Assembly (NCBI GenBank): GCA_900168235.1
Contig: FUZG01000015.1
Span: forward strand, 1 to 64,000
Direction of reading: 5' to 3'
From: Lachnospiraceae bacterium
GTDB lineage: Bacteria; Bacillota; Clostridia; Lachnospirales; Lachnospiraceae
Length of the DNA stretch: 64,000 nt
Part shown: positions 1-64,000 of the stretch, one piece after another
Layout of the letters: every line of letters begins with the position of its first letter
Position numbering within the stretch: position 1 is the first letter of the stretch
The notes under the pieces: model-generated
Databases searched by the model: none
Seen by the model: the letters and a program-made list of their open reading frames with translations, nothing else
Told to the model about the DNA's origin: nothing
Program-made: the position numbers and the translations under genes

Positions 1-162
1 ATGCTCCTTCAGCCGGCGGAGTTTTGCCCTGGATATACCAGTTCGCCGTTCAAGTTCGGCGAGATTGACATGCTCCAAATCGAACTTATCACCAAGTTCG
101 CGCTTTATTTCGTTGAGAGCTTGTGCTATTGTTTCAGTTAAGTCATTGTTTTTTCCTTTCAT
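1..162 (-). CDS. IS21-like transposase, N-terminal part (truncated by window edge)
   Basis: Only the first 54 codons are present and the reading frame is open to base 1. The translation starts MKGKNNDLTETIAQALNEIK and ends with ERRTGISRAKLRRLKEH, which reads as an N-terminal helix-turn-helix. I recognise this start from large DDE transposases of clostridial IS21-type elements, which would bind the repeated terminal blocks just upstream. No Shine-Dalgarno precedes the ATG at 162. The frame stays open upstream, with other ATGs near 181 and 187, so the true start could be a few codons earlier. The catalytic domain lies outside the window. Confidence 0.5.
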   Translation of the reverse strand, partial: MKGKNNDLTETIAQALNEIKRELGDKFDLEHVNLAELERRTGISRAKLRRLKEH

Positions 163-319
163 CAATCGATTTAGCTGCTGCATTGGCATACAACAGTTTA
201 GACTCGATGAACGAAAAAGCAATGGCTGTTTTTGTTCGACTGAAAATGGTTGTTTCTTTCCGTCCCGAATTGGTTAATTCTTCCCGACACGGAGTGGTTG
301 ATTCAGCCCGACCCTAACA
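1..319 (-). mobile_element. End of an IS21-like insertion sequence (continues past window edge)
   Basis: The piece holds the start of a transposase gene and, upstream of it, a terminal region with three or four related blocks. Read on the minus strand they have the form GTCGGGCTGAATCAACC, GTCGGGAAGAATTAACC and TTCGGGACGG...AACAACC, between about 230 and 315. Repeated transposase-binding sites inside each end are usual for IS21-type elements. The outer end is placed near 319 because a minus-strand TGTTAGGG begins there; the exact boundary and any target duplication cannot be fixed from one end. Confidence 0.55.
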
Positions 320-560
320 CTGACGCTTAATTCACCACTATTATTATGCTAAGGAAAATGATCTTTATTGTTGAATATGCTCCTTAATATGGTTGATTAT
401 TACAATTCTCTGTTTCAGTTATTTCGACCCTGTCCTCAATTATTAAAATCTCCTTATCAGAACATCTGGCTTTCTTAATACCCATCTCCTTCTCCTTTCA
501 TCAATCAACACATGATATCTTGAGCTCACGAATCCAATCCGTTTACAGGTTTTTGATATA
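320..560. other. Intergenic stretch without recognised gene
   Basis: AT-rich sequence between the insertion-sequence end and the REP-like repeat. I see no convincing reading frame with a ribosome binding site on either strand. It is probably degraded host sequence downstream of the original lysS end. Confidence 0.4.
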
Positions 561-646
561 GCAAGTTACGCTATGCTCGAAAACACCTCGCCAAGCGTAC
601 TTGCATAGCACGCACTAAGCTCGAAAATACCTCGCTAAGTGCTCCG
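561..646. repeat. REP-like double-hairpin repeat, copy 1
   Basis: About 86 bases forming two successive stem-loops. The first pairs CAAGTTACGCT with AGCGTACTTG; the second pairs GCACTAAGC with GCTAAGTGC. Both loops carry a related CTCGAAAAYACCTCGC sequence. A close copy lies at 51399-51484 in the host backbone, which marks this as a chromosomal interspersed repeat and argues that bases 320-843 are host DNA outside the element. Confidence 0.75.
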
Positions 647-655
647 CATAAACGC

Positions 656-703
656 AAAAAAGGCACCCTCTTAGAAATTCAATTCTAAAAGGGTGCCTTA
701 CGG
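656..703 (-). terminator. Intrinsic terminator after the displaced lysS end
   Basis: AAGGCACCCT pairs with AGGGTGCCTT around a short AT loop; on the minus strand the stem is followed by a run of T. It would end transcription coming from the lysS tail at 843-1318 and is probably the original lysS terminator. Confidence 0.8.
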
Positions 704-842
704 CTTTATCATATGAAAATGCCTTGCAACATGTCTGGATTTATCTGCCTTTATGAAAATTTACAAATTTGTTGCAGATTTGTTGTAGTACAACGTCCAA
801 GACTTTATCTATCGTTACAATTTGTTGCAGTAAAATCTGTCA

Positions 843-1318
843 TTAATAGAGCTTTGCACCAGCCGGGATGTGGTTATCTACCATGAGAAGATGAAGTTCT
901 TCCTCATCGCTGTCCTTCTTGTTGTTTACTGCTGAAAGCAGCATACCGCAGGACTCGATACCCATCATTGCTCTAGGCGGAAGGTTGGTGATTGCGATCA
1001 GAGTCTTTCCTACAAGTTCTTCCGGCTCATAGAAACCGTGGATACCTGAAAGGATTGTTCTGTCTGTGCCTGTTCCGTCATCCAGTGTGAACTGAAGGAG
1101 CTTCTTGCTCTTCGGAACTGCCTCACATGCCTTTACCTTTACGGCTCTGAAATCTGACTTAGAGAATGTCTCGAAATCAACGGACTCCTCAAACAGCGGC
1201 TCGATCTTTACATTGCTGAAATCAATCTTGTTGTTAGGTGTAAAGAAACCGTTGCTATCATCAGATGCAGATGCACCTACTTGAGTGTTATCTTTGTTAA
1301 CACTCTTGAGTGTCGGGA
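843..1318 (-). pseudogene. lysS: Displaced 3' end of lysS (linker and C-terminal tRNA-binding domain)
   Basis: This matches the last roughly 158 codons of the intact lysS at 33803-35731, from the PTLKS motif to the identical end HIPAGAKLY. It differs in the linker and at scattered third positions. The segment codes for an EMAP/Trbp111-type tRNA-binding domain (FSKSDFRAVKV, GRT/SGIHGFYEPEELVGK, LPPRAMMGIESCGMLLSA). It has no catalytic domain and no start signal; the open frame runs past 1318 only into unrelated element sequence. Because it is followed by a terminator and a host-type REP repeat, I infer it is the original chromosomal 3' end of lysS, cut off when the element integrated. It should be silent unless the element excises. 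Confidence 0.85.
1309..1318. other. attL candidate (left junction of the element)
   Basis: The 10 bases AGTGTCGGGA occur here and at 34266-34275. To the left both copies continue as homologous lysS sequence. To the right this copy changes at once to non-lysS sequence next to the integrase gene. The exact crossover could lie a little further left inside the homologous stretch. Confidence 0.7.
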
Positions 1319-1453
1319 CAACTTTTGAGTTCAGGCCGACTCCGGTCATCACCGGACGTGCCGTACCATTTCGTATCTAACACTCCAAATCATCTTCGGT
1401 CGACATCGGGCGACCTCGAAAGATATTTGTTGCATAAATGTTGTAATCCCATT

Positions 1454-1465
1454 TTTTGTTACAGA
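1454..1465 (+). repeat. Direct repeat TTTTGTTACAGA, left copy
   Basis: A 12-base direct repeat with the copy at 33779-33790. One lies between attL and the integrase stop codon, the other just inside the right end next to the lysS tail. Paired repeats in such positions can be arm-type integrase binding sites; this role is an inference. Confidence 0.4.
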
Positions 1466-1479
1466 GCCAATCGCTCTTC

Positions 1480-2718
1480 TCAAAAAATGTTATCCAACTT
1501 ACTTGCTAATATATTAAATGTTTCCTGTTTCTTGCGGTCAGTAGCTTCCGCGTAAATGTCCATTGTGGTTTCAACGCTCTTATGTCCCATAACAGACTGA
1601 ATAACCTTCAGGTTACTCTCAGCTTCACAAAGTCTCGTTGCAAAAGTATGCCTCAGATGGTGGCACGAAAAATCCGGAAGAATAAGTGCATCTCTCTTCT
1701 CTTTCTTTGCATTAATAACTTCATCAGCATTGTAACTTGCAATAATACGCTTAATCGCCCGATTGACTGAACCGGGATTAGGTACTTCACCAAATCGATT
1801 CTGAAATATGAATCCGGTGTACCCATCAATAACCTGCATATTCGGACCAATCTCTTCCTCGACATCCTGAAGAATGCGAAATGCATCTATCACAACATCA
1901 AGCATCGGGATTGTTCTAATTCCAGCCTCCGTCTTCGGTTCTGAAATTCGGAAAACACAACTGTCTGACTCTGCTGACTTATAATAGGTAAGAGCATGAT
2001 CAATAGTAATGATTCTGTTCTCAAAATCCAAGTCCTGCCAACGAAGTCCCAGACATTCTCCGATTCTGCATCCAGTGCCTAGCAATATAGTAAATATCGG
2101 CCACCAATGAATATACACAGGGTGATTTGCCATGTAATCCATGAAAACTCTTTGCTGTTCAACAGTTAGAGCGTGACGGATATTCCGGTGCATCCCTGTC
2201 TTCTTGCAAATCTCAGTCATAACACCATCAGTAGGATTCTTTCTGATGATATCGTCTCTGACTGCTAACTGAAAAGTCGGATGCAGGATACAGTGAATCG
2301 AATCCAGTGTAGCTAGTGCGAGATTCTTCTCGTTTATCAAATAATAGTAAAACTTCAATATATCCGAGTACTTGACCTCAATCAGCTTATGCTTTCCAAA
2401 GTCTTCACGCACAAAGCGGTCATACATATAGATATATCCGCTCTTAGTATTATCCCGCAGGTTATATTTAGTTGAAATGTACCTGTCAAACGTATCATTG
2501 ACTGAAGCCTTTCCCGCAGCGTAACGGTCAAGACCATCGAGCTGATCTTTGATCAGCTTCCTTTCCTTCTCGCGAAGGGTCACCAGATCATTTGCATAGA
2601 TAAACTTCCGCTTACCCAGAGGATCTGTGTAATTATATAGATATCTGCCGTCCGATGCTCTCTGAACCTCTCCCTTATGAAGAGCTCTTCCACGAGCATC
2701 TTTTCTCGACTTCGCCAT
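1480..2718 (-). CDS. int: Tyrosine recombinase (Tn916-type integrase), copy 1
   Basis: A 412-residue site-specific recombinase that would integrate and excise the element. The N-terminal part (1-70) resembles the Tn916 arm-binding domain, 75-170 the core-binding domain and 180-405 the catalytic domain. The catalytic set is visible: Arg218 in GTGCR, Lys262 in the PKTEAG turn, His353 to Arg356 in HHLRHTFATR, His379 in GHK and the nucleophile Tyr389 in MDIY. It lies with its stop 161 bases from attL, the usual place for the gene acting on that site. It is over 80% identical to the integrase at 20465-21703, without gaps. No excisionase gene is adjacent. Confidence 0.95.
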   Translation of the reverse strand: MAKSRKDARGRALHKGEVQRASDGRYLYNYTDPLGKRKFIYANDLVTLREKERKLIKDQLDGLDRYAAGKASVNDTFDRYISTKYNLRDNTKSGYIYMYDRFVREDFGKHKLIEVKYSDILKFYYYLINEKNLALATLDSIHCILHPTFQLAVRDDIIRKNPTDGVMTEICKKTGMHRNIRHALTVEQQRVFMDYMANHPVYIHWWPIFTILLGTGCRIGECLGLRWQDLDFENRIITIDHALTYYKSAESDSCVFRISEPKTEAGIRTIPMLDVVIDAFRILQDVEEEIGPNMQVIDGYTGFIFQNRFGEVPNPGSVNRAIKRIIASYNADEVINAKKEKRDALILPDFSCHHLRHTFATRLCEAESNLKVIQSVMGHKSVETTMDIYAEATDRKKQETFNILASKLDNIF

Positions 2719-3267
2719 TATTGCCTCCTATCTCACAAAGAGACGCGACATAATAAACATAACGGCATCTGTTTGAAATCACTAATCTATTATCGCCCGT
2801 ACAAACAGCATTTTCAAGCAAATTCTTCAATTATTCGCTTTATCATTGCTTACTATACTTTATCAATGTGCCTCACATCATAATGTTACAACTGGATAAA
2901 TTCCTACCATATCAGATACCACATGTTTTTATACCCAAAGTTATCACTATCGAATAAAGCTTGCATAATACTAAGACTAAAGGGCCTGGATGGGCTTTGA
3001 CGCAGGAGACATCAATGCTAAATTGCGTTCCAAAATTTCCTCAATCAGCGGAATACGTGGAGAAACCCATGTTGAATATGGTGGATTATTCCATTGTACA
3101 AAGGAAGGGTTTGACTTCTCAATGTATGATGAAGACTATAACTACATTTAAATTTAGAAATCACTGTATCGCCCCCCTGCATTTATGATGGAATCAATAT
3201 ACTCAATTCCATGGACCAAAAATTACGGACAAAAACAGATGATTCAAGGAAACTAAAAAAGATAAAT
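2719..3267. other. Intergenic region between integrase and cargo operon
   Basis: About 550 AT-rich bases. The only coding-like piece is a 53-codon frame at 2990-3151, listed separately. Nothing else is convincing on either strand. Confidence 0.4.
2990..3151 (+). pseudogene. Small reading frame, probably a gene remnant
   Basis: A 53-residue frame starting MGFDAGDINAKL and ending SMYDEDYNYI. Its composition is protein-like (few rare codons, acidic C-terminus). A weak AAAGGG stands 5 bases before the ATG, and an in-frame stop lies just upstream. I do not recognise the family. It could be a short gene or, more likely, the 3' remainder of a gene cut by rearrangement at the edge of the cargo region. 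Confidence 0.3.
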
Positions 3268-3326
3268 TGACAAAAAATATTGTCAATTACCCACTGGCGA
3301 CATATATCGTCACCAGCGGGTAATTG
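3268..3326 (-). terminator. Terminator of the cargo operon
   Basis: CAATTACCC (3284-3292) pairs with GGGTAATTG (3318-3326), with further pairing of CTGGCGAC and GTCACCAG inside. On the minus strand the stem is followed by ACAATATTTTTTG. It lies about 50 bases after the stop codon of the last cargo gene. Confidence 0.7.
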
Positions 3327-3374
3327 TAAGGTGAGGAACCGTCAATAGAACGTAGATACTAGAGACACATTAAG

Positions 3375-4844
3375 TTACCCAACACATTCTTCCAGAATAA
3401 TTTGAATAACTTCTTCAGCTTCCTTCTTCTTCATTCTTTCAAAAACAGCATCAAACACTTTCGCATAAATCATTCTCTGTTCATTAGTAATCTTAGTACT
3501 AATATTTAATGCATTGTATTTCGTGACAGACTTCTGCATATTAGCCAAAATAGAAAGCTTTCCAAATAGATCCATAGAAGCAAGCTGATCCGATTCATCC
3601 ATATCATCATACTGATCTTCGCTTCTTATCTCTTCAAATCGATCTGTAATGTCTGCTTCATTAATATGATCTTTAATATCCGTCTGAACAATCTTCTGTG
3701 AATTCTCATCAAGACTTCTCTTATATGAACGAGCTCTGATTTCTTTTGATATCTCGACTGTCCATTCCTTAAACTGCTCTAATACGCTTAAATAGATATC
3801 ATTCTTCTCAAAATCATCTCTTCGAGAATTAGGAATAATTTTATCACTGCAAATGTTTAATTCACCACAAAGCCAACCGTTGAATCTTTCCTCCTTAAAA
3901 TAACTCCTTAGTGAATTCTGATCCCCAAAAAGAATATTTCCATGACGTACTCTAATTCCTTTAACCTGGTTATCTAAGATCGTTCCAAAATAATTATTTT
4001 CCGAATACCATAGAATTGCACAAACATCACCATTTACGGAGAATGTTCTAAACTTTATATCTTCAATCGGATCCTCAATACGTCGGACTCGATCAGACAA
4101 AATACGGTCAGAATATGGTTTACATATCTTTATAATTTCACCATCATAATCTAGGTATATATTGTATTCTGGAATAACAAGACCATTTACCTTAAGATTT
4201 TCAGTGATCACTGACCCCCAAACAAAACTGCTATCAAACGGAACTGGAAGGTTCTGTTTCATATAATTAATAACTTTGTCTCTGATCAAAAGCCCATCCA
4301 CATTATTGACACTTCTCATATCTACGCGGAAATAATGTGTCTTAGAATCAACATTTTTTTTACTACATGACACCACTTGATCCATCACTTCTGAAATAGA
4401 CTCTTCTCGTCCTTCTTGTGGAAGTAACAGCTTTTGAAGTAATTCACAATCATATCTCACTGTCGTCTCCACGTTCTCACCAAAAGCAGTGGTTGTAAAA
4501 CTAAGGCTCTTACAATACCCTAGTCCTGATAAGCGCCCAATTCCTCTAAATCCCCTTGACTTCTTGTAGTCTTTCTTTGAATTACCTATATCTATTAACG
4601 TACTGAGCGCTTCTTTTGCCAAAATCCCTGTTCCATTATCTTCAATCGAAATGTTATTCTGTGAACTCTGAATCCTTATAATAATCTTTGCATCTTTTCT
4701 ATTTATAAGGTTTTTATGCAAAGCAGTATCTATAGAATCTGCTGCATTTTGTACGTACTCTCGATACAGATCCAATGGTGTTAAATACATTCCACTTGTT
4801 AAAGATTCTAATGTATACTTTCCGACTAACAATTTATGATTCAT
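3375..4844 (-). CDS. GHKL (Hsp90-like) ATPase, cargo copy 1
   Basis: 489 residues. The N-terminal third is a Bergerat-fold ATPase: N-box E29-YVQN33-AAD36, DNGTG at 69-73 and GFRGIG at 98-103, all with key residues intact. The fold is shared by Hsp90, MutL, gyrase B and MORC proteins; the remainder has no domain I can name. The C-terminal part has an acidic stretch near 405-425 and a helical end. It begins 5 bases after the radical SAM stop codon, with no clear Shine-Dalgarno, suggesting coupled translation. A paralogue with the same opening (GKYTLESLTSGMY versus GKFTLESLTTGMY) opens the operon at 17244-18767. A role as ATP-driven clamp or sensor in defence is an inference. Confidence 0.85.
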   Translation of the reverse strand: MNHKLLVGKYTLESLTSGMYLTPLDLYREYVQNAADSIDTALHKNLINRKDAKIIIRIQSSQNNISIEDNGTGILAKEALSTLIDIGNSKKDYKKSRGFRGIGRLSGLGYCKSLSFTTTAFGENVETTVRYDCELLQKLLLPQEGREESISEVMDQVVSCSKKNVDSKTHYFRVDMRSVNNVDGLLIRDKVINYMKQNLPVPFDSSFVWGSVITENLKVNGLVIPEYNIYLDYDGEIIKICKPYSDRILSDRVRRIEDPIEDIKFRTFSVNGDVCAILWYSENNYFGTILDNQVKGIRVRHGNILFGDQNSLRSYFKEERFNGWLCGELNICSDKIIPNSRRDDFEKNDIYLSVLEQFKEWTVEISKEIRARSYKRSLDENSQKIVQTDIKDHINEADITDRFEEIRSEDQYDDMDESDQLASMDLFGKLSILANMQKSVTKYNALNISTKITNEQRMIYAKVFDAVFERMKKKEAEEVIQIILEECVG

Positions 4845-4849
4845 TTTTT

Positions 4850-6859
4850 TTAGAACAGACTCAACTGTTCATAGACCCCCTTTATGCTCTCTTCAATTTC
4901 TCTTAGTATCATTTCATTTCCAGGCTGATCTGCTGCCTTCATAATGAAAATATCTTTCAACTCATCCAATTTTCCGAGGAGTTTTTCTCTCAATTTTTTT
5001 TCGTCAAATGTGCATACAGAATTAATTACCTCATTCTTATCAGCTGGTTCAAAAACCCCCATTGAATCGAACAACGGTAGATAGTTTAATAATGAAAAAT
5101 TAAAACCAATATTCTTTGATCTCGCTGTAGCCTGCAATCTATTATTAAATTGAACATTTTTTGAATCAAACAAATTTCTATTCTTTATGATCTCTTTAAT
5201 ACTCTCTACTCCAAACACGTCAACAAGCACGTTTAATTGCTTCGCTGTAATATTGATGGTTGCTGCATATGTTATGATTCTAGAATATAAAATCGGTAGC
5301 TCTTCCTTTATGAATATTAGGAGCGCTTTCTTTGTGTTCTCATCTGCATTCTCTAATACCCGAATCATACCGGCCTCAGTAAAATACAAAAAATATAGTT
5401 TCTTCATATTCTCATTTGATATTTTGTTAATGAGAACTTCATCAAATCTATTGCATCCTATATATTCCAAAAATTTAGTAGCATCTATCTTCCTATATAG
5501 TTTTCTCCATGTATTAATAAGATGCTGATTTTCATTCCAAATATCATAACGTGCCTTTTCTTCTTTTTCTGATTCTCCCTTACGTTTTACAAAAAAACCT
5601 CTTTTAGAAATAAGACGTTCCGGCATTGCTAACGTTTCAACAAACTCTTTCTCATCTTTTCCAAAATCAGCCTCAAAAAATGATCTTCCCGAAACGCCCT
5701 TTCCTTGTGTCGGAATAAGCATACATTGAAGAGCGCGCAAATACTTTGCGTTCCAATGTTTTCCAATAAATCCTCTACTAAGATTTGAAAGAGGTATATA
5801 CCTCATCGGAAATGAGAAAATGGATATTTTTCTACCTAATCGGGCCGTAAGGTTTTCACTTAATTCCATTGTAATTTTCATACGTTCATACAAGTCTTCT
5901 GGAGTATCTGCGTGATATGTATGACCCTTACCTGTAAAATCTTCACCATTATACAGAAGATAATTTGACATATAGTCCACGCCATTTTCAGCGCATAGTG
6001 TTATGGCCCTTGCATAAGCTTCTTTATCTTCTATATGATCAAATGCTATTCTTGCCGGTTTTATCGCCAATTCTCCAAGTCTCTTTGCTTTCTCTGGAGT
6101 CATTAAAAATGCATCTAATCCCTGATTAAAATCAACATATCGCTGAACAGTTTTTCCCGTCTTTGGATTCTTGAATGATGCACCCTTCCCATATCCAAGG
6201 GCAATTATCTCATCTATAATTTGATCAAACTTCGGTGACCGAAGAACGTTATTATCCATTAATAATAAATCCTTCTTAGGTCCAAATTCTCTATCAATAC
6301 GATGAATATCATCTGTAATTGAAACATATGGCTGATAGCTAGGTTCCAAAGTTTTTACTGCACAAAATGTACAATTCATACCACAGCCACGAGTCATATA
6401 AGTAAAATATGCATCGTGTGCAGGATAGGTACAAACATCCTTAACGTCCTCAAGTATTCCATAATCAAGAGGTAATGTATCAATACACTCATCATGAGGA
6501 AGTCCCAACGTACCTTTATGATTCAATAATCCCGTATTATTAATTATTTCTGGAAAATTATCCCTAATCAGTTCTGGCATGAGTGTTGCAAGAATACCAC
6601 CTGTATATACTTGTCCACCTTCTTTTACAACTCTCAACGCATACTCCAACGCTTCTTTTGTAATATCCCATTCAAAAGTAAATAGTGTGGTTACATATAC
6701 TCTATCCCATTTTTTCTTACTTAATGCATCCGGAAGTTTTCCCTTAGCAAATCTAACGTAGTCTCCCTGCATGTATCGATGAAAATAAGCTATTTTCATT
6801 AGTCCAATTGGTGGATAGGTACTCTTATAATTAGGTTCTATTAATAAAATATCTGACAT
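4850..6859 (-). CDS. Radical SAM protein with B12-binding-like N-terminal domain
   Basis: 669 residues from the ATG at 6859, chosen over an ATG at 6889 because GGAG precedes it by 6 bases. Residues 1-130 resemble the N-terminal domain of B12-binding radical SAM proteins, but I see no DxHxxG cobalamin-binding motif. The 4Fe-4S motif is C159-GMN-C163-TF-C166, followed by the radical SAM barrel (MDNNVL near 201, FNQGLDAF near 244). The last 250 residues are unassigned and helical. The substrate is unknown; the family modifies nucleotides, RNA, peptides and small molecules. Its presence beside a GHKL ATPase and downstream of DrmAB is unusual. A nucleotide or nucleic-acid modification role is only a guess. 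Confidence 0.85.
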   Translation of the reverse strand: MSDILLIEPNYKSTYPPIGLMKIAYFHRYMQGDYVRFAKGKLPDALSKKKWDRVYVTTLFTFEWDITKEALEYALRVVKEGGQVYTGGILATLMPELIRDNFPEIINNTGLLNHKGTLGLPHDECIDTLPLDYGILEDVKDVCTYPAHDAYFTYMTRGCGMNCTFCAVKTLEPSYQPYVSITDDIHRIDREFGPKKDLLLMDNNVLRSPKFDQIIDEIIALGYGKGASFKNPKTGKTVQRYVDFNQGLDAFLMTPEKAKRLGELAIKPARIAFDHIEDKEAYARAITLCAENGVDYMSNYLLYNGEDFTGKGHTYHADTPEDLYERMKITMELSENLTARLGRKISIFSFPMRYIPLSNLSRGFIGKHWNAKYLRALQCMLIPTQGKGVSGRSFFEADFGKDEKEFVETLAMPERLISKRGFFVKRKGESEKEEKARYDIWNENQHLINTWRKLYRKIDATKFLEYIGCNRFDEVLINKISNENMKKLYFLYFTEAGMIRVLENADENTKKALLIFIKEELPILYSRIITYAATINITAKQLNVLVDVFGVESIKEIIKNRNLFDSKNVQFNNRLQATARSKNIGFNFSLLNYLPLFDSMGVFEPADKNEVINSVCTFDEKKLREKLLGKLDELKDIFIMKAADQPGNEMILREIEESIKGVYEQLSLF

Positions 6860-6875
6860 ATAAATCTCCAAAAAA

Positions 6876-6924
6876 ATAAACAGTTCCACATATCACAAAT
6901 CTCACATACATGGAACTGTTTATA
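6876..6924 (-). promoter_or_regulatory. Attenuator-like hairpin in the radical SAM leader
   Basis: A perfect 12-base inverted repeat (TAAACAGTTCCA at 6877-6888, its complement at 6911-6922) followed on the minus strand by a run of T that abuts the ribosome binding site. It looks like an intrinsic terminator 18 bases before the start codon. It would end or attenuate read-through from the NERD-helicase gene and so control the radical SAM and GHKL genes separately. Confidence 0.6.
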
Positions 6925-7309
6925 TTATATATATTTTTTTCGCAAAAGTCGATCGCTGAGTCATAGGTCATTTCTTATATCCACATGTATTTTTTCATAC
7001 AAGTTAGTTCTATAAGAATATATCATCGTTCTTATGATTTCTAACTACCCCCTAAGAGCTTCACGCATACTAAAATTAAATCTCGGTTCTCAGCAACAAT
7101 GATTATATTACAACCTCTGGTCAGCATTCCTTTAACATATTTCGTGAACGCTGTCTGTAAGATATACGAGCATTGTCTCAATTTGACAAAAATTTATCAT
7201 CAACAACCGAAACCTCAAATTTAGACAACCTTTTATAAGATAATTCATAAAGATAGAAGTCAATTGCAAAGTTCTTTTAACATAGTATTTTCTATACGAA
7301 CTTATAAAA
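6925..7309. other. Gap inside the cargo run, possible promoter region
   Basis: About 385 AT-rich bases between the NERD-helicase stop and the hairpin. No reading frame is supported. An ATTATA near 7105 (minus-strand TATAAT) could be a -10 element for the radical SAM gene, but I found no good -35 at the right spacing. Confidence 0.35.
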
Positions 7310-8926
7310 TCAATAGTTTACAACATAAAGATAGTACTTAGCCCTCGTACCAGCTACATATAACCGATTATAATAATCCTTGTTCTTTGTCAAACCATTC
7401 GGCCAATCATTTAAATAAATAACTATACACGCTTCCAACCCCTTGAAATCAGAAACAGTTGATATCTTTACCTCATCTTCTGCTAAGCTGTCTTTGCTCA
7501 ATTTATATCTCCCAAACTTCTGTTCGCTCCATTCACAAAGTCTATTATCATTTACTAAAACTACAACTGAACTTGCAGGAACACTTTCCTCCGTTATCAA
7601 TTGATTTAAAACACTGTTCAAAAAGACTCCAACCTGTTGTGTATTATGATAATCATATATTTCCGGATCACAACCGCATATATCATTTGAAATGATCTGA
7701 TCACCTATCTGTGTATTCCCCTTAATCCAACTGTGTATATTCCTTGTATTTCTGATATTATTCAGCAACAAATATGGTTCCGTATCAATACCAAATCCCT
7801 TTCCAAACCTGCGATTATAAATATTCTGGTTTTCGTCAAAAAATACCCAAAAAATCCCATCTGGCCTTATATACAGATTTAGACTCCTTGCCCAATCTTC
7901 GGATAAATCTTGAGCCTCATCAACCATAATACAATCGTATTTTTTTTTATTTATCCCTGCCAACACATCATAGTACTTGATATCCCCTCTCGCATCTTGA
8001 GGAAGATCTGCCGCATTAATTTTCCCTATTGTTCTTGCAAAAAGTGTTTCTATTGGAACGCAGTCAACAAGCTCATTATTAATCTGCTTTTCAACATATT
8101 GACAAAGCGAACTGCTATAACAGGTATACAAGCACTTCTTTCCACACAAGACTTGTTGCTGAATCTTTTTTATTGCGATCCATGTCTTTCCAGTTCCAGC
8201 CCCTCCGACAATTTGAATTCTGTTGTAATTAGTCAAAATTGAAATTACAGCATCCTGGACAACATTTATTGTTTCAAGCTTACGTTCTGTTATTGGAATC
8301 AACGCACCAGCAGCTACAGAAAGTGCAACCCTTTTGTTTACTAAACCAACAAACTTTGTCGCTTGACTATTAGAGAGAAATGTTCCCTTATTTCGTTTAC
8401 TCCAATAATGGAACAAATCATTGATTCGTTTTTTTAGGTTACCCATATCGCTTAGTTGAATTGTAAGTTCTTTGGGCGCATCATTCTCTAGCGCTACATC
8501 CACATTAAAAAAAGGAAAAGCTACTGCCATTCCATAAGAACCCTGAAACTTACTAAATGTCTCTTTCTTGTAGTAATCAAAGAAATAGTACATGCTTCTA
8601 TCTGCTTGATGATATGGTCCTTTCCCTAAATCGCGACTTTCCTGTTCGCCTTCAGAATTTGTATAATAAAGAATCCAGTGTCTATCATTTACTTCAATTC
8701 TTTTCCCACCTTTTACTTCAATGGTCAAATAGCCAAAATTAGAAGAAAAAATTAAGAAATCGCACTCACTATTTACTCGTTCTCCACGAAAATCTGTCCC
8801 GTACCACTTTACTGAATAAAAAACATGAAATGAATCATCTAACTGCCTTTCCAATTCTTCAAAAAAGACCCTTTCAGATTCTGTCGGATCATAATTACTT
8901 AAATTATGCGGATGCATTATTGCCAT
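7310..8926 (-). CDS. NERD nuclease-domain / superfamily 1 helicase protein
   Basis: 538 residues. The N-terminal NERD domain has a PD-(D/E)xK-type core: E54-CD56-FLIF and then I-E70-V-K72, so the nuclease residues look intact. A superfamily 1 motor follows: Walker A GGAGTGKT at 241-248, DEAQD at 336-340, DENQ near 364, the YVAGTRAK motif VI near 523. It is short for a full UvrD and lacks large insertion domains. GGGAGG stands 8 bases before the ATG, inside the end of the DrmB gene, and the two genes are 2 bases apart. I infer a DNA-cleaving or DNA-processing effector of the DrmAB-type system. Confidence 0.85.
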   Translation of the reverse strand: MAIMHPHNLSNYDPTESERVFFEELERQLDDSFHVFYSVKWYGTDFRGERVNSECDFLIFSSNFGYLTIEVKGGKRIEVNDRHWILYYTNSEGEQESRDLGKGPYHQADRSMYYFFDYYKKETFSKFQGSYGMAVAFPFFNVDVALENDAPKELTIQLSDMGNLKKRINDLFHYWSKRNKGTFLSNSQATKFVGLVNKRVALSVAAGALIPITERKLETINVVQDAVISILTNYNRIQIVGGAGTGKTWIAIKKIQQQVLCGKKCLYTCYSSSLCQYVEKQINNELVDCVPIETLFARTIGKINAADLPQDARGDIKYYDVLAGINKKKYDCIMVDEAQDLSEDWARSLNLYIRPDGIFWVFFDENQNIYNRRFGKGFGIDTEPYLLLNNIRNTRNIHSWIKGNTQIGDQIISNDICGCDPEIYDYHNTQQVGVFLNSVLNQLITEESVPASSVVVLVNDNRLCEWSEQKFGRYKLSKDSLAEDEVKISTVSDFKGLEACIVIYLNDWPNGLTKNKDYYNRLYVAGTRAKYYLYVVNY

Positions 8927-8928
8927 GT

Positions 8929-10842
8929 CTATTCCTCCCAGAACCCCCAGAAACGTTTATCAGCTTCCTTGTCATACTTACCTATCAATAATGTTCTATC
9001 TAAATCATGATTAAAATGCTGGCAAGAAATTTCATTGGTAAATACACATCCGGCACATGCAGCCTCATGCTCCACACATATCGGATCAAAAATACATTCA
9101 CTTGCTACTGTACCTGCTGTATCCAACCATTTATCAAAATACATATCAAATATACTGAATAATGCTCCCATATTAAAACCTTGCGTATTTTGACAATATA
9201 TAAAAGTAGCCGGAATAGATGGAAAGATATACTCCGACAAAGAGTTCTTATCAAGTCCGCAAATTTCAGCAGCAGAGATGATTAGTGTGTGTGATATTGT
9301 GTGCACTAGCCTATAAACGTAATAAGTAACTGGGTCCTCTACTTCATCTAAAAGAGAAAACGGCTCTATTAAAGATGAATTAATATTATTGATAAACCAT
9401 GCTTTAACCTCAGTTTCATCAGTCAAGTCAACCGGAAGCTCACTTTCCTCTATGATTTCGTTCTTTACAAGCCAGTTCAAAATTTTCACTCTATCAACTT
9501 CAAACAAAACCCCCTCTGTTTTAAGCTTCGTTGCATAAACTGTTTTCTTTTCAGGTGATTCATCCGGAAACCCCATCAAAACAACAGGGTTACCCTTTGG
9601 GGCAGACGCATTATCCATAAATTCTCTTGTATAACCATACGAGCATTGAATAAATGGAATCTTGTCACTAGCCTGAATTTTTGATAATCCATAGCGTTCC
9701 GCCAAATCAAAGTATTCGTCAGGATTTGAATGGGTATTTAACTCTCTGGATCTTTCCACTGCATCGGACAGCAATACTACATCTTCACTTTCCTTTACAG
9801 TATTAAACTCCAATGCTGATTCTGCAAATTCTGCAATCCTTTCACTAGATGTAATCAAACCATTTATTTTTTTTACAGCGTTTGAAACGGGATCATTTGA
9901 ATTCATCTTGCACATAGATTCTGCCGCAATTTTTGCCATATCCGGCGGCATATTATTATCGATGAACTGTTTATAAAACATATCATAGTTCATCTTCTGC
10001 AACTCCTGTTGATTCTCCCTTCCAAATTTAACCGTCTTTTTAAAATCGTCATCTGATAAAATTCCAAGATAATTGGCCGTTATGATTGCAGCTCCATCTT
10101 TCTCTTCTGACAAAAAACTGTCCATTTTTTCATCAAGTAGATCTATAACACTCAACGTTTTAACAAAACTTTGTGCGGAATCCAATACGTTATTCGGTGA
10201 TATTCTTTCTCCGCACCAAGGACACTTTCGAAAAATCGGAGTTGTTCTATGGCATACAGAGCACTCATACTTATGGTCTTTAATACGCATTATCAGAGGT
10301 GCACCTTTATGGTTATCACAATCACCAATCGAAACCTCACCTGCCCATCCACATCTGCAATAATATATGTCTCTTAACTGGACAAGATTACCACCACATC
10401 CAGGTTTTGCACATCTCTTATCCATGATGAAAGAATACTGGGATTCTCTTTTAAACCGTCTTATCTGATGACACTTTTCGCAAAAAAACACACTTGGGCT
10501 TATATATCCTGAGATTGCTCTATCCTTTTCACTTATTCTCGGTGTTAAAACCGTATATGTATCTGGTGATATTTCACTAGCAAAGTCCTTAATACATCTT
10601 GTTTCGCCACCTTCTATAAGATTCCCACACTGCTTCTGATAGCTCTTAACAGCATCACTTACTTTCCTGAGCAGCCTTTTCTTGTTTATATCTTCTAATG
10701 GGATACTACTCCACCCATCTACAAAAGCCGTGTATCCTCTTCTATTTGACGAGAAGAAAAAGTCAATCCATCTCTTAGGCACATACTTGTAGAGTGCTTG
10801 AGACGTGCTTCTCATCATTTGATTTTCTTTTAAATCAGCCAT
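8929..10842 (-). CDS. drmB: DrmB-like DUF1998 protein (DISARM core component)
   Basis: 637 residues. Cysteine pairs at 121/124, 144/149, 162/164, 195/198 and 207/210 form several zinc-ribbon-like sites in the N-terminal third. The C-terminal DUF1998 module is clear: RLVHTISHTLIISAAEICG near 511, NTQGFNMGALF near 552, and the cysteine-rich end CIFDPIC...CAGCVF...SCQHFNHDLDRTLL near 583-618. This layout is that of DrmB, which forms a complex with the helicase DrmA in DISARM. The start overlaps the end of drmA, with GAGGT before the ATG. DUF1998 is also found in other helicase-linked systems such as Druantia, so exact class membership is open. Confidence 0.85.
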   Translation of the reverse strand: MADLKENQMMRSTSQALYKYVPKRWIDFFFSSNRRGYTAFVDGWSSIPLEDINKKRLLRKVSDAVKSYQKQCGNLIEGGETRCIKDFASEISPDTYTVLTPRISEKDRAISGYISPSVFFCEKCHQIRRFKRESQYSFIMDKRCAKPGCGGNLVQLRDIYYCRCGWAGEVSIGDCDNHKGAPLIMRIKDHKYECSVCHRTTPIFRKCPWCGERISPNNVLDSAQSFVKTLSVIDLLDEKMDSFLSEEKDGAAIITANYLGILSDDDFKKTVKFGRENQQELQKMNYDMFYKQFIDNNMPPDMAKIAAESMCKMNSNDPVSNAVKKINGLITSSERIAEFAESALEFNTVKESEDVVLLSDAVERSRELNTHSNPDEYFDLAERYGLSKIQASDKIPFIQCSYGYTREFMDNASAPKGNPVVLMGFPDESPEKKTVYATKLKTEGVLFEVDRVKILNWLVKNEIIEESELPVDLTDETEVKAWFINNINSSLIEPFSLLDEVEDPVTYYVYRLVHTISHTLIISAAEICGLDKNSLSEYIFPSIPATFIYCQNTQGFNMGALFSIFDMYFDKWLDTAGTVASECIFDPICVEHEAACAGCVFTNEISCQHFNHDLDRTLLIGKYDKEADKRFWGFWEE

Positions 10843-10843
10843 G

Positions 10844-13800
10844 TCAATTTACCTCAACTATCAAATTTTTTTCCGTATCTCTCAAGCTATTCATAACATG
10901 GAAACCAAGGTTATTCAGACCGCTAGTTATGTATTCTTCTCCAACACTCTTATCAAGAATTCTCCTAAAGACAGTTTCAACAAACTCGTCAATTTTCTTT
11001 TTATATATCTTAGAAATACTCCTAATCTGACCATCTTCCATAATACATCCGTAAATTTCATACATCTGATGTCTTACATCTTCTTTATTTATTTCACTAT
11101 TTTCCACAGCCTTTTTTAACTCTGGCATCATGTATATTTTATGCCCACAAATAGGATAATAAACACTAAGAATTAACCCACAAAATATCCCCGGCATAGT
11201 AACATCAATTGCTTTATTTGCCCATCTGTTTACCGGAACCGGATCAACAAGAATATCCTTATATTCATGGAATTTTTGAAAATACCTTAAATAACTCTGA
11301 TCCGTAGGTCTCGAAGGTCTTATAATATCAACTACAATACCTGGATACTTTCTTCCAGCTCTTGAATATGCCTGTATGTATTCCGCTGTACTTCCCGGCA
11401 TTCCAAAGAAGACAATTTCATTAAAACGATCAGCATCAACTCCATGCGAAATCATGCTTGTAGCCGAAATCATGTTAAATCCAACATCATCTATGATATT
11501 ATCCGCAGTCTCTATTTCTGCTAAAATCTTCCTGACATCTTGGAATGAATCATCACCAGTCATTTTGGCCGCAGAATATGTTCTGACACCCGCATCTCCT
11601 AGTTCAATATTTATAGGATTATTCAATGCACCTACAACATTAGTACTATCTATTTTTACATTGTTGTACTCGATTGACAGCCAGTAATCTTGAATTACCT
11701 TATTTGCTTGATTCAGTTCTATATCTTCAAGACCTGGTATCTCCCTAATCAGTTCATGATTTTCTACATACTTCCAAATCACTTCTCGTAATGCTTTTAG
11801 ACTATACGCAACACCATTGATCATCGCCCTTCCAAACGGTGCATAACCAATAATAATTCTATTTAGGTCATCGTTATCTATATATGAATAAAAATGCTTT
11901 TTCAGATTGATAGATTCGCATGGGAACCTCCTCGCATTCTTTAAAAATAGTTCACTTATCTGCTTTTGGTAATTTGATATTGTTGCTGTTGCACCAATAA
12001 TCTTCATTCCACGTTTAGAAGAAGTATGGTTTCTACAAAAATAATCAATCATCAGTTCATAATGAGAATCATAGGTACCAAGAGACTCCCGTATAAGATG
12101 TAATTCATCCTGGATCATTAGTGTTGGAACAGGATCATACATATCTACTTGCGGGAATACCTCTTCATCACATTCTTTGTACTCTATGCAACCGTCTACA
12201 CCGCAATATCCATGTTTAAGACATTTTCGATTAGTTCCTCTAAACAACTGGGTGAAATTACGATTAAATCCAATTGCAGACATTTTATCTACCGTACTGA
12301 TAATAACTGATGGAAGGTATCGATATATTTCATTATCAACAATATAGATAGGTATAATATTTTCATTACATTTTTTATTGCCACAAACGTGAACAAGCCT
12401 CATATGATCAACATCTGCCATCATATGAAGATCTCCACCACAAAATGGACATTTCTCTACTACTAGGTATTTTCTATCTCTTTCAGTATCTGGCAATGAA
12501 TTTATTTCATCTAACTTGTACTTGTTAAGCTTATTAGGAGTATTGCCTTCTCCACATAAATATCCTAAGCCAAATTCATCAGAATCACACATTCTTGGAT
12601 CTGTCCGCCTTATCAACTCTGCTTGAGCAAGAATATTGCAAACACGAGATGCCTGCTGTGCCGCCAATAACCTCAGAGGATATCTTAGAATCGCTGTCAC
12701 TCCCCTGTTTTTATTTCTAAGTCTATCAAAAAACAGATTGAAAATAACAGTTCCTAAAAATGCTTCCGTTTTACCGCCTCCAGTCGGGAAAAAGATTACA
12801 TCTGCATCGTCAAATGTAGACTTACTCCTAATACTCTCTGGAAGAGCCAATTGTTCTTCGCAAACAGCTATATCCAAAATAACCGAAACAATATAAACTA
12901 TCTGAAACAGTCTCCATCCCCCGTAACTCTTAGGAGAATTAGAAAAGGCCTGATTCATAAACACGAAAGCATCTTTGATAATAGAATAGTCTCTAATTAA
13001 GTCTATCCCTATTTCAAACCGATCAATTTCAAGTTTGAAGGCATCTATTTCATCCCTCATCTGATGTTGTGCACTCTCAGAATATAAAATTCTGCATTCT
13101 TTATACTTATTTTTCCACTCTGATAACTCTTGTTTCATTCCAGAATGTATTACAAGCAATGTCTGAACAGGATCAGAAATCAGATCTGCAAATCTTGCCT
13201 GAATATCATCATTTGTTTTTAAGCGATACTGCTTGAAAAGTGGCACATTAGTAGTAACGATATAGTCCATTGAATCCTTTAATTCAAGGAAATCAATATT
13301 ACAGTTGAATCCCAAAGCTGCCTGTTCTTTGTCGTACTTGTAGTCATCTTTGAAATGTGTCAGCTTAATCGGTACGTACTTTGTTCCTATTAACTTTACC
13401 TTAAGACGTGCATTAAAGATTGTTGATATTTTGATATGATCTTTATATCTTTTTTTCATCAGCTCCGAACCAACTTGTTCAGCCTTATTTATATATTTAA
13501 GACCAATAGCAAGCAGTTCTCCGTTCTGCTTTATATCTGCAGTAACTGCAAGATTCCAATTCGGTAAATTTTTAACCTCTTTGTGTTCTAACTCCAGAAA
13601 GGCCTTCCAACTATCCTCCGTAACAAGATTTGTAAGTGCTAATTTTGATTTAATGTCGTATGCATAATACTGTGGATCCGAAAGAACTACATTCTTTATT
13701 ACATCCTGCACCTTTTCATTGAGAGCCAAGTTTATTGGGTCTAAATCACCCAATACCCCTCTTGCAGTCTCCGTATCATATATTTCCTTTAAAGTGATTT

Positions 13801-14287
13801 TAACCTTGAAATTATGCTTCTCAATAGATACCCTTTTATAGATTTGTAGAAGCGGAATATCATAGCTGTTTGATTTTTTACTATCAATCTCAGCCAATTT
13901 CTGTTTGACATCTACATCATTTACAAATTCCTGAATTGTGGAATATTTTTTTCCAAACAAAGTATTATACTGCCGTACCGCTGCATTGCTCTGCTCTTCA
14001 TATGTGGGATAAACCCTATAAAACCAGTTTCCACAAAGCTCTACTTCCAATGCGGCGTGGTCAAGATCAATTTGGGGAATATTAAAGTTTACCCCTACGC
14101 CGTTAATAACAACCCTAGACGAAATAAAACTGTCCATATTCTCAGATGAAGGAGAAAGCTGTCCAACCACAAACTGGTCCTCTGGTACCTTACCTTCAAT
14201 TCTTGATATACCCTCTCCCGTTAATTTTTCTATAAATTCCTGTGTTAATCTTTCAGCAAATAACCTGTGAATAGTTTGATCATCCAT
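10844..14287 (-). CDS. drmA: DrmA-like superfamily 2 helicase (DISARM core component)
   Basis: 1147 residues. The N-terminal 480 residues have no nameable domain. The motor shows Walker A PTGGGKT at 501-507, cysteine clusters CPFCGG...CGNKKC (613-640) and CLKHGYCGVDGC (689-700) inserted in the first RecA fold, DELH at 727-730, GATAT at 765, ISATSMISHGVD near 940 and the motif VI form QAYSRAGR near 972. The GGGKTEAFLG box and the inserted zinc fingers are typical of DrmA. In DISARM, DrmA with DrmB recognises incoming DNA. It sits 1 base before drmB, with AGGAG before its ATG. Lysine, DEAH-type and arginine residues needed for ATP use are present. Confidence 0.88.
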   Translation of the reverse strand: MDDQTIHRLFAERLTQEFIEKLTGEGISRIEGKVPEDQFVVGQLSPSSENMDSFISSRVVINGVGVNFNIPQIDLDHAALEVELCGNWFYRVYPTYEEQSNAAVRQYNTLFGKKYSTIQEFVNDVDVKQKLAEIDSKKSNSYDIPLLQIYKRVSIEKHNFKVKITLKEIYDTETARGVLGDLDPINLALNEKVQDVIKNVVLSDPQYYAYDIKSKLALTNLVTEDSWKAFLELEHKEVKNLPNWNLAVTADIKQNGELLAIGLKYINKAEQVGSELMKKRYKDHIKISTIFNARLKVKLIGTKYVPIKLTHFKDDYKYDKEQAALGFNCNIDFLELKDSMDYIVTTNVPLFKQYRLKTNDDIQARFADLISDPVQTLLVIHSGMKQELSEWKNKYKECRILYSESAQHQMRDEIDAFKLEIDRFEIGIDLIRDYSIIKDAFVFMNQAFSNSPKSYGGWRLFQIVYIVSVILDIAVCEEQLALPESIRSKSTFDDADVIFFPTGGGKTEAFLGTVIFNLFFDRLRNKNRGVTAILRYPLRLLAAQQASRVCNILAQAELIRRTDPRMCDSDEFGLGYLCGEGNTPNKLNKYKLDEINSLPDTERDRKYLVVEKCPFCGGDLHMMADVDHMRLVHVCGNKKCNENIIPIYIVDNEIYRYLPSVIISTVDKMSAIGFNRNFTQLFRGTNRKCLKHGYCGVDGCIEYKECDEEVFPQVDMYDPVPTLMIQDELHLIRESLGTYDSHYELMIDYFCRNHTSSKRGMKIIGATATISNYQKQISELFLKNARRFPCESINLKKHFYSYIDNDDLNRIIIGYAPFGRAMINGVAYSLKALREVIWKYVENHELIREIPGLEDIELNQANKVIQDYWLSIEYNNVKIDSTNVVGALNNPINIELGDAGVRTYSAAKMTGDDSFQDVRKILAEIETADNIIDDVGFNMISATSMISHGVDADRFNEIVFFGMPGSTAEYIQAYSRAGRKYPGIVVDIIRPSRPTDQSYLRYFQKFHEYKDILVDPVPVNRWANKAIDVTMPGIFCGLILSVYYPICGHKIYMMPELKKAVENSEINKEDVRHQMYEIYGCIMEDGQIRSISKIYKKKIDEFVETVFRRILDKSVGEEYITSGLNNLGFHVMNSLRDTEKNLIVEVN

Positions 14288-14291
14288 ATAA

Positions 14292-15269
14292 TCATTCTCC
14301 TAACATCATCACAACAGTATTGTATTTCAAACCTATCTTGCTATATAACTCTTCTCTCAGAAATCTATAAACATCATCTGGTATAATATCCTTGCTTTCA
14401 TATAACTTATAATTCAACCCAATAAAATCTTTTTGCGACAGAGATCGGATTTGCATATCAAAAATGTAATTGTATGCTTTATCAAATAACTCTTCCTTGA
14501 TCACATTATATAGATCACTTTCTCTGTATTTTTCACCTTCCCTGCATAATAATTCGGCAAGGCATATATACTGATTTAGGCTTTTAATCTTTGTATTATC
14601 AGACCATTTAACCAATTCAAGATACGCTTCATAATCACCCCTATAGTCAGGCTTTTCTCTTGAGAGATCTCTCAAATAATCCTCGCATTCACTCCAATCC
14701 ATCTCGCTGACATCCATCGAAAGGTCAACGCAAACAGCAGGATCCCGTTTTTCCGTTTGCTCATCAATTTCATTTACAACAAATACATGCTTTTTTTCTT
14801 CTGTGAAAGCATATTCGCCACATATTATCAGATTACTATCCCACTTTCCTTCGCCCATTATCCCCTCTGAAACAAGAATACTATTATGACCTATAAACTT
14901 TTCGCGACAATCAATTGAATCACAAATCACTTTTCCCGTTACTTCAATTCTTTCAGCAACTATCTCACGGACTCTTAAGTCATCCGAAAAAAGTGCGTCA
15001 TTTACTTCTAAAGCCCCGAATATATCGCATCTTCCCTGTACATTCATATTATCAGCTTTGCAGTTTCCAAAGCACACTAAACTTCCCATTACTGTAAGTG
15101 AATCAACATCAATACTGCCATATACAATCAAGTCATAATTTGCTTGGAGTTTTCCACTAATATCTGACATAACCTGCGCGCTAACTTCGATAATGGTATT
15201 GTCATCTTCTATATACTCGATTATATTTCTTCCGCCAACTTGCTCACTATTCGTCTCATTGTAACGCAT
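14292..15269 (-). CDS. Bactofilin-like beta-helix protein of unknown role
   Basis: 325 residues from the ATG at 15269, picked because GGGAGG stands 9 bases upstream. An earlier TTG at 15290 overlaps the helicase gene. Residues about 25-150 are successive short beta strands with the spacing of a polymer-forming bactofilin-type helix (ANYDLIVYGSIDVDSLTVMG, then CDIFGALEVNDALF, then IEVTGKVICDSIDCREKF). The C-terminal half is helical and acidic and has no family I know. The fold can form filaments or a scaffold. Its place between the SF1 helicase and DrmA, 4 bases from drmA, makes it part of the operon. A scaffold or sensor role is inference. Confidence 0.7.
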   Translation of the reverse strand: MRYNETNSEQVGGRNIIEYIEDDNTIIEVSAQVMSDISGKLQANYDLIVYGSIDVDSLTVMGSLVCFGNCKADNMNVQGRCDIFGALEVNDALFSDDLRVREIVAERIEVTGKVICDSIDCREKFIGHNSILVSEGIMGEGKWDSNLIICGEYAFTEEKKHVFVVNEIDEQTEKRDPAVCVDLSMDVSEMDWSECEDYLRDLSREKPDYRGDYEAYLELVKWSDNTKIKSLNQYICLAELLCREGEKYRESDLYNVIKEELFDKAYNYIFDMQIRSLSQKDFIGLNYKLYESKDIIPDDVYRFLREELYSKIGLKYNTVVMMLGE

Positions 15270-15273
15270 AGCT

Positions 15274-17241
15274 CTAATCCCTCCCGACAAAAGCTTCCTT
15301 CAACAGATTTACATACACAGATTGTTCTGATGTTTCTGCTGACACAATTCTTAAAATATCCTTCGCCCTCGCACAAGACATATACAAAATGTTAATATTC
15401 TTGTTAAAAGCATTGACAATTTCCTCTTTGTCATAATATGTTTTCAGCATATTTAAATCCTTGGTGTGATCATGAAGCCCTAATGGAAGCAAACCACATA
15501 TAATAACCGCTCTGAAATCCAATCCTAAAGAGGACTCCATTGTCACAATAGGCACTCCATCTATATCCGAATATGAAACACTGTACTCACTGCCACTGCT
15601 GTTAAGCAAAGAGTAAGGAATATTGGCAGTATTCAGATAATCCTTCAATTTGTCAATCGGTGCATAATGCTTTTCTTCTCTATTCTTTACATATCTATAT
15701 CCACGGTTGTAACAAATAACCGCTATAGAATCATATGGAATATGGTAATTATCGTGTATGTCAATTATCTGATTCAGAACAGTTATTGCCTCGGCATCAG
15801 AATCATTATATGCTTGGTTAACTTCAATAAACTGTAAATCAAGCCCTTCCCTTATGCTTTTTCCGCGTAAAAATATATCTGCATCCTGATTAACTGGTAT
15901 GTTAAGCCTCTCTGCAAATTTTAAGGCATGATCAGTAAACCGCCTAATAAAACTATTTATTTGTATCGAGTTTCTATAATTTATTTCAATCGGAAAACTT
16001 TTTCCTCTAAAGTTCGGGTAATCGTCACCATGCCCCTGCCATGGTGCCCTTCCACTTTTTATCGATTTCTTTACACTTTGGGATTTGTCTCCACAAATAA
16101 CAAAAAAGTGTTCATCTGTTTTTTTATTTTCAACTAACTGGTAGCATGATTTATACCATTCAGGTTCAAACATTTGAACCTCATCTATGAAAACACCGTA
16201 ATATCGCGACTTTATCCTTCCAATATTGACATTCTGTATAAAAGCATCTCTTACTTTCGTATAATCTCCGCCCAAAGCATTCGGAACCTTCAGCCCATTC
16301 TCCTGTAAAAGCTTTACACAAAGCCTATCATAGGTTAAACACTCAACATTATTAGTCGAAAATCCAGCAGAATCTATTAACCACCTAAAATAACTAACAA
16401 GATTTCTGTTATATCCCGTAATTAAAAAACGTTTATCCGGATTTAATCCTGCAACCTTAAAACATTTTGATATCAGGATCACGCTTTTTCCGCTGCCGGC
16501 ACAAGCAACTATAAGTTGATCACCCTTCTTTATTTTATTAATGTAATCTATCTGTGTTTCATCTAGCATATATGCAACAGCAGCTCTCTCTGCGACACCC
16601 AGCTTGCTATCAGAAATATACTGGATTTTCCTTTTATCCATCTTTTTTTCATCTACTGCTGCTTTTATTTGTGGGATAGTATACTCTGGAGCAACCCTGT
16701 TGATAATATCCGGTACAAGGTCATTACCTATTACGTTTTTCGCATCCGTCCCAAAACATATATCACTCAAGAGTTGCCTGCTCTTCCGTACTCGTTTCCA
16801 GAAATCATTAAATAGACATGACTCTTCCACAAAATTCTCAAGCATTTCCATTCCTGGAGTTGATGAAAAATCCGGTTTGTCTGCTTCAGGAAAGAAATTA
16901 ACAATTGAGAATGGAAATACAATTTTTCCGTTTTTCACTAAATTTCTTTGATGCGAAAAACGGTCTGTTAGTATTTCCATTTCATCTTTATTTGCAACCA
17001 TTCTTGAAAATAGCGCAGTAATAAGTGCCGCACTGTCAACAACAGCCGGCTTTACGTTAATCATAATGACTCCCTTAGGCTCAATCAAAATATGTACTAC
17101 TCCATCCATTGTCTTTGTCGGATTGCAGCACAACAAAAAAATCGCATCATCATCGCGATATATGCTCTTCAGTAGTGCCATTAACTGTTTGTCATATTTT
17201 TCTATGCTAAGTTCGTCATACTTCTGTGGAAGAATTTTCAT
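15274..17241 (-). CDS. Superfamily 1 (UvrD/Rep-like) helicase
   Basis: 655 residues. Walker A is ACAGSGKS at 247-254, motif II DEVQ at 353-356, motif III GDKSQS near 384, motif IV INYRNS near 420, and motif VI YMSCARAKD near 620. The N-terminal 240 residues include KGVIMINVKP near 56-65, which resembles the IEVK core of NERD domains but with the acidic residue replaced by Asn, so it may be a decayed nuclease domain. It begins 2 bases after the GHKL ATPase gene and its stop is 4 bases before the next ATG. I read it as a translocase partner of the DrmAB module. Confidence 0.85.
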   Translation of the reverse strand: MKILPQKYDELSIEKYDKQLMALLKSIYRDDDAIFLLCCNPTKTMDGVVHILIEPKGVIMINVKPAVVDSAALITALFSRMVANKDEMEILTDRFSHQRNLVKNGKIVFPFSIVNFFPEADKPDFSSTPGMEMLENFVEESCLFNDFWKRVRKSRQLLSDICFGTDAKNVIGNDLVPDIINRVAPEYTIPQIKAAVDEKKMDKRKIQYISDSKLGVAERAAVAYMLDETQIDYINKIKKGDQLIVACAGSGKSVILISKCFKVAGLNPDKRFLITGYNRNLVSYFRWLIDSAGFSTNNVECLTYDRLCVKLLQENGLKVPNALGGDYTKVRDAFIQNVNIGRIKSRYYGVFIDEVQMFEPEWYKSCYQLVENKKTDEHFFVICGDKSQSVKKSIKSGRAPWQGHGDDYPNFRGKSFPIEINYRNSIQINSFIRRFTDHALKFAERLNIPVNQDADIFLRGKSIREGLDLQFIEVNQAYNDSDAEAITVLNQIIDIHDNYHIPYDSIAVICYNRGYRYVKNREEKHYAPIDKLKDYLNTANIPYSLLNSSGSEYSVSYSDIDGVPIVTMESSLGLDFRAVIICGLLPLGLHDHTKDLNMLKTYYDKEEIVNAFNKNINILYMSCARAKDILRIVSAETSEQSVYVNLLKEAFVGRD

Positions 17242-17243
17242 AA

Positions 17244-18767
17244 TTATTGCCTTTTTTTACCAGTTATATTATCCATTATCCCGTTATAAATAATCTCTAC
17301 CATCTCTCTACTTAAGTATTCAGATAAGGATTCAAATACTATCTTTAAAATCTTCTTCTGCTTTTTATCTAATTCGGCTGAAATCTCGTTGTTAATCTTA
17401 TAATTTGTTGTGCTGCCAACTTTTTCCTGTACATCTGCAAGCTTCTCAGCTATTTCCTTTCTTTTCTCGGCCACCTGAGGATTCTTCTGCGAGACACGTG
17501 CCAATTTCTTTTCAGCCTCTTTTAATTCATCCGTCAACTGCTCTTTATCCTTTTGCGAATAGAGTCCTTCATCAACAAGTTTATCAACTTTATCTGATGT
17601 TTTATCTATCTCTTTGAGTAATCTAACATCTGGATTATTTCTATTCTTAGATGCCTCACGTATTTCTTTAATGATTACGTCTCCAACTCTTTCCTGAAGC
17701 TCATTAATCATCTTGTAATATACATCGTTCTGTTCAAAGTCATCTCGTCGTGCGTTAGGAATAAGACCTTTCGTATTTACAAAAATCTCACCTTGAACCC
17801 AACCATTAAATCTATGTTCTTTGAACATAACATCCATAGTTCTTCTATCCCCAATAAGGATATTGCCTAGGCGCATTCTGATTCCCAATAGTTCATCATC
17901 AGAAATAGTACCATTCCAATTACATCTGCCATACCATCCAAGTAAAGAATCTTCACCGTCCAAGTCAATCGAAAATGTTACAACTTCATCAATAGTATCA
18001 TCCATCCTTTTATTTCTATCTGATTTAAAATGATACTTGTTAGGCTTAAAAACTTGCTCCAAATGATCCTCGTCATATCCCACATAAACATTGAACTCTG
18101 TAAGTTTATAACCTTTACCATCCAAAAAACGCCTTATCTCTGGAGCTACCAAGAATTGTCTTGTGTTATATGGGACAGGCGCGACTTCAGACAAATACTG
18201 GCGAATTACATCAAGTTTCAAAAGTTCCGAAGACATATCAACAGCACTCATTTCAACTCTGAAATAATGTTCATATGCTTCTTCTTGAAAAGACTCTGTA
18301 TGCGTAATGCGCTGTATTACACTTTGAAGATCTAACTCCTCATCATGATCAGGACTCAGCAATTCCCTCAATTGTTTGCAATCAAATGATATTTTCGTTG
18401 CTACCGATTCTCCATAAAAAGATGTTATGAACACTAATTTTTCACAATAAGAAAGACCACCTAGACGACCTATTCCTCGAAAACCTCTGTTATTTTCTTG
18501 TCTCTTTGTAGATTTTCCGATACTAAGTAATACGCTTTCTGCATTTTTACTTGATACCCCCCTGCCGTTATCTTCTATGGCGATAGTGCCATTTTCCGAA
18601 TCAATCAAAACATTAATAAAAGCTTCTTTCTCAGAAATCGTTTTTTCTGATATTGCAGCCTCAATAGAATCTACGGCGTTTTGAATATACTCCCTATATA
18701 CTATCCTTGGGTCAGAATACATACCCGTTGTAAGTGACTCTAATGTAAATTTACCAACTTCAACCAT
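17244..18767 (-). CDS. GHKL (Hsp90-like) ATPase with C-terminal coiled coil, cargo copy 2
   Basis: 507 residues from the ATG at 18767, with AAAGGGAG 9 bases upstream. The Bergerat-fold motifs are E26-YIQN30-AVDS, DNGRG at about 66-70 and GFRGIG near 95. It is collinear with the 3375-4844 protein, sharing the opening GKFTLESLTTGMY and the middle segment RMRLGNILIGDRRT (RVRHGNILFGDQNS in the other). Residues about 370-470 form a charged coiled coil (KDKEQLTDELKEAEKKLARV), longer than in the paralogue. It is the first large gene of the operon. The two copies may form a heterodimer or act at different steps; this is inference. Confidence 0.85.
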   Translation of the reverse strand: MVEVGKFTLESLTTGMYSDPRIVYREYIQNAVDSIEAAISEKTISEKEAFINVLIDSENGTIAIEDNGRGVSSKNAESVLLSIGKSTKRQENNRGFRGIGRLGGLSYCEKLVFITSFYGESVATKISFDCKQLRELLSPDHDEELDLQSVIQRITHTESFQEEAYEHYFRVEMSAVDMSSELLKLDVIRQYLSEVAPVPYNTRQFLVAPEIRRFLDGKGYKLTEFNVYVGYDEDHLEQVFKPNKYHFKSDRNKRMDDTIDEVVTFSIDLDGEDSLLGWYGRCNWNGTISDDELLGIRMRLGNILIGDRRTMDVMFKEHRFNGWVQGEIFVNTKGLIPNARRDDFEQNDVYYKMINELQERVGDVIIKEIREASKNRNNPDVRLLKEIDKTSDKVDKLVDEGLYSQKDKEQLTDELKEAEKKLARVSQKNPQVAEKRKEIAEKLADVQEKVGSTTNYKINNEISAELDKKQKKILKIVFESLSEYLSREMVEIIYNGIMDNITGKKRQ

Positions 18768-18817
18768 GAGCAATCACTCCCTTTTATATTCCTTCTTCAG
18801 CACCTAGTTCACTAACA

Positions 18818-19018
18818 TCAACTATTGATTGCACTTTTTCCACTGTTTACCCATTCATCTATCTCTGAGCATTTAAATTTCCAAAAGCGCCCTATTTTAT
18901 GAGCAGGAATTTCATTATTTGGATTCCTGATCCAACTACGCAGAGTCACCGGTTTGATCCCCAGATATTCTGCCGCATCATCCAAACTGATGTATCTTTC
19001 CGTCTTTAATGTTTCCAT
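18818..19018 (-). CDS. Small HTH protein (excisionase/MerR-type helix-turn-helix)
   Basis: 66 residues: YISLDDAAEYLGIKPVTLRSW is a HTH_17-type winged helix, followed by the usual IPAHKIGRFWKFKCSEIDEWV wing and basic turn. GAGGT stands 6 bases before the ATG. It lies 50 bases upstream of the GHKL gene on the same strand and appears to lead the cargo operon. This family includes excisionases of integrative elements and transcription regulators. Since no other excisionase lies near integrase 1, both roles are possible: control of the operon, or directing excision. Confidence 0.8.
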   Translation of the reverse strand: METLKTERYISLDDAAEYLGIKPVTLRSWIRNPNNEIPAHKIGRFWKFKCSEIDEWVNSGKSAINS

Positions 19019-19065
19019 AGATTTACCTCGCCATCTAAACTACAGCTACACTACATCTATAACCA

Positions 19066-19155
19066 CATTTATCATCAGCATAATGATAGCATTTATCATT
19101 AGTGATTATAATCCAGTTTATTGTTATTTGTTGACATTTTGACCAACAAGTTGAC
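19066..19155 (-). promoter_or_regulatory. Control region of the cargo operon
   Basis: A minus-strand TATAAT lies at 19105-19110, with a poor -35. Around it are a direct repeat CATTTATCAT (19066-19075 and 19090-19099, 24 bases apart) and three TTGAC motifs at 19131, 19139 and 19151 on the plus strand. The layout fits a repressed promoter whose operators flank the -10, with the small HTH protein as the obvious candidate binder. Confidence 0.5.
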
Positions 19156-19359
19156 CTGATATTTTAAAACTTCACGCAAAGTTCAAGACAAATTTTATTA
19201 CCACATTTTAATTTTCTCCCATTAAGTTGTTACTTATCACAGATCCGAACACTCTGTGTTATATAGATATCCAAATTCCCGTTCTTGATTATCGCATCAG
19301 ACCGATTCAGTTACGTAATTCATACTACGTCAGACTTTCCTCTGTCCCATATTTTAAAC
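19156..19359. other. Intergenic region without recognised gene
   Basis: Rest of the divergent interval between the HTH gene and the small plus-strand gene. AT-rich; no supported reading frame. Confidence 0.4.
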
Positions 19360-19388
19360 TTTACCCAAACAAATTTTCTGTATATAAT
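19360..19388 (+). promoter_or_regulatory. Promoter of the small plus-strand gene
   Basis: TTTACC at 19360-19365, a 17-base spacer, and a consensus TATAAT at 19383-19388. Transcription would begin near 19395, which rules out the ATG at 19394 as start and favours 19427. Confidence 0.65.
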
Positions 19389-19426
19389 CATTTATGTCAC
19401 GAACATATTTTCTTTTGGTAATCTAT

Positions 19427-19711
19427 ATGCTTATTAATAATGTTGATGTAATTTGCGAACACAAATCAGATGGTACGATCATACCTTTACGTTTTCAGAT
19501 AATTGATGAAGATGGAGCTTATCAGAGATTCACGATCAAGGGCTATCGGGAGAACGAGGTTGACGGCGCCTATACAACTAAGGACTGTGTCTATGTGACG
19601 AAAGAAACAAAAATATACGAGTGCAAGATTGACGTTCTCGGTTACAAGAAGTTTGTCCGGCTCTACTTCTGCACACGCAATATGCAATGGAAATTGGGAT
19701 TTGACCGCTGA
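19427..19711 (+). CDS. Conserved hypothetical protein of Lachnospiraceae type
   Basis: 94 residues starting MLINNVDVICEHKSDGTIIP. It is a beta-rich protein with no signal peptide or membrane segment. I know similar short proteins of this opening (NNVDVICEHK-DGTIIPLR) as stand-alone genes in Lachnospiraceae, without function. The start follows from the promoter at 19360-19388. It is one of the few plus-strand genes of the element and sits alone between the cargo operon and the backbone. It is probably a host-type gene carried along rather than part of the cargo system. Confidence 0.65.
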   Translation: MLINNVDVICEHKSDGTIIPLRFQIIDEDGAYQRFTIKGYRENEVDGAYTTKDCVYVTKETKIYECKIDVLGYKKFVRLYFCTRNMQWKLGFDR

Positions 19712-19821
19712 AATGCTGTTCTTTTCTGAGCACTGCATAGTACTGGCAAACAGTTCACTGTGATTCCGCATGCGCTTTTGCTTATTGATGGAAATCTCCA
19801 GTCCGCGCAAAACCGATGTAA

Positions 19822-19869
19822 ACTAAAAAAGCGGGTGAACAGCATCTGTAATAAAAGCCATTCACCCGT
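19822..19869 (-). terminator. Terminator after the truncated RepA gene
   Basis: CGGGTGAA pairs with TTCACCCG across a 22-base loop, and on the minus strand the stem runs into CTTTTTTAG. It ends the int2-repA fragment transcript. Confidence 0.7.
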
Positions 19870-19904
19870 ATAATCATCAATGTCATATTCGTCCATTTAG
19901 CCCC

Positions 19905-20441
19905 TTAGTTTTTCGCATAGCGCTCTTCAAGCTCCTTATAATCATACTCTCGTTCCTCAAAGTTCTTGAATTTATCAACTTTTTTCGGCTTTTTGAAATC
20001 AGACATATAATCCCCTCCAGGTATTTGTTTTTCTTCTGCGCAATTACCCATAACAGCATATCCACGCCTTAATTGATCATTCTTAAAAAAATAAATCCTA
20101 ACATATATCTTATCGGGTTTACCCAGCTTCTGTTTTTTCTTTTCAATAAGGCCGACTCTATCAAGTTCAGCTATTGTTTTTACCGCCTTATTTTTTCCAA
20201 CATTTAATTCCTTCATGATATTTTCAATCGTGAAATATATATATACTCGTTTCTGCTCGTCAAACCAATTATTTTTTAGTGATACAGACGCTCTCTCTAT
20301 CATTAATATATATAATAACTTGGCTGCGATCGATAACTCGCTGAAGTATTCATTTTTTATTATATTTTTGGGATATTTTCCAAATACATATTTATTCACA
20401 TTCGAACCACCAAAATATTCGATTGCTATTTCAGAGTCCAT
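19905..20441 (-). CDS. RepA_N-domain replication protein, short form
   Basis: 178 residues. The first 110 match the N-terminal winged-helix domain of RepA_N initiators, including the shared motifs EYFSELSIAAKLLY and NVGKNKAVKTIAELDRVGLI, both also found in the 29657-30598 protein. It lacks the C-terminal half and carries no iteron-like repeats. AAAGGAGGTGA precedes the ATG, and it starts 23 bases after the int2 stop, so it is probably co-transcribed with the integrase. It may be a second replicon's remnant, or a DNA-binding regulator derived from RepA. Confidence 0.75.
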   Translation of the reverse strand: MDSEIAIEYFGGSNVNKYVFGKYPKNIIKNEYFSELSIAAKLLYILMIERASVSLKNNWFDEQKRVYIYFTIENIMKELNVGKNKAVKTIAELDRVGLIEKKKQKLGKPDKIYVRIYFFKNDQLRRGYAVMGNCAEEKQIPGGDYMSDFKKPKKVDKFKNFEEREYDYKELEERYAKN

Positions 20442-20464
20442 TTTTAGTCACCTCCTTTCCAGAA

Positions 20465-21703
20465 TCAGAACAGTTTATCCATTTTTTCTGAGAGCGCTAC
20501 AAATGATTCTTGTTTTTTACGCTCGGTCGCTTCTGCATAAATATCCATCGTTGTCTCAATATTCTTATGCCCCATTACGGATTGAATTACCTTCAGGTTG
20601 CTCTCCGCCTCGCAAAGACGCGTTGCAAAAGTATGCCGCAAGTGATGACATGAGAAATCCGGAAGAATCAATGCCTCTCTATTCTCTTTCTTTGCATTAA
20701 CAGATTCATCCGCATTGTAGCTTTTGATAATCCGTTTTATGGCTCGATTAATAGAACCGGGATTTGGTACTTCGCCAAAACGATTCTGGAATATAAATCC
20801 GCTGTAACCATCAATAATCTGTTTATTCGATCCGATTTCTGACTCAATATTTTGAAGGATTTGAAACGCCTCTCTAACAACCTCCATCATCGGAATAGTT
20901 CTGATTCCAGCTTCAGTTTTCGGCTCTGAAATATGAAAGATGCATCTGTCGGACTCTACTGATTTATAATAGGTTAACGTATGATCAATCGTTATGATTC
21001 CCTTATCAAAATCCAAATCCTGCCACCGAAGCCCCAAACATTCCCCAATTCTACATCCAGTGCCAAGCAGTACTGTTAAAAGCGGCCACCAATGAACATA
21101 TACCGGATGATTTGCTATATAGTCCATGAAAGCTCTCTGCTGCTCGACCGTAAGTGCATGACGTATATTTCTACGCCTACCTGTCTTTTTACATATTTCT
21201 GCCATAACTCCATCTGTAGGATTCTTTCTGATGATATCGTCTCTTACGGCAAGCTGAAACGTCGGATGCAAGATACAGTGAACAGAATCCAGCGTTGCCA
21301 GTGCAAGATTTTTTTCATTAATCAAATAGTAATAAAACCGCAATATATCCGAATACTTGATATCAATCAGCTTTCTCCATCCTAAATCTTCACGCACGAA
21401 CCTATCATACATATAGATATATCCGCTTCTGGTATTATCTCGCAGGTTGTACTTTGTCGATATATACCTGTCAAATGTATCATTAACTGACGCCTTTTCC
21501 GCTGTATAACAGTCAAGTCCATCCAATTGATTTCTTATCAGTTCTCTCTCTTTCTGTCGCAAAGTCGCCAGATCATTTGCATAAATATACTTACGCTTAC
21601 CTATTGGATCAATGTAGTTATATAGATATCTTCCATCTGATGACCGCTGTACTTCTCCTTTATTGAGAGCTCTTCCTCTCGCATCTTTCCGTGTTTTTGC
21701 CAT
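20465..21703 (-). CDS. int: Tyrosine recombinase (Tn916-type integrase), copy 2
   Basis: 412 residues, collinear without gaps and over 80% identical by eye to integrase 1. The catalytic residues are kept: Arg218 in GTGCR, HHLRHTFATR near 353, GHKN near 379 and MDIY near 389. It is 26 bases after a small DUF6462 protein, an arrangement like the xis-int pair of Tn916-type elements. No lysS-like sequence lies next to it, so it does not sit at a current attachment site. I take it to be the integrase of a second related element or plasmid that merged with the one carrying integrase 1. Confidence 0.95.
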   Translation of the reverse strand: MAKTRKDARGRALNKGEVQRSSDGRYLYNYIDPIGKRKYIYANDLATLRQKERELIRNQLDGLDCYTAEKASVNDTFDRYISTKYNLRDNTRSGYIYMYDRFVREDLGWRKLIDIKYSDILRFYYYLINEKNLALATLDSVHCILHPTFQLAVRDDIIRKNPTDGVMAEICKKTGRRRNIRHALTVEQQRAFMDYIANHPVYVHWWPLLTVLLGTGCRIGECLGLRWQDLDFDKGIITIDHTLTYYKSVESDRCIFHISEPKTEAGIRTIPMMEVVREAFQILQNIESEIGSNKQIIDGYSGFIFQNRFGEVPNPGSINRAIKRIIKSYNADESVNAKKENREALILPDFSCHHLRHTFATRLCEAESNLKVIQSVMGHKNIETTMDIYAEATERKKQESFVALSEKMDKLF

Positions 21704-21729
21704 TTATATGCTCCTTATTCTTCAAAAAA

Positions 21730-21939
21730 TCAATATTCTGCAAATGTTTCTAAATATTTCTCAAATTTATCCGTATTTACTAATGCAATTTTATCGACTT
21801 TATATACAGCTTTTGCCTCGTGAGCCAACTGCTTAAATTTTGTCACTCCGATGCTATATAACTCTGCTCCTTCGTTATACCGTACAAACCTTTTTGCTCT
21901 TCCTAAGTTCGCCATAATCACTTCTTTACGACTATTCAT
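21730..21939 (-). CDS. Small DUF6462-type DNA-binding protein (possible excisionase)
   Basis: 69 residues with the pattern RFVRYNEGAELYSIGVTKF...AVYKVDKIALVNTDKFEKYLETF: a MerR-like helix-turn-helix with a wing ending in a conserved FEKYLETF. The same pattern recurs in the three proteins at 32706-33539. AGGAGG stands 6 bases before the ATG at 21939. Its position directly ahead of int2 suggests that it is the excisionase or regulator of that integrase. Confidence 0.7.
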   Translation of the reverse strand: MNSRKEVIMANLGRAKRFVRYNEGAELYSIGVTKFKQLAHEAKAVYKVDKIALVNTDKFEKYLETFAEY

Positions 21940-22092
21940 TTGAATCCTCCTACTTGTTTAATCATCTTCTATTTATTCTTCAAGATCATGAATTAGGCAT
22001 TCCGCTGACCTTCACCTTTAATATGTTTTTTAATAATGCAATTTTTAGAAATTAATTCCATATTTTTATAAAAACTGTATTAAGCAAATATA

Positions 22093-22124
22093 AAGGGATG
22101 ATTCCATCAACTTAATCATCCCTT
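22093..22124 (-). terminator. Terminator of the mob-coupling protein operon
   Basis: AAGGGATGATT pairs with AATCATCCCTT, 10-base loop, 20 bases after the coupling-protein stop on the minus strand; an AT-rich tail follows. Confidence 0.75.
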
Positions 22125-22144
22125 GATTTCGTTTCATAAATTTT

Positions 22145-23842
22145 TTATCTGTAATAATACAATTTGTCCGCAATAATGTATTTTCCTTTTGAATAAATTA
22201 CGATTTCATCTTTCCCGTTCTCACGATCAATCAGATTACCAAAGTCTGCCGGATCTATTATAGGTTCCGTTGTTTCTTGCACCGATTTTCCTGAATTTCT
22301 ACTGCTTTTAGATCCGGTACTTAAACTGTTTGAAATTCGTAATACTTTTCTATTCCCTATTAGCTTTGAAGCCCATTCTCTTGTGGATACCTCTTGAATA
22401 GAAAGAAAGCAGAACGTTGTAACACAATCTATCAATGAATTGCATGCATTCTCAGAATGAAACATTTCTGCAATTGATGATTTAGACTGCATTGCACATA
22501 CTATACTTATATTTTTAGATCTAAGCGTCATAAACGCTGACGCGACAATATCATATTTAAGCGTAGTTAACTGAGCAAATTCATCCAAACATAAGAGACA
22601 CGGTCTTAAAGATCCATCAGATAATCTTCCTGCTTTTGGGTTCCGCTCCCTTTTTAGAAAGCCCATCAAAAATCCCTGCACAATCATGCTCAATACCGCT
22701 GAATAGTTTGCCATCTCCGCCTGATCAATCTGAACATAACAATCGGATCCATCTTCTAGAGTCTGAGGTGATATATATTCATATTTTGAATCGTTACCTA
22801 AAAGAAAATATAATGTATCATTCGCAAACCTTCGGCAGTTTTGAGCCAATGTTGCATAAGCACCGCTCAAATTTCTCTCCTGCTCGCCATATTTACTTGC
22901 CAGTCTTCTCTTCGCTTCTACACAATCGCTTGATACTATTTCTTTCACCCAATCAATAGGATTTCCGCTTAAAACTGCCTGTATCACTTCGGGAAAACTT
23001 GTATTAATATTTTTCGCCAGTAAATATAGTGCAATTCCACACCAATAATCTAATGCTGTGTCAGAAAAATATTTTCCGGCATCACCGGTTCCTGTCGGAA
23101 TGATATTAAATCCAATTGATTCTATGAAATTACATCTCTCATCCATTGTCATTTGATCTATTCCATCAAAAGGATTATAGTGACATGAATGTTGCGGATC
23201 CATTAAGTTAAAGGATTTGATATTTCGATATTTATGTGTAGCCTTCCAGATATCACCTTTAAGATCTATACAAAAAACACTACCACGAGACGATTTATCT
23301 GTTTCGCTTAAAGGATGATCCATCCCAAACCGTAAAATACTGCAAATTAGAGGTCCTGCTGTTTTTCCTGACGACGGAAGGCCAAATATAAAATAATTCT
23401 TTCCGTCTTTTTCAGTTTCAACATTGATTAGCTTATGTTCTTTCGTCTGTCCCAAGATCATTCCTTCTGCTTCTCTCCACGATTTCCTCTCTAATTTATT
23501 TTCATCAATCTTATATGGATCTGCATCTTTAAAGTATTCCACAAGCTCACTATAACTTCGCTTATATTTGGCATGGTCCTTTCCATATCTTCGTCCTGTC
23601 AGATACTTGTATCTTTGATTTCGGCTATTGCAAAAAACGAAATAGATCCAAAACGCTAGTGAAATCATTTCTATAACCAGCCTATATGTATCATAATTTT
23701 TATCAAATTCAGAAATTCCAAGATTAATAAAACAATATTTCTGAATAAAGGGATTTAATATAATCAACAAAACCCCTATTACTGTGAACGGTATCACCGA
23801 ATAGTATCTGATTACGTATTTCCAACCATATCTTTTTATCAA
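22145..23842 (-). CDS. VirD4/TraG-type coupling protein
   Basis: 565 residues. Two N-terminal membrane helices (about 12-36 and 53-73) anchor a cytoplasmic ATPase with Walker A GLPSSGKT at 154-161, the CIDLKGD segment near 191 and Walker B LLCLDEFAQL at 416-425. Such proteins link the relaxase-DNA complex to a type IV secretion pore. It starts 16 bases after the relaxase gene. There are no other secretion genes in the element, so it would have to dock to a pore made by a resident conjugative element. Its own coupling protein makes it more than a minimal MobV mobilizable plasmid. Confidence 0.9.
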   Translation of the reverse strand: MIKRYGWKYVIRYYSVIPFTVIGVLLIILNPFIQKYCFINLGISEFDKNYDTYRLVIEMISLAFWIYFVFCNSRNQRYKYLTGRRYGKDHAKYKRSYSELVEYFKDADPYKIDENKLERKSWREAEGMILGQTKEHKLINVETEKDGKNYFIFGLPSSGKTAGPLICSILRFGMDHPLSETDKSSRGSVFCIDLKGDIWKATHKYRNIKSFNLMDPQHSCHYNPFDGIDQMTMDERCNFIESIGFNIIPTGTGDAGKYFSDTALDYWCGIALYLLAKNINTSFPEVIQAVLSGNPIDWVKEIVSSDCVEAKRRLASKYGEQERNLSGAYATLAQNCRRFANDTLYFLLGNDSKYEYISPQTLEDGSDCYVQIDQAEMANYSAVLSMIVQGFLMGFLKRERNPKAGRLSDGSLRPCLLCLDEFAQLTTLKYDIVASAFMTLRSKNISIVCAMQSKSSIAEMFHSENACNSLIDCVTTFCFLSIQEVSTREWASKLIGNRKVLRISNSLSTGSKSSRNSGKSVQETTEPIIDPADFGNLIDRENGKDEIVIYSKGKYIIADKLYYYR

Positions 23843-23858
23843 TTTCTAACCTCCTGTA

Positions 23859-25076
23859 TCACCAACCATGTGACCAATCATCCATTCTGTCTTTATGGTC
23901 ACCCCAACTTGCTCTCGTCCCCCATGTTTCAGTGTTACTTCCCCATTCTTTCTCGTTTTCAAAATTTTGGATTTTTATACTTGCCTGCTCTAGTAATTGC
24001 TGTTTTTCGCTTAACTTCCGATTCATCTCTTCCACTGTTTTGCGAAGTTGGTTGTTCTGGTCAACTAAAGCATTAATATGAAGATCACACTCTATATTTT
24101 TTTGTGATAATTCTCTGATCTTCTTTTCCTCGCGAATTATTATCTCGTCCGCATGAGACCTAAGCTCAATAATGTTATTCTTTGCTTCAATTTTTTCTTC
24201 TAATGACTTAATAACAGCATCCTTCTCCAACAACAGTTCATTAAGTTCTGCCACTTTTGCATTCCTTTCAACAAGGCTTTCAAGTAAAGTATGCTTTCCC
24301 TGTATTTCTTTAATATCATTAAGGTGAAGCCCTGTTGTTTTTGTAAATTCCTTCAACTCTTTTACTTCAAAATTAACCCCACCCGTTGTGCCATTAATAA
24401 CACTGCCCTCTATTCCATTATCTTTAAGGTATTGTTGAAGATCTTTATGGAAATTCTGGAGTTCAAACTTATTTAAAACTGTGTTACAGTCTATTTTTTT
24501 TTCATATTTGTCTGCAATTTTCGCATAGTTTTTTAACTTTATTTTTTGACCGTTATCATCAAGTATGAATTTATAAGAATATTCATATCGACCTGATTCC
24601 AGCCTAACTGCATGGGATGTTTTTCTTGTTTTATGATGTAGAACATCCTTATCTAGATTTGTAATTGGAACGAAAATAATATGTATATGAGGCAGACCTT
24701 TTTCATCGTAATGTACTGCATTATTTATCAGATTCTCCTTACCAACACGCTTTGCAACAAAATCGTAGACTGCCGCAAAAAATATATGTTCCTTTTCAGA
24801 ATTTCCATAGATTTCTTTCGGTAATGTTACAACCCAACCACATCCGGTAATTGCCTTTTTTTCACGGATAGTTCCACGTCCGTATATATAGTTTTTTCTA
24901 ACCAACTTTTTGTAATACTCATAGTCGGTCATACCATAATGCTCCATAGGGAATGAGTAGTTATTTACAGAATTTGCCGGATCAATATCCCTGTTCGAGG
25001 GATTCTTTATTGTTCTACTGTTATGCCGTAACATGTTACATATTTCATCTGTTGTAAATTTCTCTACGCTTGCCAT
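23859..25076 (-). CDS. mob: MobV/Pre-type relaxase
   Basis: 405 residues. The first 220 form the relaxase domain: RHNSR near 17-21 corresponds to the MobV motif I (MobM of pMV158 uses a histidine here), and HYDEKGLPHIHIIF at 122-135 is the metal-binding H-x-DE-x-x-PH-x-H motif III. Residues about 245-375 are a coiled coil (VAELNELLLEKDAVIKSLEE). The product nicks oriT and leads the strand into the recipient. The candidate oriT lies directly upstream. Confidence 0.9.
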   Translation of the reverse strand: MASVEKFTTDEICNMLRHNSRTIKNPSNRDIDPANSVNNYSFPMEHYGMTDYEYYKKLVRKNYIYGRGTIREKKAITGCGWVVTLPKEIYGNSEKEHIFFAAVYDFVAKRVGKENLINNAVHYDEKGLPHIHIIFVPITNLDKDVLHHKTRKTSHAVRLESGRYEYSYKFILDDNGQKIKLKNYAKIADKYEKKIDCNTVLNKFELQNFHKDLQQYLKDNGIEGSVINGTTGGVNFEVKELKEFTKTTGLHLNDIKEIQGKHTLLESLVERNAKVAELNELLLEKDAVIKSLEEKIEAKNNIIELRSHADEIIIREEKKIRELSQKNIECDLHINALVDQNNQLRKTVEEMNRKLSEKQQLLEQASIKIQNFENEKEWGSNTETWGTRASWGDHKDRMDDWSHGW

Positions 25077-25084
25077 TTATTCAC

Positions 25085-25430
25085 CACCTTTCTGACTCAA
25101 GCTATACGTCGTTTAGAAGTATCTTACATACAAGATATACAAGATATCTTTTTTCGCGAGGCTCAAAAGATTATCTTGTACCGCATGCTAAGGCATGCTT
25201 ATCTTGCCCTATCGGTGGAGTCAAAAACTCCCCCAGTCGGGAACTTCCCCTACTTATCAAGGGCGGCACGCCCTTACGAAGACGAAAAATATCTTCCCTA
25301 TCGGTCAGATACTTTTTGTCTTCTATTCCTGCCTTGCTTCTTCGTGAATTCAGAAGCAAGAGTGGGCACATCCCCCTACAATAGATCGATGAAATCATGC
25401 TCGATAACTCGCATGCTCTCATTGATCTAT
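25085..25430. other. Candidate origin of transfer (hairpin cluster)
   Basis: A run of inverted repeats directly upstream of the relaxase gene: AAGATATACAAGATATCTT (25131-25150); GGAGT/ACTCC (25217-25231); GGGCggcacGCCC (25261-25273); CTTGCTTCT/AGAAGCAAG (25333-25360); ATAGATCGATGA/TCATTGATCTAT (25381-25430). MobV relaxases nick next to such hairpins just upstream of their own gene. The nick site itself cannot be named. An open frame on the minus strand here (25171-25500) looks like a by-product of the repeats. Confidence 0.55.
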
Positions 25431-25517
25431 CTTCCCCCTGCCGAATCTCCCTTGCGGTCGATACTAAAAAGGCTAACGCCTCTTTGGAAGAGTCATTCAC
25501 AATGTACCTTTTCTGTC

Positions 25518-25961
25518 TTATCTTATGATTTTGGCAGGAAAGTACGGTATGTAGTTGTAGTTAAATAAAGGATCCAACACTTCGTATACCGCAAAGTATC
25601 CTATTGTTGGTGCTTGGTTCCATTCAAAACTATTGAGCATATATCCACAGTTATCGGGATCGTAAATTGGAGCTATCTGATGTTTGAGTACGTCTTTAAA
25701 ATAAGGCCATTTTTCAGTGCATGCCTTATGCATTGACGCTATAAGTGCATCATCATAATCACATCCATACTTTACATTGCAGAGATACAAAAAATGTGGA
25801 ACAGGCACTCCAAAGTGATCGTTACCATATTTGTGACCGTTGCGACATTCGATAATACATGCATATTCACATTCATGTGCTTCCTCGGGATTTACTAAGA
25901 TTAAATCCTCATCAAATACCAATATTCCATTTTTAATTTTTAGTTTTTTTGCTTTTAACAT
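25518..25961 (-). CDS. Hypothetical protein
   Basis: 147 residues, no signal peptide or membrane segment. It is rich in aromatic residues and cysteine/histidine (ECEYACIIECRNGHKYGNDH near 31-50, YLCNVKYGCDYDD near 59-71), perhaps a metal site. AGAAGGAGA stands about 10 bases before the ATG. I do not recognise the family. It lies between the candidate oriT and the plus-strand gene block, so it may be transferred early. Confidence 0.6.
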   Translation of the reverse strand: MLKAKKLKIKNGILVFDEDLILVNPEEAHECEYACIIECRNGHKYGNDHFGVPVPHFLYLCNVKYGCDYDDALIASMHKACTEKWPYFKDVLKHQIAPIYDPDNCGYMLNSFEWNQAPTIGYFAVYEVLDPLFNYNYIPYFPAKIIR

Positions 25962-26544
25962 AAATTTTGTTCTCCTTCTATTAAATACAAAAATTTAAAG
26001 TTAATACGTTCTATGCAGTATCCTTTCTGTCATATGAGCGTTTTTGGGTCAATAAAATAAAGTTGCTCATAAGTCAGCGATTACTGCTTGTGGTAATCAA
26101 AAAGCAACAGTTAAATATTGCTTCATTTCTAATATGTCCGCTGGTAATGCAAAAAATAGAATTATCTGCATATACATACAGAAAAACCACTATATAAAAT
26201 ATGAACATTTTCACTGGGGACTAAAAAAGACGTAAAATAGCGGTTTTAAAACGGAATATCTGCGCTAGTTAATGCTCTAAAAAAGGCAGTTACATGCGAA
26301 TATCTTACTTACGGCAAAAAACATAACAATGTTGAAGAATGTTATTTTTAATAGTTTTTGGCGAGATAATAATTGTCACTGTACCATTCCTTGCGGGCCT
26401 TCTCGGCCAGGCATGCCCGACTCCCAGCCTCTTGCACCTGCAGATCTAACAATCTGCTTAAATCGGTGCAGAACAATGAGTCATTAGATCACCCCCTCCC
26501 CTCAAGGGGAGATGGTAGCAACTCCTATGGGAGTTGCCATGATT
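25962..26544. other. Intergenic region without recognised gene
   Basis: About 580 bases, AT-rich on the left and GC-richer from 26370. Several short hairpins such as GCAACTCCtatGGGAGTTGC near 26518-26537. No frame with a ribosome binding site seen. Confidence 0.4.
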
Positions 26545-26590
26545 TTCTGCGGCAAAAAAGGACCTCCGAAGAGCTGCATTTTCCGTTTTC

Positions 26591-26840
26591 TCATTGTTTG
26601 TATTTCAGACCGTTTCATTCGTCACGCATATCAAGCTTCCCGCCGAGGCTCTGGACAGCCTGACATTGGCGCTGGTCATGGCATCCCATATATGTTTTGG
26701 CAGCAGTACGGCCGTACCTGTGACACCAAGATATTGATTTTCCTCGTCCTTTCTTCCGGTAATCTGTGACACCATTCAGGTTCCGGTTTGTGCCCTCTCT
26801 ATATTTACGTCTGCATCGTAACCATGTTATTTCTACGATC
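26591..26840 (-). pseudogene. Decayed mirror copy of the 26999-27283 gene
   Basis: Read on the minus strand this keeps AAAAAGGAGAAAA, GATCGTAGAAATAACA, GAGGGCACAAACC, AGAGCCTCGGCGGGAAGCTTG and the end CAATGAGAAAAC of the right-hand gene. The ATG is deleted and there are many substitutions and gaps, so no product of the original type can be made. It is about 35 bases shorter than the intact gene. Confidence 0.75.
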
Positions 26841-26857
26841 TTTTCTCCTTTTTGTTA

Positions 26858-26974
26858 GCCTTGTGGCGAAGGTATCGTGTGTCCGTCACATCCATTCGGA
26901 AATGGCAAGCGTTGTCCTGCGGACCATTGCCTAATTGATGTAACGGACACGTATACGAGACCATGCCACAAGGC
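26858..26974 (+). promoter_or_regulatory. Long imperfect hairpin 1 (possible single-strand promoter)
   Basis: Arms of about 38 bases (GCCTTGTGGC...GTGTCCGTCACATC against the complement of GATGTAACGGACAC...GCCACAAGGC) with inner pairing of GGCAA and TTGCC. It directly precedes the plus-strand gene at 26999. In single-stranded form it would fold into a mismatched duplex. The last part contains TTGCCT and TATACG 19 bases apart, a weak promoter match. Confidence 0.45.
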
Positions 26975-26998
26975 AAAAAACAAAAAGGAGAAAAAAAC

Positions 26999-27283
26999 AT
27001 GATCGTAGAAATAACAGGAGTAACAATCAGTGCAGACGAAATCACATTGGAGGGCACAAACCTTGAGACCATGCTGACAGCAGATGACCTCTATGCGGAA
27101 CTGGACGAGGAAAAAGTCAGGTTTGTCTTTGATCGTCACGAGTACGGCGGTGCCGCTCTCAAATATCTATATAAGGTATGTCAGTCCCAGCGCAAATGCC
27201 AGACTGCCCGGAGCCTCGGCGAGAAGCTTGATAAGCTGGTCGGATGTATAATTTCGCTTTCTGAAAATTTCAAAGAACAATGA
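26999..27283 (+). CDS. Small hypothetical protein
   Basis: 94 residues starting MIVEITGVTISADEITLEGT. It is acidic in the first half, with a helical second half (ALKYLYKVCQSQRKCQTARS). AAAGGAG stands 8 bases before the ATG at 26999, which is preferred to the in-frame ATG at 26963 inside the hairpin. No known domain. It is the first of four plus-strand genes in what may be the leading transfer region and has a decayed mirror copy at 26591-26840. Confidence 0.7.
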   Translation: MIVEITGVTISADEITLEGTNLETMLTADDLYAELDEEKVRFVFDRHEYGGAALKYLYKVCQSQRKCQTARSLGEKLDKLVGCIISLSENFKEQ

Positions 27284-27297
27284 GAAAACTCATCTGG

Positions 27298-27325
27298 AAA
27301 GGACCTCTTCGGAGGTCCTTTTTTG
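27298..27325 (+). terminator. Terminator of the small hypothetical gene
   Basis: GGACCTC-TTCG-GAGGTCC followed by TTTTTT: a textbook UUCG-capped intrinsic terminator 17 bases after the stop. Confidence 0.9.
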
Positions 27326-27404
27326 CCGCAAAATGAAGTGCGCCTTCGGCGCACAGGTAAGAAAGTGAGATGAGATAAGTAAGGATAAATAAAGAATAAC
27401 CAAT

Positions 27405-27613
27405 AAATTGGGACTACGTGTATTTACATCGAGCTCCTGTGTGCATGACTGCTTTATGTCAGCCTATGCCCTGCTGCGCTGCCCGTCATGGGCAGTGCGG
27501 TGTTCTGACGAACCCATGACTGACATCTCATCAGGGCATCTGACGCCCGCCAAAAGCAGTCATAACAGCACATAGGAGAACGATATGAATACGGTACGCA
27601 GTCCCAATAATTT
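27405..27613 (+). promoter_or_regulatory. Long imperfect hairpin 2 (about 210 bases)
   Basis: Matching arm segments in order are ATTGGGACTACG against CGCAGTCCCAAT, GAGCTCCTGTGTGC against GCACATAGGAGA, ATGACTGCTTT against AAAGCAGTCAT, ATGCCCTG against CAGGGCAT, and at the tip GTCATGGG against CCCATGAC. It lies just before the DUF5688 gene. Length and mismatches resemble plasmid single-strand initiation or promoter structures more than a terminator; there is no T-run. Confidence 0.5.
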
Positions 27614-27667
27614 AATGATCTATAAGATAAATGAGATAAAAATCGTAATAGAAAGAGAGATGGAATC

Positions 27668-28540
27668 ATGAATATAAATGAGTTTGCAATATGTATAAAG
27701 GACGGAATAGTAGATTATCTGCCGGAGCAGTATAAGGATGCAAAGGTGACAGTATGTCCCACAATAAAGAATAATGGCAGAAAACTTACAGGATTGAGCG
27801 TAAAGAGACCTGATTGTGTAATTGCTCCCTGTGTTTATATTGATTCAGCTTATGATGATTATAAGAATGGTTCGAATCTAGAAGAGATAATGGCTAATAT
27901 CTCAAGGTTGATCATTAGAAGTGAAGTATCTCATGAGTTTGGAAAAATCGATGTGGAATCATTTCTTAAGTTTGATCTGATCTGTGACCATATTAAGCCA
28001 CGGTTGATAAATACAGCATCTAATAAGGAGCTTTTGGCAGATACGCCACATAAGACAATAGAAGATCTATCTATAGTGTATTATCTGCATCTTACTGAAG
28101 GCGGATCAATCACAATCAGGGATAATCTATTCAATTCATGGAATATATCTGCTGAAGAGCTGCATAAGGTTGCTGTAGCCAATCTGATAAAGGAAGGGAC
28201 CAAATTTAAGTCACTTAATGAGGTTTTGGGATTTGGAAGTCCTGATGATGCAGAGATGGGAATGTATGTCTTATCTAATACAAGTGGTACATTTGGCGCG
28301 GCAGCATTACTTGATGAGGGTAGCCTGAATAGGATAGCGGATCGTATTGGTGACACTTATTACGTAATTCCGTCGAGTATACATGAAACGATAATTATTA
28401 AAATGGTTAAAGGCTTAGATATAGCCGCGATGCGTAATATGATCTGTGATGTTAATGCCAATGTGGTTGATCTTGAAGATCGTTTAAGTGACAACCTTTA
28501 TATTTACTCAAGAGATGAGGGTCTGAGAATAGCGGAATGA
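27668..28540 (+). CDS. DUF5688 family protein
   Basis: 290 residues without signal peptide or membrane segments. I recognise the type (opening MNINEFAICIKDGIVDYLPE, middle VKRPDCVIAPCVYIDSAYDDY, end EDRLSDNLYIYSRD) as DUF5688, common in mobile elements of Lachnospiraceae and without known biochemistry. It follows the 210-base hairpin and a purine-rich leader. Its neighbours (ArdC-like, RadC/JAB) suggest an establishment or anti-defence role, but that rests on position only. Confidence 0.75.
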   Translation: MNINEFAICIKDGIVDYLPEQYKDAKVTVCPTIKNNGRKLTGLSVKRPDCVIAPCVYIDSAYDDYKNGSNLEEIMANISRLIIRSEVSHEFGKIDVESFLKFDLICDHIKPRLINTASNKELLADTPHKTIEDLSIVYYLHLTEGGSITIRDNLFNSWNISAEELHKVAVANLIKEGTKFKSLNEVLGFGSPDDAEMGMYVLSNTSGTFGAAALLDEGSLNRIADRIGDTYYVIPSSIHETIIIKMVKGLDIAAMRNMICDVNANVVDLEDRLSDNLYIYSRDEGLRIAE

Positions 28541-28586
28541 TTATTGTAGCTGGGCTATCGGCTTGACGGGCACAAGGAGAATACTA

Positions 28587-28874
28587 GTGAATAATAAGCA
28601 GATTATAGCTAATATCGCCATATCTATATATGGAGAGAAAGCGGTTGCAGACATGGTTGAGAACGGGGAGGATATTCCGCTCCATACTATGAAAGGATGG
28701 GCTGCACGAGGTCCGTTCCGAGTTAAAAAGGGTGAACATGGCTTAGAAACTAAATTATGGAAGAAAAGGAAGAAGAAAGAGGATGTAGAAACTGAGGAAG
28801 ATTCCAATGGTGAATTTTATCTGGCAAAGGCGTTTCTATTTAGAAAAGAGCAGATTGAAAGAGTAGAGGAATAA
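28587..28874 (+). CDS. ArdC-like N-terminal domain protein (anti-restriction type)
   Basis: 95 residues from a GTG at 28587 that has AAGGAG 7 bases upstream; an earlier TTG at 28563 has none. The segment MKGWAARGPFRVKKGEHGLETKLW, followed by FYLAKAFLFRKEQI, has the layout of the ssDNA-binding N-terminal domain of ArdC antirestriction proteins. The metalloprotease-like C-terminal domain is absent. It is a natural companion of incoming plasmid DNA. The match is by recognised pattern only. Confidence 0.6.
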   Translation: MNNKQIIANIAISIYGEKAVADMVENGEDIPLHTMKGWAARGPFRVKKGEHGLETKLWKKRKKKEDVETEEDSNGEFYLAKAFLFRKEQIERVEE

Positions 28875-29022
28875 GGATATATTCCACGATCCGCTTGACT
28901 CCAGGAACCCTCGTCCGTGCTTAGGCAGGATTAGGGGCGGTCCTCAAAATCACGGACCTGCCTCGTGGGGCTTATAGCACGGACTTAACCTTGATTCAAG
29001 CGGCTTTCGCGGCATATATCTA
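28874..29022 (+). promoter_or_regulatory. Long imperfect hairpin 3
   Basis: Matching arm blocks are GATATAT, CCGCTTGA, CAAGG, GTCCGTGCT and, at the tip, GGCAGG with CCTGCC. In the 3' arm, TTGATT and TATATC are 18 bases apart, close to a sigma-70 promoter, ending right at the start of the next gene. The -35 and -10 would be double-stranded if the strand folds on itself. Confidence 0.5.
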
Positions 29023-29513
29023 TGGATATAAGGATCATGAATGTAAAAAAATATGAGTTAAAAGTAAATGAAAACCGAATACCGTATCTGCAGTCAGTAG
29101 GAGAGACCGCATTAACAGATAGACGAAAGTGGAATCAACCCATTAAAATAGCTAATCTGATAAGAATGGTTTTTGACGTAAATCATAGTCTGCAGGAAAG
29201 TGTTTACTTAGTATGTTTTGATGTTAAGTTGCAGTTATTAGGAATATTTGAAGTTAGTAAGGGACTCGCCGATCAAGCACTTGTAGATAATGCCCAGATT
29301 ATGACGCGTGCCTTATTGTGTGGTGCGCAAGCATTCGCATTGGTTCATAATCATCCGAGTGGAGTAGTCGATCCTTCGAATAATGATATAGAAATGACAG
29401 AAAAAGTAATGATTGCATCACAGATAATGGGTTTGAAAATGGTGGATCATATCATAGTTGCCGGAGCAGGACGAGAAGGTTTTTATAGCTTTAGAAAGGC
29501 TGGGCTATTATAA
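29022..29513 (+). CDS. RadC/JAB-domain protein
   Basis: 163 residues. The C-terminal 110 form a RadC-type JAB fold with the metal motif HNHPSG near 111-116 followed by the Asp of NNDIEMTEK, and an upstream Glu in QESVYLV near 65. It lacks the helix-hairpin-helix part of chromosomal RadC. Plasmid RadC-like proteins are frequent in transfer-early regions; no defined reaction is established. The start may be 29022 or the second ATG at 29037; neither has a well spaced ribosome binding site. Confidence 0.85.
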   Translation: MDIRIMNVKKYELKVNENRIPYLQSVGETALTDRRKWNQPIKIANLIRMVFDVNHSLQESVYLVCFDVKLQLLGIFEVSKGLADQALVDNAQIMTRALLCGAQAFALVHNHPSGVVDPSNNDIEMTEKVMIASQIMGLKMVDHIIVAGAGREGFYSFRKAGLL

Positions 29514-29517
29514 AAAG

Positions 29518-29660
29518 CTGATTGACATGCGTATTCCACGCGTATGCATAAGGCAGAAAGCAGGCAGGCTGTAAAATAAACCGGCCTGTTTTCTTGTAAC
29601 ACGCTTGACCACATATAAAGGCTTTCTCCTGCGACGGAGTTACTTATGTTGATCATTTAT
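29518..29660 (+). promoter_or_regulatory. Long imperfect hairpin 4 with terminator at its centre
   Basis: The outer arms TGATTGACATGCGTATTCC and the complement of the 29640-29660 segment pair imperfectly; GCAGAAAGC pairs with GCTTTCTCC. The centre (29559-29594) has CAGGCAGG against CCGGCCTG followed by TTTTCTT, which would end the radC-like transcript. It separates the plus-strand block from the minus-strand replication operon. Confidence 0.45.
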
Positions 29661-30598
29661 GTAAACTTTACAATTCTATTTTCCATATCATGATTTACTT
29701 CTGCCTGATAGAAATTCCCCATTGTTGCCGGAGCATTGAACAATGCTGCAAGAATATATTTTTTGATATTACGAATCCGGGAAGTATTATCTTTCATGCA
29801 TCCCAACACATACTCGATATGACTATAATTCAATTTCAAGAATCTTGATTTTACAAGATCCGCCGGATAACAGTCTCTGGCTATATATACATTCTCCTTT
29901 TGTGAGAGTACTGTCTCCAAGATCAACTCATATATTTCGTTGATCATATCCTGCTCATAAGGAAACCGCTCAATCAATGACGAATATTCAATATTCTCTT
30001 TAACCAGAGCAGAATATCCAGCAACATCTGAACTACCCCCCCTTATGTCCTCGTCTATCACCTTCCATCTGATGAGATTAGATTTATTACTACACTCAGT
30101 ATTATTATATTTATTATTATTAGGGTTCTCTTTATAAACTTCTTGAAGTTTGTTTTCTGGACTTCTAGAAGTTTGATTTTGAAACTTCTTGAAGTTTAAA
30201 TTGTAAACTTCTGAATCTGTTTTCACCTCACTGGATATAAAATTCATCACATATATTAATGTCGGTTTTCCCTGCCCCTGCCTCCTTCTTTCAATCAATC
30301 CGATTCCGTCTTTGTTATCCAGTTCAGCCATAGTCTTAACCGCTTTATTCTTACCACAAGCCAATAATTCCATGGCATCCTCTATGGAAAAGTAGATATA
30401 GACATGATTTTCCTTGTCTATCCAGCCATTCTTCGCAGATAGTGACATCCTGTCCAGCATTAATCCATATAATAGTTTTGCGTCACTGGATAGTTTTTTG
30501 AAATATTCATCTGTTACCAAGAGCTTAGGTATCCGGTAAAAGGTGAGCATTTCAGATTCATTTCCTGTGAAATAGCTGAATTCTATAGCACTGCTCAT
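29657..30598 (-). CDS. repA: RepA_N replication initiator
   Basis: 313 residues. The N-terminal 110 form the RepA_N winged-helix domain (EYFKKLSSDAKLLYGLMLDR, then CGKNKAVKTMAELDNKDGIG). The centre (about 125-180) is low in structure and its codons carry the iterons. The C-terminal 120 residues form a helical domain (YEQDMINEIYELILETVLSQ). The layout and origin-in-gene design are those of theta-replicating RepA_N plasmids of Gram-positive bacteria. GAAAGGAGTG precedes the ATG. It suggests that the element can exist as a plasmid. Confidence 0.9.
   Translation of the reverse strand: MSSAIEFSYFTGNESEMLTFYRIPKLLVTDEYFKKLSSDAKLLYGLMLDRMSLSAKNGWIDKENHVYIYFSIEDAMELLACGKNKAVKTMAELDNKDGIGLIERRRQGQGKPTLIYVMNFISSEVKTDSEVYNLNFKKFQNQTSRSPENKLQEVYKENPNNNKYNNTECSNKSNLIRWKVIDEDIRGGSSDVAGYSALVKENIEYSSLIERFPYEQDMINEIYELILETVLSQKENVYIARDCYPADLVKSRFLKLNYSHIEYVLGCMKDNTSRIRNIKKYILAALFNAPATMGNFYQAEVNHDMENRIVKFT
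30080..30219. other. Candidate replication origin with 23-bp iterons inside repA
   Basis: Three copies of a 16-base palindrome start at 30136 (AAACTTCTTGAAGTTT), 30159 (GGACTTCTAGAAGTTT) and 30182 (AAACTTCTTGAAGTTT), and a half copy at 30204. The spacing is 22-23 bases, about two helical turns. Next to them, 30080-30130, is an AT-rich stretch that could melt. RepA_N plasmids typically have their origin in the middle of the rep gene, as here. Confidence 0.75.
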
Positions 30599-30625
30599 TC
30601 TTTGTCACTCCTTTCTTTACCTGAT

Positions 30626-30650
30626 CAGAAGTGCAGATTCTGCACTTCTG
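30626..30650. promoter_or_regulatory. 25-base palindrome in the repA leader
   Basis: CAGAAGTGCAGA and TCTGCACTTCTG face each other around a single base. It lies between the short RepA_N gene and the repA ribosome binding site and carries the ACTTCT half-site found in the iterons. It could serve as an autoregulatory Rep binding site. Confidence 0.5.
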
Positions 30651-31004
30651 CTACCGGATTCCCATAATAAAATTCTTCACATAGATACAGTTAGGTTTTC
30701 CATTTCCACGCTTCCTACGCTCGATCAATCCGAGTTTCTCCAATTCCGACATGTACTCTAGTATTTTTCTTTTTGACAGACCTGTATCTATCTGTATCTC
30801 ATCTATCGGATATACTATGAATACTCGTCCCTCCTGATCAAGCCAGTTATTGCTGCTTGAAAGTGCCATCCTGTCCATCAGTATTCCGTATAAAACTTTT
30901 GCCTGTAATGACAAGTTTGAAAAGAAACGCTCTGTAATTAGTGCTCGTGGTATCCGTATAAAATCAAACTGGTTTGATTGCTCCGATACGATATAATCAA
31001 ACAT
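30651..31004 (-). CDS. Short RepA_N-domain protein
   Basis: 117 residues from the ATG at 31004, which has AAGGA 8 bases upstream; an ATG at 31013 overlaps that site. It consists only of the RepA_N N-terminal winged helix (ERFFSNLSLQAKVLYGILMD, then TGLSKRKILEYMSELEKLGL). It stands between parB and repA and would be co-transcribed with both. I infer a regulator or replication helper; it cannot be a full initiator. Confidence 0.75.
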   Translation of the reverse strand: MFDYIVSEQSNQFDFIRIPRALITERFFSNLSLQAKVLYGILMDRMALSSSNNWLDQEGRVFIVYPIDEIQIDTGLSKRKILEYMSELEKLGLIERRKRGNGKPNCIYVKNFIMGIR

Positions 31005-31009
31005 CACTC

Positions 31010-31918
31010 TCATCCTTCCCTGCTATTTTTCCACTTTTCCAGAAGTTCAAGAATAATATCTCGCCTCTTATCAGCGGAAAAACCTTTCGGAAAGAATCCA
31101 TCCAGCGTTTTGCGTGAAAGACTTACTTTACCGGAATCTTTCACTTCCGGACATGCCGCACTCATTAACTGATTTATTGTGTACTGAGTAAGATTTTCTA
31201 AATTATCCTGTTCTTTTATCGCCAGCATCTGTTCCTTATACAGAATCCCATTCTGTTTGTAATACTCATAAAAGTATTTTTGAATATTTCTATCAAACCC
31301 CGATATTTCATACCCTAAACGTATCGTGATTCTCTTTTGATCCACGTAATCCATAAATTCAGGTATCAGATTTGTCAGCCTCACATATTTCCTGACCTGT
31401 GCCTCTTTTAATCCACAGTTTTCACCAGCCTTTTCTGCCGAATTTAACCTTCGATACTCAGTATCGGAAGTATTTTTCAGATCCGTTCTGCTTCCCTGTC
31501 TTCGAAGCGCATCCATCTTCATTTTTAATGAAAATGCTCTTTCACTAGGCAATATCTCTTCTCTTTGCATATTGGCATCAACCATTGCTATCGTAGCTTC
31601 GTCGTTTGTCATAGGTTTTATGATTGCGGGTATCGTAACAAGTCCTGCTATTCTTGCAGCATGCATTCTCCTATGTCCTGATATCATCTCATAGGTTCCT
31701 TCATCATCCGGTCGAACTAATACTGGGACAATGATTCCGTTATCCTTAATGCTCTGTATCAGATCCTGCATCTTATCATCATCAATAACCTTAAACGGAT
31801 GATTCTCAAAAGGAAAAATCTGATCTATTTTTATCTCAGTTGTCATATCCTTCTCGACTGGAGCACCCAAAAGTTCTTCCACTGTTTCAAAATGAATCTT
31901 TTCTCTCTTAACAGCCAT
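31010..31918 (-). CDS. parB: ParB/Spo0J-type partition protein
   Basis: 302 residues. The ParB N-terminal domain is clear: IDQIFPFENHPFKV near 31, IKDNGIIVPVLVRP near 58 and the CTP-binding box GHRRMHAARIAG near 80. A central helix-turn-helix follows (ENCGLKEAQVRKYVRLTNLI). It overlaps the end of parA by 11 bases, with GGGAGG before its ATG. It would load at parS sites of the element and work with ParA for stable inheritance. I did not find a recognisable parS palindrome. Confidence 0.92.
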   Translation of the reverse strand: MAVKREKIHFETVEELLGAPVEKDMTTEIKIDQIFPFENHPFKVIDDDKMQDLIQSIKDNGIIVPVLVRPDDEGTYEMISGHRRMHAARIAGLVTIPAIIKPMTNDEATIAMVDANMQREEILPSERAFSLKMKMDALRRQGSRTDLKNTSDTEYRRLNSAEKAGENCGLKEAQVRKYVRLTNLIPEFMDYVDQKRITIRLGYEISGFDRNIQKYFYEYYKQNGILYKEQMLAIKEQDNLENLTQYTINQLMSAACPEVKDSGKVSLSRKTLDGFFPKGFSADKRRDIILELLEKWKNSREG

Positions 31919-32693
31919 GTCGTAATACCTCCCGCGTCAGTTCTGTGTATGCATTTGCAGCTTTTCCCTTTGGATCGTAATCATATATAGTCTTCGCTAC
32001 CATGCTAATTTCTGATGCTTTGACCGAAATCGGTATTTCAATTTGAAACACTGGAATAGATTTCCCATAGACTTCATTAACATTTGTCACGATACTCTTG
32101 GCATATAATGTCCTGCGGTCAACCATCGTAAACAGTATTCCTTCAAACTCCAGATTGCTGTTTAATCTGCGCTTTACAGTGTGGATCGTCCGTATTAGCT
32201 GCTGTAATCCCTTTACCGGAAGATATGCTGCCTGAACCGGAACAAGCACACTGTCAGCACATGCGAGTGCATTCACTGTTAATATCCCAAGTGACGGCAT
32301 GCAATCTATTAAAATGAAATCATATTTTTCCCTTACAATTTCTATATAAGAACGGAGAACCAACTCACGACTCATAGCATTGACCATTGAAACCTCAATC
32401 GCTGATAAATCGATATTTGAAGGAAGAAGATCCAAATATTCTGTGATATGAATTATTCCAAGTTCATCAGGTATATCTTCATCATTCACTTCCCTTATAA
32501 GAATATCTGTAACTGAATATTCCAGTTTATCTGGTTCCCTATATCCCATGCTTAACGTCAATGATGCCTGAGGATCCAGGTCTATCATAAGTACTTTCTT
32601 TTCCTCTCCGGCAAGTCCGGCGCCTAAGTTCATCACCGTCGTGGTCTTTCCAACTCCACCTTTTTGATTTGCAACAGCAATAACCTTACTCAT
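31908..32693 (-). CDS. parA: ParA/Soj-type partition ATPase
   Basis: 261 residues, the usual length of a plasmid ParA without a DNA-binding extension. The deviant Walker A KGGVGKTT is at 11-18, the LMIDLDPQASLT strand near 35-46 and the Walker B-like ILIDCMPSLG near 125. First of the parA-parB-repA operon, following three DUF6462 proteins. Confidence 0.93.
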   Translation of the reverse strand: MSKVIAVANQKGGVGKTTTVMNLGAGLAGEEKKVLMIDLDPQASLTLSMGYREPDKLEYSVTDILIREVNDEDIPDELGIIHITEYLDLLPSNIDLSAIEVSMVNAMSRELVLRSYIEIVREKYDFILIDCMPSLGILTVNALACADSVLVPVQAAYLPVKGLQQLIRTIHTVKRRLNSNLEFEGILFTMVDRRTLYAKSIVTNVNEVYGKSIPVFQIEIPISVKASEISMVAKTIYDYDPKGKAANAYTELTREVLRHGC

Positions 32694-32705
32694 CTCTATA
32701 CCCCC

Positions 32706-33014
32706 TTATTCATCACGAAATGTATCCAGATACTTTTCAAATATCTCAGTGTCAATCAACACGCACTTTCCAACGTGGATAGTTGCTCCTGCCTCTTTTG
32801 CCAATTTTTTAACCGTAGATAATCCCAAACAGTAATATATTTTCGCTTCCCGGTATCGCATATATTTACTCTGCTTCATCCTTGTTTCACGCATCTGTTT
32901 GACTCTGTCAGATATATCTATGTTCTTCTCCTGACTCCTTGCTAATTTTCTCTTTTCCTTCTCTTGTTCCTGAATGAACATCATTACATCCTGATAACCT
33001 ATTCTTGCTCTCAT
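32706..33014 (-). CDS. DUF6462-type small DNA-binding protein
   Basis: 102 residues. The N-terminal third is a charged helix; then comes the family pattern KYMRYREAKIYYCLGLSTVKK...HVGKCVLIDTEIFEKYLDTF, a MerR/excisionase-like helix-turn-helix with a tail like that of the 21730-21939 protein. AAAGGAT stands 8 bases before the ATG. Its start overlaps the upstream paralogue by about 107 bases in another frame. Last of three tandem paralogues ahead of parA. Confidence 0.7.
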   Translation of the reverse strand: MRARIGYQDVMMFIQEQEKEKRKLARSQEKNIDISDRVKQMRETRMKQSKYMRYREAKIYYCLGLSTVKKLAKEAGATIHVGKCVLIDTEIFEKYLDTFRDE

Positions 33015-33252
33015 CGACTAAATCCTTTCTGTATTTTTCACGAAGATACGCTTCAAAGACATCTCGTCTGATCCGTACGCATCTGTTCCCAATCTTATAA
33101 ACTGCACCAGCTTCCTGGGCTAAACGTATCATGACTTTTGATGTCAGATCGTAGTAATCACATCCTTCACGATAAGTAATGAATGCCTTCTGCGCGAACA
33201 ACACATCCCAATCGTCTATCTGATCAGAATACATCCATATTTTTCCGCTCAT
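32908..33252 (-). CDS. DUF6462-type small DNA-binding protein
   Basis: 114 residues. The helix-turn-helix part is AFITYREGCDYYDLTSKVMIR...YKIGNRCVRIRRDVFEAYLR. The last 45 residues run in a second frame over the start of the next gene and look unnatural, so the original stop may have been lost by a frameshift. Its ATG overlaps the stop of the upstream gene (ATGA). Confidence 0.65.
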   Translation of the reverse strand: MSGKIWMYSDQIDDWDVLFAQKAFITYREGCDYYDLTSKVMIRLAQEAGAVYKIGNRCVRIRRDVFEAYLREKYRKDLVDESKNRLSGCNDVHSGTREGKEKISKESGEEHRYI

Positions 33253-33539
33253 TTCTTATCCCACCTACTAACTTTTGGAGCAGCTTTTGCCTTTGTATTT
33301 CGTGGTTGTCGGAACTGTTCAAGATACGCTTCAAAAATATCCCGATTTATCAGCACATATCCATCAATCCTGTATAGGGCACCTGCTTTGTCAGCAAGTT
33401 CCAATAATTTCTTATGCTGAATGCTGTAAACTATCTCCGCCTCTTTGTAGCGAAAAAATTTCTTCCTGAGCCTTTTTGACTCTTCTCGTACTTCTTTACG
33501 CCTTGCTACGCTGTAATAATCATCGTTTTGATCCACCAT
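33249..33539 (-). CDS. DUF6462-type small DNA-binding protein
   Basis: 96 residues from the ATG at 33539, which has AGGAG 8 bases upstream; further ATGs at 33563 and 33587 lack a site. Pattern KFFRYKEAEIVYSIQHKKL...YRIDGYVLINRDIFEAYLEQF. First gene of the apparent operon leading into parA, parB and repA. The function of the triplet is unknown; candidates are operon repressor, excision factor or partition accessory. Confidence 0.7.
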   Translation of the reverse strand: MVDQNDDYYSVARRKEVREESKRLRKKFFRYKEAEIVYSIQHKKLLELADKAGALYRIDGYVLINRDIFEAYLEQFRQPRNTKAKAAPKVSRWDKK

Positions 33540-33599
33540 CGTTCTTCTCCTATGCTTTTCCATGTTTTTTGATAGAAGTGATATCAAACTTTAAACGCC

Positions 33600-33652
33600 A
33601 AAAAGGAGCCGCGCCTCTTAAAAGTGTTTTTTAAGAAGAGCGACTCCTTTTG
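33600..33652 (-). terminator. Terminator between lysS and the element operon
   Basis: AAAAGGAG...CTCTT pairs with AAGAGCGACTCCTTTT; the minus-strand stem ends in CTCCTTTTTGG. It would end lysS transcription before the DUF6462-par-rep operon. Confidence 0.75.
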
Positions 33653-33715
33653 GAGTTATCACTTGATTCTTTTATTCTCTGCAACAAATACGTCACGAGT
33701 CGTCACAAAACGTGT

Positions 33716-33771
33716 TCGAAAAGGTTTTTGTTGTCAAAATGTTACATTTTGACCTGTGTTACACCTTTTCG
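33716..33771. repeat. Nested palindrome next to the element right end
   Basis: An outer repeat CGAAAAGGT/ACCTTTTCG encloses the 19-base palindrome TCAAAATGT-T-ACATTTTGA (33734-33752). It lies between the lysS terminator and the element-borne lysS tail. Possible recombination-protein or partition site (inference). Confidence 0.45.
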
Positions 33772-33778
33772 GCACCTA

Positions 33779-33790
33779 TTTTGTTACAGA
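33779..33790 (+). repeat. Direct repeat TTTTGTTACAGA, right copy
   Basis: Identical to 1454-1465 and in the same orientation, 13 bases downstream of the lysS stop codon. See the left copy for the proposed role. Confidence 0.4.
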
Positions 33791-33802
33791 AATCGTGCAT
33801 GG

Positions 33803-35731
33803 TCAATACAACTTTGCACCAGCCGGGATGTGGTTATCAACCATGAGAAGGTGAAGTTCCTCATCCTCAGAATCCTTAAGATTGTTTACTGCACTAAGCA
33901 GCATACCGCAGGACTCAATGCCCATCATTGCTCTGGGCGGAAGGTTGGTGATTGCAACTAATGTCTTTCCGATCAGTTCTTCAGGCTCGTAGAAAGCGTG
34001 AATTCCACTTAAAATAGTACGATCCTTGCCTGTTCCGTCATCCAGTGTAAACTGAAGAAGCTTCTTGGACTTAGGTACTGCGACACAGTCTTTAACCTTT
34101 ACAGCTCTGAAATCAGACTTGCTGAATGTCTCGAAATCAACTGTCTCCTCGAAAAGAGGCTCGATCTTAACATTGCTGAAGTCGATCTGATTGTTCGGTG
34201 TAAAGAAACCTGTATTGTCCTCAGCAGCTGCATGTCCTTCTGTGCTGGACTTGCTGATGGACTTCAGTGTCGGGAAAAGCAGTACATCACGGATGCTCGG
34301 TGCGTTTGTGAGGAGCATGCAGAGACGGTCGATACCGTAACCGATACCACCCGTCGGAGGCATACCGATTTCCATAGCGTGAAGGAAGTCCTCATCTGTG
34401 TGCTGAGCTTCTTCATCGCCGCCTGCTGCCAGTGCGTCCTGAGCTGCGAATCTTTCTCTCTGATCGATAGGATCGTTCAGCTCGGAATATGCGTTACACA
34501 TTTCCCATCCGTTGATGTAGAGCTCGAAACGCTCAACCTTGCTGGGATCGCTCGGCTTCTTCTTTGTAAGCGGGCTGATCTCGATCGGGTGATCCATGAT
34601 GAATGTAGGCTGGATCATCTTATCTTCACAGAACTCATCGAAGAAGAGGTTTACGATATCACCCTTCTTGTGGTGTGCCTCGTATGCAACCTTCTTCTCA
34701 TCAGCGATCTTCTTCGCCTCTTCGTCAGATGTAACCTGATCGAAGTCAATGCCTGTATTTTCCTTGATAGCATCTACCATAGTGAGACGGCGGAACGGCT
34801 TGCCAAGATCGATCTCAACACCTGTGCCGGCTTCCTTGTCACCGTAGTAGATCTTTGTTGTACCGCAAACCTTCTCAGCGAGATGACGGAACATATTCTC
34901 TGTGAGGTCCATCATTCCGTTGTAATCTGTGTATGCCTGGTAGAGCTCCATAAGTGTGAACTCAGGATTGTGCTTTGTATCAACACCCTCGTTACGGAAA
35001 ACACGACCGATCTCGTAAACCTTTTCCATACCGCCGATGATAAGTCTCTTAAGGTAAAGCTCAAGAGAGATACGGAGCTTACGATCCTCACCAAGTGCAT
35101 TGTAGTGTGTGATGAACGGACGAGCTGCAGCACCGCCTGCGTTCTCAACGAGCATCGGAGTCTCAACTTCCATGAATCCCTGATCATCAAGGAAGTGACG
35201 GATAGCGCTTACGATCTTGGATCTCTTGATGAATGTAGTCTTTACATCCTCGTTCATGATGAGATCGAGATATCTTTCTCTGTAACGAACGTCAGTATCT
35301 GTCAGACCGTGGAACTTCTCCGGAAGGGGAGCAAGTGCCTTGGAAAGGATAGTGATCTTTGTTGCGGAGATAGAGATCTCGCCTGTCTTTGTGCGGAAAG
35401 CTGTTCCCTCTACACCGATGATATCTCCTACGTCCATCAGCTTCTTGAAATCCTGATAGTCGTCATCACCGAGATTATCCTTTGCAGCATAAACCTGGAT
35501 CTTGCCCTGAAGGTCCATTACGTTGCAGAAAGATGCCTTACCCATGACACGCTTAAACATCATTCTGCCGGCAACTCTGACTTCCTTGCCTTCCAGTTCC
35601 TCAAACTTATCACGGATTTCCTGGGAGTGATGTGTCACATCATATTTCACGATCTGAAAAGGATCACGACCCTCACTCTGCAGTGTCTTCAGCTTGTCTC
35701 TTTTTACCTGTAGTATATCTTCCTGCGGCAT
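33803..35731 (-). CDS. lysS: Lysyl-tRNA synthetase with C-terminal tRNA-binding domain (host/element chimera)
   Basis: 642 residues; charges tRNA-Lys. An OB-fold anticodon domain (about 55-150) precedes the class II catalytic core with RYLDLI (motif 1 region), VFRNEGVDTKHNPEF (motif 2) and GGIGYGIDRL (motif 3). A low-complexity linker leads to an EMAP/Trbp111-type tRNA-binding domain (about 525-642), an addition absent from common LysRS of about 500 residues. The left end of the element recombined at about codon 487, so the linker and last domain are element-borne and the catalytic part is host; the displaced original end is at 843-1318. It lies downstream of greA, 94 bases away, with AAGAGG before the ATG. 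Confidence 0.95.
   Translation of the reverse strand: MPQEDILQVKRDKLKTLQSEGRDPFQIVKYDVTHHSQEIRDKFEELEGKEVRVAGRMMFKRVMGKASFCNVMDLQGKIQVYAAKDNLGDDDYQDFKKLMDVGDIIGVEGTAFRTKTGEISISATKITILSKALAPLPEKFHGLTDTDVRYRERYLDLIMNEDVKTTFIKRSKIVSAIRHFLDDQGFMEVETPMLVENAGGAAARPFITHYNALGEDRKLRISLELYLKRLIIGGMEKVYEIGRVFRNEGVDTKHNPEFTLMELYQAYTDYNGMMDLTENMFRHLAEKVCGTTKIYYGDKEAGTGVEIDLGKPFRRLTMVDAIKENTGIDFDQVTSDEEAKKIADEKKVAYEAHHKKGDIVNLFFDEFCEDKMIQPTFIMDHPIEISPLTKKKPSDPSKVERFELYINGWEMCNAYSELNDPIDQRERFAAQDALAAGGDEEAQHTDEDFLHAMEIGMPPTGGIGYGIDRLCMLLTNAPSIRDVLLFPTLKSISKSSTEGHAAAEDNTGFFTPNNQIDFSNVKIEPLFEETVDFETFSKSDFRAVKVKDCVAVPKSKKLLQFTLDDGTGKDRTILSGIHAFYEPEELIGKTLVAITNLPPRAMMGIESCGMLLSAVNNLKDSEDEELHLLMVDNHIPAGAKLY
34266..34275. 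other. attR candidate (right junction of the element, inside lysS)
   Basis: AGTGTCGGGA, coding for the PTLK region of LysRS just after the catalytic core. lysS continues unbroken on both sides because the element restores the reading frame. Confidence 0.7.
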
Positions 35732-35749
35732 ACTAGACCTCTTCTTTCT

Positions 35750-35803
35750 ATAAAAATAAAACCTGCCGGATCCCGTTCCCTGTCGATGGAACAGAACCCG
35801 GCC
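35750..35803 (-). terminator. Terminator after greA, ahead of lysS
   Basis: GCCGGATCCCGTTCC pairs with GGAACAGAACCCGGC, followed on the minus strand by AGGTTTTATTTTTAT. As lysS has no separate promoter that I can see in the short gap, it may work as a partial terminator. Confidence 0.65.
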
Positions 35804-35825
35804 CTTTTTGTTACCTGATTATCGA

Positions 35826-36314
35826 TTATGCAACGGTAAGGATCTTGTACTTCAGCTCACCAGCCTGAGTTTCAACCTTAACTGTGTCACCTTCCTTGTG
35901 TCCGAGCAGTGCTCTTCCAACAGGAGACTCATTGCTGATCTTTCCCTTAAGGGAATTTGCCTCAGTAGAACCTGTGATTGTGAAATCCATCTCTTCATCA
36001 AATTCCATGTCAAGGATCTTTACCTTGCTTCCGATACCGATCTTACCATTGGAATTTTCGCTTGCATCTACTACTTCTACGTGCTTCAGAAGAGTCTCGA
36101 TCTCAGTGATTCTGTCCTCGATCTGCTGCTTAGCAGCCTTTGCTGCATCGTACTCAGCGTTCTCGGAAAGGTCACCCTGTGCTCTTGCTTCCTTAAGCTC
36201 GATGGAAACCTCTTTACGCTTGTTAATTTTCAGATCGTCAAGCTCATCCTGAAGCTTCTTCAGACCTTCTCTTGTAAGAATGGTTTTCTTTACCGGGATA
36301 TGTTCGTCTGCCAT
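35826..36314 (-). CDS. greA: Transcription elongation factor GreA
   Basis: 162 residues, the normal family length. The N-terminal coiled-coil (LTREGLKKLQDELDDLKINK, then ARAQGDLSENAEYDAAKAAK with the acidic tip) and the C-terminal globular domain (NEspVGRALLGHKEGDTV-type) are both present. It rescues backtracked RNA polymerase by stimulating transcript cleavage. It is driven by a near-perfect promoter at 36379-36407 that lies in the 3' flank of dusB, and is followed by lysS. Confidence 0.97.
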   Translation of the reverse strand: MADEHIPVKKTILTREGLKKLQDELDDLKINKRKEVSIELKEARAQGDLSENAEYDAAKAAKQQIEDRITEIETLLKHVEVVDASENSNGKIGIGSKVKILDMEFDEEMDFTITGSTEANSLKGKISNESPVGRALLGHKEGDTVKVETQAGELKYKILTVA

Positions 36315-36378
36315 TTTTCTTTAACCTCTTATATAAATTCTAACTAAAAGCTATACTAAGTCCACCGTAACGTTCGTA

Positions 36379-36407
36379 ATTATAGTGGTAGGATATAGGG
36401 ATGTCAA
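36379..36407 (-). promoter_or_regulatory. Consensus promoter of greA
   Basis: Minus-strand TTGACA (complement at 36402-36407), a 17-base spacer, and TATAAT (complement at 36379-36384): both hexamers are perfect. Confidence 0.85.
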
Positions 36408-36413
36408 GCCTTT

Positions 36414-37358
36414 TTACTCGGACCCGAGAAGATCTATGAGACTGTACAAACTCTCGGCGGTCTCGACGGAACAGCACTGGGTTCTGAGCCTTGCCGAATG
36501 GGGCATTCCCGTGGTGTACCATGCTACGTGCTTACGCATTTCGCGTACTGCTGTGTACTCACCTTTCCACTCTACTTCCAGCGCCACATGTCTCTTCATG
36601 ACTGCTTTCTTTTCTTCTAATGTAGGGTAATACTTTTCTCCGTTCACCAGCTCCTTAAATATCCAAGGATTGCCTCTGGCTGCACGACCGATGGATATGC
36701 CGTCACATCCTGTTTCCTCCATCATCTTCTTTGCACTTTCGATGCCTGTGACATCGCCGTTTCCGATGACGGGGATCTTTACTGCTTCCTTAACCTGACG
36801 GATGATCTCCCAGTCTGCTTTTCCTTCGTAATACTGTTCTCTCGTACGTCCGTGTACCTGAACTGCGGCTGCACCTGATGCCTCTGCGATCTTTGCGATC
36901 TCTACGGCATTTATGTGTTCATCGTCAAAGCCTCTGCGAATCTTTATAGTAACAGGCTTTTTTGTTGCCTTCGACACCGCACTTACGATATCTCCGATGA
37001 GCTTCGGGTCTTTCATAAGTGCTGAGCCGTCGCCGTTATTTACGATCTTCGGCATGGGGCATCCCATATTTATGTCCAGTATCTCAAAGGACTCATCTTC
37101 GATAGCTGCTGCCTGTTCTGCCATAATATCGGGTTCTGAGCCAAAAATCTGAAGAGATACGGGATGTTCTCCGGGATGTGTCGCCATCAGTTTTCTCGAA
37201 GCAACGTTTTTATAATGAAGCGCTTTTGCACTGATCATCTCTGTGCATACCATTCCGGCGCCCATTTCACGGCATATAAGACGAAATGGCAGGTCAGATA
37301 CCCCTGCCATCGGTGCCAGTATGAAGTTGCTGTCCAGTTTTACATTTCCTATCTGCAT
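36414..37358 (-). CDS. dusB: tRNA-dihydrouridine synthase DusB
   Basis: 314 residues from the ATG at 37358, where the family usually starts (MQIGNVKLDSNFILAPMAGV). A longer start at 37400 would overlap the upstream gene. FMN-dependent TIM barrel: catalytic Cys in NMGCPMPKIVNNGDGSALM, the phosphate-binding GNGDVTG and the GRAARGNPWIF end motif. It reduces uridine to dihydrouridine in tRNA. Followed by the greA promoter. Confidence 0.95.
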   Translation of the reverse strand: MQIGNVKLDSNFILAPMAGVSDLPFRLICREMGAGMVCTEMISAKALHYKNVASRKLMATHPGEHPVSLQIFGSEPDIMAEQAAAIEDESFEILDINMGCPMPKIVNNGDGSALMKDPKLIGDIVSAVSKATKKPVTIKIRRGFDDEHINAVEIAKIAEASGAAAVQVHGRTREQYYEGKADWEIIRQVKEAVKIPVIGNGDVTGIESAKKMMEETGCDGISIGRAARGNPWIFKELVNGEKYYPTLEEKKAVMKRHVALEVEWKGEYTAVREMRKHVAWYTTGMPHSARLRTQCCSVETAESLYSLIDLLGSE

Positions 37359-37383
37359 AAATCTTTCTTTCGTAGTACTGCCG

Positions 37384-37719
37384 TCAGTCGAGCTTTTCAC
37401 CGAGGAATACTACACGGTAGAAAAGGCTCAGTTCTTCAAAAAGCTGCGCGTGATCTCTTCTGACTTTATTTACGAGGAGTCCTGCTCCGATCTCATCAAA
37501 GCCGAAATCGCCGGGTTCATGATCGGTACGCATGAGTAACTCGCCCTCTTCATCAAAGAGAATCTCAAAGATACCGCCAACCTGCTCTGCAAAGAGAGCG
37601 CTGAGAGCCTTGAGCTCATCCTTTACCGCATCCGGAAGCTTTCCAAACTCCGGGTTCAGATAGTAATTTCTTTCATAGGAATTGGCAGCGCAGAGCACTA
37701 CCTCATTAACTTCACTCAT
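37384..37719 (-). CDS. Small cytoplasmic protein of unknown function (DUF6145-like)
   Basis: 111 residues, acidic, no signal peptide. Pattern SYERNYYLNPEFGKLPDAVKDEL and a terminal RDHAQLFEELSLFYRVVFLG. I believe it belongs to DUF6145, a short family of Lachnospiraceae; the family number is from memory. It lies between birA and dusB, transcribed with them. Confidence 0.65.
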   Translation of the reverse strand: MSEVNEVVLCAANSYERNYYLNPEFGKLPDAVKDELKALSALFAEQVGGIFEILFDEEGELLMRTDHEPGDFGFDEIGAGLLVNKVRRDHAQLFEELSLFYRVVFLGEKLD

Positions 37720-37759
37720 CTGTCTGTCCTTTCCTTTTTAGATAATGGATCATAAACTG

Positions 37760-38746
37760 TCATACATAGCCATAAACACCGCGGACTGATACTTCTCCCG
37801 CGTATACTGCGGTCTCGGTTCCGTCCTCCCGTGTCACTAAGAGTTCGCCTCTGGCATTTATGCCGGATGCGGTCCCGTTCCATTCGCCCTTGGGGTCCAG
37901 CACCCGTACTTTATTATTCACGTTTACGCAGAGCCTGTCATATTCTTCAACGAGCTCTGAGAGATCATCGTTTTTACGAAAGATCTCGTAGTATTTTTCA
38001 AAAGCCGTAGTCACAGCTCCCACAACCGCTGAGCGGGAAACTCTGCTTCCTGTTTCCAGCATGAGAGATGTGGCAGTCGCCTTTATCTCTTCAGGAAAAT
38101 CTTCCTGATTTACATTGATGCCCGTACCGATGACTACGTAATTTATGAAGTCAGGTTCGATGGACATTTCTGTAAGGATGCCTACGAGTTTTTTCCCGTT
38201 TATCACGATGTCGTTGGGCCATTTGATTCCGGTCTCGAGACCTGTCGCTTTATTGATTCCCTCTGCTGCGGCAAGTGCCACTACGAGAGTCATCATAGGC
38301 GCGAGATCAGGCACGAAATCAGGACGCATAAGGTAGCTCATGGCAATATTTACCCCTGACGGAGTCTGCCACGATCTGCCTCGCCTGCCTTTTCCTGCTG
38401 TCTGCGTGTCTGCAACGATCATAAGACCTTCAGGCGCACCTTTTTCCGCGTTCTGCTTTATATCCTCGTTTGTTGATCCGGTTTCTTTTTTATAGATCAG
38501 GCGGTCTCCTGCTCCGAGCCACTTTGTCCTGAGCTCTGCACGGATGGATTCTGCACCGAATGCATCTGCGGTACTTCTTATCCGATAACCTTTACGCGGG
38601 ACAGCTTCTATATCATAACCTTCCCTGCGCGCTTTTTGGACAGCTTTCCAGACTGCGTTTCTAGAGATACCGAGCCTGTCCGCTATTTCCTGACCGGAAA
38701 CAAATTCATCTCTTCCGGATAAAAAATCAAATAAATTCTCTGCCAT
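37760..38746 (-). CDS. birA: Biotin-protein ligase / biotin operon repressor
   Basis: 328 residues. The N-terminal winged helix (SGQEIADRLGISRNAVWKAV, 17-36) indicates a dual-function BirA. The central ligase domain has GRRGRSWQTPSG near 118 and KWPNDIVINGKKLVGIL near 175. A C-terminal SH3-like domain follows. It activates biotin and loads it on carboxylase carrier proteins and may repress biotin genes. Its ATG follows the small membrane-protein stop by 5 bases. Confidence 0.95.
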   Translation of the reverse strand: MAENLFDFLSGRDEFVSGQEIADRLGISRNAVWKAVQKARREGYDIEAVPRKGYRIRSTADAFGAESIRAELRTKWLGAGDRLIYKKETGSTNEDIKQNAEKGAPEGLMIVADTQTAGKGRRGRSWQTPSGVNIAMSYLMRPDFVPDLAPMMTLVVALAAAEGINKATGLETGIKWPNDIVINGKKLVGILTEMSIEPDFINYVVIGTGINVNQEDFPEEIKATATSLMLETGSRVSRSAVVGAVTTAFEKYYEIFRKNDDLSELVEEYDRLCVNVNNKVRVLDPKGEWNGTASGINARGELLVTREDGTETAVYAGEVSVRGVYGYV

Positions 38747-38751
38747 ATTTT

Positions 38752-39048
38752 TTATGATGCGTATATGCCGACCACTGTAAGGACGACTGCCACCAGAAGA
38801 AACAATACCGGCAGCAAATTTTTGCTCCTTATAAAGCGGATACTATTCAGTGCCATCATCGCCGCGCCGAGCCAGAAAAGGATCGGATACAAGCTCCTCC
38901 CAAGGTCCGTGTCGATGCTCATTGAGATTATCGACATAACAGTTACCACGAGACCTATGAGAAGATTGCATGCATCTATCACCAGCTTGAACCGGTGCTC
39001 GTTAGACATAGGATGGCGCTTTCCCGGCTTTTTCTTCGCTTCTTCCAT
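38752..39048 (-). CDS. Small membrane protein
   Basis: 98 residues: a basic N-terminus (EEAKKKPGKRHPMSNEHR), then three predicted membrane helices around 22-43, 52-68 and 77-96. No family recognised. Its ATG directly follows the argF stop, and it sits between argF and birA in a tight operon. Confidence 0.7.
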   Translation of the reverse strand: MEEAKKKPGKRHPMSNEHRFKLVIDACNLLIGLVVTVMSIISMSIDTDLGRSLYPILFWLGAAMMALNSIRFIRSKNLLPVLFLLVAVVLTVVGIYAS

Positions 39049-40047
39049 TTATTTCTCGTAACCGAGAGTTGCTGCCATGACCGCCTTTATCGTGTGCATG
39101 CGGTTCTCAGCTTCATCGAAGAGCACATTTCTGTACTTCTGGAATACTTCATCGGTCACTTCCATGTCATCAAAGCCGAACTTTTCGCCCATTTCTTTTC
39201 CGACTGTTGTTTTGTGATCGTGGAACGCCGGCAGACAGTGCATGAAGATAGCACCAGGCGCTGCTGCATTCATGAGATCCATGGTTACCTTATAGGGAGA
39301 AAGCTCTGCAATTCGCTCTGCCCATACTTCATCAGCTTCGCCCATGGATACCCATACGTCTGTATAGATCACGTTTGCATCCTTTACAGCTTCCATAGGA
39401 TCTGTTGTAAAGGAGATGCTTCCGCCGGATTCTTTTGCCCACTCTCTGCACTGATCTGCGAGAGCCTTATCCGGGAAATATTTCTCAGGTGCACAGGCTG
39501 TGAAATGAAGACCGAGCTTTGCGCATCCGATCATGAGAGAGTTGCCCATATTGTAACGGGCATCACCCATATAAACGAACTTCTTTCCCTTCTCAGAACC
39601 GAGGTGCTCGCGGATAGTGAGCATATCAGCAAGGATCTGTGTCGGATGGTACTCGTTTGTGAGTCCGTTCCATGTGGGAACTTCGGCATACTTAGCCAGC
39701 TCCTCTACGCGCTCCTGCCCATAACCGCGGTACTCTATACCGTCAAACATACGGCCGAGAACAGATGCTGTATCTGCGATACTCTCTTTCTTTCCGATCT
39801 GTGAACCGGTCGAATCGAGGTACGTAGTCTGGATACCGAGATCATGTGCGCCCACTTCAAAGGCACATCGTGTTCTGGTACTGGTCTTTTCAAAGATCAG
39901 GGCAATGTTCTTGCCGCGAAGCTTATCGTGCGGGGTTCCTGCTTTTTTCAGCTCTTTGAAATAAGCAGCGAGATCCAGAAATTCACGGATCTCATCCGGT
40001 GTAAAGTCCTTCAGTGTGAGAAAGTTTCTGTTCTTCAGTGATGCCAT
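39049..40047 (-). CDS. argF: Ornithine carbamoyltransferase
   Basis: 332 residues, full length. Carbamoyl-phosphate site FEKTSTRTR near 52-60, the conserved [13 protein letters not shown] near 131 and the ornithine-side [10 protein letters not shown] near 267 are present. It makes citrulline from ornithine and carbamoyl phosphate. The neighbours are not other arg genes. A catabolic role (arcB-like) cannot be excluded from sequence alone. Confidence 0.95.
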
Positions 40048-40077
40048 GGTTTTCTCTCCTCCGCCTGTGTTCCTTAT

Positions 40078-40860
40078 TTACTTTCCTGTCATATATCTAT
40101 ACATGAGCAGTGATGCCGAGATCGCTGCATTCAGCGACTCAACCTGCCCTTTCATCGGTATCCTGAGCTTTACATCTGCAAGGGATGTGAGTTCATCGCT
40201 CAGTCCGTTACCTTCATTTCCAATGAGAAATGCCGTCCGATCAGCATAACTGATCTCATGATACATTTCTTTACCATCGAGATGAGCCGCATAGGTTGTG
40301 ATGCCTGACTCCTTCATCTCTCTGACTGTTCCGGCAAGGTCCTCTGTATAGAAAAAAGGTACTCGGAAGACCGCGCCCATTGTCGACCGGACTGTTTTCG
40401 GCGAATAAAAATCCGCCGTATTCCGATCCATAATGATGCCCGATATTCCGGCACCTTCTCCGGTCCGAATCATCGTGCCAAGGTTGCCCGGGTCCTGAAT
40501 ACCTTCCAGGACGAGCCACACACCCTTCTCTCCCTGCAGAAGATCCGGAAGCGTATAATGCCGCTGCCGGACCACTGCAAGAACTCCCTGAGGTGTCCTT
40601 GTATCACTCAGTTTCTGAAATACCTCGTTCTTTACTACAGAGCCGCGCACATCAGGATTTTCCTCGTGGAACTTCTCTGATATGAAGGTCTCGACCAACC
40701 TGTCATCAGGGATCTCACGGAACATCCGTATTCCCTCTACGACAAAGGCGTCTTCCTTTCTGCGCGCCCGGGAACGGTCAAGCAGCTCACGCACCCTGCG
40801 GAGCCGTGGATTTGAGAGAGAAGAAAGCACTTCTGTGCCGTTCCCTTTCATTCCAGCCAT
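40078..40860 (-). CDS. SpoU/TrmH-family RNA 2'-O-methyltransferase
   Basis: 260 residues. An N-terminal substrate-binding domain (about 10-100) precedes a SPOUT knot domain with the three family motifs LEGIQDPGNLGTMIRTGEG, FLIGNEGNGLSDEL and RIPMKGQVESLNAAISASLL. It methylates ribose in rRNA or tRNA; the exact target cannot be told. It lies between pfkA and argF. Confidence 0.92.
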   Translation of the reverse strand: MAGMKGNGTEVLSSLSNPRLRRVRELLDRSRARRKEDAFVVEGIRMFREIPDDRLVETFISEKFHEENPDVRGSVVKNEVFQKLSDTRTPQGVLAVVRQRHYTLPDLLQGEKGVWLVLEGIQDPGNLGTMIRTGEGAGISGIIMDRNTADFYSPKTVRSTMGAVFRVPFFYTEDLAGTVREMKESGITTYAAHLDGKEMYHEISYADRTAFLIGNEGNGLSDELTSLADVKLRIPMKGQVESLNAAISASLLMYRYMTGK

Positions 40861-40882
40861 TCCTTTCTGTATTTAAGTCCTA

Positions 40883-41869
40883 TCAACCACGAGCGAGAGC
40901 CTTAGCAACCTCTACGTAGTAATCAGGAACCTTCTTTGTCATAGCAAGAGCCTCGTCGATATCGTAATCAACGAACTCACCGTTAGCATGGCAAACAACA
41001 CGGTTGATAGTACCCTCTGCAAGAAGATCTGCTGCCTTTGCGCCCATGATGGAAGCATAGAAACGATCCTTACATGTCGGTGAACCACCACGCTGCATGT
41101 ATCCGAGGATAGTAGCACGTGTCTCCATACCTGTTGCAGCTTCGATTCTGCGAGCCATAGATACGGAATGTCCGATACCCTCAGCGTTTACGATAAGGAA
41201 GTGAGTCTTACCGATCTTTCTTGCCTCGATGATGTGGTTGATGATCGTCTGCTCATCGTAATCATAAACCTCAGGAAGAAGAATCTCCTCAGCACCGCTG
41301 GCAACACCACACCACAGTGCGATGTATCCTGCACGACGTCCCATAACCTCGATGATGGAACATCTCTCATGTGAGCTGGATGTATCTCTAACCTTATCGA
41401 TAGCGTCCATTGCTGTATTTACAGCTGTATCGAAACCGATCGTGTAATCTGTGCAGGCAATATCCAGATCAATAGTTCCCGGAAGACCGATAACACCGAT
41501 TCCATGGTGAGAAAGTCCAAGCGCTCCCTTATAAGAACCGTCACCACCGATTACAACAAGAGCATCGATATTATGCTTCTTGAGGATCTCTGCACCTTTG
41601 ATCTTTCCTTCTTCTGTACCGAACTCTTCGGAACGTGCAGTTCTCAGAATAGTACCACCGTTCTGAATGGAGTTGGAAACATCCTTAGCAGTAAGGGGAC
41701 GGATCTCTTCATTAAGAAGTCCCTGATAACCCTTGTCGATACCCATAACCTTAAGGCCGTTTCTGATAGCCTTACGTGTTACGGCACGGATTGCTGCATT
41801 CATACCAGGTGCGTCGCCGCCGCTTGTCAGAACACCAATCGTTTTGATCTCTTTTTCGGATTTTGCCAT
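40883..41869 (-). CDS. pfkA: ATP-dependent 6-phosphofructokinase
   Basis: 328 residues. ATP site GGDAPGMNAAIRAV and GGDGSYKGA; the fructose-6-phosphate/catalytic loop is PGTIDLDIACTDYTIGFDTA with the TIDxD motif; MGRRAGYIA is also present. The Gly-Gly-Asp-Gly-Ser form marks an ATP rather than pyrophosphate enzyme. It catalyses the committing step of glycolysis. It has its own promoter at 41961-41989. Confidence 0.97.
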   Translation of the reverse strand: MAKSEKEIKTIGVLTSGGDAPGMNAAIRAVTRKAIRNGLKVMGIDKGYQGLLNEEIRPLTAKDVSNSIQNGGTILRTARSEEFGTEEGKIKGAEILKKHNIDALVVIGGDGSYKGALGLSHHGIGVIGLPGTIDLDIACTDYTIGFDTAVNTAMDAIDKVRDTSSSHERCSIIEVMGRRAGYIALWCGVASGAEEILLPEVYDYDEQTIINHIIEARKIGKTHFLIVNAEGIGHSVSMARRIEAATGMETRATILGYMQRGGSPTCKDRFYASIMGAKAADLLAEGTINRVVCHANGEFVDYDIDEALAMTKKVPDYYVEVAKALARG

Positions 41870-41960
41870 TTTCCTACCTCTTTCATGAACCCGGTCTTAC
41901 GATCCTAAAAGGAAGCGCCGTATTTACTTATCACTTCGTTCGTCAAAAACTTGTCGACCT

Positions 41961-41989
41961 ATTATACGAAAAAAAATTATCGATTTCAA
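41961..41989 (-). promoter_or_regulatory. Promoter of pfkA
   Basis: Minus-strand TTGAAA, 17-base spacer and TATAAT (complements at 41984-41989 and 41961-41966), about 90 bases before the pfkA start. Confidence 0.75.
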
Positions 41990-42076
41990 CCTGTATCACT
42001 TATTGTACGCGGTTTTGAGCGAGTTTGAGGGAGTTTGCCCCTATCCACAAATATTTTTGTGCAAATTTAAATACAT

Positions 42077-45000
42077 CTACTGGACGAGCTTTACGTTTTT
42101 TTCGCCATAAAGCTCAACAAGCCTGTCCATAAGTGCCTGATCTGCACAAACACTCTGATATCCCGGAAGGACGCGCTGTTTTTTTTCAGCACGTATGTAT
42201 ATTATCACCCTGTCCCGTCCTTCGGAGTTTTTCAGCTCTTCGGAAAGTCCTGTCCACTTTTCCTCATACTCTTTCATATCCGCAAACTGGATGTAGAGCT
42301 TTCGCGGTATCTCAGCAAAGGTTTCTACCTGATCCACCATGAGCTGGCCGTCTTTTTCATCATCGGTCTTCACTCTTCCGGTGAGGAACACCTTGCTGTC
42401 CTGCTGGAGCACATTTGCGTATTTCATATACTGCTTCGGCCACACGATACATTCCACAGTTCCGATAAGGTCTTCCAGCGCGATTATCGCCATGGTATCG
42501 CCCTTTTTCGTCTGCTTTGTCTGGATCGCAGCTATGAGTCCGCCTACAGTGACCTTCTGTCCTTCGTTAAGCCCTATGACGTTAGTTTCCGGATTCAGGA
42601 TAAAATCAACGGTCTTTGCATCACTGTGCTTTGCCATCAGGTTTTCGTACTCTTCCAGCGGATGACCTGAGAGATAGATACCCAGGACTTCCTTCTCGAA
42701 TGCGAGACGCAGTTCCTTCGGAAACTCTCCCACATCAGGGAGCTTCGTCACACGGTACTGCTCAGCACTGCTTCCCATGAGGTCAAAGATCGACATCTGA
42801 CCTGCCATGGTATTTTTCTTTTCGTCTGCCGCCGAATCCATCATCTGCTGATAGACCGACATGAACTGCTTTCTGGTACCTCCCAGCGAGTCGAATGCAC
42901 CTGCCTTGATAAATGCTTCAACAGTTCTCTTATTTACTTCATTTCCTGTCATTCGGTCGATGAAGTCCCGGAAATCCCTGAACTTTCCGCCCATTGACCT
43001 CTCGTTCTCAAGCGCCCTTATGACAGGCACTCCTACGGATTTTATCGCAGAGAGTCCGTATCGGATCTGCTTGTCCCCCGCAGGAGAAAATCCTGAATGT
43101 CCTTCGTTTACGTCAGGCGGAAGGAGCTTTATCCCCATTGATCTGCATGAAAGCATGTATCCCGACATCTTTGGCGGATTATCAAGCACGCTTGTCATGA
43201 GGCTCGCCATAAATTCCACCGGGAAATAGTATTTCAGGAACGCTGTCTGCATGGTGACGAATGCGTAGCAGGCGGCATGGGATTTATTAAAGGCGTACTT
43301 TGCAAAATCCATCATATCGCCGTAGATCTTTTTCGCCACATCCTCCGGTATTCCCTTGGAAACACATCCCGGCACGTTCTGCTCGCTGTTTCCGTATACG
43401 AAGTTTGCCTGCTCTTCTTCCATGACGTGCTGTTTTTTCTTACTCATGGCACGACGCACGAGGTCCGCACGACCGAGGGTATATCCACCGAGCTGCTGCA
43501 CTATCTGCATAACCTGCTCCTGATATACGATACAGCCGTGGGTCGGTTTCAGGATCGGTTCGAGTTCCGGACAGTCAAATTTTACGTTGGCTTTGTCCTT
43601 CTTTCCTGCGATGTACTTCGGAATGAAATCCATCGGGCCCGGACGGTAAAGCGCTATTCCCGCGATTACATCTTCCAGCGATTCCGGATGCAGATCCTTC
43701 ATGAATCTCTGCATGCCCCCGGACTCGAGCTGGAACACACCGTCTGTTTCTCCGGTTCCGATATAGTTCAGGACTTTCTGGTCGTCGTAATCTATCTTTT
43801 CTATAGAAAGATACTTTCCGTCATGTCCTACTTCCGCAGGATCACCTGTTGCAAGCGCGGGATCGCACATCGCATAAGGATCACGTCCCGGATTGTTGCT
43901 GGGATCACTCGCAGCGATCGCCGGATCTTCATGAGCACCGCTCCATGGGTATCTCTCGGGATCCCAGGGTCCTACGCGGAACTTTTCATTTACAAAGTCC
44001 ACTGCATTCTGAATGACTGTCAGGGTTCGGAGTCCAAGGAAGTCCATCTTCAGGAGTCCCAGCTCTTCCAATGTAGTCATGGTGAACTGGGTGGTTATCT
44101 CTCCGTTCGATCCACGGGACAGAGGGACGTAATTGTCCGCTGCTTCCGGTGTGATCAGTACTCCCGCCGCATGCATTGATGTGTGTCTCGGAAGACCTTC
44201 AAGGCGCATGCACATATCCAGCAGTTCATGAACCGTCTCATCCGATTCATAGAGCTTCCGGAGGTCATTATTTTCCTCCATCGCCCTTTTCAGAGTCATA
44301 TTCAGGGCATTCGGGATCATCTTTGCGAGATTATCTCCGAATGAATAGGGCAGATCCATGACTCTTGCCACATCGCGGATAACACCCTTTGCTGCAAGCG
44401 TACCGAATGTCACGATCTGAACGCACTTGGAACGTCCATATTTTTGCACAACGTAATCAATGACTTCCTGACGGCCTTCAAAGGCGAAGTCTTCGTCGAT
44501 ATCGGGCATGGATACTCGTTCCGGGTTCAGGAACCGCTCAAAGAGCAGATCATACTTTGCGGGGTCGATATCCGTGATCTTCAGCGCATAGGAAACTATG
44601 GCGCCTGCCGCAGATCCTCTTCCCGGTCCCACGCCTATTCCATGGGTTCTGGCAAAGTTGATATAGTCCCACACTATCAGGAAGTAGTCAACGTATCCCA
44701 TCTTTTTAATGATAGAAAGCTCATACTGCATCTGCTCATAGAGCTTGCCGTCATCATCGGGATAGCGCTCCTTAAATCCCTTGTCGCAGAGGTAGTTTAA
44801 GTATTTCCAGGAATCTTCCGGAGTTGACTGCTCCGACAGGACGTTGATCCCCTCTCCCTCATGAATGGATGCCCGAAAGTCCCGCGGTATTTCAAAATGC
44901 GGGAGCTTAGTATTATGGAACTCGATCTCCACATGGCATCTATCGGCAATTTTCTGCGTATTATCAAGAGCTTCCGGCACATATGGGAAAAGCGAACGCA

Positions 45001-45757
45001 TCTCTTCCTCTGTTTTTACGTAGTACTGTCCTCCGGTGTATCTCATGCGGTCTTCATCGCTGAGCTTCTTTCCGGTCTGGAGACAGAGCAGGATGTCGTG
45101 GGGTTTTTCGTCTTCCTTATAGGTGTAGTGGATATCGTTCGTTGCGACCAGCGGGATACCCAGCTTTTTGGACATGGAAACAAGGGTCTGATCCACCAGC
45201 TTCTGCTCGCCGATGCCGTGATCCTGTAATTCCAGGAAAAAGTTTCCTTCCCCGAAAATCTCCTGATAGCGGAGAGCTGCTTTTTCTGCCTCTTCGCGGA
45301 AGCCTCTCACGATATTTCTCGGGATCTCACCTGCAAGACATGCTGACAGACATATGATGCCTTCGTGATATTTTTCCAGAACCTCAAGATCTACACGGGG
45401 CTTGTAGTAATAACCTTCCGTGAAACCGATCGACACGATCTTCATGAGGTTCTCATAACCTGTATTATTTTCCGCAAGGAGCACCAGATGGTAGTAGCGG
45501 TCGTCGTTATTTCCCGCGCCGGCTTCTTTATCAAAGCGTGAACCGGGTGCTACATACACCTCGCATCCGAGCACCGGATTTATCCCCTGTGCTCTACATT
45601 CTTTATAAAAATCTATGACGCCGTACATTACACCGTGGTCGGTGATGGCTGCCGCTGTCATGCCGAGGGCTTTTACCCTTGCCACGTACTCTTTTATCTT
45701 ATTGGAGCCGTCCAGCAGCGAGTACTCTGTATGCGTGTGAAGATGAACAAATGCCAT
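42077..45757 (-). CDS. dnaE: DNA polymerase III alpha subunit DnaE
   Basis: 1226 residues. N-terminal PHP domain (FVHLHTHTEYSLLDGSNKI), then the polymerase core with GPGRGSAAGAIVSYAL and the catalytic aspartates in MPDIDEDF, a helix-hairpin-helix region and a C-terminal OB fold (KVTVGGLIAAIQTKQTKKGD). An odd insertion near residues 592-642 is made of repeated Asp-Pro units (DPAIAASDPSNNPGRDPYAM and more), coded by recurring GGATC. It should sit on a surface loop. Replicative or error-prone polymerase beside the usual PolC of this group. Confidence 0.96.
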   Translation of the reverse strand: MAFVHLHTHTEYSLLDGSNKIKEYVARVKALGMTAAAITDHGVMYGVIDFYKECRAQGINPVLGCEVYVAPGSRFDKEAGAGNNDDRYYHLVLLAENNTGYENLMKIVSIGFTEGYYYKPRVDLEVLEKYHEGIICLSACLAGEIPRNIVRGFREEAEKAALRYQEIFGEGNFFLELQDHGIGEQKLVDQTLVSMSKKLGIPLVATNDIHYTYKEDEKPHDILLCLQTGKKLSDEDRMRYTGGQYYVKTEEEMRSLFPYVPEALDNTQKIADRCHVEIEFHNTKLPHFEIPRDFRASIHEGEGINVLSEQSTPEDSWKYLNYLCDKGFKERYPDDDGKLYEQMQYELSIIKKMGYVDYFLIVWDYINFARTHGIGVGPGRGSAAGAIVSYALKITDIDPAKYDLLFERFLNPERVSMPDIDEDFAFEGRQEVIDYVVQKYGRSKCVQIVTFGTLAAKGVIRDVARVMDLPYSFGDNLAKMIPNALNMTLKRAMEENNDLRKLYESDETVHELLDMCMRLEGLPRHTSMHAAGVLITPEAADNYVPLSRGSNGEITTQFTMTTLEELGLLKMDFLGLRTLTVIQNAVDFVNEKFRVGPWDPERYPWSGAHEDPAIAASDPSNNPGRDPYAMCDPALATGDPAEVGHDGKYLSIEKIDYDDQKVLNYIGTGETDGVFQLESGGMQRFMKDLHPESLEDVIAGIALYRPGPMDFIPKYIAGKKDKANVKFDCPELEPILKPTHGCIVYQEQVMQIVQQLGGYTLGRADLVRRAMSKKKQHVMEEEQANFVYGNSEQNVPGCVSKGIPEDVAKKIYGDMMDFAKYAFNKSHAACYAFVTMQTAFLKYYFPVEFMASLMTSVLDNPPKMSGYMLSCRSMGIKLLPPDVNEGHSGFSPAGDKQIRYGLSAIKSVGVPVIRALENERSMGGKFRDFRDFIDRMTGNEVNKRTVEAFIKAGAFDSLGGTRKQFMSVYQQMMDSAADEKKNTMAGQMSIFDLMGSSAEQYRVTKLPDVGEFPKELRLAFEKEVLGIYLSGHPLEEYENLMAKHSDAKTVDFILNPETNVIGLNEGQKVTVGGLIAAIQTKQTKKGDTMAIIALEDLIGTVECIVWPKQYMKYANVLQQDSKVFLTGRVKTDDEKDGQLMVDQVETFAEIPRKLYIQFADMKEYEEKWTGLSEELKNSEGRDRVIIYIRAEKKQRVLPGYQSVCADQALMDRLVELYGEKNVKLVQ

Positions 45758-45873
45758 TTATAAGAACCTCAAACTTTAACCTGTCATCAGATCGTGACGA
45801 TCATTTTTCCAAAATAATAAACACCAATTCGATGATATGCTAATTGCTCCAAATGCGCAACACAACAAAAATA

Positions 45874-45908
45874 GTAAAAACCGCACCCCGGGTTACCCCG
45901 GGATGCGG
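45874..45908 (-). terminator. Terminator after metK
   Basis: CCGCACCCCGGG pairs with CCCCGGGATGCGG; on the minus strand the stem is followed by TTTTTACTATTTTTG. Confidence 0.85.
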
Positions 45909-45930
45909 CTCATTATCAGTCTATTTCGGC

Positions 45931-47136
45931 TTAGAGATACTTCTTAAGGTCATCAACCTTATCAAGCTTCTCCCAAGGAAGATCGATATCTGTTCTTCCA
46001 AAGTGGCCGTAAGCTGCTGTCTGCTTGTAGATCGGACGTCTGAGGTCAAGCATCTTGATGATTCCAGCCGGACGGAGATCGAAGTTCTCACGAACGATCT
46101 CAGTAAGCTTCTCATCAGAAACCTTACCTGTGCCGAAGCTGTCTACCATGATGGATGTAGGCTCAGCAACACCGATAGCGTAGGAAAGCTGGATCTCTGC
46201 GCGATCAGCAAGTCCTGCTGCTACGAGGTTCTTTGCAACGTAACGAGCTGCATAAGCACCGGAACGGTCAACCTTTGTGCAGTCCTTACCGGAGAATGCT
46301 CCGCCGCCGTGACGAGCGTATCCGCCGTAGGTGTCTACGATGATCTTACGTCCTGTAAGACCTGCATCACCGTGAGGTCCGCCGATTACGAAACGGCCTG
46401 TAGGATTGATGTAGATTCTTGTCTTATCATCGATAAGCCCTGCAGGGATAACCGGATCGAATACGTACTTCTTGATATCCTTGTGGATCTGCTCCTGTGT
46501 AACGTCCTCATCATGCTGAGTAGAGATAACAACAGCCTCGAGACGAAGGGGCTTGCCTTCCTCATCATACTCTACAGAAACCTGGGACTTTCCATCCGGA
46601 CGAAGGTAGCTGAGTGTGCCGTCCTTTCTAACCTTTGTAAGCTGACGAGTGAGCTTGTGAGCAAGGTCGATAGGATAAGGAAGATACTCAGGTGTCTCGT
46701 TTGTAGCGTAACCGAACATCATACCCTGATCGCCAGCACCGATAGCACCGATCTCTTCATCAGACATGTTCTTCTCAAGAGCCTTGAGGTCTGCCTTTGT
46801 CTCAAGAGCGTTATCAACACCCTGAGCGATGTCAGGAGACTGCTCGTCGATAGCAGTGAATACTGCACATGTGTCAGCATCAAAACCATACTCGGACTTT
46901 GTGTATCCGATCTCACGAACAGTGTCACGTACAGTCTTCTGAATGTCAACGTATGCCTTTGTTGTGATCTCACCTGTTACAACTACGAAACCTGTGCATG
47001 CCATTGTCTCGCATGCTACACGGCTCATCGGATCCTGACGGATGCACTCGTCAAGGATGGCATCAGAGATGGCATCGCAGACTTTGTCGGGATGTCCCTC
47101 AGTAACGGACTCAGATGTAAATAATCTTTTTTCCAT
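45931..47136 (-). CDS. metK: S-adenosylmethionine synthetase
   Basis: 401 residues, full length. Signature segments [20 protein letters not shown] at the N-terminus, [12 protein letters not shown] near 131 and [16 protein letters not shown] near 276 are all present. It makes SAM from methionine and ATP. Expression is under a SAM-I riboswitch, closing the feedback loop. Confidence 0.97.
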
Positions 47137-47172
47137 TTTTCCTCTCTTTCAGCGGAATACCCGCGTATAAAT

Positions 47173-47339
47173 AAAAAAATAAAATCCACTCTGACAAATA
47201 GAGTGGATCGACATCGATAATCAAATCCTCTCATTGTTCGAACATAACTCGCTCAAGGTTGGCACCTTCCGACTTCCGTAATCGGAGGTTGTCGTGACTT
47301 CACAGATCCTTTGCATCTCCATCACTCTTAATAAGAGAA
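47173..47339 (-). promoter_or_regulatory. SAM-I riboswitch and its terminator, metK leader
   Basis: The aptamer spans 47228-47339. Read on the minus strand it begins TCTTATTAAGAGTGATGGAG, continues with CACGACAACCTCC and GGTGCCAACCTTGAGCGAG, and closes with AATGAGAG pairing back to the start. The terminator follows: ATCCACTCT / AGAGTGGAT then TTTTATTTTTTT (47173-47208). High SAM should stop transcription before metK. Confidence 0.93.
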
Positions 47340-47371
47340 GTTTTACAATATGGAATTTTCTTATCGGCATA

Positions 47372-47400
47372 ACAATACTATCTTTTTTTTATATCGTCAA
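47372..47400 (-). promoter_or_regulatory. Promoter of the metK riboswitch transcript
   Basis: Minus-strand TTGACG, 17-base spacer and TATTGT (complements at 47395-47400 and 47372-47377), ending about 30 bases before the aptamer. Confidence 0.65.
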
Positions 47401-47421
47401 CCCTCATGAACTTAAACAGGT

Positions 47422-47450
47422 TTGACGAAAACTATATTAGTTAATATACT
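47422..47450 (+). promoter_or_regulatory. Promoter of the HD-GYP gene
   Basis: TTGACG (47422-47427), 17-base spacer, TATACT (47445-47450), about 65 bases ahead of the start codon and divergent from the metK promoter. Confidence 0.75.
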
Positions 47451-47517
47451 TTTACATAATAGAGAAACGTACGTAAATTTTTAATAATCATTGACAACAA
47501 AGTCAAAGGGAGATCAT

Positions 47518-48594
47518 ATGCCCAGGATTCCTACTCAGGATCTGGTCCCCGGCATGGTAACTGCCGAGGATGTTATTTCTTTTAATAACCAGCTGATCCT
47601 GCCAAGAGATATGGAGCTCACTGACAAGGCTATCACCAAGCTCGAGTTTTATTCTATCCTTTCTGTTCAGGTAAAGGATGAAACGGCGAACGTGGCGATC
47701 CCCTCTGAGACTCCGCCGGATATATCGTATTCAGATAAAATAAGAAATTCTCAGGAGTACAAGGTCTTTAAACAGGACTTCGAGAGTACTCTGAGCGAAG
47801 TTGAGGATTCACTGAACGATATCATCTCAAAAAATAAGATCGATACAGATAATCTCCTGCAAGAGCCCGGCAAACTGCTCGTTCACAATCCGTCAGGCAT
47901 ACATATTTTTGATATGCTCCACAATATGCGTATGTATGATGATCCTACGTATGCACATTCGCTGAACGTATCACTGATATGTCATGTATTCGGAAGGTGG
48001 CTCGGAATGTCGGATGCGGATGTTGATATCCTGACCCTCGCCGGACTTCTTCACGACATCGGAAAGCTGAAGATACCGAACGAGATCATCAGCAAGCCCG
48101 CAAAGCTCACGGATCAGGAGTATACTACCGTCAAATCCCATGCCATGGAAGGTTACAATATTTTGAAAGACCTTCCTATAAATGAGCATGTAAAAAGAGC
48201 TGCTCTCATGCATCACGAGCGCTGTGACGGAACAGGTTATCCTCTCGGTCTCACAACCAAGCGTATCGACCGCTATGCCAGGATCGTTGCCATAGCGGAT
48301 GTTTATGATGCAATGACAAGCCCCCGCGTTTACCGCGGTCCGCTCTGTCCGTTCCAGGTCATCAGTATCTTTGAATCCGAAGGGCTACAGAGATATGATC
48401 CCGAGTTTATCCTCGTATTCCTGGAATACATCGTAAATACATACATGAATAACCGCGTCCGCCTGTCAAACGGTCTCACGGGAGACATCGTCCTTATTAA
48501 CAAACTGGACCTCGCTCACCCCATGGTCCACTGCGGAAGCCACTACATAGACCTGTCGCACGAACATGGTCTTTATATAGAGGCAATTCTTTAA
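47518..48594 (+). CDS. HD-GYP domain phosphodiesterase
   Basis: 358 residues from the ATG at 47518 with AAAGGGAG 5 bases upstream. The N-terminal region (1-140) resembles the DUF3391-like part that often precedes HD-GYP. The HD-GYP domain shows HDIGKLKIPNEIISKPAKL, a later HHERCDGTGYPLG and IADVYDAMTSPRVYR, so metal ligands and the GYP triad (here G-Y-P) are intact. It probably hydrolyses cyclic di-GMP. No membrane segment or receiver domain. Confidence 0.92.
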   Translation: MPRIPTQDLVPGMVTAEDVISFNNQLILPRDMELTDKAITKLEFYSILSVQVKDETANVAIPSETPPDISYSDKIRNSQEYKVFKQDFESTLSEVEDSLNDIISKNKIDTDNLLQEPGKLLVHNPSGIHIFDMLHNMRMYDDPTYAHSLNVSLICHVFGRWLGMSDADVDILTLAGLLHDIGKLKIPNEIISKPAKLTDQEYTTVKSHAMEGYNILKDLPINEHVKRAALMHHERCDGTGYPLGLTTKRIDRYARIVAIADVYDAMTSPRVYRGPLCPFQVISIFESEGLQRYDPEFILVFLEYIVNTYMNNRVRLSNGLTGDIVLINKLDLAHPMVHCGSHYIDLSHEHGLYIEAIL

Positions 48595-48601
48595 TGAACA
48601 G

Positions 48602-48650
48602 AAAAACACATCCTTTGAACAGCGTCATTCTAAAGGATGTGTTTTTTATT
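48602..48650 (+). terminator. Terminator between the HD-GYP gene and murA
   Basis: AACACATCCTTT pairs with AAAGGATGTGTT, then TTTTTATT on the plus strand; the A-run on the other side lets it work for murA too. Confidence 0.85.
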
Positions 48651-48666
48651 ATAATGATAAGTTTTT

Positions 48667-49986
48667 TCAGATAGCCTTTGTGCGAAGAGTGAATTTCTGG
48701 ATCTCTTCGTCATCTGATGCGCGCTCGATCATGCCTCCGAGCTTGCGGAGCTTTACATCAAAGTCCTCGTATCCTCTTTCGATCAGGTGGATATCGTCTA
48801 CTACGGATACACCGTCAGCAGAAAGCGCAGCAAGAACAAGTGCTGCACCGGCTCTTAAGTCAGGAGAAGTAATATGTGCTCCTGTAAGACCCTTTACACC
48901 TGTGATGATCGCTGTATTTCCTTCAACCTTGATATCTGCTCCCATACGGATGATCTCATCCACATAGCGGAAACGGTTCTCGAAAATACTCTCCGTGATG
49001 GTGCTTACACCTTCGGAAAGTACGAGTGTGATACCTGCCTGGGGCTGCATGTCTGTAGGGAAGCCCGGGTAAGGCAGAGTCTTTATCTGTGTGCTGTGCA
49101 GTTCGCCTGTATATTTTACGCGTACTGCATCATCAAGTTCTTCTACTTCGCATCCCATTTCAAGGATCTTTGCCGTGATGGACTCAAGATGCTTCGGGAT
49201 AACGTTCTTTACGAGTATATCTCCCTTTGTAACAGCAGCAGCAAACATAAATGTTCCTGCCTCGATCTGGTCAGGGATGATGGAATATGTAGCTCCATGA
49301 AGCTTCTCAACACCGCGGATACGGATAACGTCAGTACCTGCGCCCTTGATGTCTGCCCCCATTGAGTTCAGGAAGTTTGCTACGTCAACAACATGAGGCT
49401 CCTTAGCCGCATTTTCAATGATAGTCTTTCCCTCTGCCATGCTGGCAGCCATCATTACATTGATGGTAGCGCCTACTGATACTACGTCCATGTACATATG
49501 AGCGCCAACAAGCTTTTCGGCAGATGCGACAATAGCACCATGCTCGATCTTTACATCAGCGCCGATAGCACGGAAGCCCTTTAAATGCTGGTCTATAGGA
49601 CGGCTTCCGATATTGCATCCTCCCGGAAGCGGAACCTCAGCTTCGCAGTATTTACCAAGAAGAGCACCTATAAGATAGTAAGATGCACGGATCTTCTTTA
49701 TAAGTTCGTACTCTATATTAACGTTCTGTACCATTGATCCGTTGATCTTTACAGTATGACGATCTACACGGTCAATATGTACACCAATACCGGCCATTGC
49801 ATCCAGAAGCACGTTTGTGTCCCGGACATCAGGCATATTCTCTATAGTAACAGTCTCGTCTGTCATAATGGCAGCAGCAAGGATCGCCAGTGCTGCGTTT
49901 TTTGCACCGCCGATCTCAACCTCTCCGCAAAGCGGGTTGCCGCCGCGAATTACATAATGATCCATGGAAACTACTTTAGATTTCAT
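48667..49986 (-). CDS. murA: UDP-N-acetylglucosamine 1-carboxyvinyltransferase
   Basis: 439 residues. Active-site Cys in PLPGGCNIGSRPIDQHLKGF near residue 123 and the N-terminal GGAKNAALAILAA are present. First committed step of peptidoglycan precursor synthesis in the cytoplasm. The start overlaps the stop of the flavin reductase by 4 bases (ATGA), which favours 49986 over the second ATG at 49965. Confidence 0.95.
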   Translation of the reverse strand: MKSKVVSMDHYVIRGGNPLCGEVEIGGAKNAALAILAAAIMTDETVTIENMPDVRDTNVLLDAMAGIGVHIDRVDRHTVKINGSMVQNVNIEYELIKKIRASYYLIGALLGKYCEAEVPLPGGCNIGSRPIDQHLKGFRAIGADVKIEHGAIVASAEKLVGAHMYMDVVSVGATINVMMAASMAEGKTIIENAAKEPHVVDVANFLNSMGADIKGAGTDVIRIRGVEKLHGATYSIIPDQIEAGTFMFAAAVTKGDILVKNVIPKHLESITAKILEMGCEVEELDDAVRVKYTGELHSTQIKTLPYPGFPTDMQPQAGITLVLSEGVSTITESIFENRFRYVDEIIRMGADIKVEGNTAIITGVKGLTGAHITSPDLRAGAALVLAALSADGVSVVDDIHLIERGYEDFDVKLRKLGGMIERASDDEEIQKFTLRTKAI

Positions 49987-50558
49987 TTTTTCTTAGACTT
50001 CCTCTTTTGAACAGAATACCCGAACTTGCCGATCTTTTTACCAAGTCCCATATATTCGCCATGACTCCATGCCACAAGATTTGCGCGCTTTAAGTCAAGC
50101 GCTCCCTTCTTATTAAGGAGCGACTCATCCACATTTACGCCGACTACCTTCGCGAGAAACAGATCATGTGTCCCCAGCGGGATTATCTGTTCTACACGGC
50201 ACTCTATATTAATGGGGCTTTCCGCGATCCCCGGTGCTTTTACCTTCTGTGAAGGCTGCGGTGTGAGACCTGTTTCTGCAAACTTATCTATGTCTCTTCC
50301 GCTCTTTACACCACAGAGATCTGCCTTGCGGGCAAGCTGCTCTGTCGTAACATTGAGCACGAACTCACCTGTCTCCTTGATAATGTCATAGGAATAACGT
50401 GAACGGCGCACGGAAACGGACACCATCGGCGGGTCTGAGCAGACATTACCTGCCCATGCGAGCGTAATGATATTTGGTTTTTCATTTTCCCGTCCGCAGC
50501 TCAACATCACTGCAGGTACAGGGAAGAGCATATTTCCGGGCTTCCAGAATTGTTTCAT
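49983..50558 (-). CDS. Flavin reductase-like FMN-binding protein
   Basis: 191 residues. The split-barrel flavin fold is shown by PNIITLAWAGNVCSDPPMVS near 28 and ETGEFVLNVTT near 61; the end is lysine-rich. Family members bind FMN and reduce flavins or act as small oxidoreductases. Overlaps murA by 4 bases, apparently co-transcribed. Confidence 0.85.
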   Translation of the reverse strand: MKQFWKPGNMLFPVPAVMLSCGRENEKPNIITLAWAGNVCSDPPMVSVSVRRSRYSYDIIKETGEFVLNVTTEQLARKADLCGVKSGRDIDKFAETGLTPQPSQKVKAPGIAESPINIECRVEQIIPLGTHDLFLAKVVGVNVDESLLNKKGALDLKRANLVAWSHGEYMGLGKKIGKFGYSVQKRKSKKK

Positions 50559-50567
50559 ATTTTTCTA

Positions 50568-50984
50568 TTAACGTAACATGAAAACAGCCAGTGCGGCTGT
50601 TGCCGCAAGATTCAGAATTAGGAAGACCAACACTGCGGTCATAAGCCCTTTAAGGCTCCTCTGATTCTTTTCTGCCTGCTTTACAATCTTATCTGTGTTT
50701 TCAATGATCACTGCCTGAGTATTTCGATAACAGCGAACGTTTTCATGATGGACATGAGTGAAAACCTCAGCACGGAGGTGTTCCATTTTCTCTTCAAGAT
50801 CATGCTCCATCTTCGCAATGTCGTCTGATACAGCTCCCGGCGCTTGTTCGTCAGGGATGCTGTCATCCGGCATGATGTCGTCCATTTTTTCTGAACGAAT
50901 CGGAACCAGATTCAGACTGTTCGATAATTTATCATTACGAACGTCTCCTGTCAATACGCTGCTATCCATTTTGGATATGTTCAT
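50568..50984 (-). CDS. Hypothetical protein with C-terminal membrane anchor
   Basis: 138 residues: a soluble N-terminus (1-60), a coiled-coil-like middle (MEHDLEEKMEHLRAEVFTHV, then NTQAVIIENTDKIVKQAEKN) and one C-terminal membrane helix (LMTAVLVFLILNLAATAALA). No known family. It precedes the flavin reductase and murA in the same direction. Confidence 0.6.
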   Translation of the reverse strand: MNISKMDSSVLTGDVRNDKLSNSLNLVPIRSEKMDDIMPDDSIPDEQAPGAVSDDIAKMEHDLEEKMEHLRAEVFTHVHHENVRCYRNTQAVIIENTDKIVKQAEKNQRSLKGLMTAVLVFLILNLAATAALAVFMLR

Positions 50985-51398
50985 GAGATTTTCCCCCGGT
51001 GACTTATACTCCGTATATATGTGAACAATTACGCAAACTTTTACTCATATAACAGCAATTCTAAGGTATTCTAACACCTTTTAATATTGCCTGCAATAAT
51101 TGCCAAAAATATAGGATTTCCACTCATTTTATTTAAGGGACTTTTAACTATATGTGCAGTTTAACCTAAATGATAGATGATTATTTGAATGTATTGGTGG
51201 TATTTACTATATATTAACACCGCGTTCATAATTTGTTAATAAATTATTGCTATATTAATAATGTCTTAAGAAAGACGTACAGAAATGTAGATGATTTTTT
51301 CATAATAAGCCCTGGGGTCGAAAGATCCCGGGGCACTCCTCTTTTAAAAGCACAGCAGATTCCATTTCTTAATTTTTACCTGCTATACAAATTGCACA
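50985..51398. other. Intergenic region with one strong hairpin
   Basis: AT-rich, no supported reading frame. At 51308-51333 GCCCTGGG pairs with CCCGGGGC around GTCGAAAGAT, followed on the plus strand by ACTCCTCTTTT. It looks like a terminator without an obvious gene, so an unannotated small RNA upstream of it is possible. Confidence 0.4.
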
Positions 51399-51484
51399 AC
51401 AAGTTACGCTAGGCTCGACAAAACCTCGCCAAGCGAACTTGCATAACACGCACTAAGCTCGAAAATACCTCGCTAAGTGCTCCG
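51399..51484. repeat. REP-like double-hairpin repeat, copy 2
   Basis: Copy of the repeat at 561-646 with the same two stem-loops (CAAGTTACGCT...AGCGAACTTG and GCACTAAGC...GCTAAGTGC) and the loops CTCGACAAAACCTCGC and CTCGAAAATACCTCGC. It lies next to a terminator, as does copy 1. Confidence 0.75.
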
Positions 51485-51495
51485 AAAATAAATAT

Positions 51496-51526
51496 AAAAA
51501 GAATCCGGCATTGCCGGATTCTTTTT
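51496..51526 (-). terminator. Terminator after the alarmone synthetase
   Basis: Perfect repeat AAAAAGAATCCGGCA / TGCCGGATTCTTTTT, usable from either side. Confidence 0.9.
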
Positions 51527-51536
51527 ATGTAAACAT

Positions 51537-52259
51537 TTATTCTGCTTCGCCGTAAAAACGCTCTTTGAGGAGAGTACGTTCAGCCTCTCGCTTCTGCTTT
51601 TCTCTCTCCCGGTCGTCTGAGCCGTGCTCTGCGGCAACTCCGCGGATCTCTTCGTTAAGAGACATCATCTTGGCATCCAGATCGGATACCATCTCCGCAC
51701 ATTCAAAGAGTTCTCTCTTTATGTGCTCCGGAGCGTAGCCTTCGTATTTATACTTTATCTTATGCTCAAGACTTGCCCAGAAATCCATGGCAACTGTACG
51801 GATCTGAATCTCAACCTTCGTATCTACCACACCGTCTGACAGGAAGATGGGTACTGTGACTATCATGTGATAGCTCTTGTATCCGCTTTCCTTCGGGTGC
51901 TTGATATAGTCCTTTATCGAAAGCACGTTGATATCGCTCTGATTTGCAAGGATCTCAGCAACCCTGTAGATATCAGAAGTAAATGAACAGATAACTCTGA
52001 TACCTGCTATATCATTTACGTACTTTACCATATTTTCGATCGTGGATTCATAACCCCTGCGCTTCAGCTTTTTTACGATGCTTTCAGGCGTCTTCACTCG
52101 AGATTTTATGTGCTCGATCGGATTATACTGATGAACATGCTGAAATTCATTGTTAAGAATCTCAAGCTTCGTTCCTATTTCCTTCAATGCAGAATTATAG
52201 AGGAGCATGATGGTTTCCCAACTGTCGACTCCTTCGTAATTTCCTGTGTTATTACCCAT
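51537..52259 (-). CDS. Small alarmone synthetase (RelA/SpoT synthetase domain)
   Basis: 240 residues. RelA/SpoT synthetase core: RVKTPESIVKKLKRRGY, NDIAGIRVICSF, GYKSYHMIVTVPI and KVEIQIRTVAMDFWASLEHK, with ligand residues kept. There is no HD hydrolase, TGS or ACT domain, so it is a single-domain (p)ppGpp synthetase of the RelQ/RelP kind. Charged C-terminal helix. An extended -10 promoter may lie at 52333-52341. Confidence 0.93.
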   Translation of the reverse strand: MGNNTGNYEGVDSWETIMLLYNSALKEIGTKLEILNNEFQHVHQYNPIEHIKSRVKTPESIVKKLKRRGYESTIENMVKYVNDIAGIRVICSFTSDIYRVAEILANQSDINVLSIKDYIKHPKESGYKSYHMIVTVPIFLSDGVVDTKVEIQIRTVAMDFWASLEHKIKYKYEGYAPEHIKRELFECAEMVSDLDAKMMSLNEEIRGVAAEHGSDDREREKQKREAERTLLKERFYGEAE

Positions 52260-52332
52260 TTTATCCCCGATCCGCCATGAGGCAGATCATACTCCGTTCC
52301 TTTGTTTTCGCCCTCGGGCTCAAATTGTTAAT

Positions 52333-52341
52333 ATTATAACA
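52333..52341 (-). promoter_or_regulatory. Possible extended -10 promoter of the alarmone synthetase
   Basis: Minus-strand TGTTATAAT, 75 bases before the start codon; the -35 (TAGTTA at 17 bases) is weak. Confidence 0.45.
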
Positions 52342-52399
52342 TACTCTGAAAGATTTAACTACTTTCCGCACTTTATTCCGATACATTAAAATCCATCTA

Positions 52400-52545
52400 G
52401 TTACTGTTCACTCGCTTACAGCTCGCTCACGTAACGGATTTTGCAATTAAATCGCCTACGGCGATGAGCAAAATCCAATGGCTATTCAATGTTATTGGTC
52501 GTAAACTACGCAGTAAATGCTCCGTTTACGTATGAACTGTAAATC
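52400..52545. repeat. Cluster of three palindromic units
   Basis: In order: GTTAC...GTAAC around ACTCGCTTACAGCTCGCTC; GGATTTTGC...GCAAAATCC with an inner CGCCTACGGCG; and CGTAAA...TTTACG. It looks like a second type of REP/BIME cluster in an intergenic gap. No copy elsewhere in this window. Confidence 0.5.
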
Positions 52546-52581
52546 CATCTATTGCTTATATACGCACGATGGTGTATAGTC

Positions 52582-52622
52582 ATATCACATGATGTAGTTT
52601 TTAAAACTACGTCATGTGATAT
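52582..52622. promoter_or_regulatory. 41-base near-perfect palindrome upstream of the hemolysin III gene
   Basis: ATATCACATGATGTAGTTTT is mirrored by the following half with about two mismatches. It has no T-run and lies 85 bases before the start codon, so it may be a dimer operator or the end of the palindromic cluster. Confidence 0.5.
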
Positions 52623-52706
52623 TTGAGCTACATTCAGAATCACCGTGATACAAGGTTCAAAAGCAGCTCTCACAATTCAATTTTGCTTGTAAGGAGGCCA
52701 CTTCAC

Positions 52707-53441
52707 ATGGAAGCTATGCAGCGCACCACGAGAAAACATTCCCACAGAGGAAATGTGACTAAATTTGGTATACTTCCTTCAACCATTTCCCTTTCGATAC
52801 GCGAACCCGGTCCGGCTATCTCGCATTTTGCAGCTTTTCTCATGCTGCTCATGGGATTCGGCCCGCTTGTTATGCGTGCTTCGCTTTTTGGTTCCCCTAT
52901 CACCCTCTTTTCAATGGTGATCTTTCTCCTGTCATCAAGTCTTCTCTATGCAGCGAGCACCACGTATCACACTGTAGTCCTAGGCAGAAAGGAAACTGAT
53001 ATTTTCAGAAAGATCGATCACGGCATGATCTCCGTCATGATCGCAGGCTCATATACCCCGGTGTGTCTCACTGTCCTTAAGGATTCGCACGGATATGCGC
53101 TTCTCGCCGCCATTTGGGCACTTGCCGTTGCCGGAATTTTGATAAAGCTTTTCTGGATCAGCTGTCCCCACATTTTTTCGTCCGCGCTTTACCTATTAAT
53201 GGGATGGCTCTGCGTATTTACGATCGTTCCTTTATGGCATCTCCTGCCCCGCGAAGCCTTCTTCTGGCTCGTGTCCGGCGGGATCCTTTATACCGCGGGT
53301 GCTGTGATCTATTCACTGAAACTTCGTAGATTTAACGAGGTCCATCTTTATTTTGATTCGCACACCATTTTTCATCTGTTCATAATGGCAGGTACGCTCT
53401 GTCACTACATAATGATGTTCCGATTTATTTCCCTCTTATGA
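52707..53441 (+). CDS. Hemolysin III family membrane protein
   Basis: 244 residues from the ATG at 52707 with AAGGAGG 9 bases upstream. Seven predicted membrane helices; YHTVVLGRKETDIFRKIDHGMI, near residues 90-115, and the C-terminal DSHTIFHLFIMAGTLCHY hold the conserved Asp/His residues of the PAQR/hemolysin III (YqfA) family. The name is historical; lysis is not implied. Function is probably membrane homeostasis. Confidence 0.9.
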   Translation: MEAMQRTTRKHSHRGNVTKFGILPSTISLSIREPGPAISHFAAFLMLLMGFGPLVMRASLFGSPITLFSMVIFLLSSSLLYAASTTYHTVVLGRKETDIFRKIDHGMISVMIAGSYTPVCLTVLKDSHGYALLAAIWALAVAGILIKLFWISCPHIFSSALYLLMGWLCVFTIVPLWHLLPREAFFWLVSGGILYTAGAVIYSLKLRRFNEVHLYFDSHTIFHLFIMAGTLCHYIMMFRFISLL

Positions 53442-53480
53442 TGATAACACGTATATCGTGAAGCAAATCTTATAAAAGGC

Positions 53481-53526
53481 TAAAAAAATGCCGTCCGGAG
53501 GATAAAGAACTCCGAACGGCATTTTT
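53481..53526. terminator. Shared terminator between hemolysin III and lipoprotein genes
   Basis: AATGCCGTCCGGA / TCCGAACGGCATT flanked by A- and T-runs; serves the converging genes. Confidence 0.88.
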
Positions 53527-53544
53527 ATGTACATTAATCTGAAC

Positions 53545-54327
53545 TTACATCTCTTCTAATGCAAAGTCGATAGCGGAAAGTGTTTCATCATCAAATGTGA
53601 ATGTGAGCTTGAACTGGCTGTCTGTGGATGTATATACATCGTACTCGATCACGCCGTCGGAATTGTCATCCGGTGTGCTGAGATCGTAGTCAGTTACACC
53701 AAACTGTGCAAAGAGCTTTCCGAGGTCATCAGCATACTTCTTGATCTCTGTGAGCTGAGCATCTGTAGGAGAATCGATTCCTTCAAAGTCCTCCATATCT
53801 TCCTTTGCGGAATCCTTATCGCCTTCGTAATATGCTGTGAGCCACTTAAGTCTTGCATCCTTGAGCTTTCCATCCTTATCGGAAGCAGCATCTGCGGAAT
53901 CAACCTTTTCCTTAACGATAGCACTCTTTGTTGCAGAAACTGTAACATTTACCGCATCACCATCACCTATATATGCCTCAGCTGTCCATTCATCGCCATC
54001 AAATGAACCTGCTGTTACATCGTGATTGATATCACCGGACTCTTCTTCTGCAGAATCATCCTCATCTTCTAAAGTATCCTCATCAATCTCTTCAGCATCC
54101 TCCTCAACCGCTTCGCCTTCTGCCTCAGCAGTATCAGAATCAACGTTTGCTCCAGCACCCTCGTCTGCTACGGATCCGCCTGCATTTTCTGCTTCTTCTG
54201 CCGGAACTGCCGGAGATGATCCAACCCAGTCAGATGATGCTGCTGCCGCACATCCTGTAAGGGATGCAGCGAGCATTGCCGCTGTTACAAGTGCACATGC
54301 CATTTTAGAGAGAGTAAAATTCTTCAT
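53545..54327 (-). CDS. Acidic lipoprotein
   Basis: 260 residues from the ATG at 54327 with AAAGGAG 5 bases upstream. Signal peptide MKNFTLSKMACALVTAAM and lipobox LTGC give a mature lipoprotein. A long acidic low-complexity linker (about 45-100, Glu/Asp/Ala) precedes a beta-rich C-terminal domain. It would be anchored outside the membrane. No known family. Confidence 0.8.
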   Translation of the reverse strand: MKNFTLSKMACALVTAAMLAASLTGCAAAASSDWVGSSPAVPAEEAENAGGSVADEGAGANVDSDTAEAEGEAVEEDAEEIDEDTLEDEDDSAEEESGDINHDVTAGSFDGDEWTAEAYIGDGDAVNVTVSATKSAIVKEKVDSADAASDKDGKLKDARLKWLTAYYEGDKDSAKEDMEDFEGIDSPTDAQLTEIKKYADDLGKLFAQFGVTDYDLSTPDDNSDGVIEYDVYTSTDSQFKLTFTFDDETLSAIDFALEEM

Positions 54328-54561
54328 GTTGCTCCTTTCAGAAATTCCTGCGTTTTGACCATGCAGGGACCACAATTTTTATTGTATTCCGTTCATAAGC
54401 CGCATGATATAGATATCTGCGGTTGATGGTATTTAACGGTGTAAATCATAGCACACCATCAAATGAAATTCCACCGACCGCAGTAAATCTTAAATAAACA
54501 TTCAGAATTGTATACTTGTGAAATGGTCAATGCTTCGCATTAAAGATTGCCCATTTTTTAC

Positions 54562-56835
54562 TCATCCTACACGGTTAAAGTTTATGAGGCATCCGTCGAG
54601 AATGATCTGTCTCTCGTTATCTGTGAGATCGCCGAGAGAAAGGCTAAATTCCTTAAGTGCTCCATCCTTTACTGCATATGCCTTGATGTCGTTCTTCTTT
54701 TCTTCTACTGCCTTGCGGATACCCGGTACAAAGATGTAATCCAGGTTCTTGAACGGAAGCTCGCCCTTCTCGATAAGGAAGGGAAGCATACCCCAGTTGA
54801 TGAGGTTGCTGCGGTATCTCTTTGTCGCATATTCATTTGCGATATTTGCCCATCCGCCGAGAACTTTCTGACAGGATGCCGCCTGCTCACGGGCAGAACC
54901 GTCACCGGGCTTTACAGCAAAGATAGTAGAACCAACACCTGTATTGTCCCAATTCATATCTGCGAACTGCTTCTGGATAGTATTTACGACAGACTGCATT
55001 TCAGAGGATGCTTCTACAACCTTCTGCATTGCGTTTACGCCGTCTTCGCGGGCATTTTCAAACGCCTGAACTTCCTTTGCACGTCCGACATACTTCGGAT
55101 CTTTTCTGGAAAGAGTGAACTCTGCAAGTCCGAGAGGATTTGAACGGTAGGAGCTTGTCTCTCCGGAAGGGATCAGCTCGTCTGTAGTGGTAACAGGATC
55201 GTGGATCTCTGATACGACCTTCAGCAGGAGATTGTCTGTAAGCTCTGACATATTCGGCCAGTCCTTGATGTTTGGACCAAGTACCAGCTCTTCATCGGGC
55301 TTTGCTTCTCCGTGAGAATCAAATACTCTCTTCTCGTAAATAGTGCTGTCAAAGAAGTACTTATACTTTCCGATCTCCACATCCATCTCTGTCGCAGGTG
55401 TAAGAATACCCTTATTTGCAGCAGTTGCCGCGATGGATCTCGCATCCATGAGAGCGACACTTGAAATCTGACCGTTCTGAACCTTTGAACCTTCGCGGTT
55501 CGGGAAGTTACGTGTTGAATGACGGATAGAGAACGCATTATTTGCAGGTGTGTCGCCTGCACCGAAGCACGGTCCGCAGAAGCATGTCTTTACTACTACT
55601 CCGGCATCGAGGAACTTCATCATTGCACCATTCTTTACGAGCTCTGCATAAATAGGTGTAGATGCAGGATATACGCTCATGGTGAACTCATTATTTCCGA
55701 TATCTGCTCCGTCAAGTATATCTGCTGCTGCGCAAAGGTTCTCGAATCCACCGCCTGCGCATCCTGCGATGATTCCCTGATCTACAAGGAGCTTTCCGTC
55801 ACGGATCTTGCTGTGCAGATCAAACTTAACCTTGTCGCCGAAAGAAACCTGCGCACGCTTCTCAACATCTGCAAGGATGTCTGAGAGGTTTGCATTTACT
55901 TCCTCGATAGTGTAAGTGTTTGACGGGTGGAAAGGCATGGCGATCATAGGCTTGATAGCCGAGAGATCAACTGTTACCACTTCGTCATAGTATGCAGCAG
56001 ATGCCGGTCTCAGCTCGCTGTAGTCACCTGCTCTTCCGTGAATTGCAAGGAACTCCTCAGTCTTTTCATCTGTCTGCCAGATGGATGAAAGACATGTAGT
56101 TTCTGTTGTCATTACGTCCACACCGATACGGAAGTCCATGGAAAGCTTTGAAACGCTGGGTCCAACAAACTCCATTACACGATTCTTTACGATACCGTCT
56201 TTGAAAAGCTTTCCGATGAGAGCCAGAGCCACATCCTGAGGACCTACGCCAAACTGAGGCTCACCTGTCATGTAGATCGCTACAACTCCCGGATAGTCGA
56301 TATCGTAAGTCTGGGACAAAAGCTGCTTTACGAGCTCCGGTCCGCCCTCACCCATTGCCATTGTACCGATGGCACCATAACGGGTATGTGAATCAGAACC
56401 AAGGATCATTTTTCCGCAGCCGGCAAGCATCTCACGGGCATACTGATGTATAACTGCCTGATGAGGGGGAACATAGGCTCCGCCGTACTTTCTAGCTGCA
56501 GTGAGACCAAATACATGGTCATCCTCATTAATAGTACCGCCAACTGCGCAGAGGGAATTATGGCAGTTTGTGAGCACATAAGGGATCGGGAACTTCTGAA
56601 GTCCTGAAGCTCTCGCAGTCTGAATGATACCAACGTATGTGATATCGTGAGAAGTTATACAGTCAAATTTGATCTTCAGCCTGTCCATGTCTTCGGACGT
56701 ATTATGGGATGAAAGGATACCGTAGGCGATAGTACCTTTTTTTGCTTCATCCGCTGATACACCGGCTTCAGATGCCCATTCTGTGCCATTCAGCAAGTAT
56801 GCGCCGCTGCCTTTTACTGTTACCGCATCTGTCAT
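54562..56835 (-). CDS. Aconitase-family hydratase
   Basis: 757 residues. The three Fe-S cysteines are present: one in [10 protein letters not shown] near 360 and two in [11 protein letters not shown] near 424. Substrate segments [13 protein letters not shown] and GSDSHTRYG are kept. The swivel domain (about 560-757) is fused behind. Clostridial members of this size are usually called aconitate hydratase; the precise substrate is not proven by sequence. Confidence 0.88.
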
Positions 56836-56905
56836 TTGATTCCTCCTGTAGATGATCTTTTATCCCGCACTCTTTCACATTAAAATGTTAAAGCGCGATA
56901 GTTCC

Positions 56906-56934
56906 AAAAAAGGGAGACGACGGATCGCCTCCCT
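56906..56934 (-). terminator. Terminator after glgP
   Basis: GAGGGAGGCGATC...GTCTCCC then TTTTTT on the minus strand, about 12 bases after the stop. Confidence 0.8.
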
Positions 56935-56945
56935 CGGTAAAACCT

Positions 56946-59432
56946 TTACTTACGGCCTGATGAAGATGACTTCTTTGGTATAACCACCTTATCAAGATGC
57001 CAGATCTCATCAACATACTCCTGAATAGTACGGTCTGATGAGAATTTTCCGACAGCTGCTACATTGAGGATGGCTTTCCTAGCCCAGCCCTTCTTGTCAC
57101 GGTACTGTTCCTCAACCTTTTCCTGAGCTTCTGCATAGGAACGGAAGTCCTTCAGGATAAAGTAAGTATCTGCTCTATCGGTACTAAGTGTATTAAGGAG
57201 CGAATTGTAGAGATCGCGGAATCTTTCCGGATCATCCTTCGCATATGTCCCATTTATGAGCTGTGTCAGAACATCGCGGATCTCCTGATCTGTATTGAAG
57301 ATATCCATAGGATTATAATCCCTGTTCCGCTCGTGCTCCATTACTTCATCTGCGGACATTCCAAAGATGAACATGTTCTCTTCGCCGACTTCCTCAGCCA
57401 TCTCAACATTCGCACCATCCATTGTACCAATAGTAAGCGCGCCGTTCAGCATAAATTTCATACAGCCGGTTCCGGATGCTTCCTTGGAAGCTGTTGAGAT
57501 CTGTTCTGATACATCTGCCGCCGCAAATATCAGCTCAGCATTGGAGACCCTGTAGTCTTCGATAAAGACTACCTTGAGCTTGTTGTCGATAGTCGGATCA
57601 TTATTTATAACGTCAGCAACGGAATTGATGAGCTTAATGGTAAGCTTGGCATTTCTGTATCCAGCTGCTGCCTTCGCACCAAAGATGAATGTTCTGGGAT
57701 AGAACTCCATGCTCGGGTTGCGCTTGATCTTGTTGTAAAGATACATAACGTGCAGGATGTTCATGAGCTGTCTCTTGTACTCATGGAGACGCTTAACCTG
57801 TACATCAAAGATAGATCTGGGATCTACTTCGACTCCGTTATGATCCAGGATATATTTAGCAAGGCGTTCCTTATTCTTGAACTTGATGTTCATGAACTCA
57901 TTCTGCGCCTTTTTATCCTCAGCATAAACCTCTATTCCGTGGATTTTCGGCAGATCTGTGATCCAGTCAGGACCAACATGATCGGTAACCCAATCCGCAA
58001 GGAGAGGATTTGCGTGGAGCAGGAATCTTCTCTGAGTGATACCGTTTGTCTTGTTGTAGAACTTCTTCGGCATCATCTCATAGAAATCCTTAAGCTCACG
58101 TTTTTTCAGGATCTCAGTGTGAAGTCTTGCAACACCGTTTACTGAGAAGCCTGCACAGATCGCAAGATAAGCCATACGAATCTGACCGTCATAAATGATA
58201 GCCATGTTCTTGATCTTTTCCTGATCGTTCGGATATTTCTCCTGAATTCTCAGGCAGAATCTGCGGTTGATCTCTTCCACGATCTGGTAGATTCTGGGAA
58301 GCAGTCTTGAGAACAGCTCGATAGGCCACTTTTCAAGTGCTTCTGACATAATGGTGTGGTTCGTGTAAGCGCATGTCTTTTTGGTCACATCCCACGCCTC
58401 ATCCCATGAAAGCGCATAGTCATCCATGAGAACACGCATCAGCTCCGGTACTGCAACTGTAGGGTGTGTATCGTTGAGCTGGAAGATATTTTTGTCAGCA
58501 AAATGATGAATATCATCGTGCTTACGCATGTACTTTTCAACCGCTTCCTGAACGGATGCAGAAATGAAGAAGTACTGCTGCTTTAAGCGGAGCTCCTTAC
58601 CTGCATAGTGGTTATCATTGGGATAAAGCACTTCAACGATATTTCTTGCAAGATTCTCCTGCTCTACTGCCTTCTTATAATCGCCCTTATCAAAAGAATC
58701 AAGCTGGAAGCACTCTACCGGCTCTGCATCCCATACTCTTAAAGTATTTACGATACCGTTGCCGTAGCCCACGATCGGCATATCATAAGGGATCGCCATT
58801 ACAGACTGATATCCTTCCTGAACGAAGTGATTTCTTCCGTCTGATCCTGTCTCAACCTTTACAAAACCGCCAAACTTGACTTCCTTCTTGTATTCTCTGC
58901 GGCGAAGCTCGAAAGGATTGCCTTCACGAAGCCAGTCATCAGGGATCTCTATCTGGTAGCCATCACGGATCTGCTGCTTGAACATTCCATAGCGGTAACG
59001 GATACCACAGCCGTAAGAGCTGTATCCGAGAGTAGCAAGGGAATCAAGGAAACAAGCTGCAAGTCTTCCAAGACCGCCGTTTCCAAGAGCTGCATCCGGT
59101 TCCTGATCCTCAACGAGATTCAGATCAATTCCCATCTCATCAAGTGCTTCTTTTACTTCCTTGTACTCACACAGATTAATGAGGTTATTTCCAAGTGCAC
59201 GGCCCATCAGGAATTCCATGGAAAGGTAATAGACCGTCTTCGGGTCTTCCTGCTCGTAGACTTCCTGTGTTTCCATCCACTTTTCAATGATCGTGTCCTT
59301 TACTGTGTAGCATACAGCCTGAAAGATCTGCTGCTCATCAGCTTCCCGTACGGTTTTACGGAAAAGCATCCTTAAATTGGACTCGATCGCTTCTTTGAAC
59401 TTTGCCTTGTCGAATTTCGGTTTGCTGACCAT
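56946..59432 (-). CDS. glgP: Glycogen/alpha-glucan phosphorylase
   Basis: 828 residues, usual length. N-terminal AALGNGGLGRLAACFLDSLA and the PLP region KEASGTGCMKFMLNGALTIG near residue 650-665 with the cofactor lysine. The residue before Met-Lys is Cys where Asn is common. It releases glucose-1-phosphate from glycogen. Stand-alone, with its own terminator; no other glycogen genes adjacent. Confidence 0.96.
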   Translation of the reverse strand: MVSKPKFDKAKFKEAIESNLRMLFRKTVREADEQQIFQAVCYTVKDTIIEKWMETQEVYEQEDPKTVYYLSMEFLMGRALGNNLINLCEYKEVKEALDEMGIDLNLVEDQEPDAALGNGGLGRLAACFLDSLATLGYSSYGCGIRYRYGMFKQQIRDGYQIEIPDDWLREGNPFELRRREYKKEVKFGGFVKVETGSDGRNHFVQEGYQSVMAIPYDMPIVGYGNGIVNTLRVWDAEPVECFQLDSFDKGDYKKAVEQENLARNIVEVLYPNDNHYAGKELRLKQQYFFISASVQEAVEKYMRKHDDIHHFADKNIFQLNDTHPTVAVPELMRVLMDDYALSWDEAWDVTKKTCAYTNHTIMSEALEKWPIELFSRLLPRIYQIVEEINRRFCLRIQEKYPNDQEKIKNMAIIYDGQIRMAYLAICAGFSVNGVARLHTEILKKRELKDFYEMMPKKFYNKTNGITQRRFLLHANPLLADWVTDHVGPDWITDLPKIHGIEVYAEDKKAQNEFMNIKFKNKERLAKYILDHNGVEVDPRSIFDVQVKRLHEYKRQLMNILHVMYLYNKIKRNPSMEFYPRTFIFGAKAAAGYRNAKLTIKLINSVADVINNDPTIDNKLKVVFIEDYRVSNAELIFAAADVSEQISTASKEASGTGCMKFMLNGALTIGTMDGANVEMAEEVGEENMFIFGMSADEVMEHERNRDYNPMDIFNTDQEIRDVLTQLINGTYAKDDPERFRDLYNSLLNTLSTDRADTYFILKDFRSYAEAQEKVEEQYRDKKGWARKAILNVAAVGKFSSDRTIQEYVDEIWHLDKVVIPKKSSSSGRK

Positions 59433-59566
59433 AATAAACCCCCTGGTTTTTGTGGCATCTGCCGCCCTACCGGCATCTGCAATCCTGTTGTCTGCATGTT
59501 ACCTGCAGGTCCGCACTCCCCGGTAACGGATCCCTGCAGGGGTAAAGCTCATTCTTATTTAACTTT

Positions 59567-62500
59567 TCAGATCTTGCTGACACCGAGTGTTACATGCTCG
59601 CCGTTGATATCCCATTCTTTGGTATATCCTGACGCACCTGCGAGATCGATAGTCTCTGCCATTGTCTCACCCTTAACGAAATCAGCGTTATTTGTAAGGA
59701 ATTTCTCAAGCTTGTCATTTCCGTTCATGGAGATCACGATCTTGTCCATGACTTCAAATCCTGCTTCCTTACGCATTGTCTGAATCTTGCTGATAAGCTC
59801 ACGAACATAGCCTTCTTCGAGAAGCTCCGGAGTCAGATTTGTGTCAAGAACGACTGTCATCTTTGCATCGCTCTGCTCTACGAAACCTTCCTTATTGCTC
59901 ATCTCTATCAGCAGGTCTTCTTCTGATAATACAACGTCAGTTCCATCAAAGTCAAACTTGAGGGAGCCTTCTGCTTTCAGCGTATCCATTGCTGAATTGC
60001 CGTCAAGTGCAGAAAGAGCTTCCTTGATCTTTCCAAGGACTTTTCCATACTTCGGTCCGACTGTTCTGAGCTGAGGCTTAAATGTATATGTTGTAAATGC
60101 TCTTACATCATCAGAGAACTGAACATTCTTTACATTAAGCTCATCTGCGATGATATCAACATAGAACTCAGATACTTCATCGGCTTTTACGTACATATTG
60201 CCAATAGGCTGACGATTCTTGATACCGCTCTCATTTCTTGCCGCACGGCCGAGAACAACGATATCCTGAACTTCGTCCATGTCCTTCTCAAGCTTTTCAT
60301 TAACGAGCTTCTCGTCTACAACCGGATAATCGCAGAGGTGAATTGACTCCGGAGCTTCCTTATTAACAGAAAGGACGAGGTTCTGATAGATCTGCTCTGT
60401 CATAAACGGGATCATCGGCGCAGCTGCCTTACAGATAGTTACAAGGCAGGTATAAAGTGTCATGTAAGCATTGATCTTGTCCTGCTCCATGCCATTTGCC
60501 CAATATCTCTTACGTCCGAGACGAACATACCAGTTACTGAGCTCATCAACGAACTTGCTGAGAGTCTTTGCAGCCTCTGTGATCCTGTAGTTATTGAGAT
60601 ACTCATCTGTCTGCTTAACTGTGCTCTGCAGGCGGGACAGGATCCACTTATCCATTATGCTTAAGGAATCCTTATCGAGATTGTGCTTTGATGCATCAAA
60701 ATCATCGATATTTGCGTACAGTACATAGAATGCGTATGTATTCCAGAGTGTTCCCATGAACTTTCTCTGACCTTCCATAACAGCCTTGTCGTGGAATCTG
60801 TTCGGAAGCCACGGTGCACTGTTTACATAGAAGTACCAGCGGATAGCGTCTGCACCAAACTTATCAAGAGCATCGAAAGGATCTACTGCATTTCCCTTGG
60901 ACTTACTCATCTTGTTTCCGTCTTCATCGAGAACGAGACCAAGTACGATTACGTTCTTGTATGCCGGACGGTTGAAGAGCAGTGTAGACTCAGCGTGAAG
61001 TGAATAGAACCATCCACGTGTCTGGTCAACAGCCTCAGAGATGAATGCTGCCGGGAACTGCTGCTCAAATGTCTCCTTATTTTCAAAAGGATAATGATGC
61101 TGAGCGAAAGGCATTGCTCCTGAATCGAACCAGCAGTCGATAACTTCCGGTACTCTCTTCATTGTGCCGCCGCACTTCTCACACTTGCATGTGATCTCAT
61201 CGATGAACGGACGGTGAAGCTCTACTGTCTTTGCCTTTTCGTTTCCGGAAAGTCTGTACAGATCCTCACGGGAACCGATAGAAATTCTCTCACCACAGTC
61301 CGGGCACTCCCAGATATTGAGCGGAGTTCCCCAGTAACGGTTACGGGATACAGCCCAGTCCTGGATATTTCTGATCCACTCACCGAAACGGCCTGTTCCG
61401 ATAGTCTGAGGGATCCAGTTGATCTCTTCATTATTCTTTACAAGGTCATCACGAACCTCTGTCATCTTGATGAACCATGACTCACGAGCATAGTAGATGA
61501 GCGGAGTATCGCATCTCCAGCAGAACGGATAATCATGCTCAAACTTCGGAGCAGAGAAAAGAAGTCCGCGGGAGTCAAGATCCTTGATAACCTCAGGATC
61601 TGCGTCCTTTACGAAAAGTCCGGCAAAAGGTGTCTCAGGCTTCATGCAGCCCTTGTCATCTACGAACTGAACGAGAGGCAGATCATACTTACGGCCTACA
61701 CGTGCATCGTCTTCACCGAATGCAGGAGCGATGTGTACAACACCTGTACCATCTTCCATAGTTACATAATCATCAACTACTACGAAATGAGCCTTCTTGT
61801 GCTGTTTCTCAGCATCCTTTGCAGCGCACTCATAAAGAGGCTCGTACTCTGTGTGCTCAAGGCTCTTTCCATCAAACTCCTCAAGGATCTCATAAGGAGC
61901 TGTCGGTGCATCTTCACCGCCGAGAACCTTCTCGCAGAGAGCCTTTGCAAGCGTGTATGTATATCCGTCAGCAGTCTTTACCTTAACGTATGTCTCTTCC
62001 GGATTTACACAGAGTGCAAGGTTGCTGGGAAGTGTCCAGGGTGTTGTTGTCCATGCAAGGATGTACTCGTCCTTATCCTTAACCTTGAAACGTGCAACAG
62101 CGGAGCGCTCTTTTACAGCCTTATAGCCCTGAGCTACCTCGTGGCTGGAAAGCGGAGTACCGCAGCGAGGGCAGTACGGAACTACCTTGAAGCCCTTATA
62201 AAGAAGACCCTTGTTCCAGATCTCGTTAAGTGCCCACCACTCAGACTCGATGTAGTTATCTTCATAAGTTACATAAGGATGCTCCATGTCAGCCCAGAAA
62301 CCAACCTGGTCGGAGAACTTCTCCCACATTCCCTTATACTTCCATACGGACTCTTTACATTCTTTGATGAAAGGAGCAAGACCGTACTTTTCGATCTGGT
62401 CTTTTCCGTCAAGACCGAGCTTCTTCTCTACCTCAAGCTCAACCGGAAGACCGTGAGTATCCCAGCCTGCTTTTCTCGGTACATAGTAGCCCTTCATTGT

Positions 62501-62722
62501 ACGGTATCTCGGGATCATATCCTTGATTACACGTGTGAGAACGTGTCCGATATGAGGCTTTCCGTTTGCTGTCGGCGGTCCGTCATAGAAAGTGTATGTC
62601 TCGCCTTCTTTTCTTGAATCCATAGACTTTGTAAAGATGTCGTGATCTTTCCAGAACTTCTCGATAGCTTTTTCACGCTCTACAAAGTTCATGTCGGGAT
62701 TTACTTTGCTGTAAACTGCCAT
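59567..62722 (-). CDS. ileS: Isoleucyl-tRNA synthetase
   Basis: 1051 residues from the ATG at 62722 with AAAGGAG 8 bases upstream. HIGH motif in GKPHIGHVLT near 50, the GWDTHGLPVE segment, KMSKSKGN near 605 and a long C-terminal anticodon and extension region. The pattern and length match the eukaryotic-like (type 2) IleRS, often less sensitive to mupirocin; that property is inference. Controlled by the T-box leader upstream. Confidence 0.96.
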   Translation of the reverse strand: MAVYSKVNPDMNFVEREKAIEKFWKDHDIFTKSMDSRKEGETYTFYDGPPTANGKPHIGHVLTRVIKDMIPRYRTMKGYYVPRKAGWDTHGLPVELEVEKKLGLDGKDQIEKYGLAPFIKECKESVWKYKGMWEKFSDQVGFWADMEHPYVTYEDNYIESEWWALNEIWNKGLLYKGFKVVPYCPRCGTPLSSHEVAQGYKAVKERSAVARFKVKDKDEYILAWTTTPWTLPSNLALCVNPEETYVKVKTADGYTYTLAKALCEKVLGGEDAPTAPYEILEEFDGKSLEHTEYEPLYECAAKDAEKQHKKAHFVVVDDYVTMEDGTGVVHIAPAFGEDDARVGRKYDLPLVQFVDDKGCMKPETPFAGLFVKDADPEVIKDLDSRGLLFSAPKFEHDYPFCWRCDTPLIYYARESWFIKMTEVRDDLVKNNEEINWIPQTIGTGRFGEWIRNIQDWAVSRNRYWGTPLNIWECPDCGERISIGSREDLYRLSGNEKAKTVELHRPFIDEITCKCEKCGGTMKRVPEVIDCWFDSGAMPFAQHHYPFENKETFEQQFPAAFISEAVDQTRGWFYSLHAESTLLFNRPAYKNVIVLGLVLDEDGNKMSKSKGNAVDPFDALDKFGADAIRWYFYVNSAPWLPNRFHDKAVMEGQRKFMGTLWNTYAFYVLYANIDDFDASKHNLDKDSLSIMDKWILSRLQSTVKQTDEYLNNYRITEAAKTLSKFVDELSNWYVRLGRKRYWANGMEQDKINAYMTLYTCLVTICKAAAPMIPFMTEQIYQNLVLSVNKEAPESIHLCDYPVVDEKLVNEKLEKDMDEVQDIVVLGRAARNESGIKNRQPIGNMYVKADEVSEFYVDIIADELNVKNVQFSDDVRAFTTYTFKPQLRTVGPKYGKVLGKIKEALSALDGNSAMDTLKAEGSLKFDFDGTDVVLSEEDLLIEMSNKEGFVEQSDAKMTVVLDTNLTPELLEEGYVRELISKIQTMRKEAGFEVMDKIVISMNGNDKLEKFLTNNADFVKGETMAETIDLAGASGYTKEWDINGEHVTLGVSKI

Positions 62723-62754
62723 TTGTACTGCTCCTTTCAGGTACTTCAAAAAAT

Positions 62755-63072
62755 TTAAAAAGGGTCCTCATCCTATGCCTATAGGACGGGGACCCTTGTG
62801 TTCTTCCGTTATACCACCTATATGCACCGTGACTGCACAATTTCCAGCCGGTCGCCCGGCTATTGGTTACTCAGCGTTCCTGATCGTAAACAATAACGAA
62901 TATTGAACATTCATACATCATGCACCATTCCTGTAACGGGGAATGCAACCGGATTGACTTAATGAGTTTCATGCGATACAGATGCACCGCACTACGCCGT
63001 TCAGAGTCACAGCTCGGAAGTGATATCTTCGTCATAGCCTTTAACAGATTGCTGTGCGAAACTCACACAGAT
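62755..63072 (-). promoter_or_regulatory. T-box leader of ileS
   Basis: About 320 bases between promoter and gene. The T-box sequence reads ATAGGTGGTATAACGG on the minus strand near 62805-62822. It is followed by the terminator AAGGGTCCCCGTCCTAT / ATAGGATGAGGACCCTT with a T-run at about 62757-62800. Uncharged tRNA-Ile should favour the antiterminator. An ATC in GATATCAC near 63022 may be the specifier, but I did not fold stem I. Confidence 0.85.
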
Positions 63073-63078
63073 GTTTAC

Positions 63079-63108
63079 ATTATATGCACTTGTATTGCTT
63101 TGTGTCAA
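63079..63108 (-). promoter_or_regulatory. Promoter of the ileS T-box transcript
   Basis: Minus-strand TTGACA, 18-base spacer and TATAAT (complements at 63103-63108 and 63079-63084). The -35 overlaps the last codon of the peptidase C26 gene. Confidence 0.8.
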
Positions 63109-63521
63109 ACAGAGTTTTTATCGCATGCTTCCTTGATCATTCTCATGAAAAACTTAAATATCTCATATCCGTCTACCACGTCAGGTCTATCCTCTGTAGG
63201 GCGGCATCTCTCGGGGTGCCACTGTACTGTCCAGATAGGAAGTGTCGCATGGTGGGCAGCTTCGATAAGGTGGTCTCCGCTGTCTCCTGTGCTGTAAAGG
63301 TCGGGCTTCAGAGGTCCGCAGTCCGTGTTTTCCCTGTGGTAACGGGCAGGGTCCACGTCACAGCCTCCGGGAAGTAAGAGCGCATCAAAATCCTCAACCC
63401 TGATATCCTCAGCAGAGGACACGATGACAGGCACCGCTCCCTGGGCACTTACCGCTTTTTTATAATTCTCTTCTTCATCAACTAAAACAGGAATAGCTAT
63501 CTTTATCTCAGACATTTTCAC
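63105..63521 (-). pseudogene. Truncated peptidase C26 (gamma-glutamyl-GABA hydrolase-like)
   Basis: 138 residues against about 240 for the family. The N-terminal strands (IKIAIPVLVDEE, then FDALLLPGGCDVDPARY) and the C-terminal IEAAHHATLPIWTVQWHPE are intact, but the roughly 100 residues between, with the catalytic Cys of the GICRG box, are missing by an in-frame deletion near residue 76. The His-Pro-Glu remains, but no glutaminase-type hydrolysis is expected. Could still be expressed as a stable remnant. Its stop is overlapped by the ileS promoter. Confidence 0.75.
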
Positions 63522-63572
63522 ATCAATACATCCTGCTCTGAGTCGCGCAGGGCAGGATGTCCTTTCTTTACT

Positions 63573-64000
63573 TCACTTTGTTTTGATAGAGTTCAAAAAA
63601 TCCTTCGCTCTCTGGGTCTTCGGATGATCAAAAAATTCATCAGGCGTATTTTCCTCAACGATCTTTCCGTCAGCCATGAAAACTACGCGGTCTGCCACAC
63701 GGCGGGCAAAATTCATCTCATGAGTCACCACGACCATGGTCATGCCTTCCCGCGCAAGCTCTGTCATTACTTCCAGAACCTCATTTATCATCTCCGGGTC
63801 AAGGGCGCTGGTAGGCTCGTCAAAAAGCATGGCGACCGGTTTCATTGCAAGGGATCTCGCAATAGCCGCTCTCTGCTGCTGACCGCCGGAAAGCTGTGCC
63901 GGAACCTTTTCTGCCTGTGAATCCACACCCACACGCTTCAAAAGTTCCATCGCCTCTTTACGGGCCTCCTCTTTATTTTTACGAAGAACTTCGATCGGAC
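63573..64000 (-). CDS. glnQ: Polar amino-acid ABC transporter ATP-binding protein (partial)
   Basis: The C-terminal part of an ABC ATPase whose frame is open to the window end. Visible are the signature [15 protein letters not shown], Walker [15 protein letters not shown], the D-loop and the H-loop [10 protein letters not shown]. The preceding [13 protein letters not shown]-type segment and the [14 protein letters not shown] end are those of GlnQ/ArtP/HisP-type importers. Walker A lies outside the window. The transporter's permease and binding protein would be further along. Confidence 0.92.

Follow-up and report, generated by a model that had tools for sequence, protein, structure and literature searches.

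The window, a 64,000-nucleotide stretch of a Lachnospiraceae contig, carries nine open reading frames (ORFs) on the minus strand at 3375-19018 (Table 1), all nine that the initial annotation had placed on one strand. Nearly all of them had been said to lie 1-5 bases apart; six of the eight junctions are tight (-17 to 5 bp), but the HTH-GHKL1 junction (44 bp between ORF ends) and that between the NERD and radical SAM genes (420 bp, or 450 bp if radical SAM starts at its likelier ATG) are not. The operon lies on a carrier element inserted in an aminoacyl-tRNA synthetase gene, which has an intact copy at 33803-35731 and a displaced 3' end at 843-1352. Throughout the duplicated 3' end the two copies lie 32,960 bp apart, and the protein encoded by the displaced piece is 84% identical over 159 aa. 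The gene content of the carrier includes two integrases, RepA_N, a relaxase, and a coupling protein.

Table 1. Features of the operon and its carrier element in the window, with the profile matches of each
Feature	Coordinates	Strand	Match or remark
HTH_17/excisionase-type regulator, 66 aa, first gene	18818..19018	-	HTH_17 8.6e-15
GHKL1, Hsp90-like GHKL ATPase (likely start ATG 18767)	17244..18773	-	HATPase_c_3 2.7e-11
SF1 (UvrD/GajB-like) helicase	15274..17241	-	UvrD 3.1e-5; PDLC01087 'NERD+UvrD' 2.2e-26
Beta-solenoid (bactofilin-like) protein, helical C-terminus	14292..15290	-	Bactofilin (Pfam) E 0.048, below cut-off
DrmA, YprA-type SF2 helicase	10844..14287	-	PDLC02576 3.5e-168
DrmB, DUF1998-type C-terminus	8929..10842	-	PDLC02582 6.9e-48
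NERD nuclease-SF1 helicase fusion, at the DrmC position	7310..8926	-	NERD 4.8e-7 + UvrD_C_2
420-bp gap, NERD to radical SAM	6890..7309		
Radical SAM enzyme, N-terminal Rossmann-like domain (likely start ATG 6859)	4850..6889	-	Radical_SAM 1.3e-5, below cut-off
GHKL2, the other Hsp90-like GHKL ATPase, partner of radical SAM	3375..4844	-	HATPase_c_3 3.6e-10
Tn916-type integrase, adjoining the operon; part of the carrier, not of the system	1480..2718	-	Phage_integrase 5.3e-27; Integrase_DNA 4.2e-20
Carrier element, ~33 kb	843..35731		Insertion site: 3' end of an aminoacyl-tRNA synthetase gene

The small HTH regulator also matches NCBIfam excise (6e-11) and, below cut-off, MADS1-like (1.5e-13); homologues occupy the same position in loci L059 and L064, and a Cro-type HTH, recognized by eye from the ORF sequences, takes that place in L062 and L066. 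Both GHKL proteins of the window are Hsp90-like (HtpG 1.7e-9 with a profile of nine), GHKL1 also matching the HSP90 family PRK14083 (7.5e-17, below cut-off), and the GHKL1 ATP-binding residues E28, N32, D68, G70, G72, G100, and G102 are invariant among nine aligned proteins. In the SF1 protein the Walker residues are conserved and the N-terminal catalytic residues are not; on our reading of the alignment, its N-terminus is probably a NERD-like domain without the ExK residues. The protein that had been called bactofilin-like does have a beta-strand N-terminal half in its structural model (pLDDT 64; residues 21-100 at 77-89), but its Pfam Bactofilin match reaches 14.3 bits against a cut-off of 27.9, and the model has no match in the PDB at E<=1e-3. 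Support for a bactofilin filament stops at this beta-solenoid-like model, and the identity was not retained; homologues at nine other loci are 20-28% identical.

Both DISARM core proteins are present, the DrmA helicase and a DrmB with DUF1998. The zinc insertions described for DrmA are borne out by C613, C616, C635, C640, C689, H692, and C706, invariant in an alignment of the window's protein with three relatives. DrmA and DrmB score under the cut-offs of the corresponding NCBIfam models (DrmAS, 354 of 950 bits; DrmB, 80.5 of 240 bits). The NERD-SF1 protein matches PDLC03813 RTasNERD-Hel (8.6e-62), and its NERD catalytic residues E18, D56, E70, and K72 are invariant in ten aligned proteins.

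In the radical SAM protein, C169, C173, and C176 of the motif are invariant among 17 aligned proteins, and no other cysteine is. As only these three are invariant, the enzyme does not appear to be a plain methylthiotransferase, and that identity was dropped. By sequence, the family has no match in the PDB; the model (pLDDT 88.3) has OxsB (2.9e-8), TsrM, MiaB, AprD4, and RimO as nearest solved folds, that is, cobalamin-type and MiaB/RimO-type enzymes, several of which use nucleotides or tRNA as substrates. The PADLOC library includes viperin models, yet no PADLOC family matched the protein at E<=0.05 and the viperin fold gave E 0.083, so viperin was rejected.

A genome scan gave at least 565 relatives, of which the best 80 were taken further, and a DrmA tree was built from 58 DrmA proteins picked from these relatives and from earlier loci. 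The complete set, GHKL1-SF1-beta-solenoid-DrmA-DrmB-NERD-radical SAM-GHKL2, is found in at least seven loci including the window; these span about four deep lineages of the DrmA tree, and their DrmA proteins are 43-45% identical to that of the window. The gene order recurs in unrelated genomes with proteins 22-57% identical to the window's. A profile search across genomes had been set beforehand as the test on which the proposal could fail; conserved co-occurrence in unrelated genomes was found, and the proposal withstood this test. DrmA from the ten listed window-type loci forms one clade (SH-aLRT 99), and a sister clade keeps SF1-DrmA-DrmB-NERD (17 listed loci). Loci L067 and L069 are in the tree and counted under neither type, while L068, L085, L095, and L106, whose DrmA is short or cut, stand outside both the tree and the 17 sister loci; L095 and L106 carry an N6/N4 methyltransferase. 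GHKL2 is missing in L065 and L066, and in L067 and L242 radical SAM has no GHKL partner; GHKL2 may thus be dispensable.

Searches of other replicons were largely negative. The beta-solenoid protein was found in 200 genomes of the family only as the window's own copy and not at all in plasmids; no DrmB was found in viral contigs, and no DrmA in phages or, with a two-row alignment that made poor patterns, in viral contigs. The SF1 search of plasmids returned 11 records, the two best loci having no DrmA. The DrmB search of plasmids returned 50, and the four loci read each have DrmA, DrmB, PLD, and a gene of DrmE type, as in DISARM class 2, though in one the match to DrmE is weak (39 bits).

DrmC and a methyltransferase had been said to be missing from the whole element; the Pfam matches of the operon include no phospholipase D (PLD) family, and those of 20 scanned window ORFs no methyltransferase. 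Among the listed loci, a methyltransferase match lies within 10 kb, the reach of the search, or up to the contig end in 13 of the 17 sister loci versus none of the ten of the window type, the profiles having been made from few seeds taken from these same loci and several loci in each type being truncated at contig ends. Most of the sister type has an adenine-type enzyme nearby. Fisher's test gives p 1.5e-4 for this difference; as each type is one clade, the value overstates the contrast, which may reflect a single event. A DrmC-type PLD match at E<1e-10 is found in neither type (0/10 and 0/17 listed loci). Directly after NERD, all nine listed window-type loci with context have radical SAM, and 8 of 14 in the sister clade have a D12 methyltransferase. 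Since the sister type has the same core, mostly with a methyltransferase, the special feature of the window type, missed in the initial annotation, is the exchange of that gene for the radical SAM-GHKL module, and from gene content the methyltransferase appears to have been replaced by this module.

The SF1 protein with its catalytically depleted NERD-like domain precedes DrmA, a position that belongs to DrmE in class 2; NERD-SF1 directly follows DrmB, where DISARM has DrmC; and radical SAM-GHKL2 follows NERD, where the sister clade often has a methyltransferase. The 420-bp gap is found in the window alone among the nine listed window-type loci with both flanking genes; in the other eight there is no space between the longest NERD and radical SAM ORFs, which touch or overlap. 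Promoter-like matches in the gap are no commoner than in shuffled sequences. The GHKL1 tree is discordant with those of radical SAM and GHKL2, and the gap may mark where a 3' module was exchanged.

The radical SAM-GHKL pair also occurs in other company. It adjoins PbeA and PbeC in L240 and PbeC in L241, one locus with Pbe genes also having a DpdB/DndB-like gene, and elsewhere it accompanies DndB-like and PIN genes or ParB_N-like and SNF2 genes. Seventeen other genomes have this radical SAM family, and loci from 15 of them were read; none had DrmAB beside it, and the pair is therefore not specific to the DrmAB system. In 12 of the 15, the partner gene has no known link to modification. A partner of 562-565 aa looked HerA-like by eye; Pfam gave no match and PADLOC gave mad8 (6.2e-12), and the HerA reading was abandoned. 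No methyltransferase match was found near the pair in 17 further viral or plasmid loci (<=10 kb) or in the 15 genome stretches. According to the accessible text of PMC6459918, archaeal PbeABCD works only with DndCDEA phosphorothioation, phosphorothioated virus escapes, and dnd gene deletion is not toxic; as the deletion is not toxic, a Pbe neighbor by itself is no proof of a protective mark.

Taken together, the architecture is well supported by gene content and order, and is best read as derived from DISARM class 2, with a NERD nuclease probably replacing DrmC and a radical SAM-Hsp90-like module probably replacing methylation. The swap of methyltransferase for radical SAM suggests a non-methylation discrimination of self and foreign DNA, and self-marking by radical SAM chemistry is what we infer. 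The reading we favor, at somewhat under an even chance, is of a mobile DISARM class 2 derivative that acts against phage and in which the radical SAM-Hsp90-like pair marks self in place of methylation. On its side are the tight gene coupling, the conserved order, the DrmA clade, the retained NERD active site, the methyltransferase contrast between the two types, the positional swap after NERD, the company of Pbe and Dnd-type genes elsewhere, and the nearest folds of the radical SAM model; against it, DrmAB as already described needs no more than DNA end structure to discriminate (PMC9142583, accessible text).

DrmAB senses 5' overhangs and base methylation, as described in the accessible text of PMC9142583. 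Here, as in DISARM, DrmAB would load on foreign DNA whose ends are single-stranded; its translocation would be assisted by both SF1 proteins, and the NERD domain would degrade the foreign DNA, with the beta-solenoid protein as a possible scaffold. The radical SAM enzyme, remodeled or loaded by its Hsp90-like partner, would mark host DNA or another self ligand with a modification unlike that of an ordinary methyltransferase, and this mark would keep DrmAB off self DNA. GHKL1 may serve as an ATP-driven clamp or chaperone on the effector side.

Alternatively, the pair could be a sensor or effector that, like viperin, makes a toxic nucleotide analogue, or that modifies the nucleic acid or protein of the phage once infection has begun, with DrmAB discriminating by DNA ends alone. 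In DrmAB, 5' overhangs relieve an autoinhibition (PMC9142583, accessible text), and the pair is found with several different motors, as an effector module would be; we nevertheless consider this rather unlikely, given the lack of viperin models among the PADLOC matches, the poor viperin fold match, and the position of radical SAM where 8 of the 14 listed sister loci have a methyltransferase. The self mark could also be ordinary methylation supplied in trans by host or element, with the pair as an independent neighboring defense cassette. This is improbable: the pair does occur without DrmAB, and in the window it lies behind the gap and has a different tree history, but the ORFs abut or overlap in the eight other loci with both genes, and radical SAM follows NERD in 9/9 listed loci with context of this DrmA clade. 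Quite improbable, too, is that the system recognizes foreign DNA by its structure as plain DISARM does, using no mark, with the pair helping assembly or repair; DISARM restricts phages without methylation sites (PMC9142583, accessible text), but the mutual replacement of methyltransferase and radical SAM is left unexplained. Finally, the set could serve integrative elements in replication, repair, or stability rather than in defense. This would suit the gene content of the carrier but is very improbable, as DrmAB and NERD-SF1 match defense profiles strongly and the ten scanned neighbors of other copies include an ABC-three-component gene, a Shedu-type gene, and an Mrr enzyme.

To return to the favored self-marking, it is possible, though doubtful, that the radical SAM-Hsp90-like pair forms a portable cassette that marks self with a new, radical-SAM-made DNA modification, replacing methyltransferases in DISARM-like loci and the Dnd phosphorothioate genes in Pbe-like ones. 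If so, restriction would have a third kind of epigenetic self-mark on DNA, next to methylation/base hypermodification and phosphorothioation, and some of the 'solitary' PbeAC loci in the count of PMC6459918 (accessible text) might be accounted for. The pair, common to Pbe, DndB/DpdB-like, and SNF2 loci, is a candidate for a new self mark or antiviral chemistry.

Among known systems, DISARM class 2 shares DrmA and DrmB in the same order, and its archaeal DrmA proteins are the nearest tree neighbors outside the two NERD types among the listed relatives. Whereas class 2 has DrmE-DrmA-DrmB-DrmC and a methyltransferase, the window type has no match to DrmC, DrmE (profile search of the ten listed loci), or a methyltransferase and instead has SF1, NERD-SF1, two Hsp90-like ATPases, the beta-solenoid protein, and radical SAM; DrmD gave only a weak match of NERD-SF1 (0.008). 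With these three defining features (DrmC, methyltransferase, and DrmD/DrmE) lacking, ordinary DISARM of class 1 or 2 was rejected. The statement of the initial annotation that the partners match no familiar DISARM class agrees with this for classes 1 and 2, but the nesting of DrmA beside archaeal class 2 ties the operon to DISARM; its proposal of a distinct DrmAB-based set with NERD instead of PLD stands as to recurrence and the invariant nuclease residues and needs amending by this link and by the methyltransferase-bearing sister type.

According to the accessible text of PMC12458937, ARMADA, BRIGADE, and TALON also have a YprA-family helicase, TALON also has a NERD nuclease, ARMADA has BrxHII-like and PglX-like genes, and in TALON an ARMADA-like YprA protein is accompanied by TPR-CSD and TBP genes. 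ARMADA as defined there does not describe the window operon, in which DrmA and DrmB are separate genes, no methyltransferase is matched, and the BrxH match of DrmA is weak (0.015); TALON was set aside because, despite NERD, the families TPR, cold-shock, and TBP are all absent from the operon's Pfam matches. The tree of 58 DrmA proteins, which includes neither ARMADA nor TALON, places the window's DrmA with DISARM class 2. MORC/paraMORC restriction systems likewise have GHKL ATPases with SF2 helicases and nucleases in operons (PMC2292703, accessible text), but, compared by description, the word 'radical' is absent from that text and the window's GHKL proteins are nearest Hsp90. In DndCDEA-PbeABCD the mark is a phosphorothioate made by Dnd genes (PMC6459918, accessible text), and the window's operon has no Pbe match.

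No published description of the gene set was recognized in the literature searched, a scope outside which subscription papers and most preprints fell, and the words GHKL, Hsp90, bactofilin, and radical SAM are absent from the accessible main text of PMC12458937. The same text states that many uncharacterized DISARM-like classes exist, and the window's system may be one of them, a DISARM-derived class defined by a conserved eight-gene core with no methyltransferase seen in the operon. The sister type (e.g., L014, L076, and L105) has the four core genes SF1-DrmA-DrmB-NERD in the same order as the window, with a D12 or N6/N4 methyltransferase and no match for GHKL, beta-solenoid, or radical SAM. 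As this sister class mostly has a methyltransferase, the step from methylation to another form of self-recognition becomes directly comparable between the two.

The operon at 3375-19018 comprises nine ORFs, listed in the table with the other features of the window. We find the order GHKL1-SF1-solenoid-DrmA-DrmB-NERD-radical SAM-GHKL2 complete in at least seven loci (the window, L059, L062, L063, L064, L070, and L097) among the best 80 of at least 565 confirmed relatives from the genome-collection scan, together with the viral-collection contig L059 and the window itself, using gene profiles built from window-type and related loci themselves. L059 carries all nine genes in the window's order, with 32-50% identity by BLAST. 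Three further loci of this type are incomplete: L065 is without GHKL2, its radical SAM gene being followed by other short ORFs; in L066 GHKL2 breaks off after a few dozen residues; and L071 meets a contig end, with only a fragment of GHKL1. The seven complete loci are not independent, as the DrmA tree places the type in four groupings (the window; L062, L063, and L070; L097; and the L059 group), amounting to about four deep lineages. The hosts, according to record labels that may reflect wrong MAG binning, are Gemmiger, Clostridia, Firmicutes, and Oscillospiraceae, and MAGs of Phascolarctobacterium, Desulfovibrio, and Bacteroidetes. Taken as gene content and order, the architecture described here is very probably correct.

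Features of the operon and its surroundings
Feature	Position	Strand	Length	Match or remark
HTH (first gene)		minus	66 aa	HTH_17
GHKL1		minus	509 aa	HATPase_c_3
SF1		minus	655 aa	UvrD
Beta-solenoid protein		minus	332 aa	
DrmA		minus	1147 aa	PADLOC, 3.5e-168
DrmB		minus	637 aa	PADLOC, 6.9e-48
NERD-SF1		minus	538 aa	NERD
Radical SAM		minus	679 aa	Radical_SAM, under family cut-off
GHKL2		minus	489 aa	HATPase_c_3
NERD-radical SAM gap	6890-7309		420 bp	unique to window
Tn916-type integrase, first	1480-2718			83.5% identical to second, same strand
Tn916-type integrase, second	20465-21703			83.5% identical to first, same strand
Identical stretch	852 and 33812		27 bp	
SAM riboswitch	47228-47337	minus		60.5 bits, beyond the element

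Six of the eight junctions in the operon measure -17 to 5 bp, the others being HTH-GHKL1 (44 bp) and the NERD-radical SAM gap. The catalytic NERD residues E18, D56, E70, and K72 show no variation across 10 aligned proteins, and the SF1 N terminus looks, from the alignment, like a NERD domain minus the ExK residues. GHKL1 and GHKL2 are Hsp90-like and mutually similar. In the radical SAM alignment, the only invariant cysteines are the three of the motif. The model of this protein (pLDDT, 88.3) combines a Rossmann-like N-terminal part and a radical SAM core with a C terminus made of helices; its closest solved folds are OxsB, an MtaB-type model, TsrM, MiaB, AprD4, and RimO (2.9e-8 to 1.5e-5), with viperin reaching only 0.083. 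The beta-solenoid model, of poor overall quality (64.1), has no significant match in the PDB. The solenoid protein of L062, L063, L070, and L097 has a small additional domain, placed internally in L097 and at the N terminus in the other three, which by reading is similar to the Tudor-like domain at the C terminus of UvrD helicases.

A DrmA tree of 58 proteins relates the operon to DISARM. The ten window-type loci form one clade (SH-aLRT, 99). A sister clade of 17 loci (support, 100) has SF1-DrmA-DrmB-NERD, some truncated at contig ends, and the other four genes of the window's set are unmatched in these loci. Both types and the intermediates L067 and L069 make up one clade (100), which adjoins archaeal DISARM class 2 DrmA, although long class 2 branches leave the deeper order unsure. 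The same core is present in genome G153, from the window's own family, with order kept and 29-35% identity; GHKL, beta-solenoid, and radical SAM are unmatched in the fetched 36 kb.

The initial annotation had remarked that the element lacks both phospholipase D and a methyltransferase, and close to the operon the type as a whole agrees. PLD at E<1e-10 is found in 0 of 10 window-type and 0 of 17 sister loci. A methyltransferase-profile match within 10 kb of DrmA occurs in 0/10 loci of the window's type versus 13/17 of the sister type, with contig ends shortening the view in some loci of both (Fisher P = 1.5e-4, which overstates independence, each type being one clade). Directly 3' of NERD lies the radical SAM gene in all nine window-type loci with context; of 14 sister loci, 8 have a D12-type methyltransferase at this position and 6 another gene. 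Relative to those sister loci with a methyltransferase there, the two genes are swapped at one position. L067 (Clostridium ultunense), with SF1-DrmA-DrmB-NERD, a short radical SAM gene, and GHKL unmatched, is possibly an early stage of this swap. Locus L018 (DrmE-DrmA-DrmB, a C5 methyltransferase, and a NERD-helicase where DrmC would be) is a bridging form from class 2 to the NERD types. Among the ten scanned flanking genes of the other copies there is no methyltransferase; they include ABC-three-component (L059) and Shedu-type (L064) genes and an Mrr enzyme (L070).

Other DrmA loci differ in their partners. L046-L047, L048, and L049 form a separate DrmA-DrmB lineage, with an MzaA-matching sigma-70-like protein, an N6/N4 methyltransferase, and a HerA-type gene in L046-L047 and a type I methyltransferase adjoining DrmAB in L049. 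In L053, L055, and L056, DrmA shares operons with an Hsp70-like ATPase, recognised in L053 by its match to Pfam HSP70 and in L055 and L056 from the sequence as read; DrmB accompanies DrmA in L053 and L055, and L053 also has a UvrD-type helicase, NERD-SF1, and a C5 methyltransferase.

For both radical SAM and GHKL2, the window's protein has as its sister the homologue from the ParB/SNF2 locus L142 (support, 100/99 and 98/93, respectively), and both pairs nest within the clade of DrmAB loci. The window's GHKL1, in turn, groups with L062, L063, and L070 (99/97). This discordance, together with the gap unique to the window, suggests that radical SAM and GHKL2 were exchanged there as one unit.

The pair is also found without DrmAB. 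Radical SAM scores above 150 bits in 21 of 83 plasmid and viral loci, with a GHKL gene at most 200 bp away in 17 of the 21, among them L143, which is the L059 contig. Each of the 12 plasmid records from alphaproteobacteria that bear this radical SAM, some being duplicates of a single plasmid, is also one of 13 plasmid records that bear the GHKL protein. The partners are DndB-like and PIN genes in one context; ParB_N-like and SNF2 genes, the latter resembling ZorD/DpdE, in another; and in the window's phylum 385-aa and 565-aa (mad8-like) proteins or PbeA/PbeC. In 17 further viral and plasmid loci, methyltransferases are unmatched within 10 kb.

Among 397 genomes of the phylum and 396 of the family, the window's own not counted, 17 have the radical SAM family, and 15 of these were fetched. 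None of the 15 has DrmAB beside it, which implies that the window's type is rare; a methyltransferase is likewise unmatched in all 15 loci. Twelve have the 565-aa partner and three are of the Pbe kind, L240 by test of PbeA and PbeC, L241 by test of PbeC, and L242 by gene lengths and sequence starts only; 10 of the 15 have both the 385-aa and 565-aa partners. The compact operon of L243-L254 (385-aa and 565-aa mad8-like proteins, GHKL ATPase, and radical SAM enzyme) looks like a defence system in its own right. With the 565-aa partner, the commonest context here, there is no ground to expect a modification gene. In L240-L242, PbeA/PbeC-type genes precede radical SAM, with GHKL in two of three and a DpdB/DndB-like gene in L240; DndA, DndC, and DndE were unmatched among the tested ORFs of these loci, L240 beginning at a contig end. 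PbeABCD is described as acting only together with DndCDEA phosphorothioation, phosphorothioated virus being protected from it; of 553 PbeAC, 165 were tallied as having no modification component close by (PMC6459918). Comparison of the DrmAB and Pbe contexts thus puts radical SAM at the expected place of a modification gene in two restriction modules.

The operon is carried on an element of ~33 kb that sits in an aminoacyl-tRNA synthetase gene, within its 3' end; as read from its sequence, the gene is apparently of the class II lysyl type. This 3' end is present twice, with a uniform spacing of 32,960 bp between the copies and a 27-bp stretch identical in both. Near the second integrase lie RepA_N, a coupling protein, and a Mob relaxase, and these, with the two integrases, perhaps mark nested or accreted elements. 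With the window's DrmB as query, the genome it comes from yielded a single copy, that of the window.

Among published systems, PMC12458937 covers ARMADA, BRIGADE, and TALON and states that the DISARM-like clade includes many classes still uncharacterised; bactofilin, GHKL, Hsp90, and radical SAM do not appear in its main text. GHKL/paraMORC proteins are described from restriction operons, without radical SAM (PMC2292703, PMC8011034). Our literature search, of partial coverage and exclusive of supplements, found no published description of this gene set, which does not imply absence. DrmAB is autoinhibited, is opened by 5'-overhang DNA, and senses base methylation (PMC9142583). Set against DISARM, NERD-SF1 would assume the nuclease role of DrmC, an effector assignment we consider likely, and SF1 would take the place of DrmE, with GHKL1 and the solenoid protein perhaps serving assembly of the complex. 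More tentatively, and with the odds somewhat against it, the radical SAM-GHKL2 pair might supply the self signal that methylation provides in DISARM.
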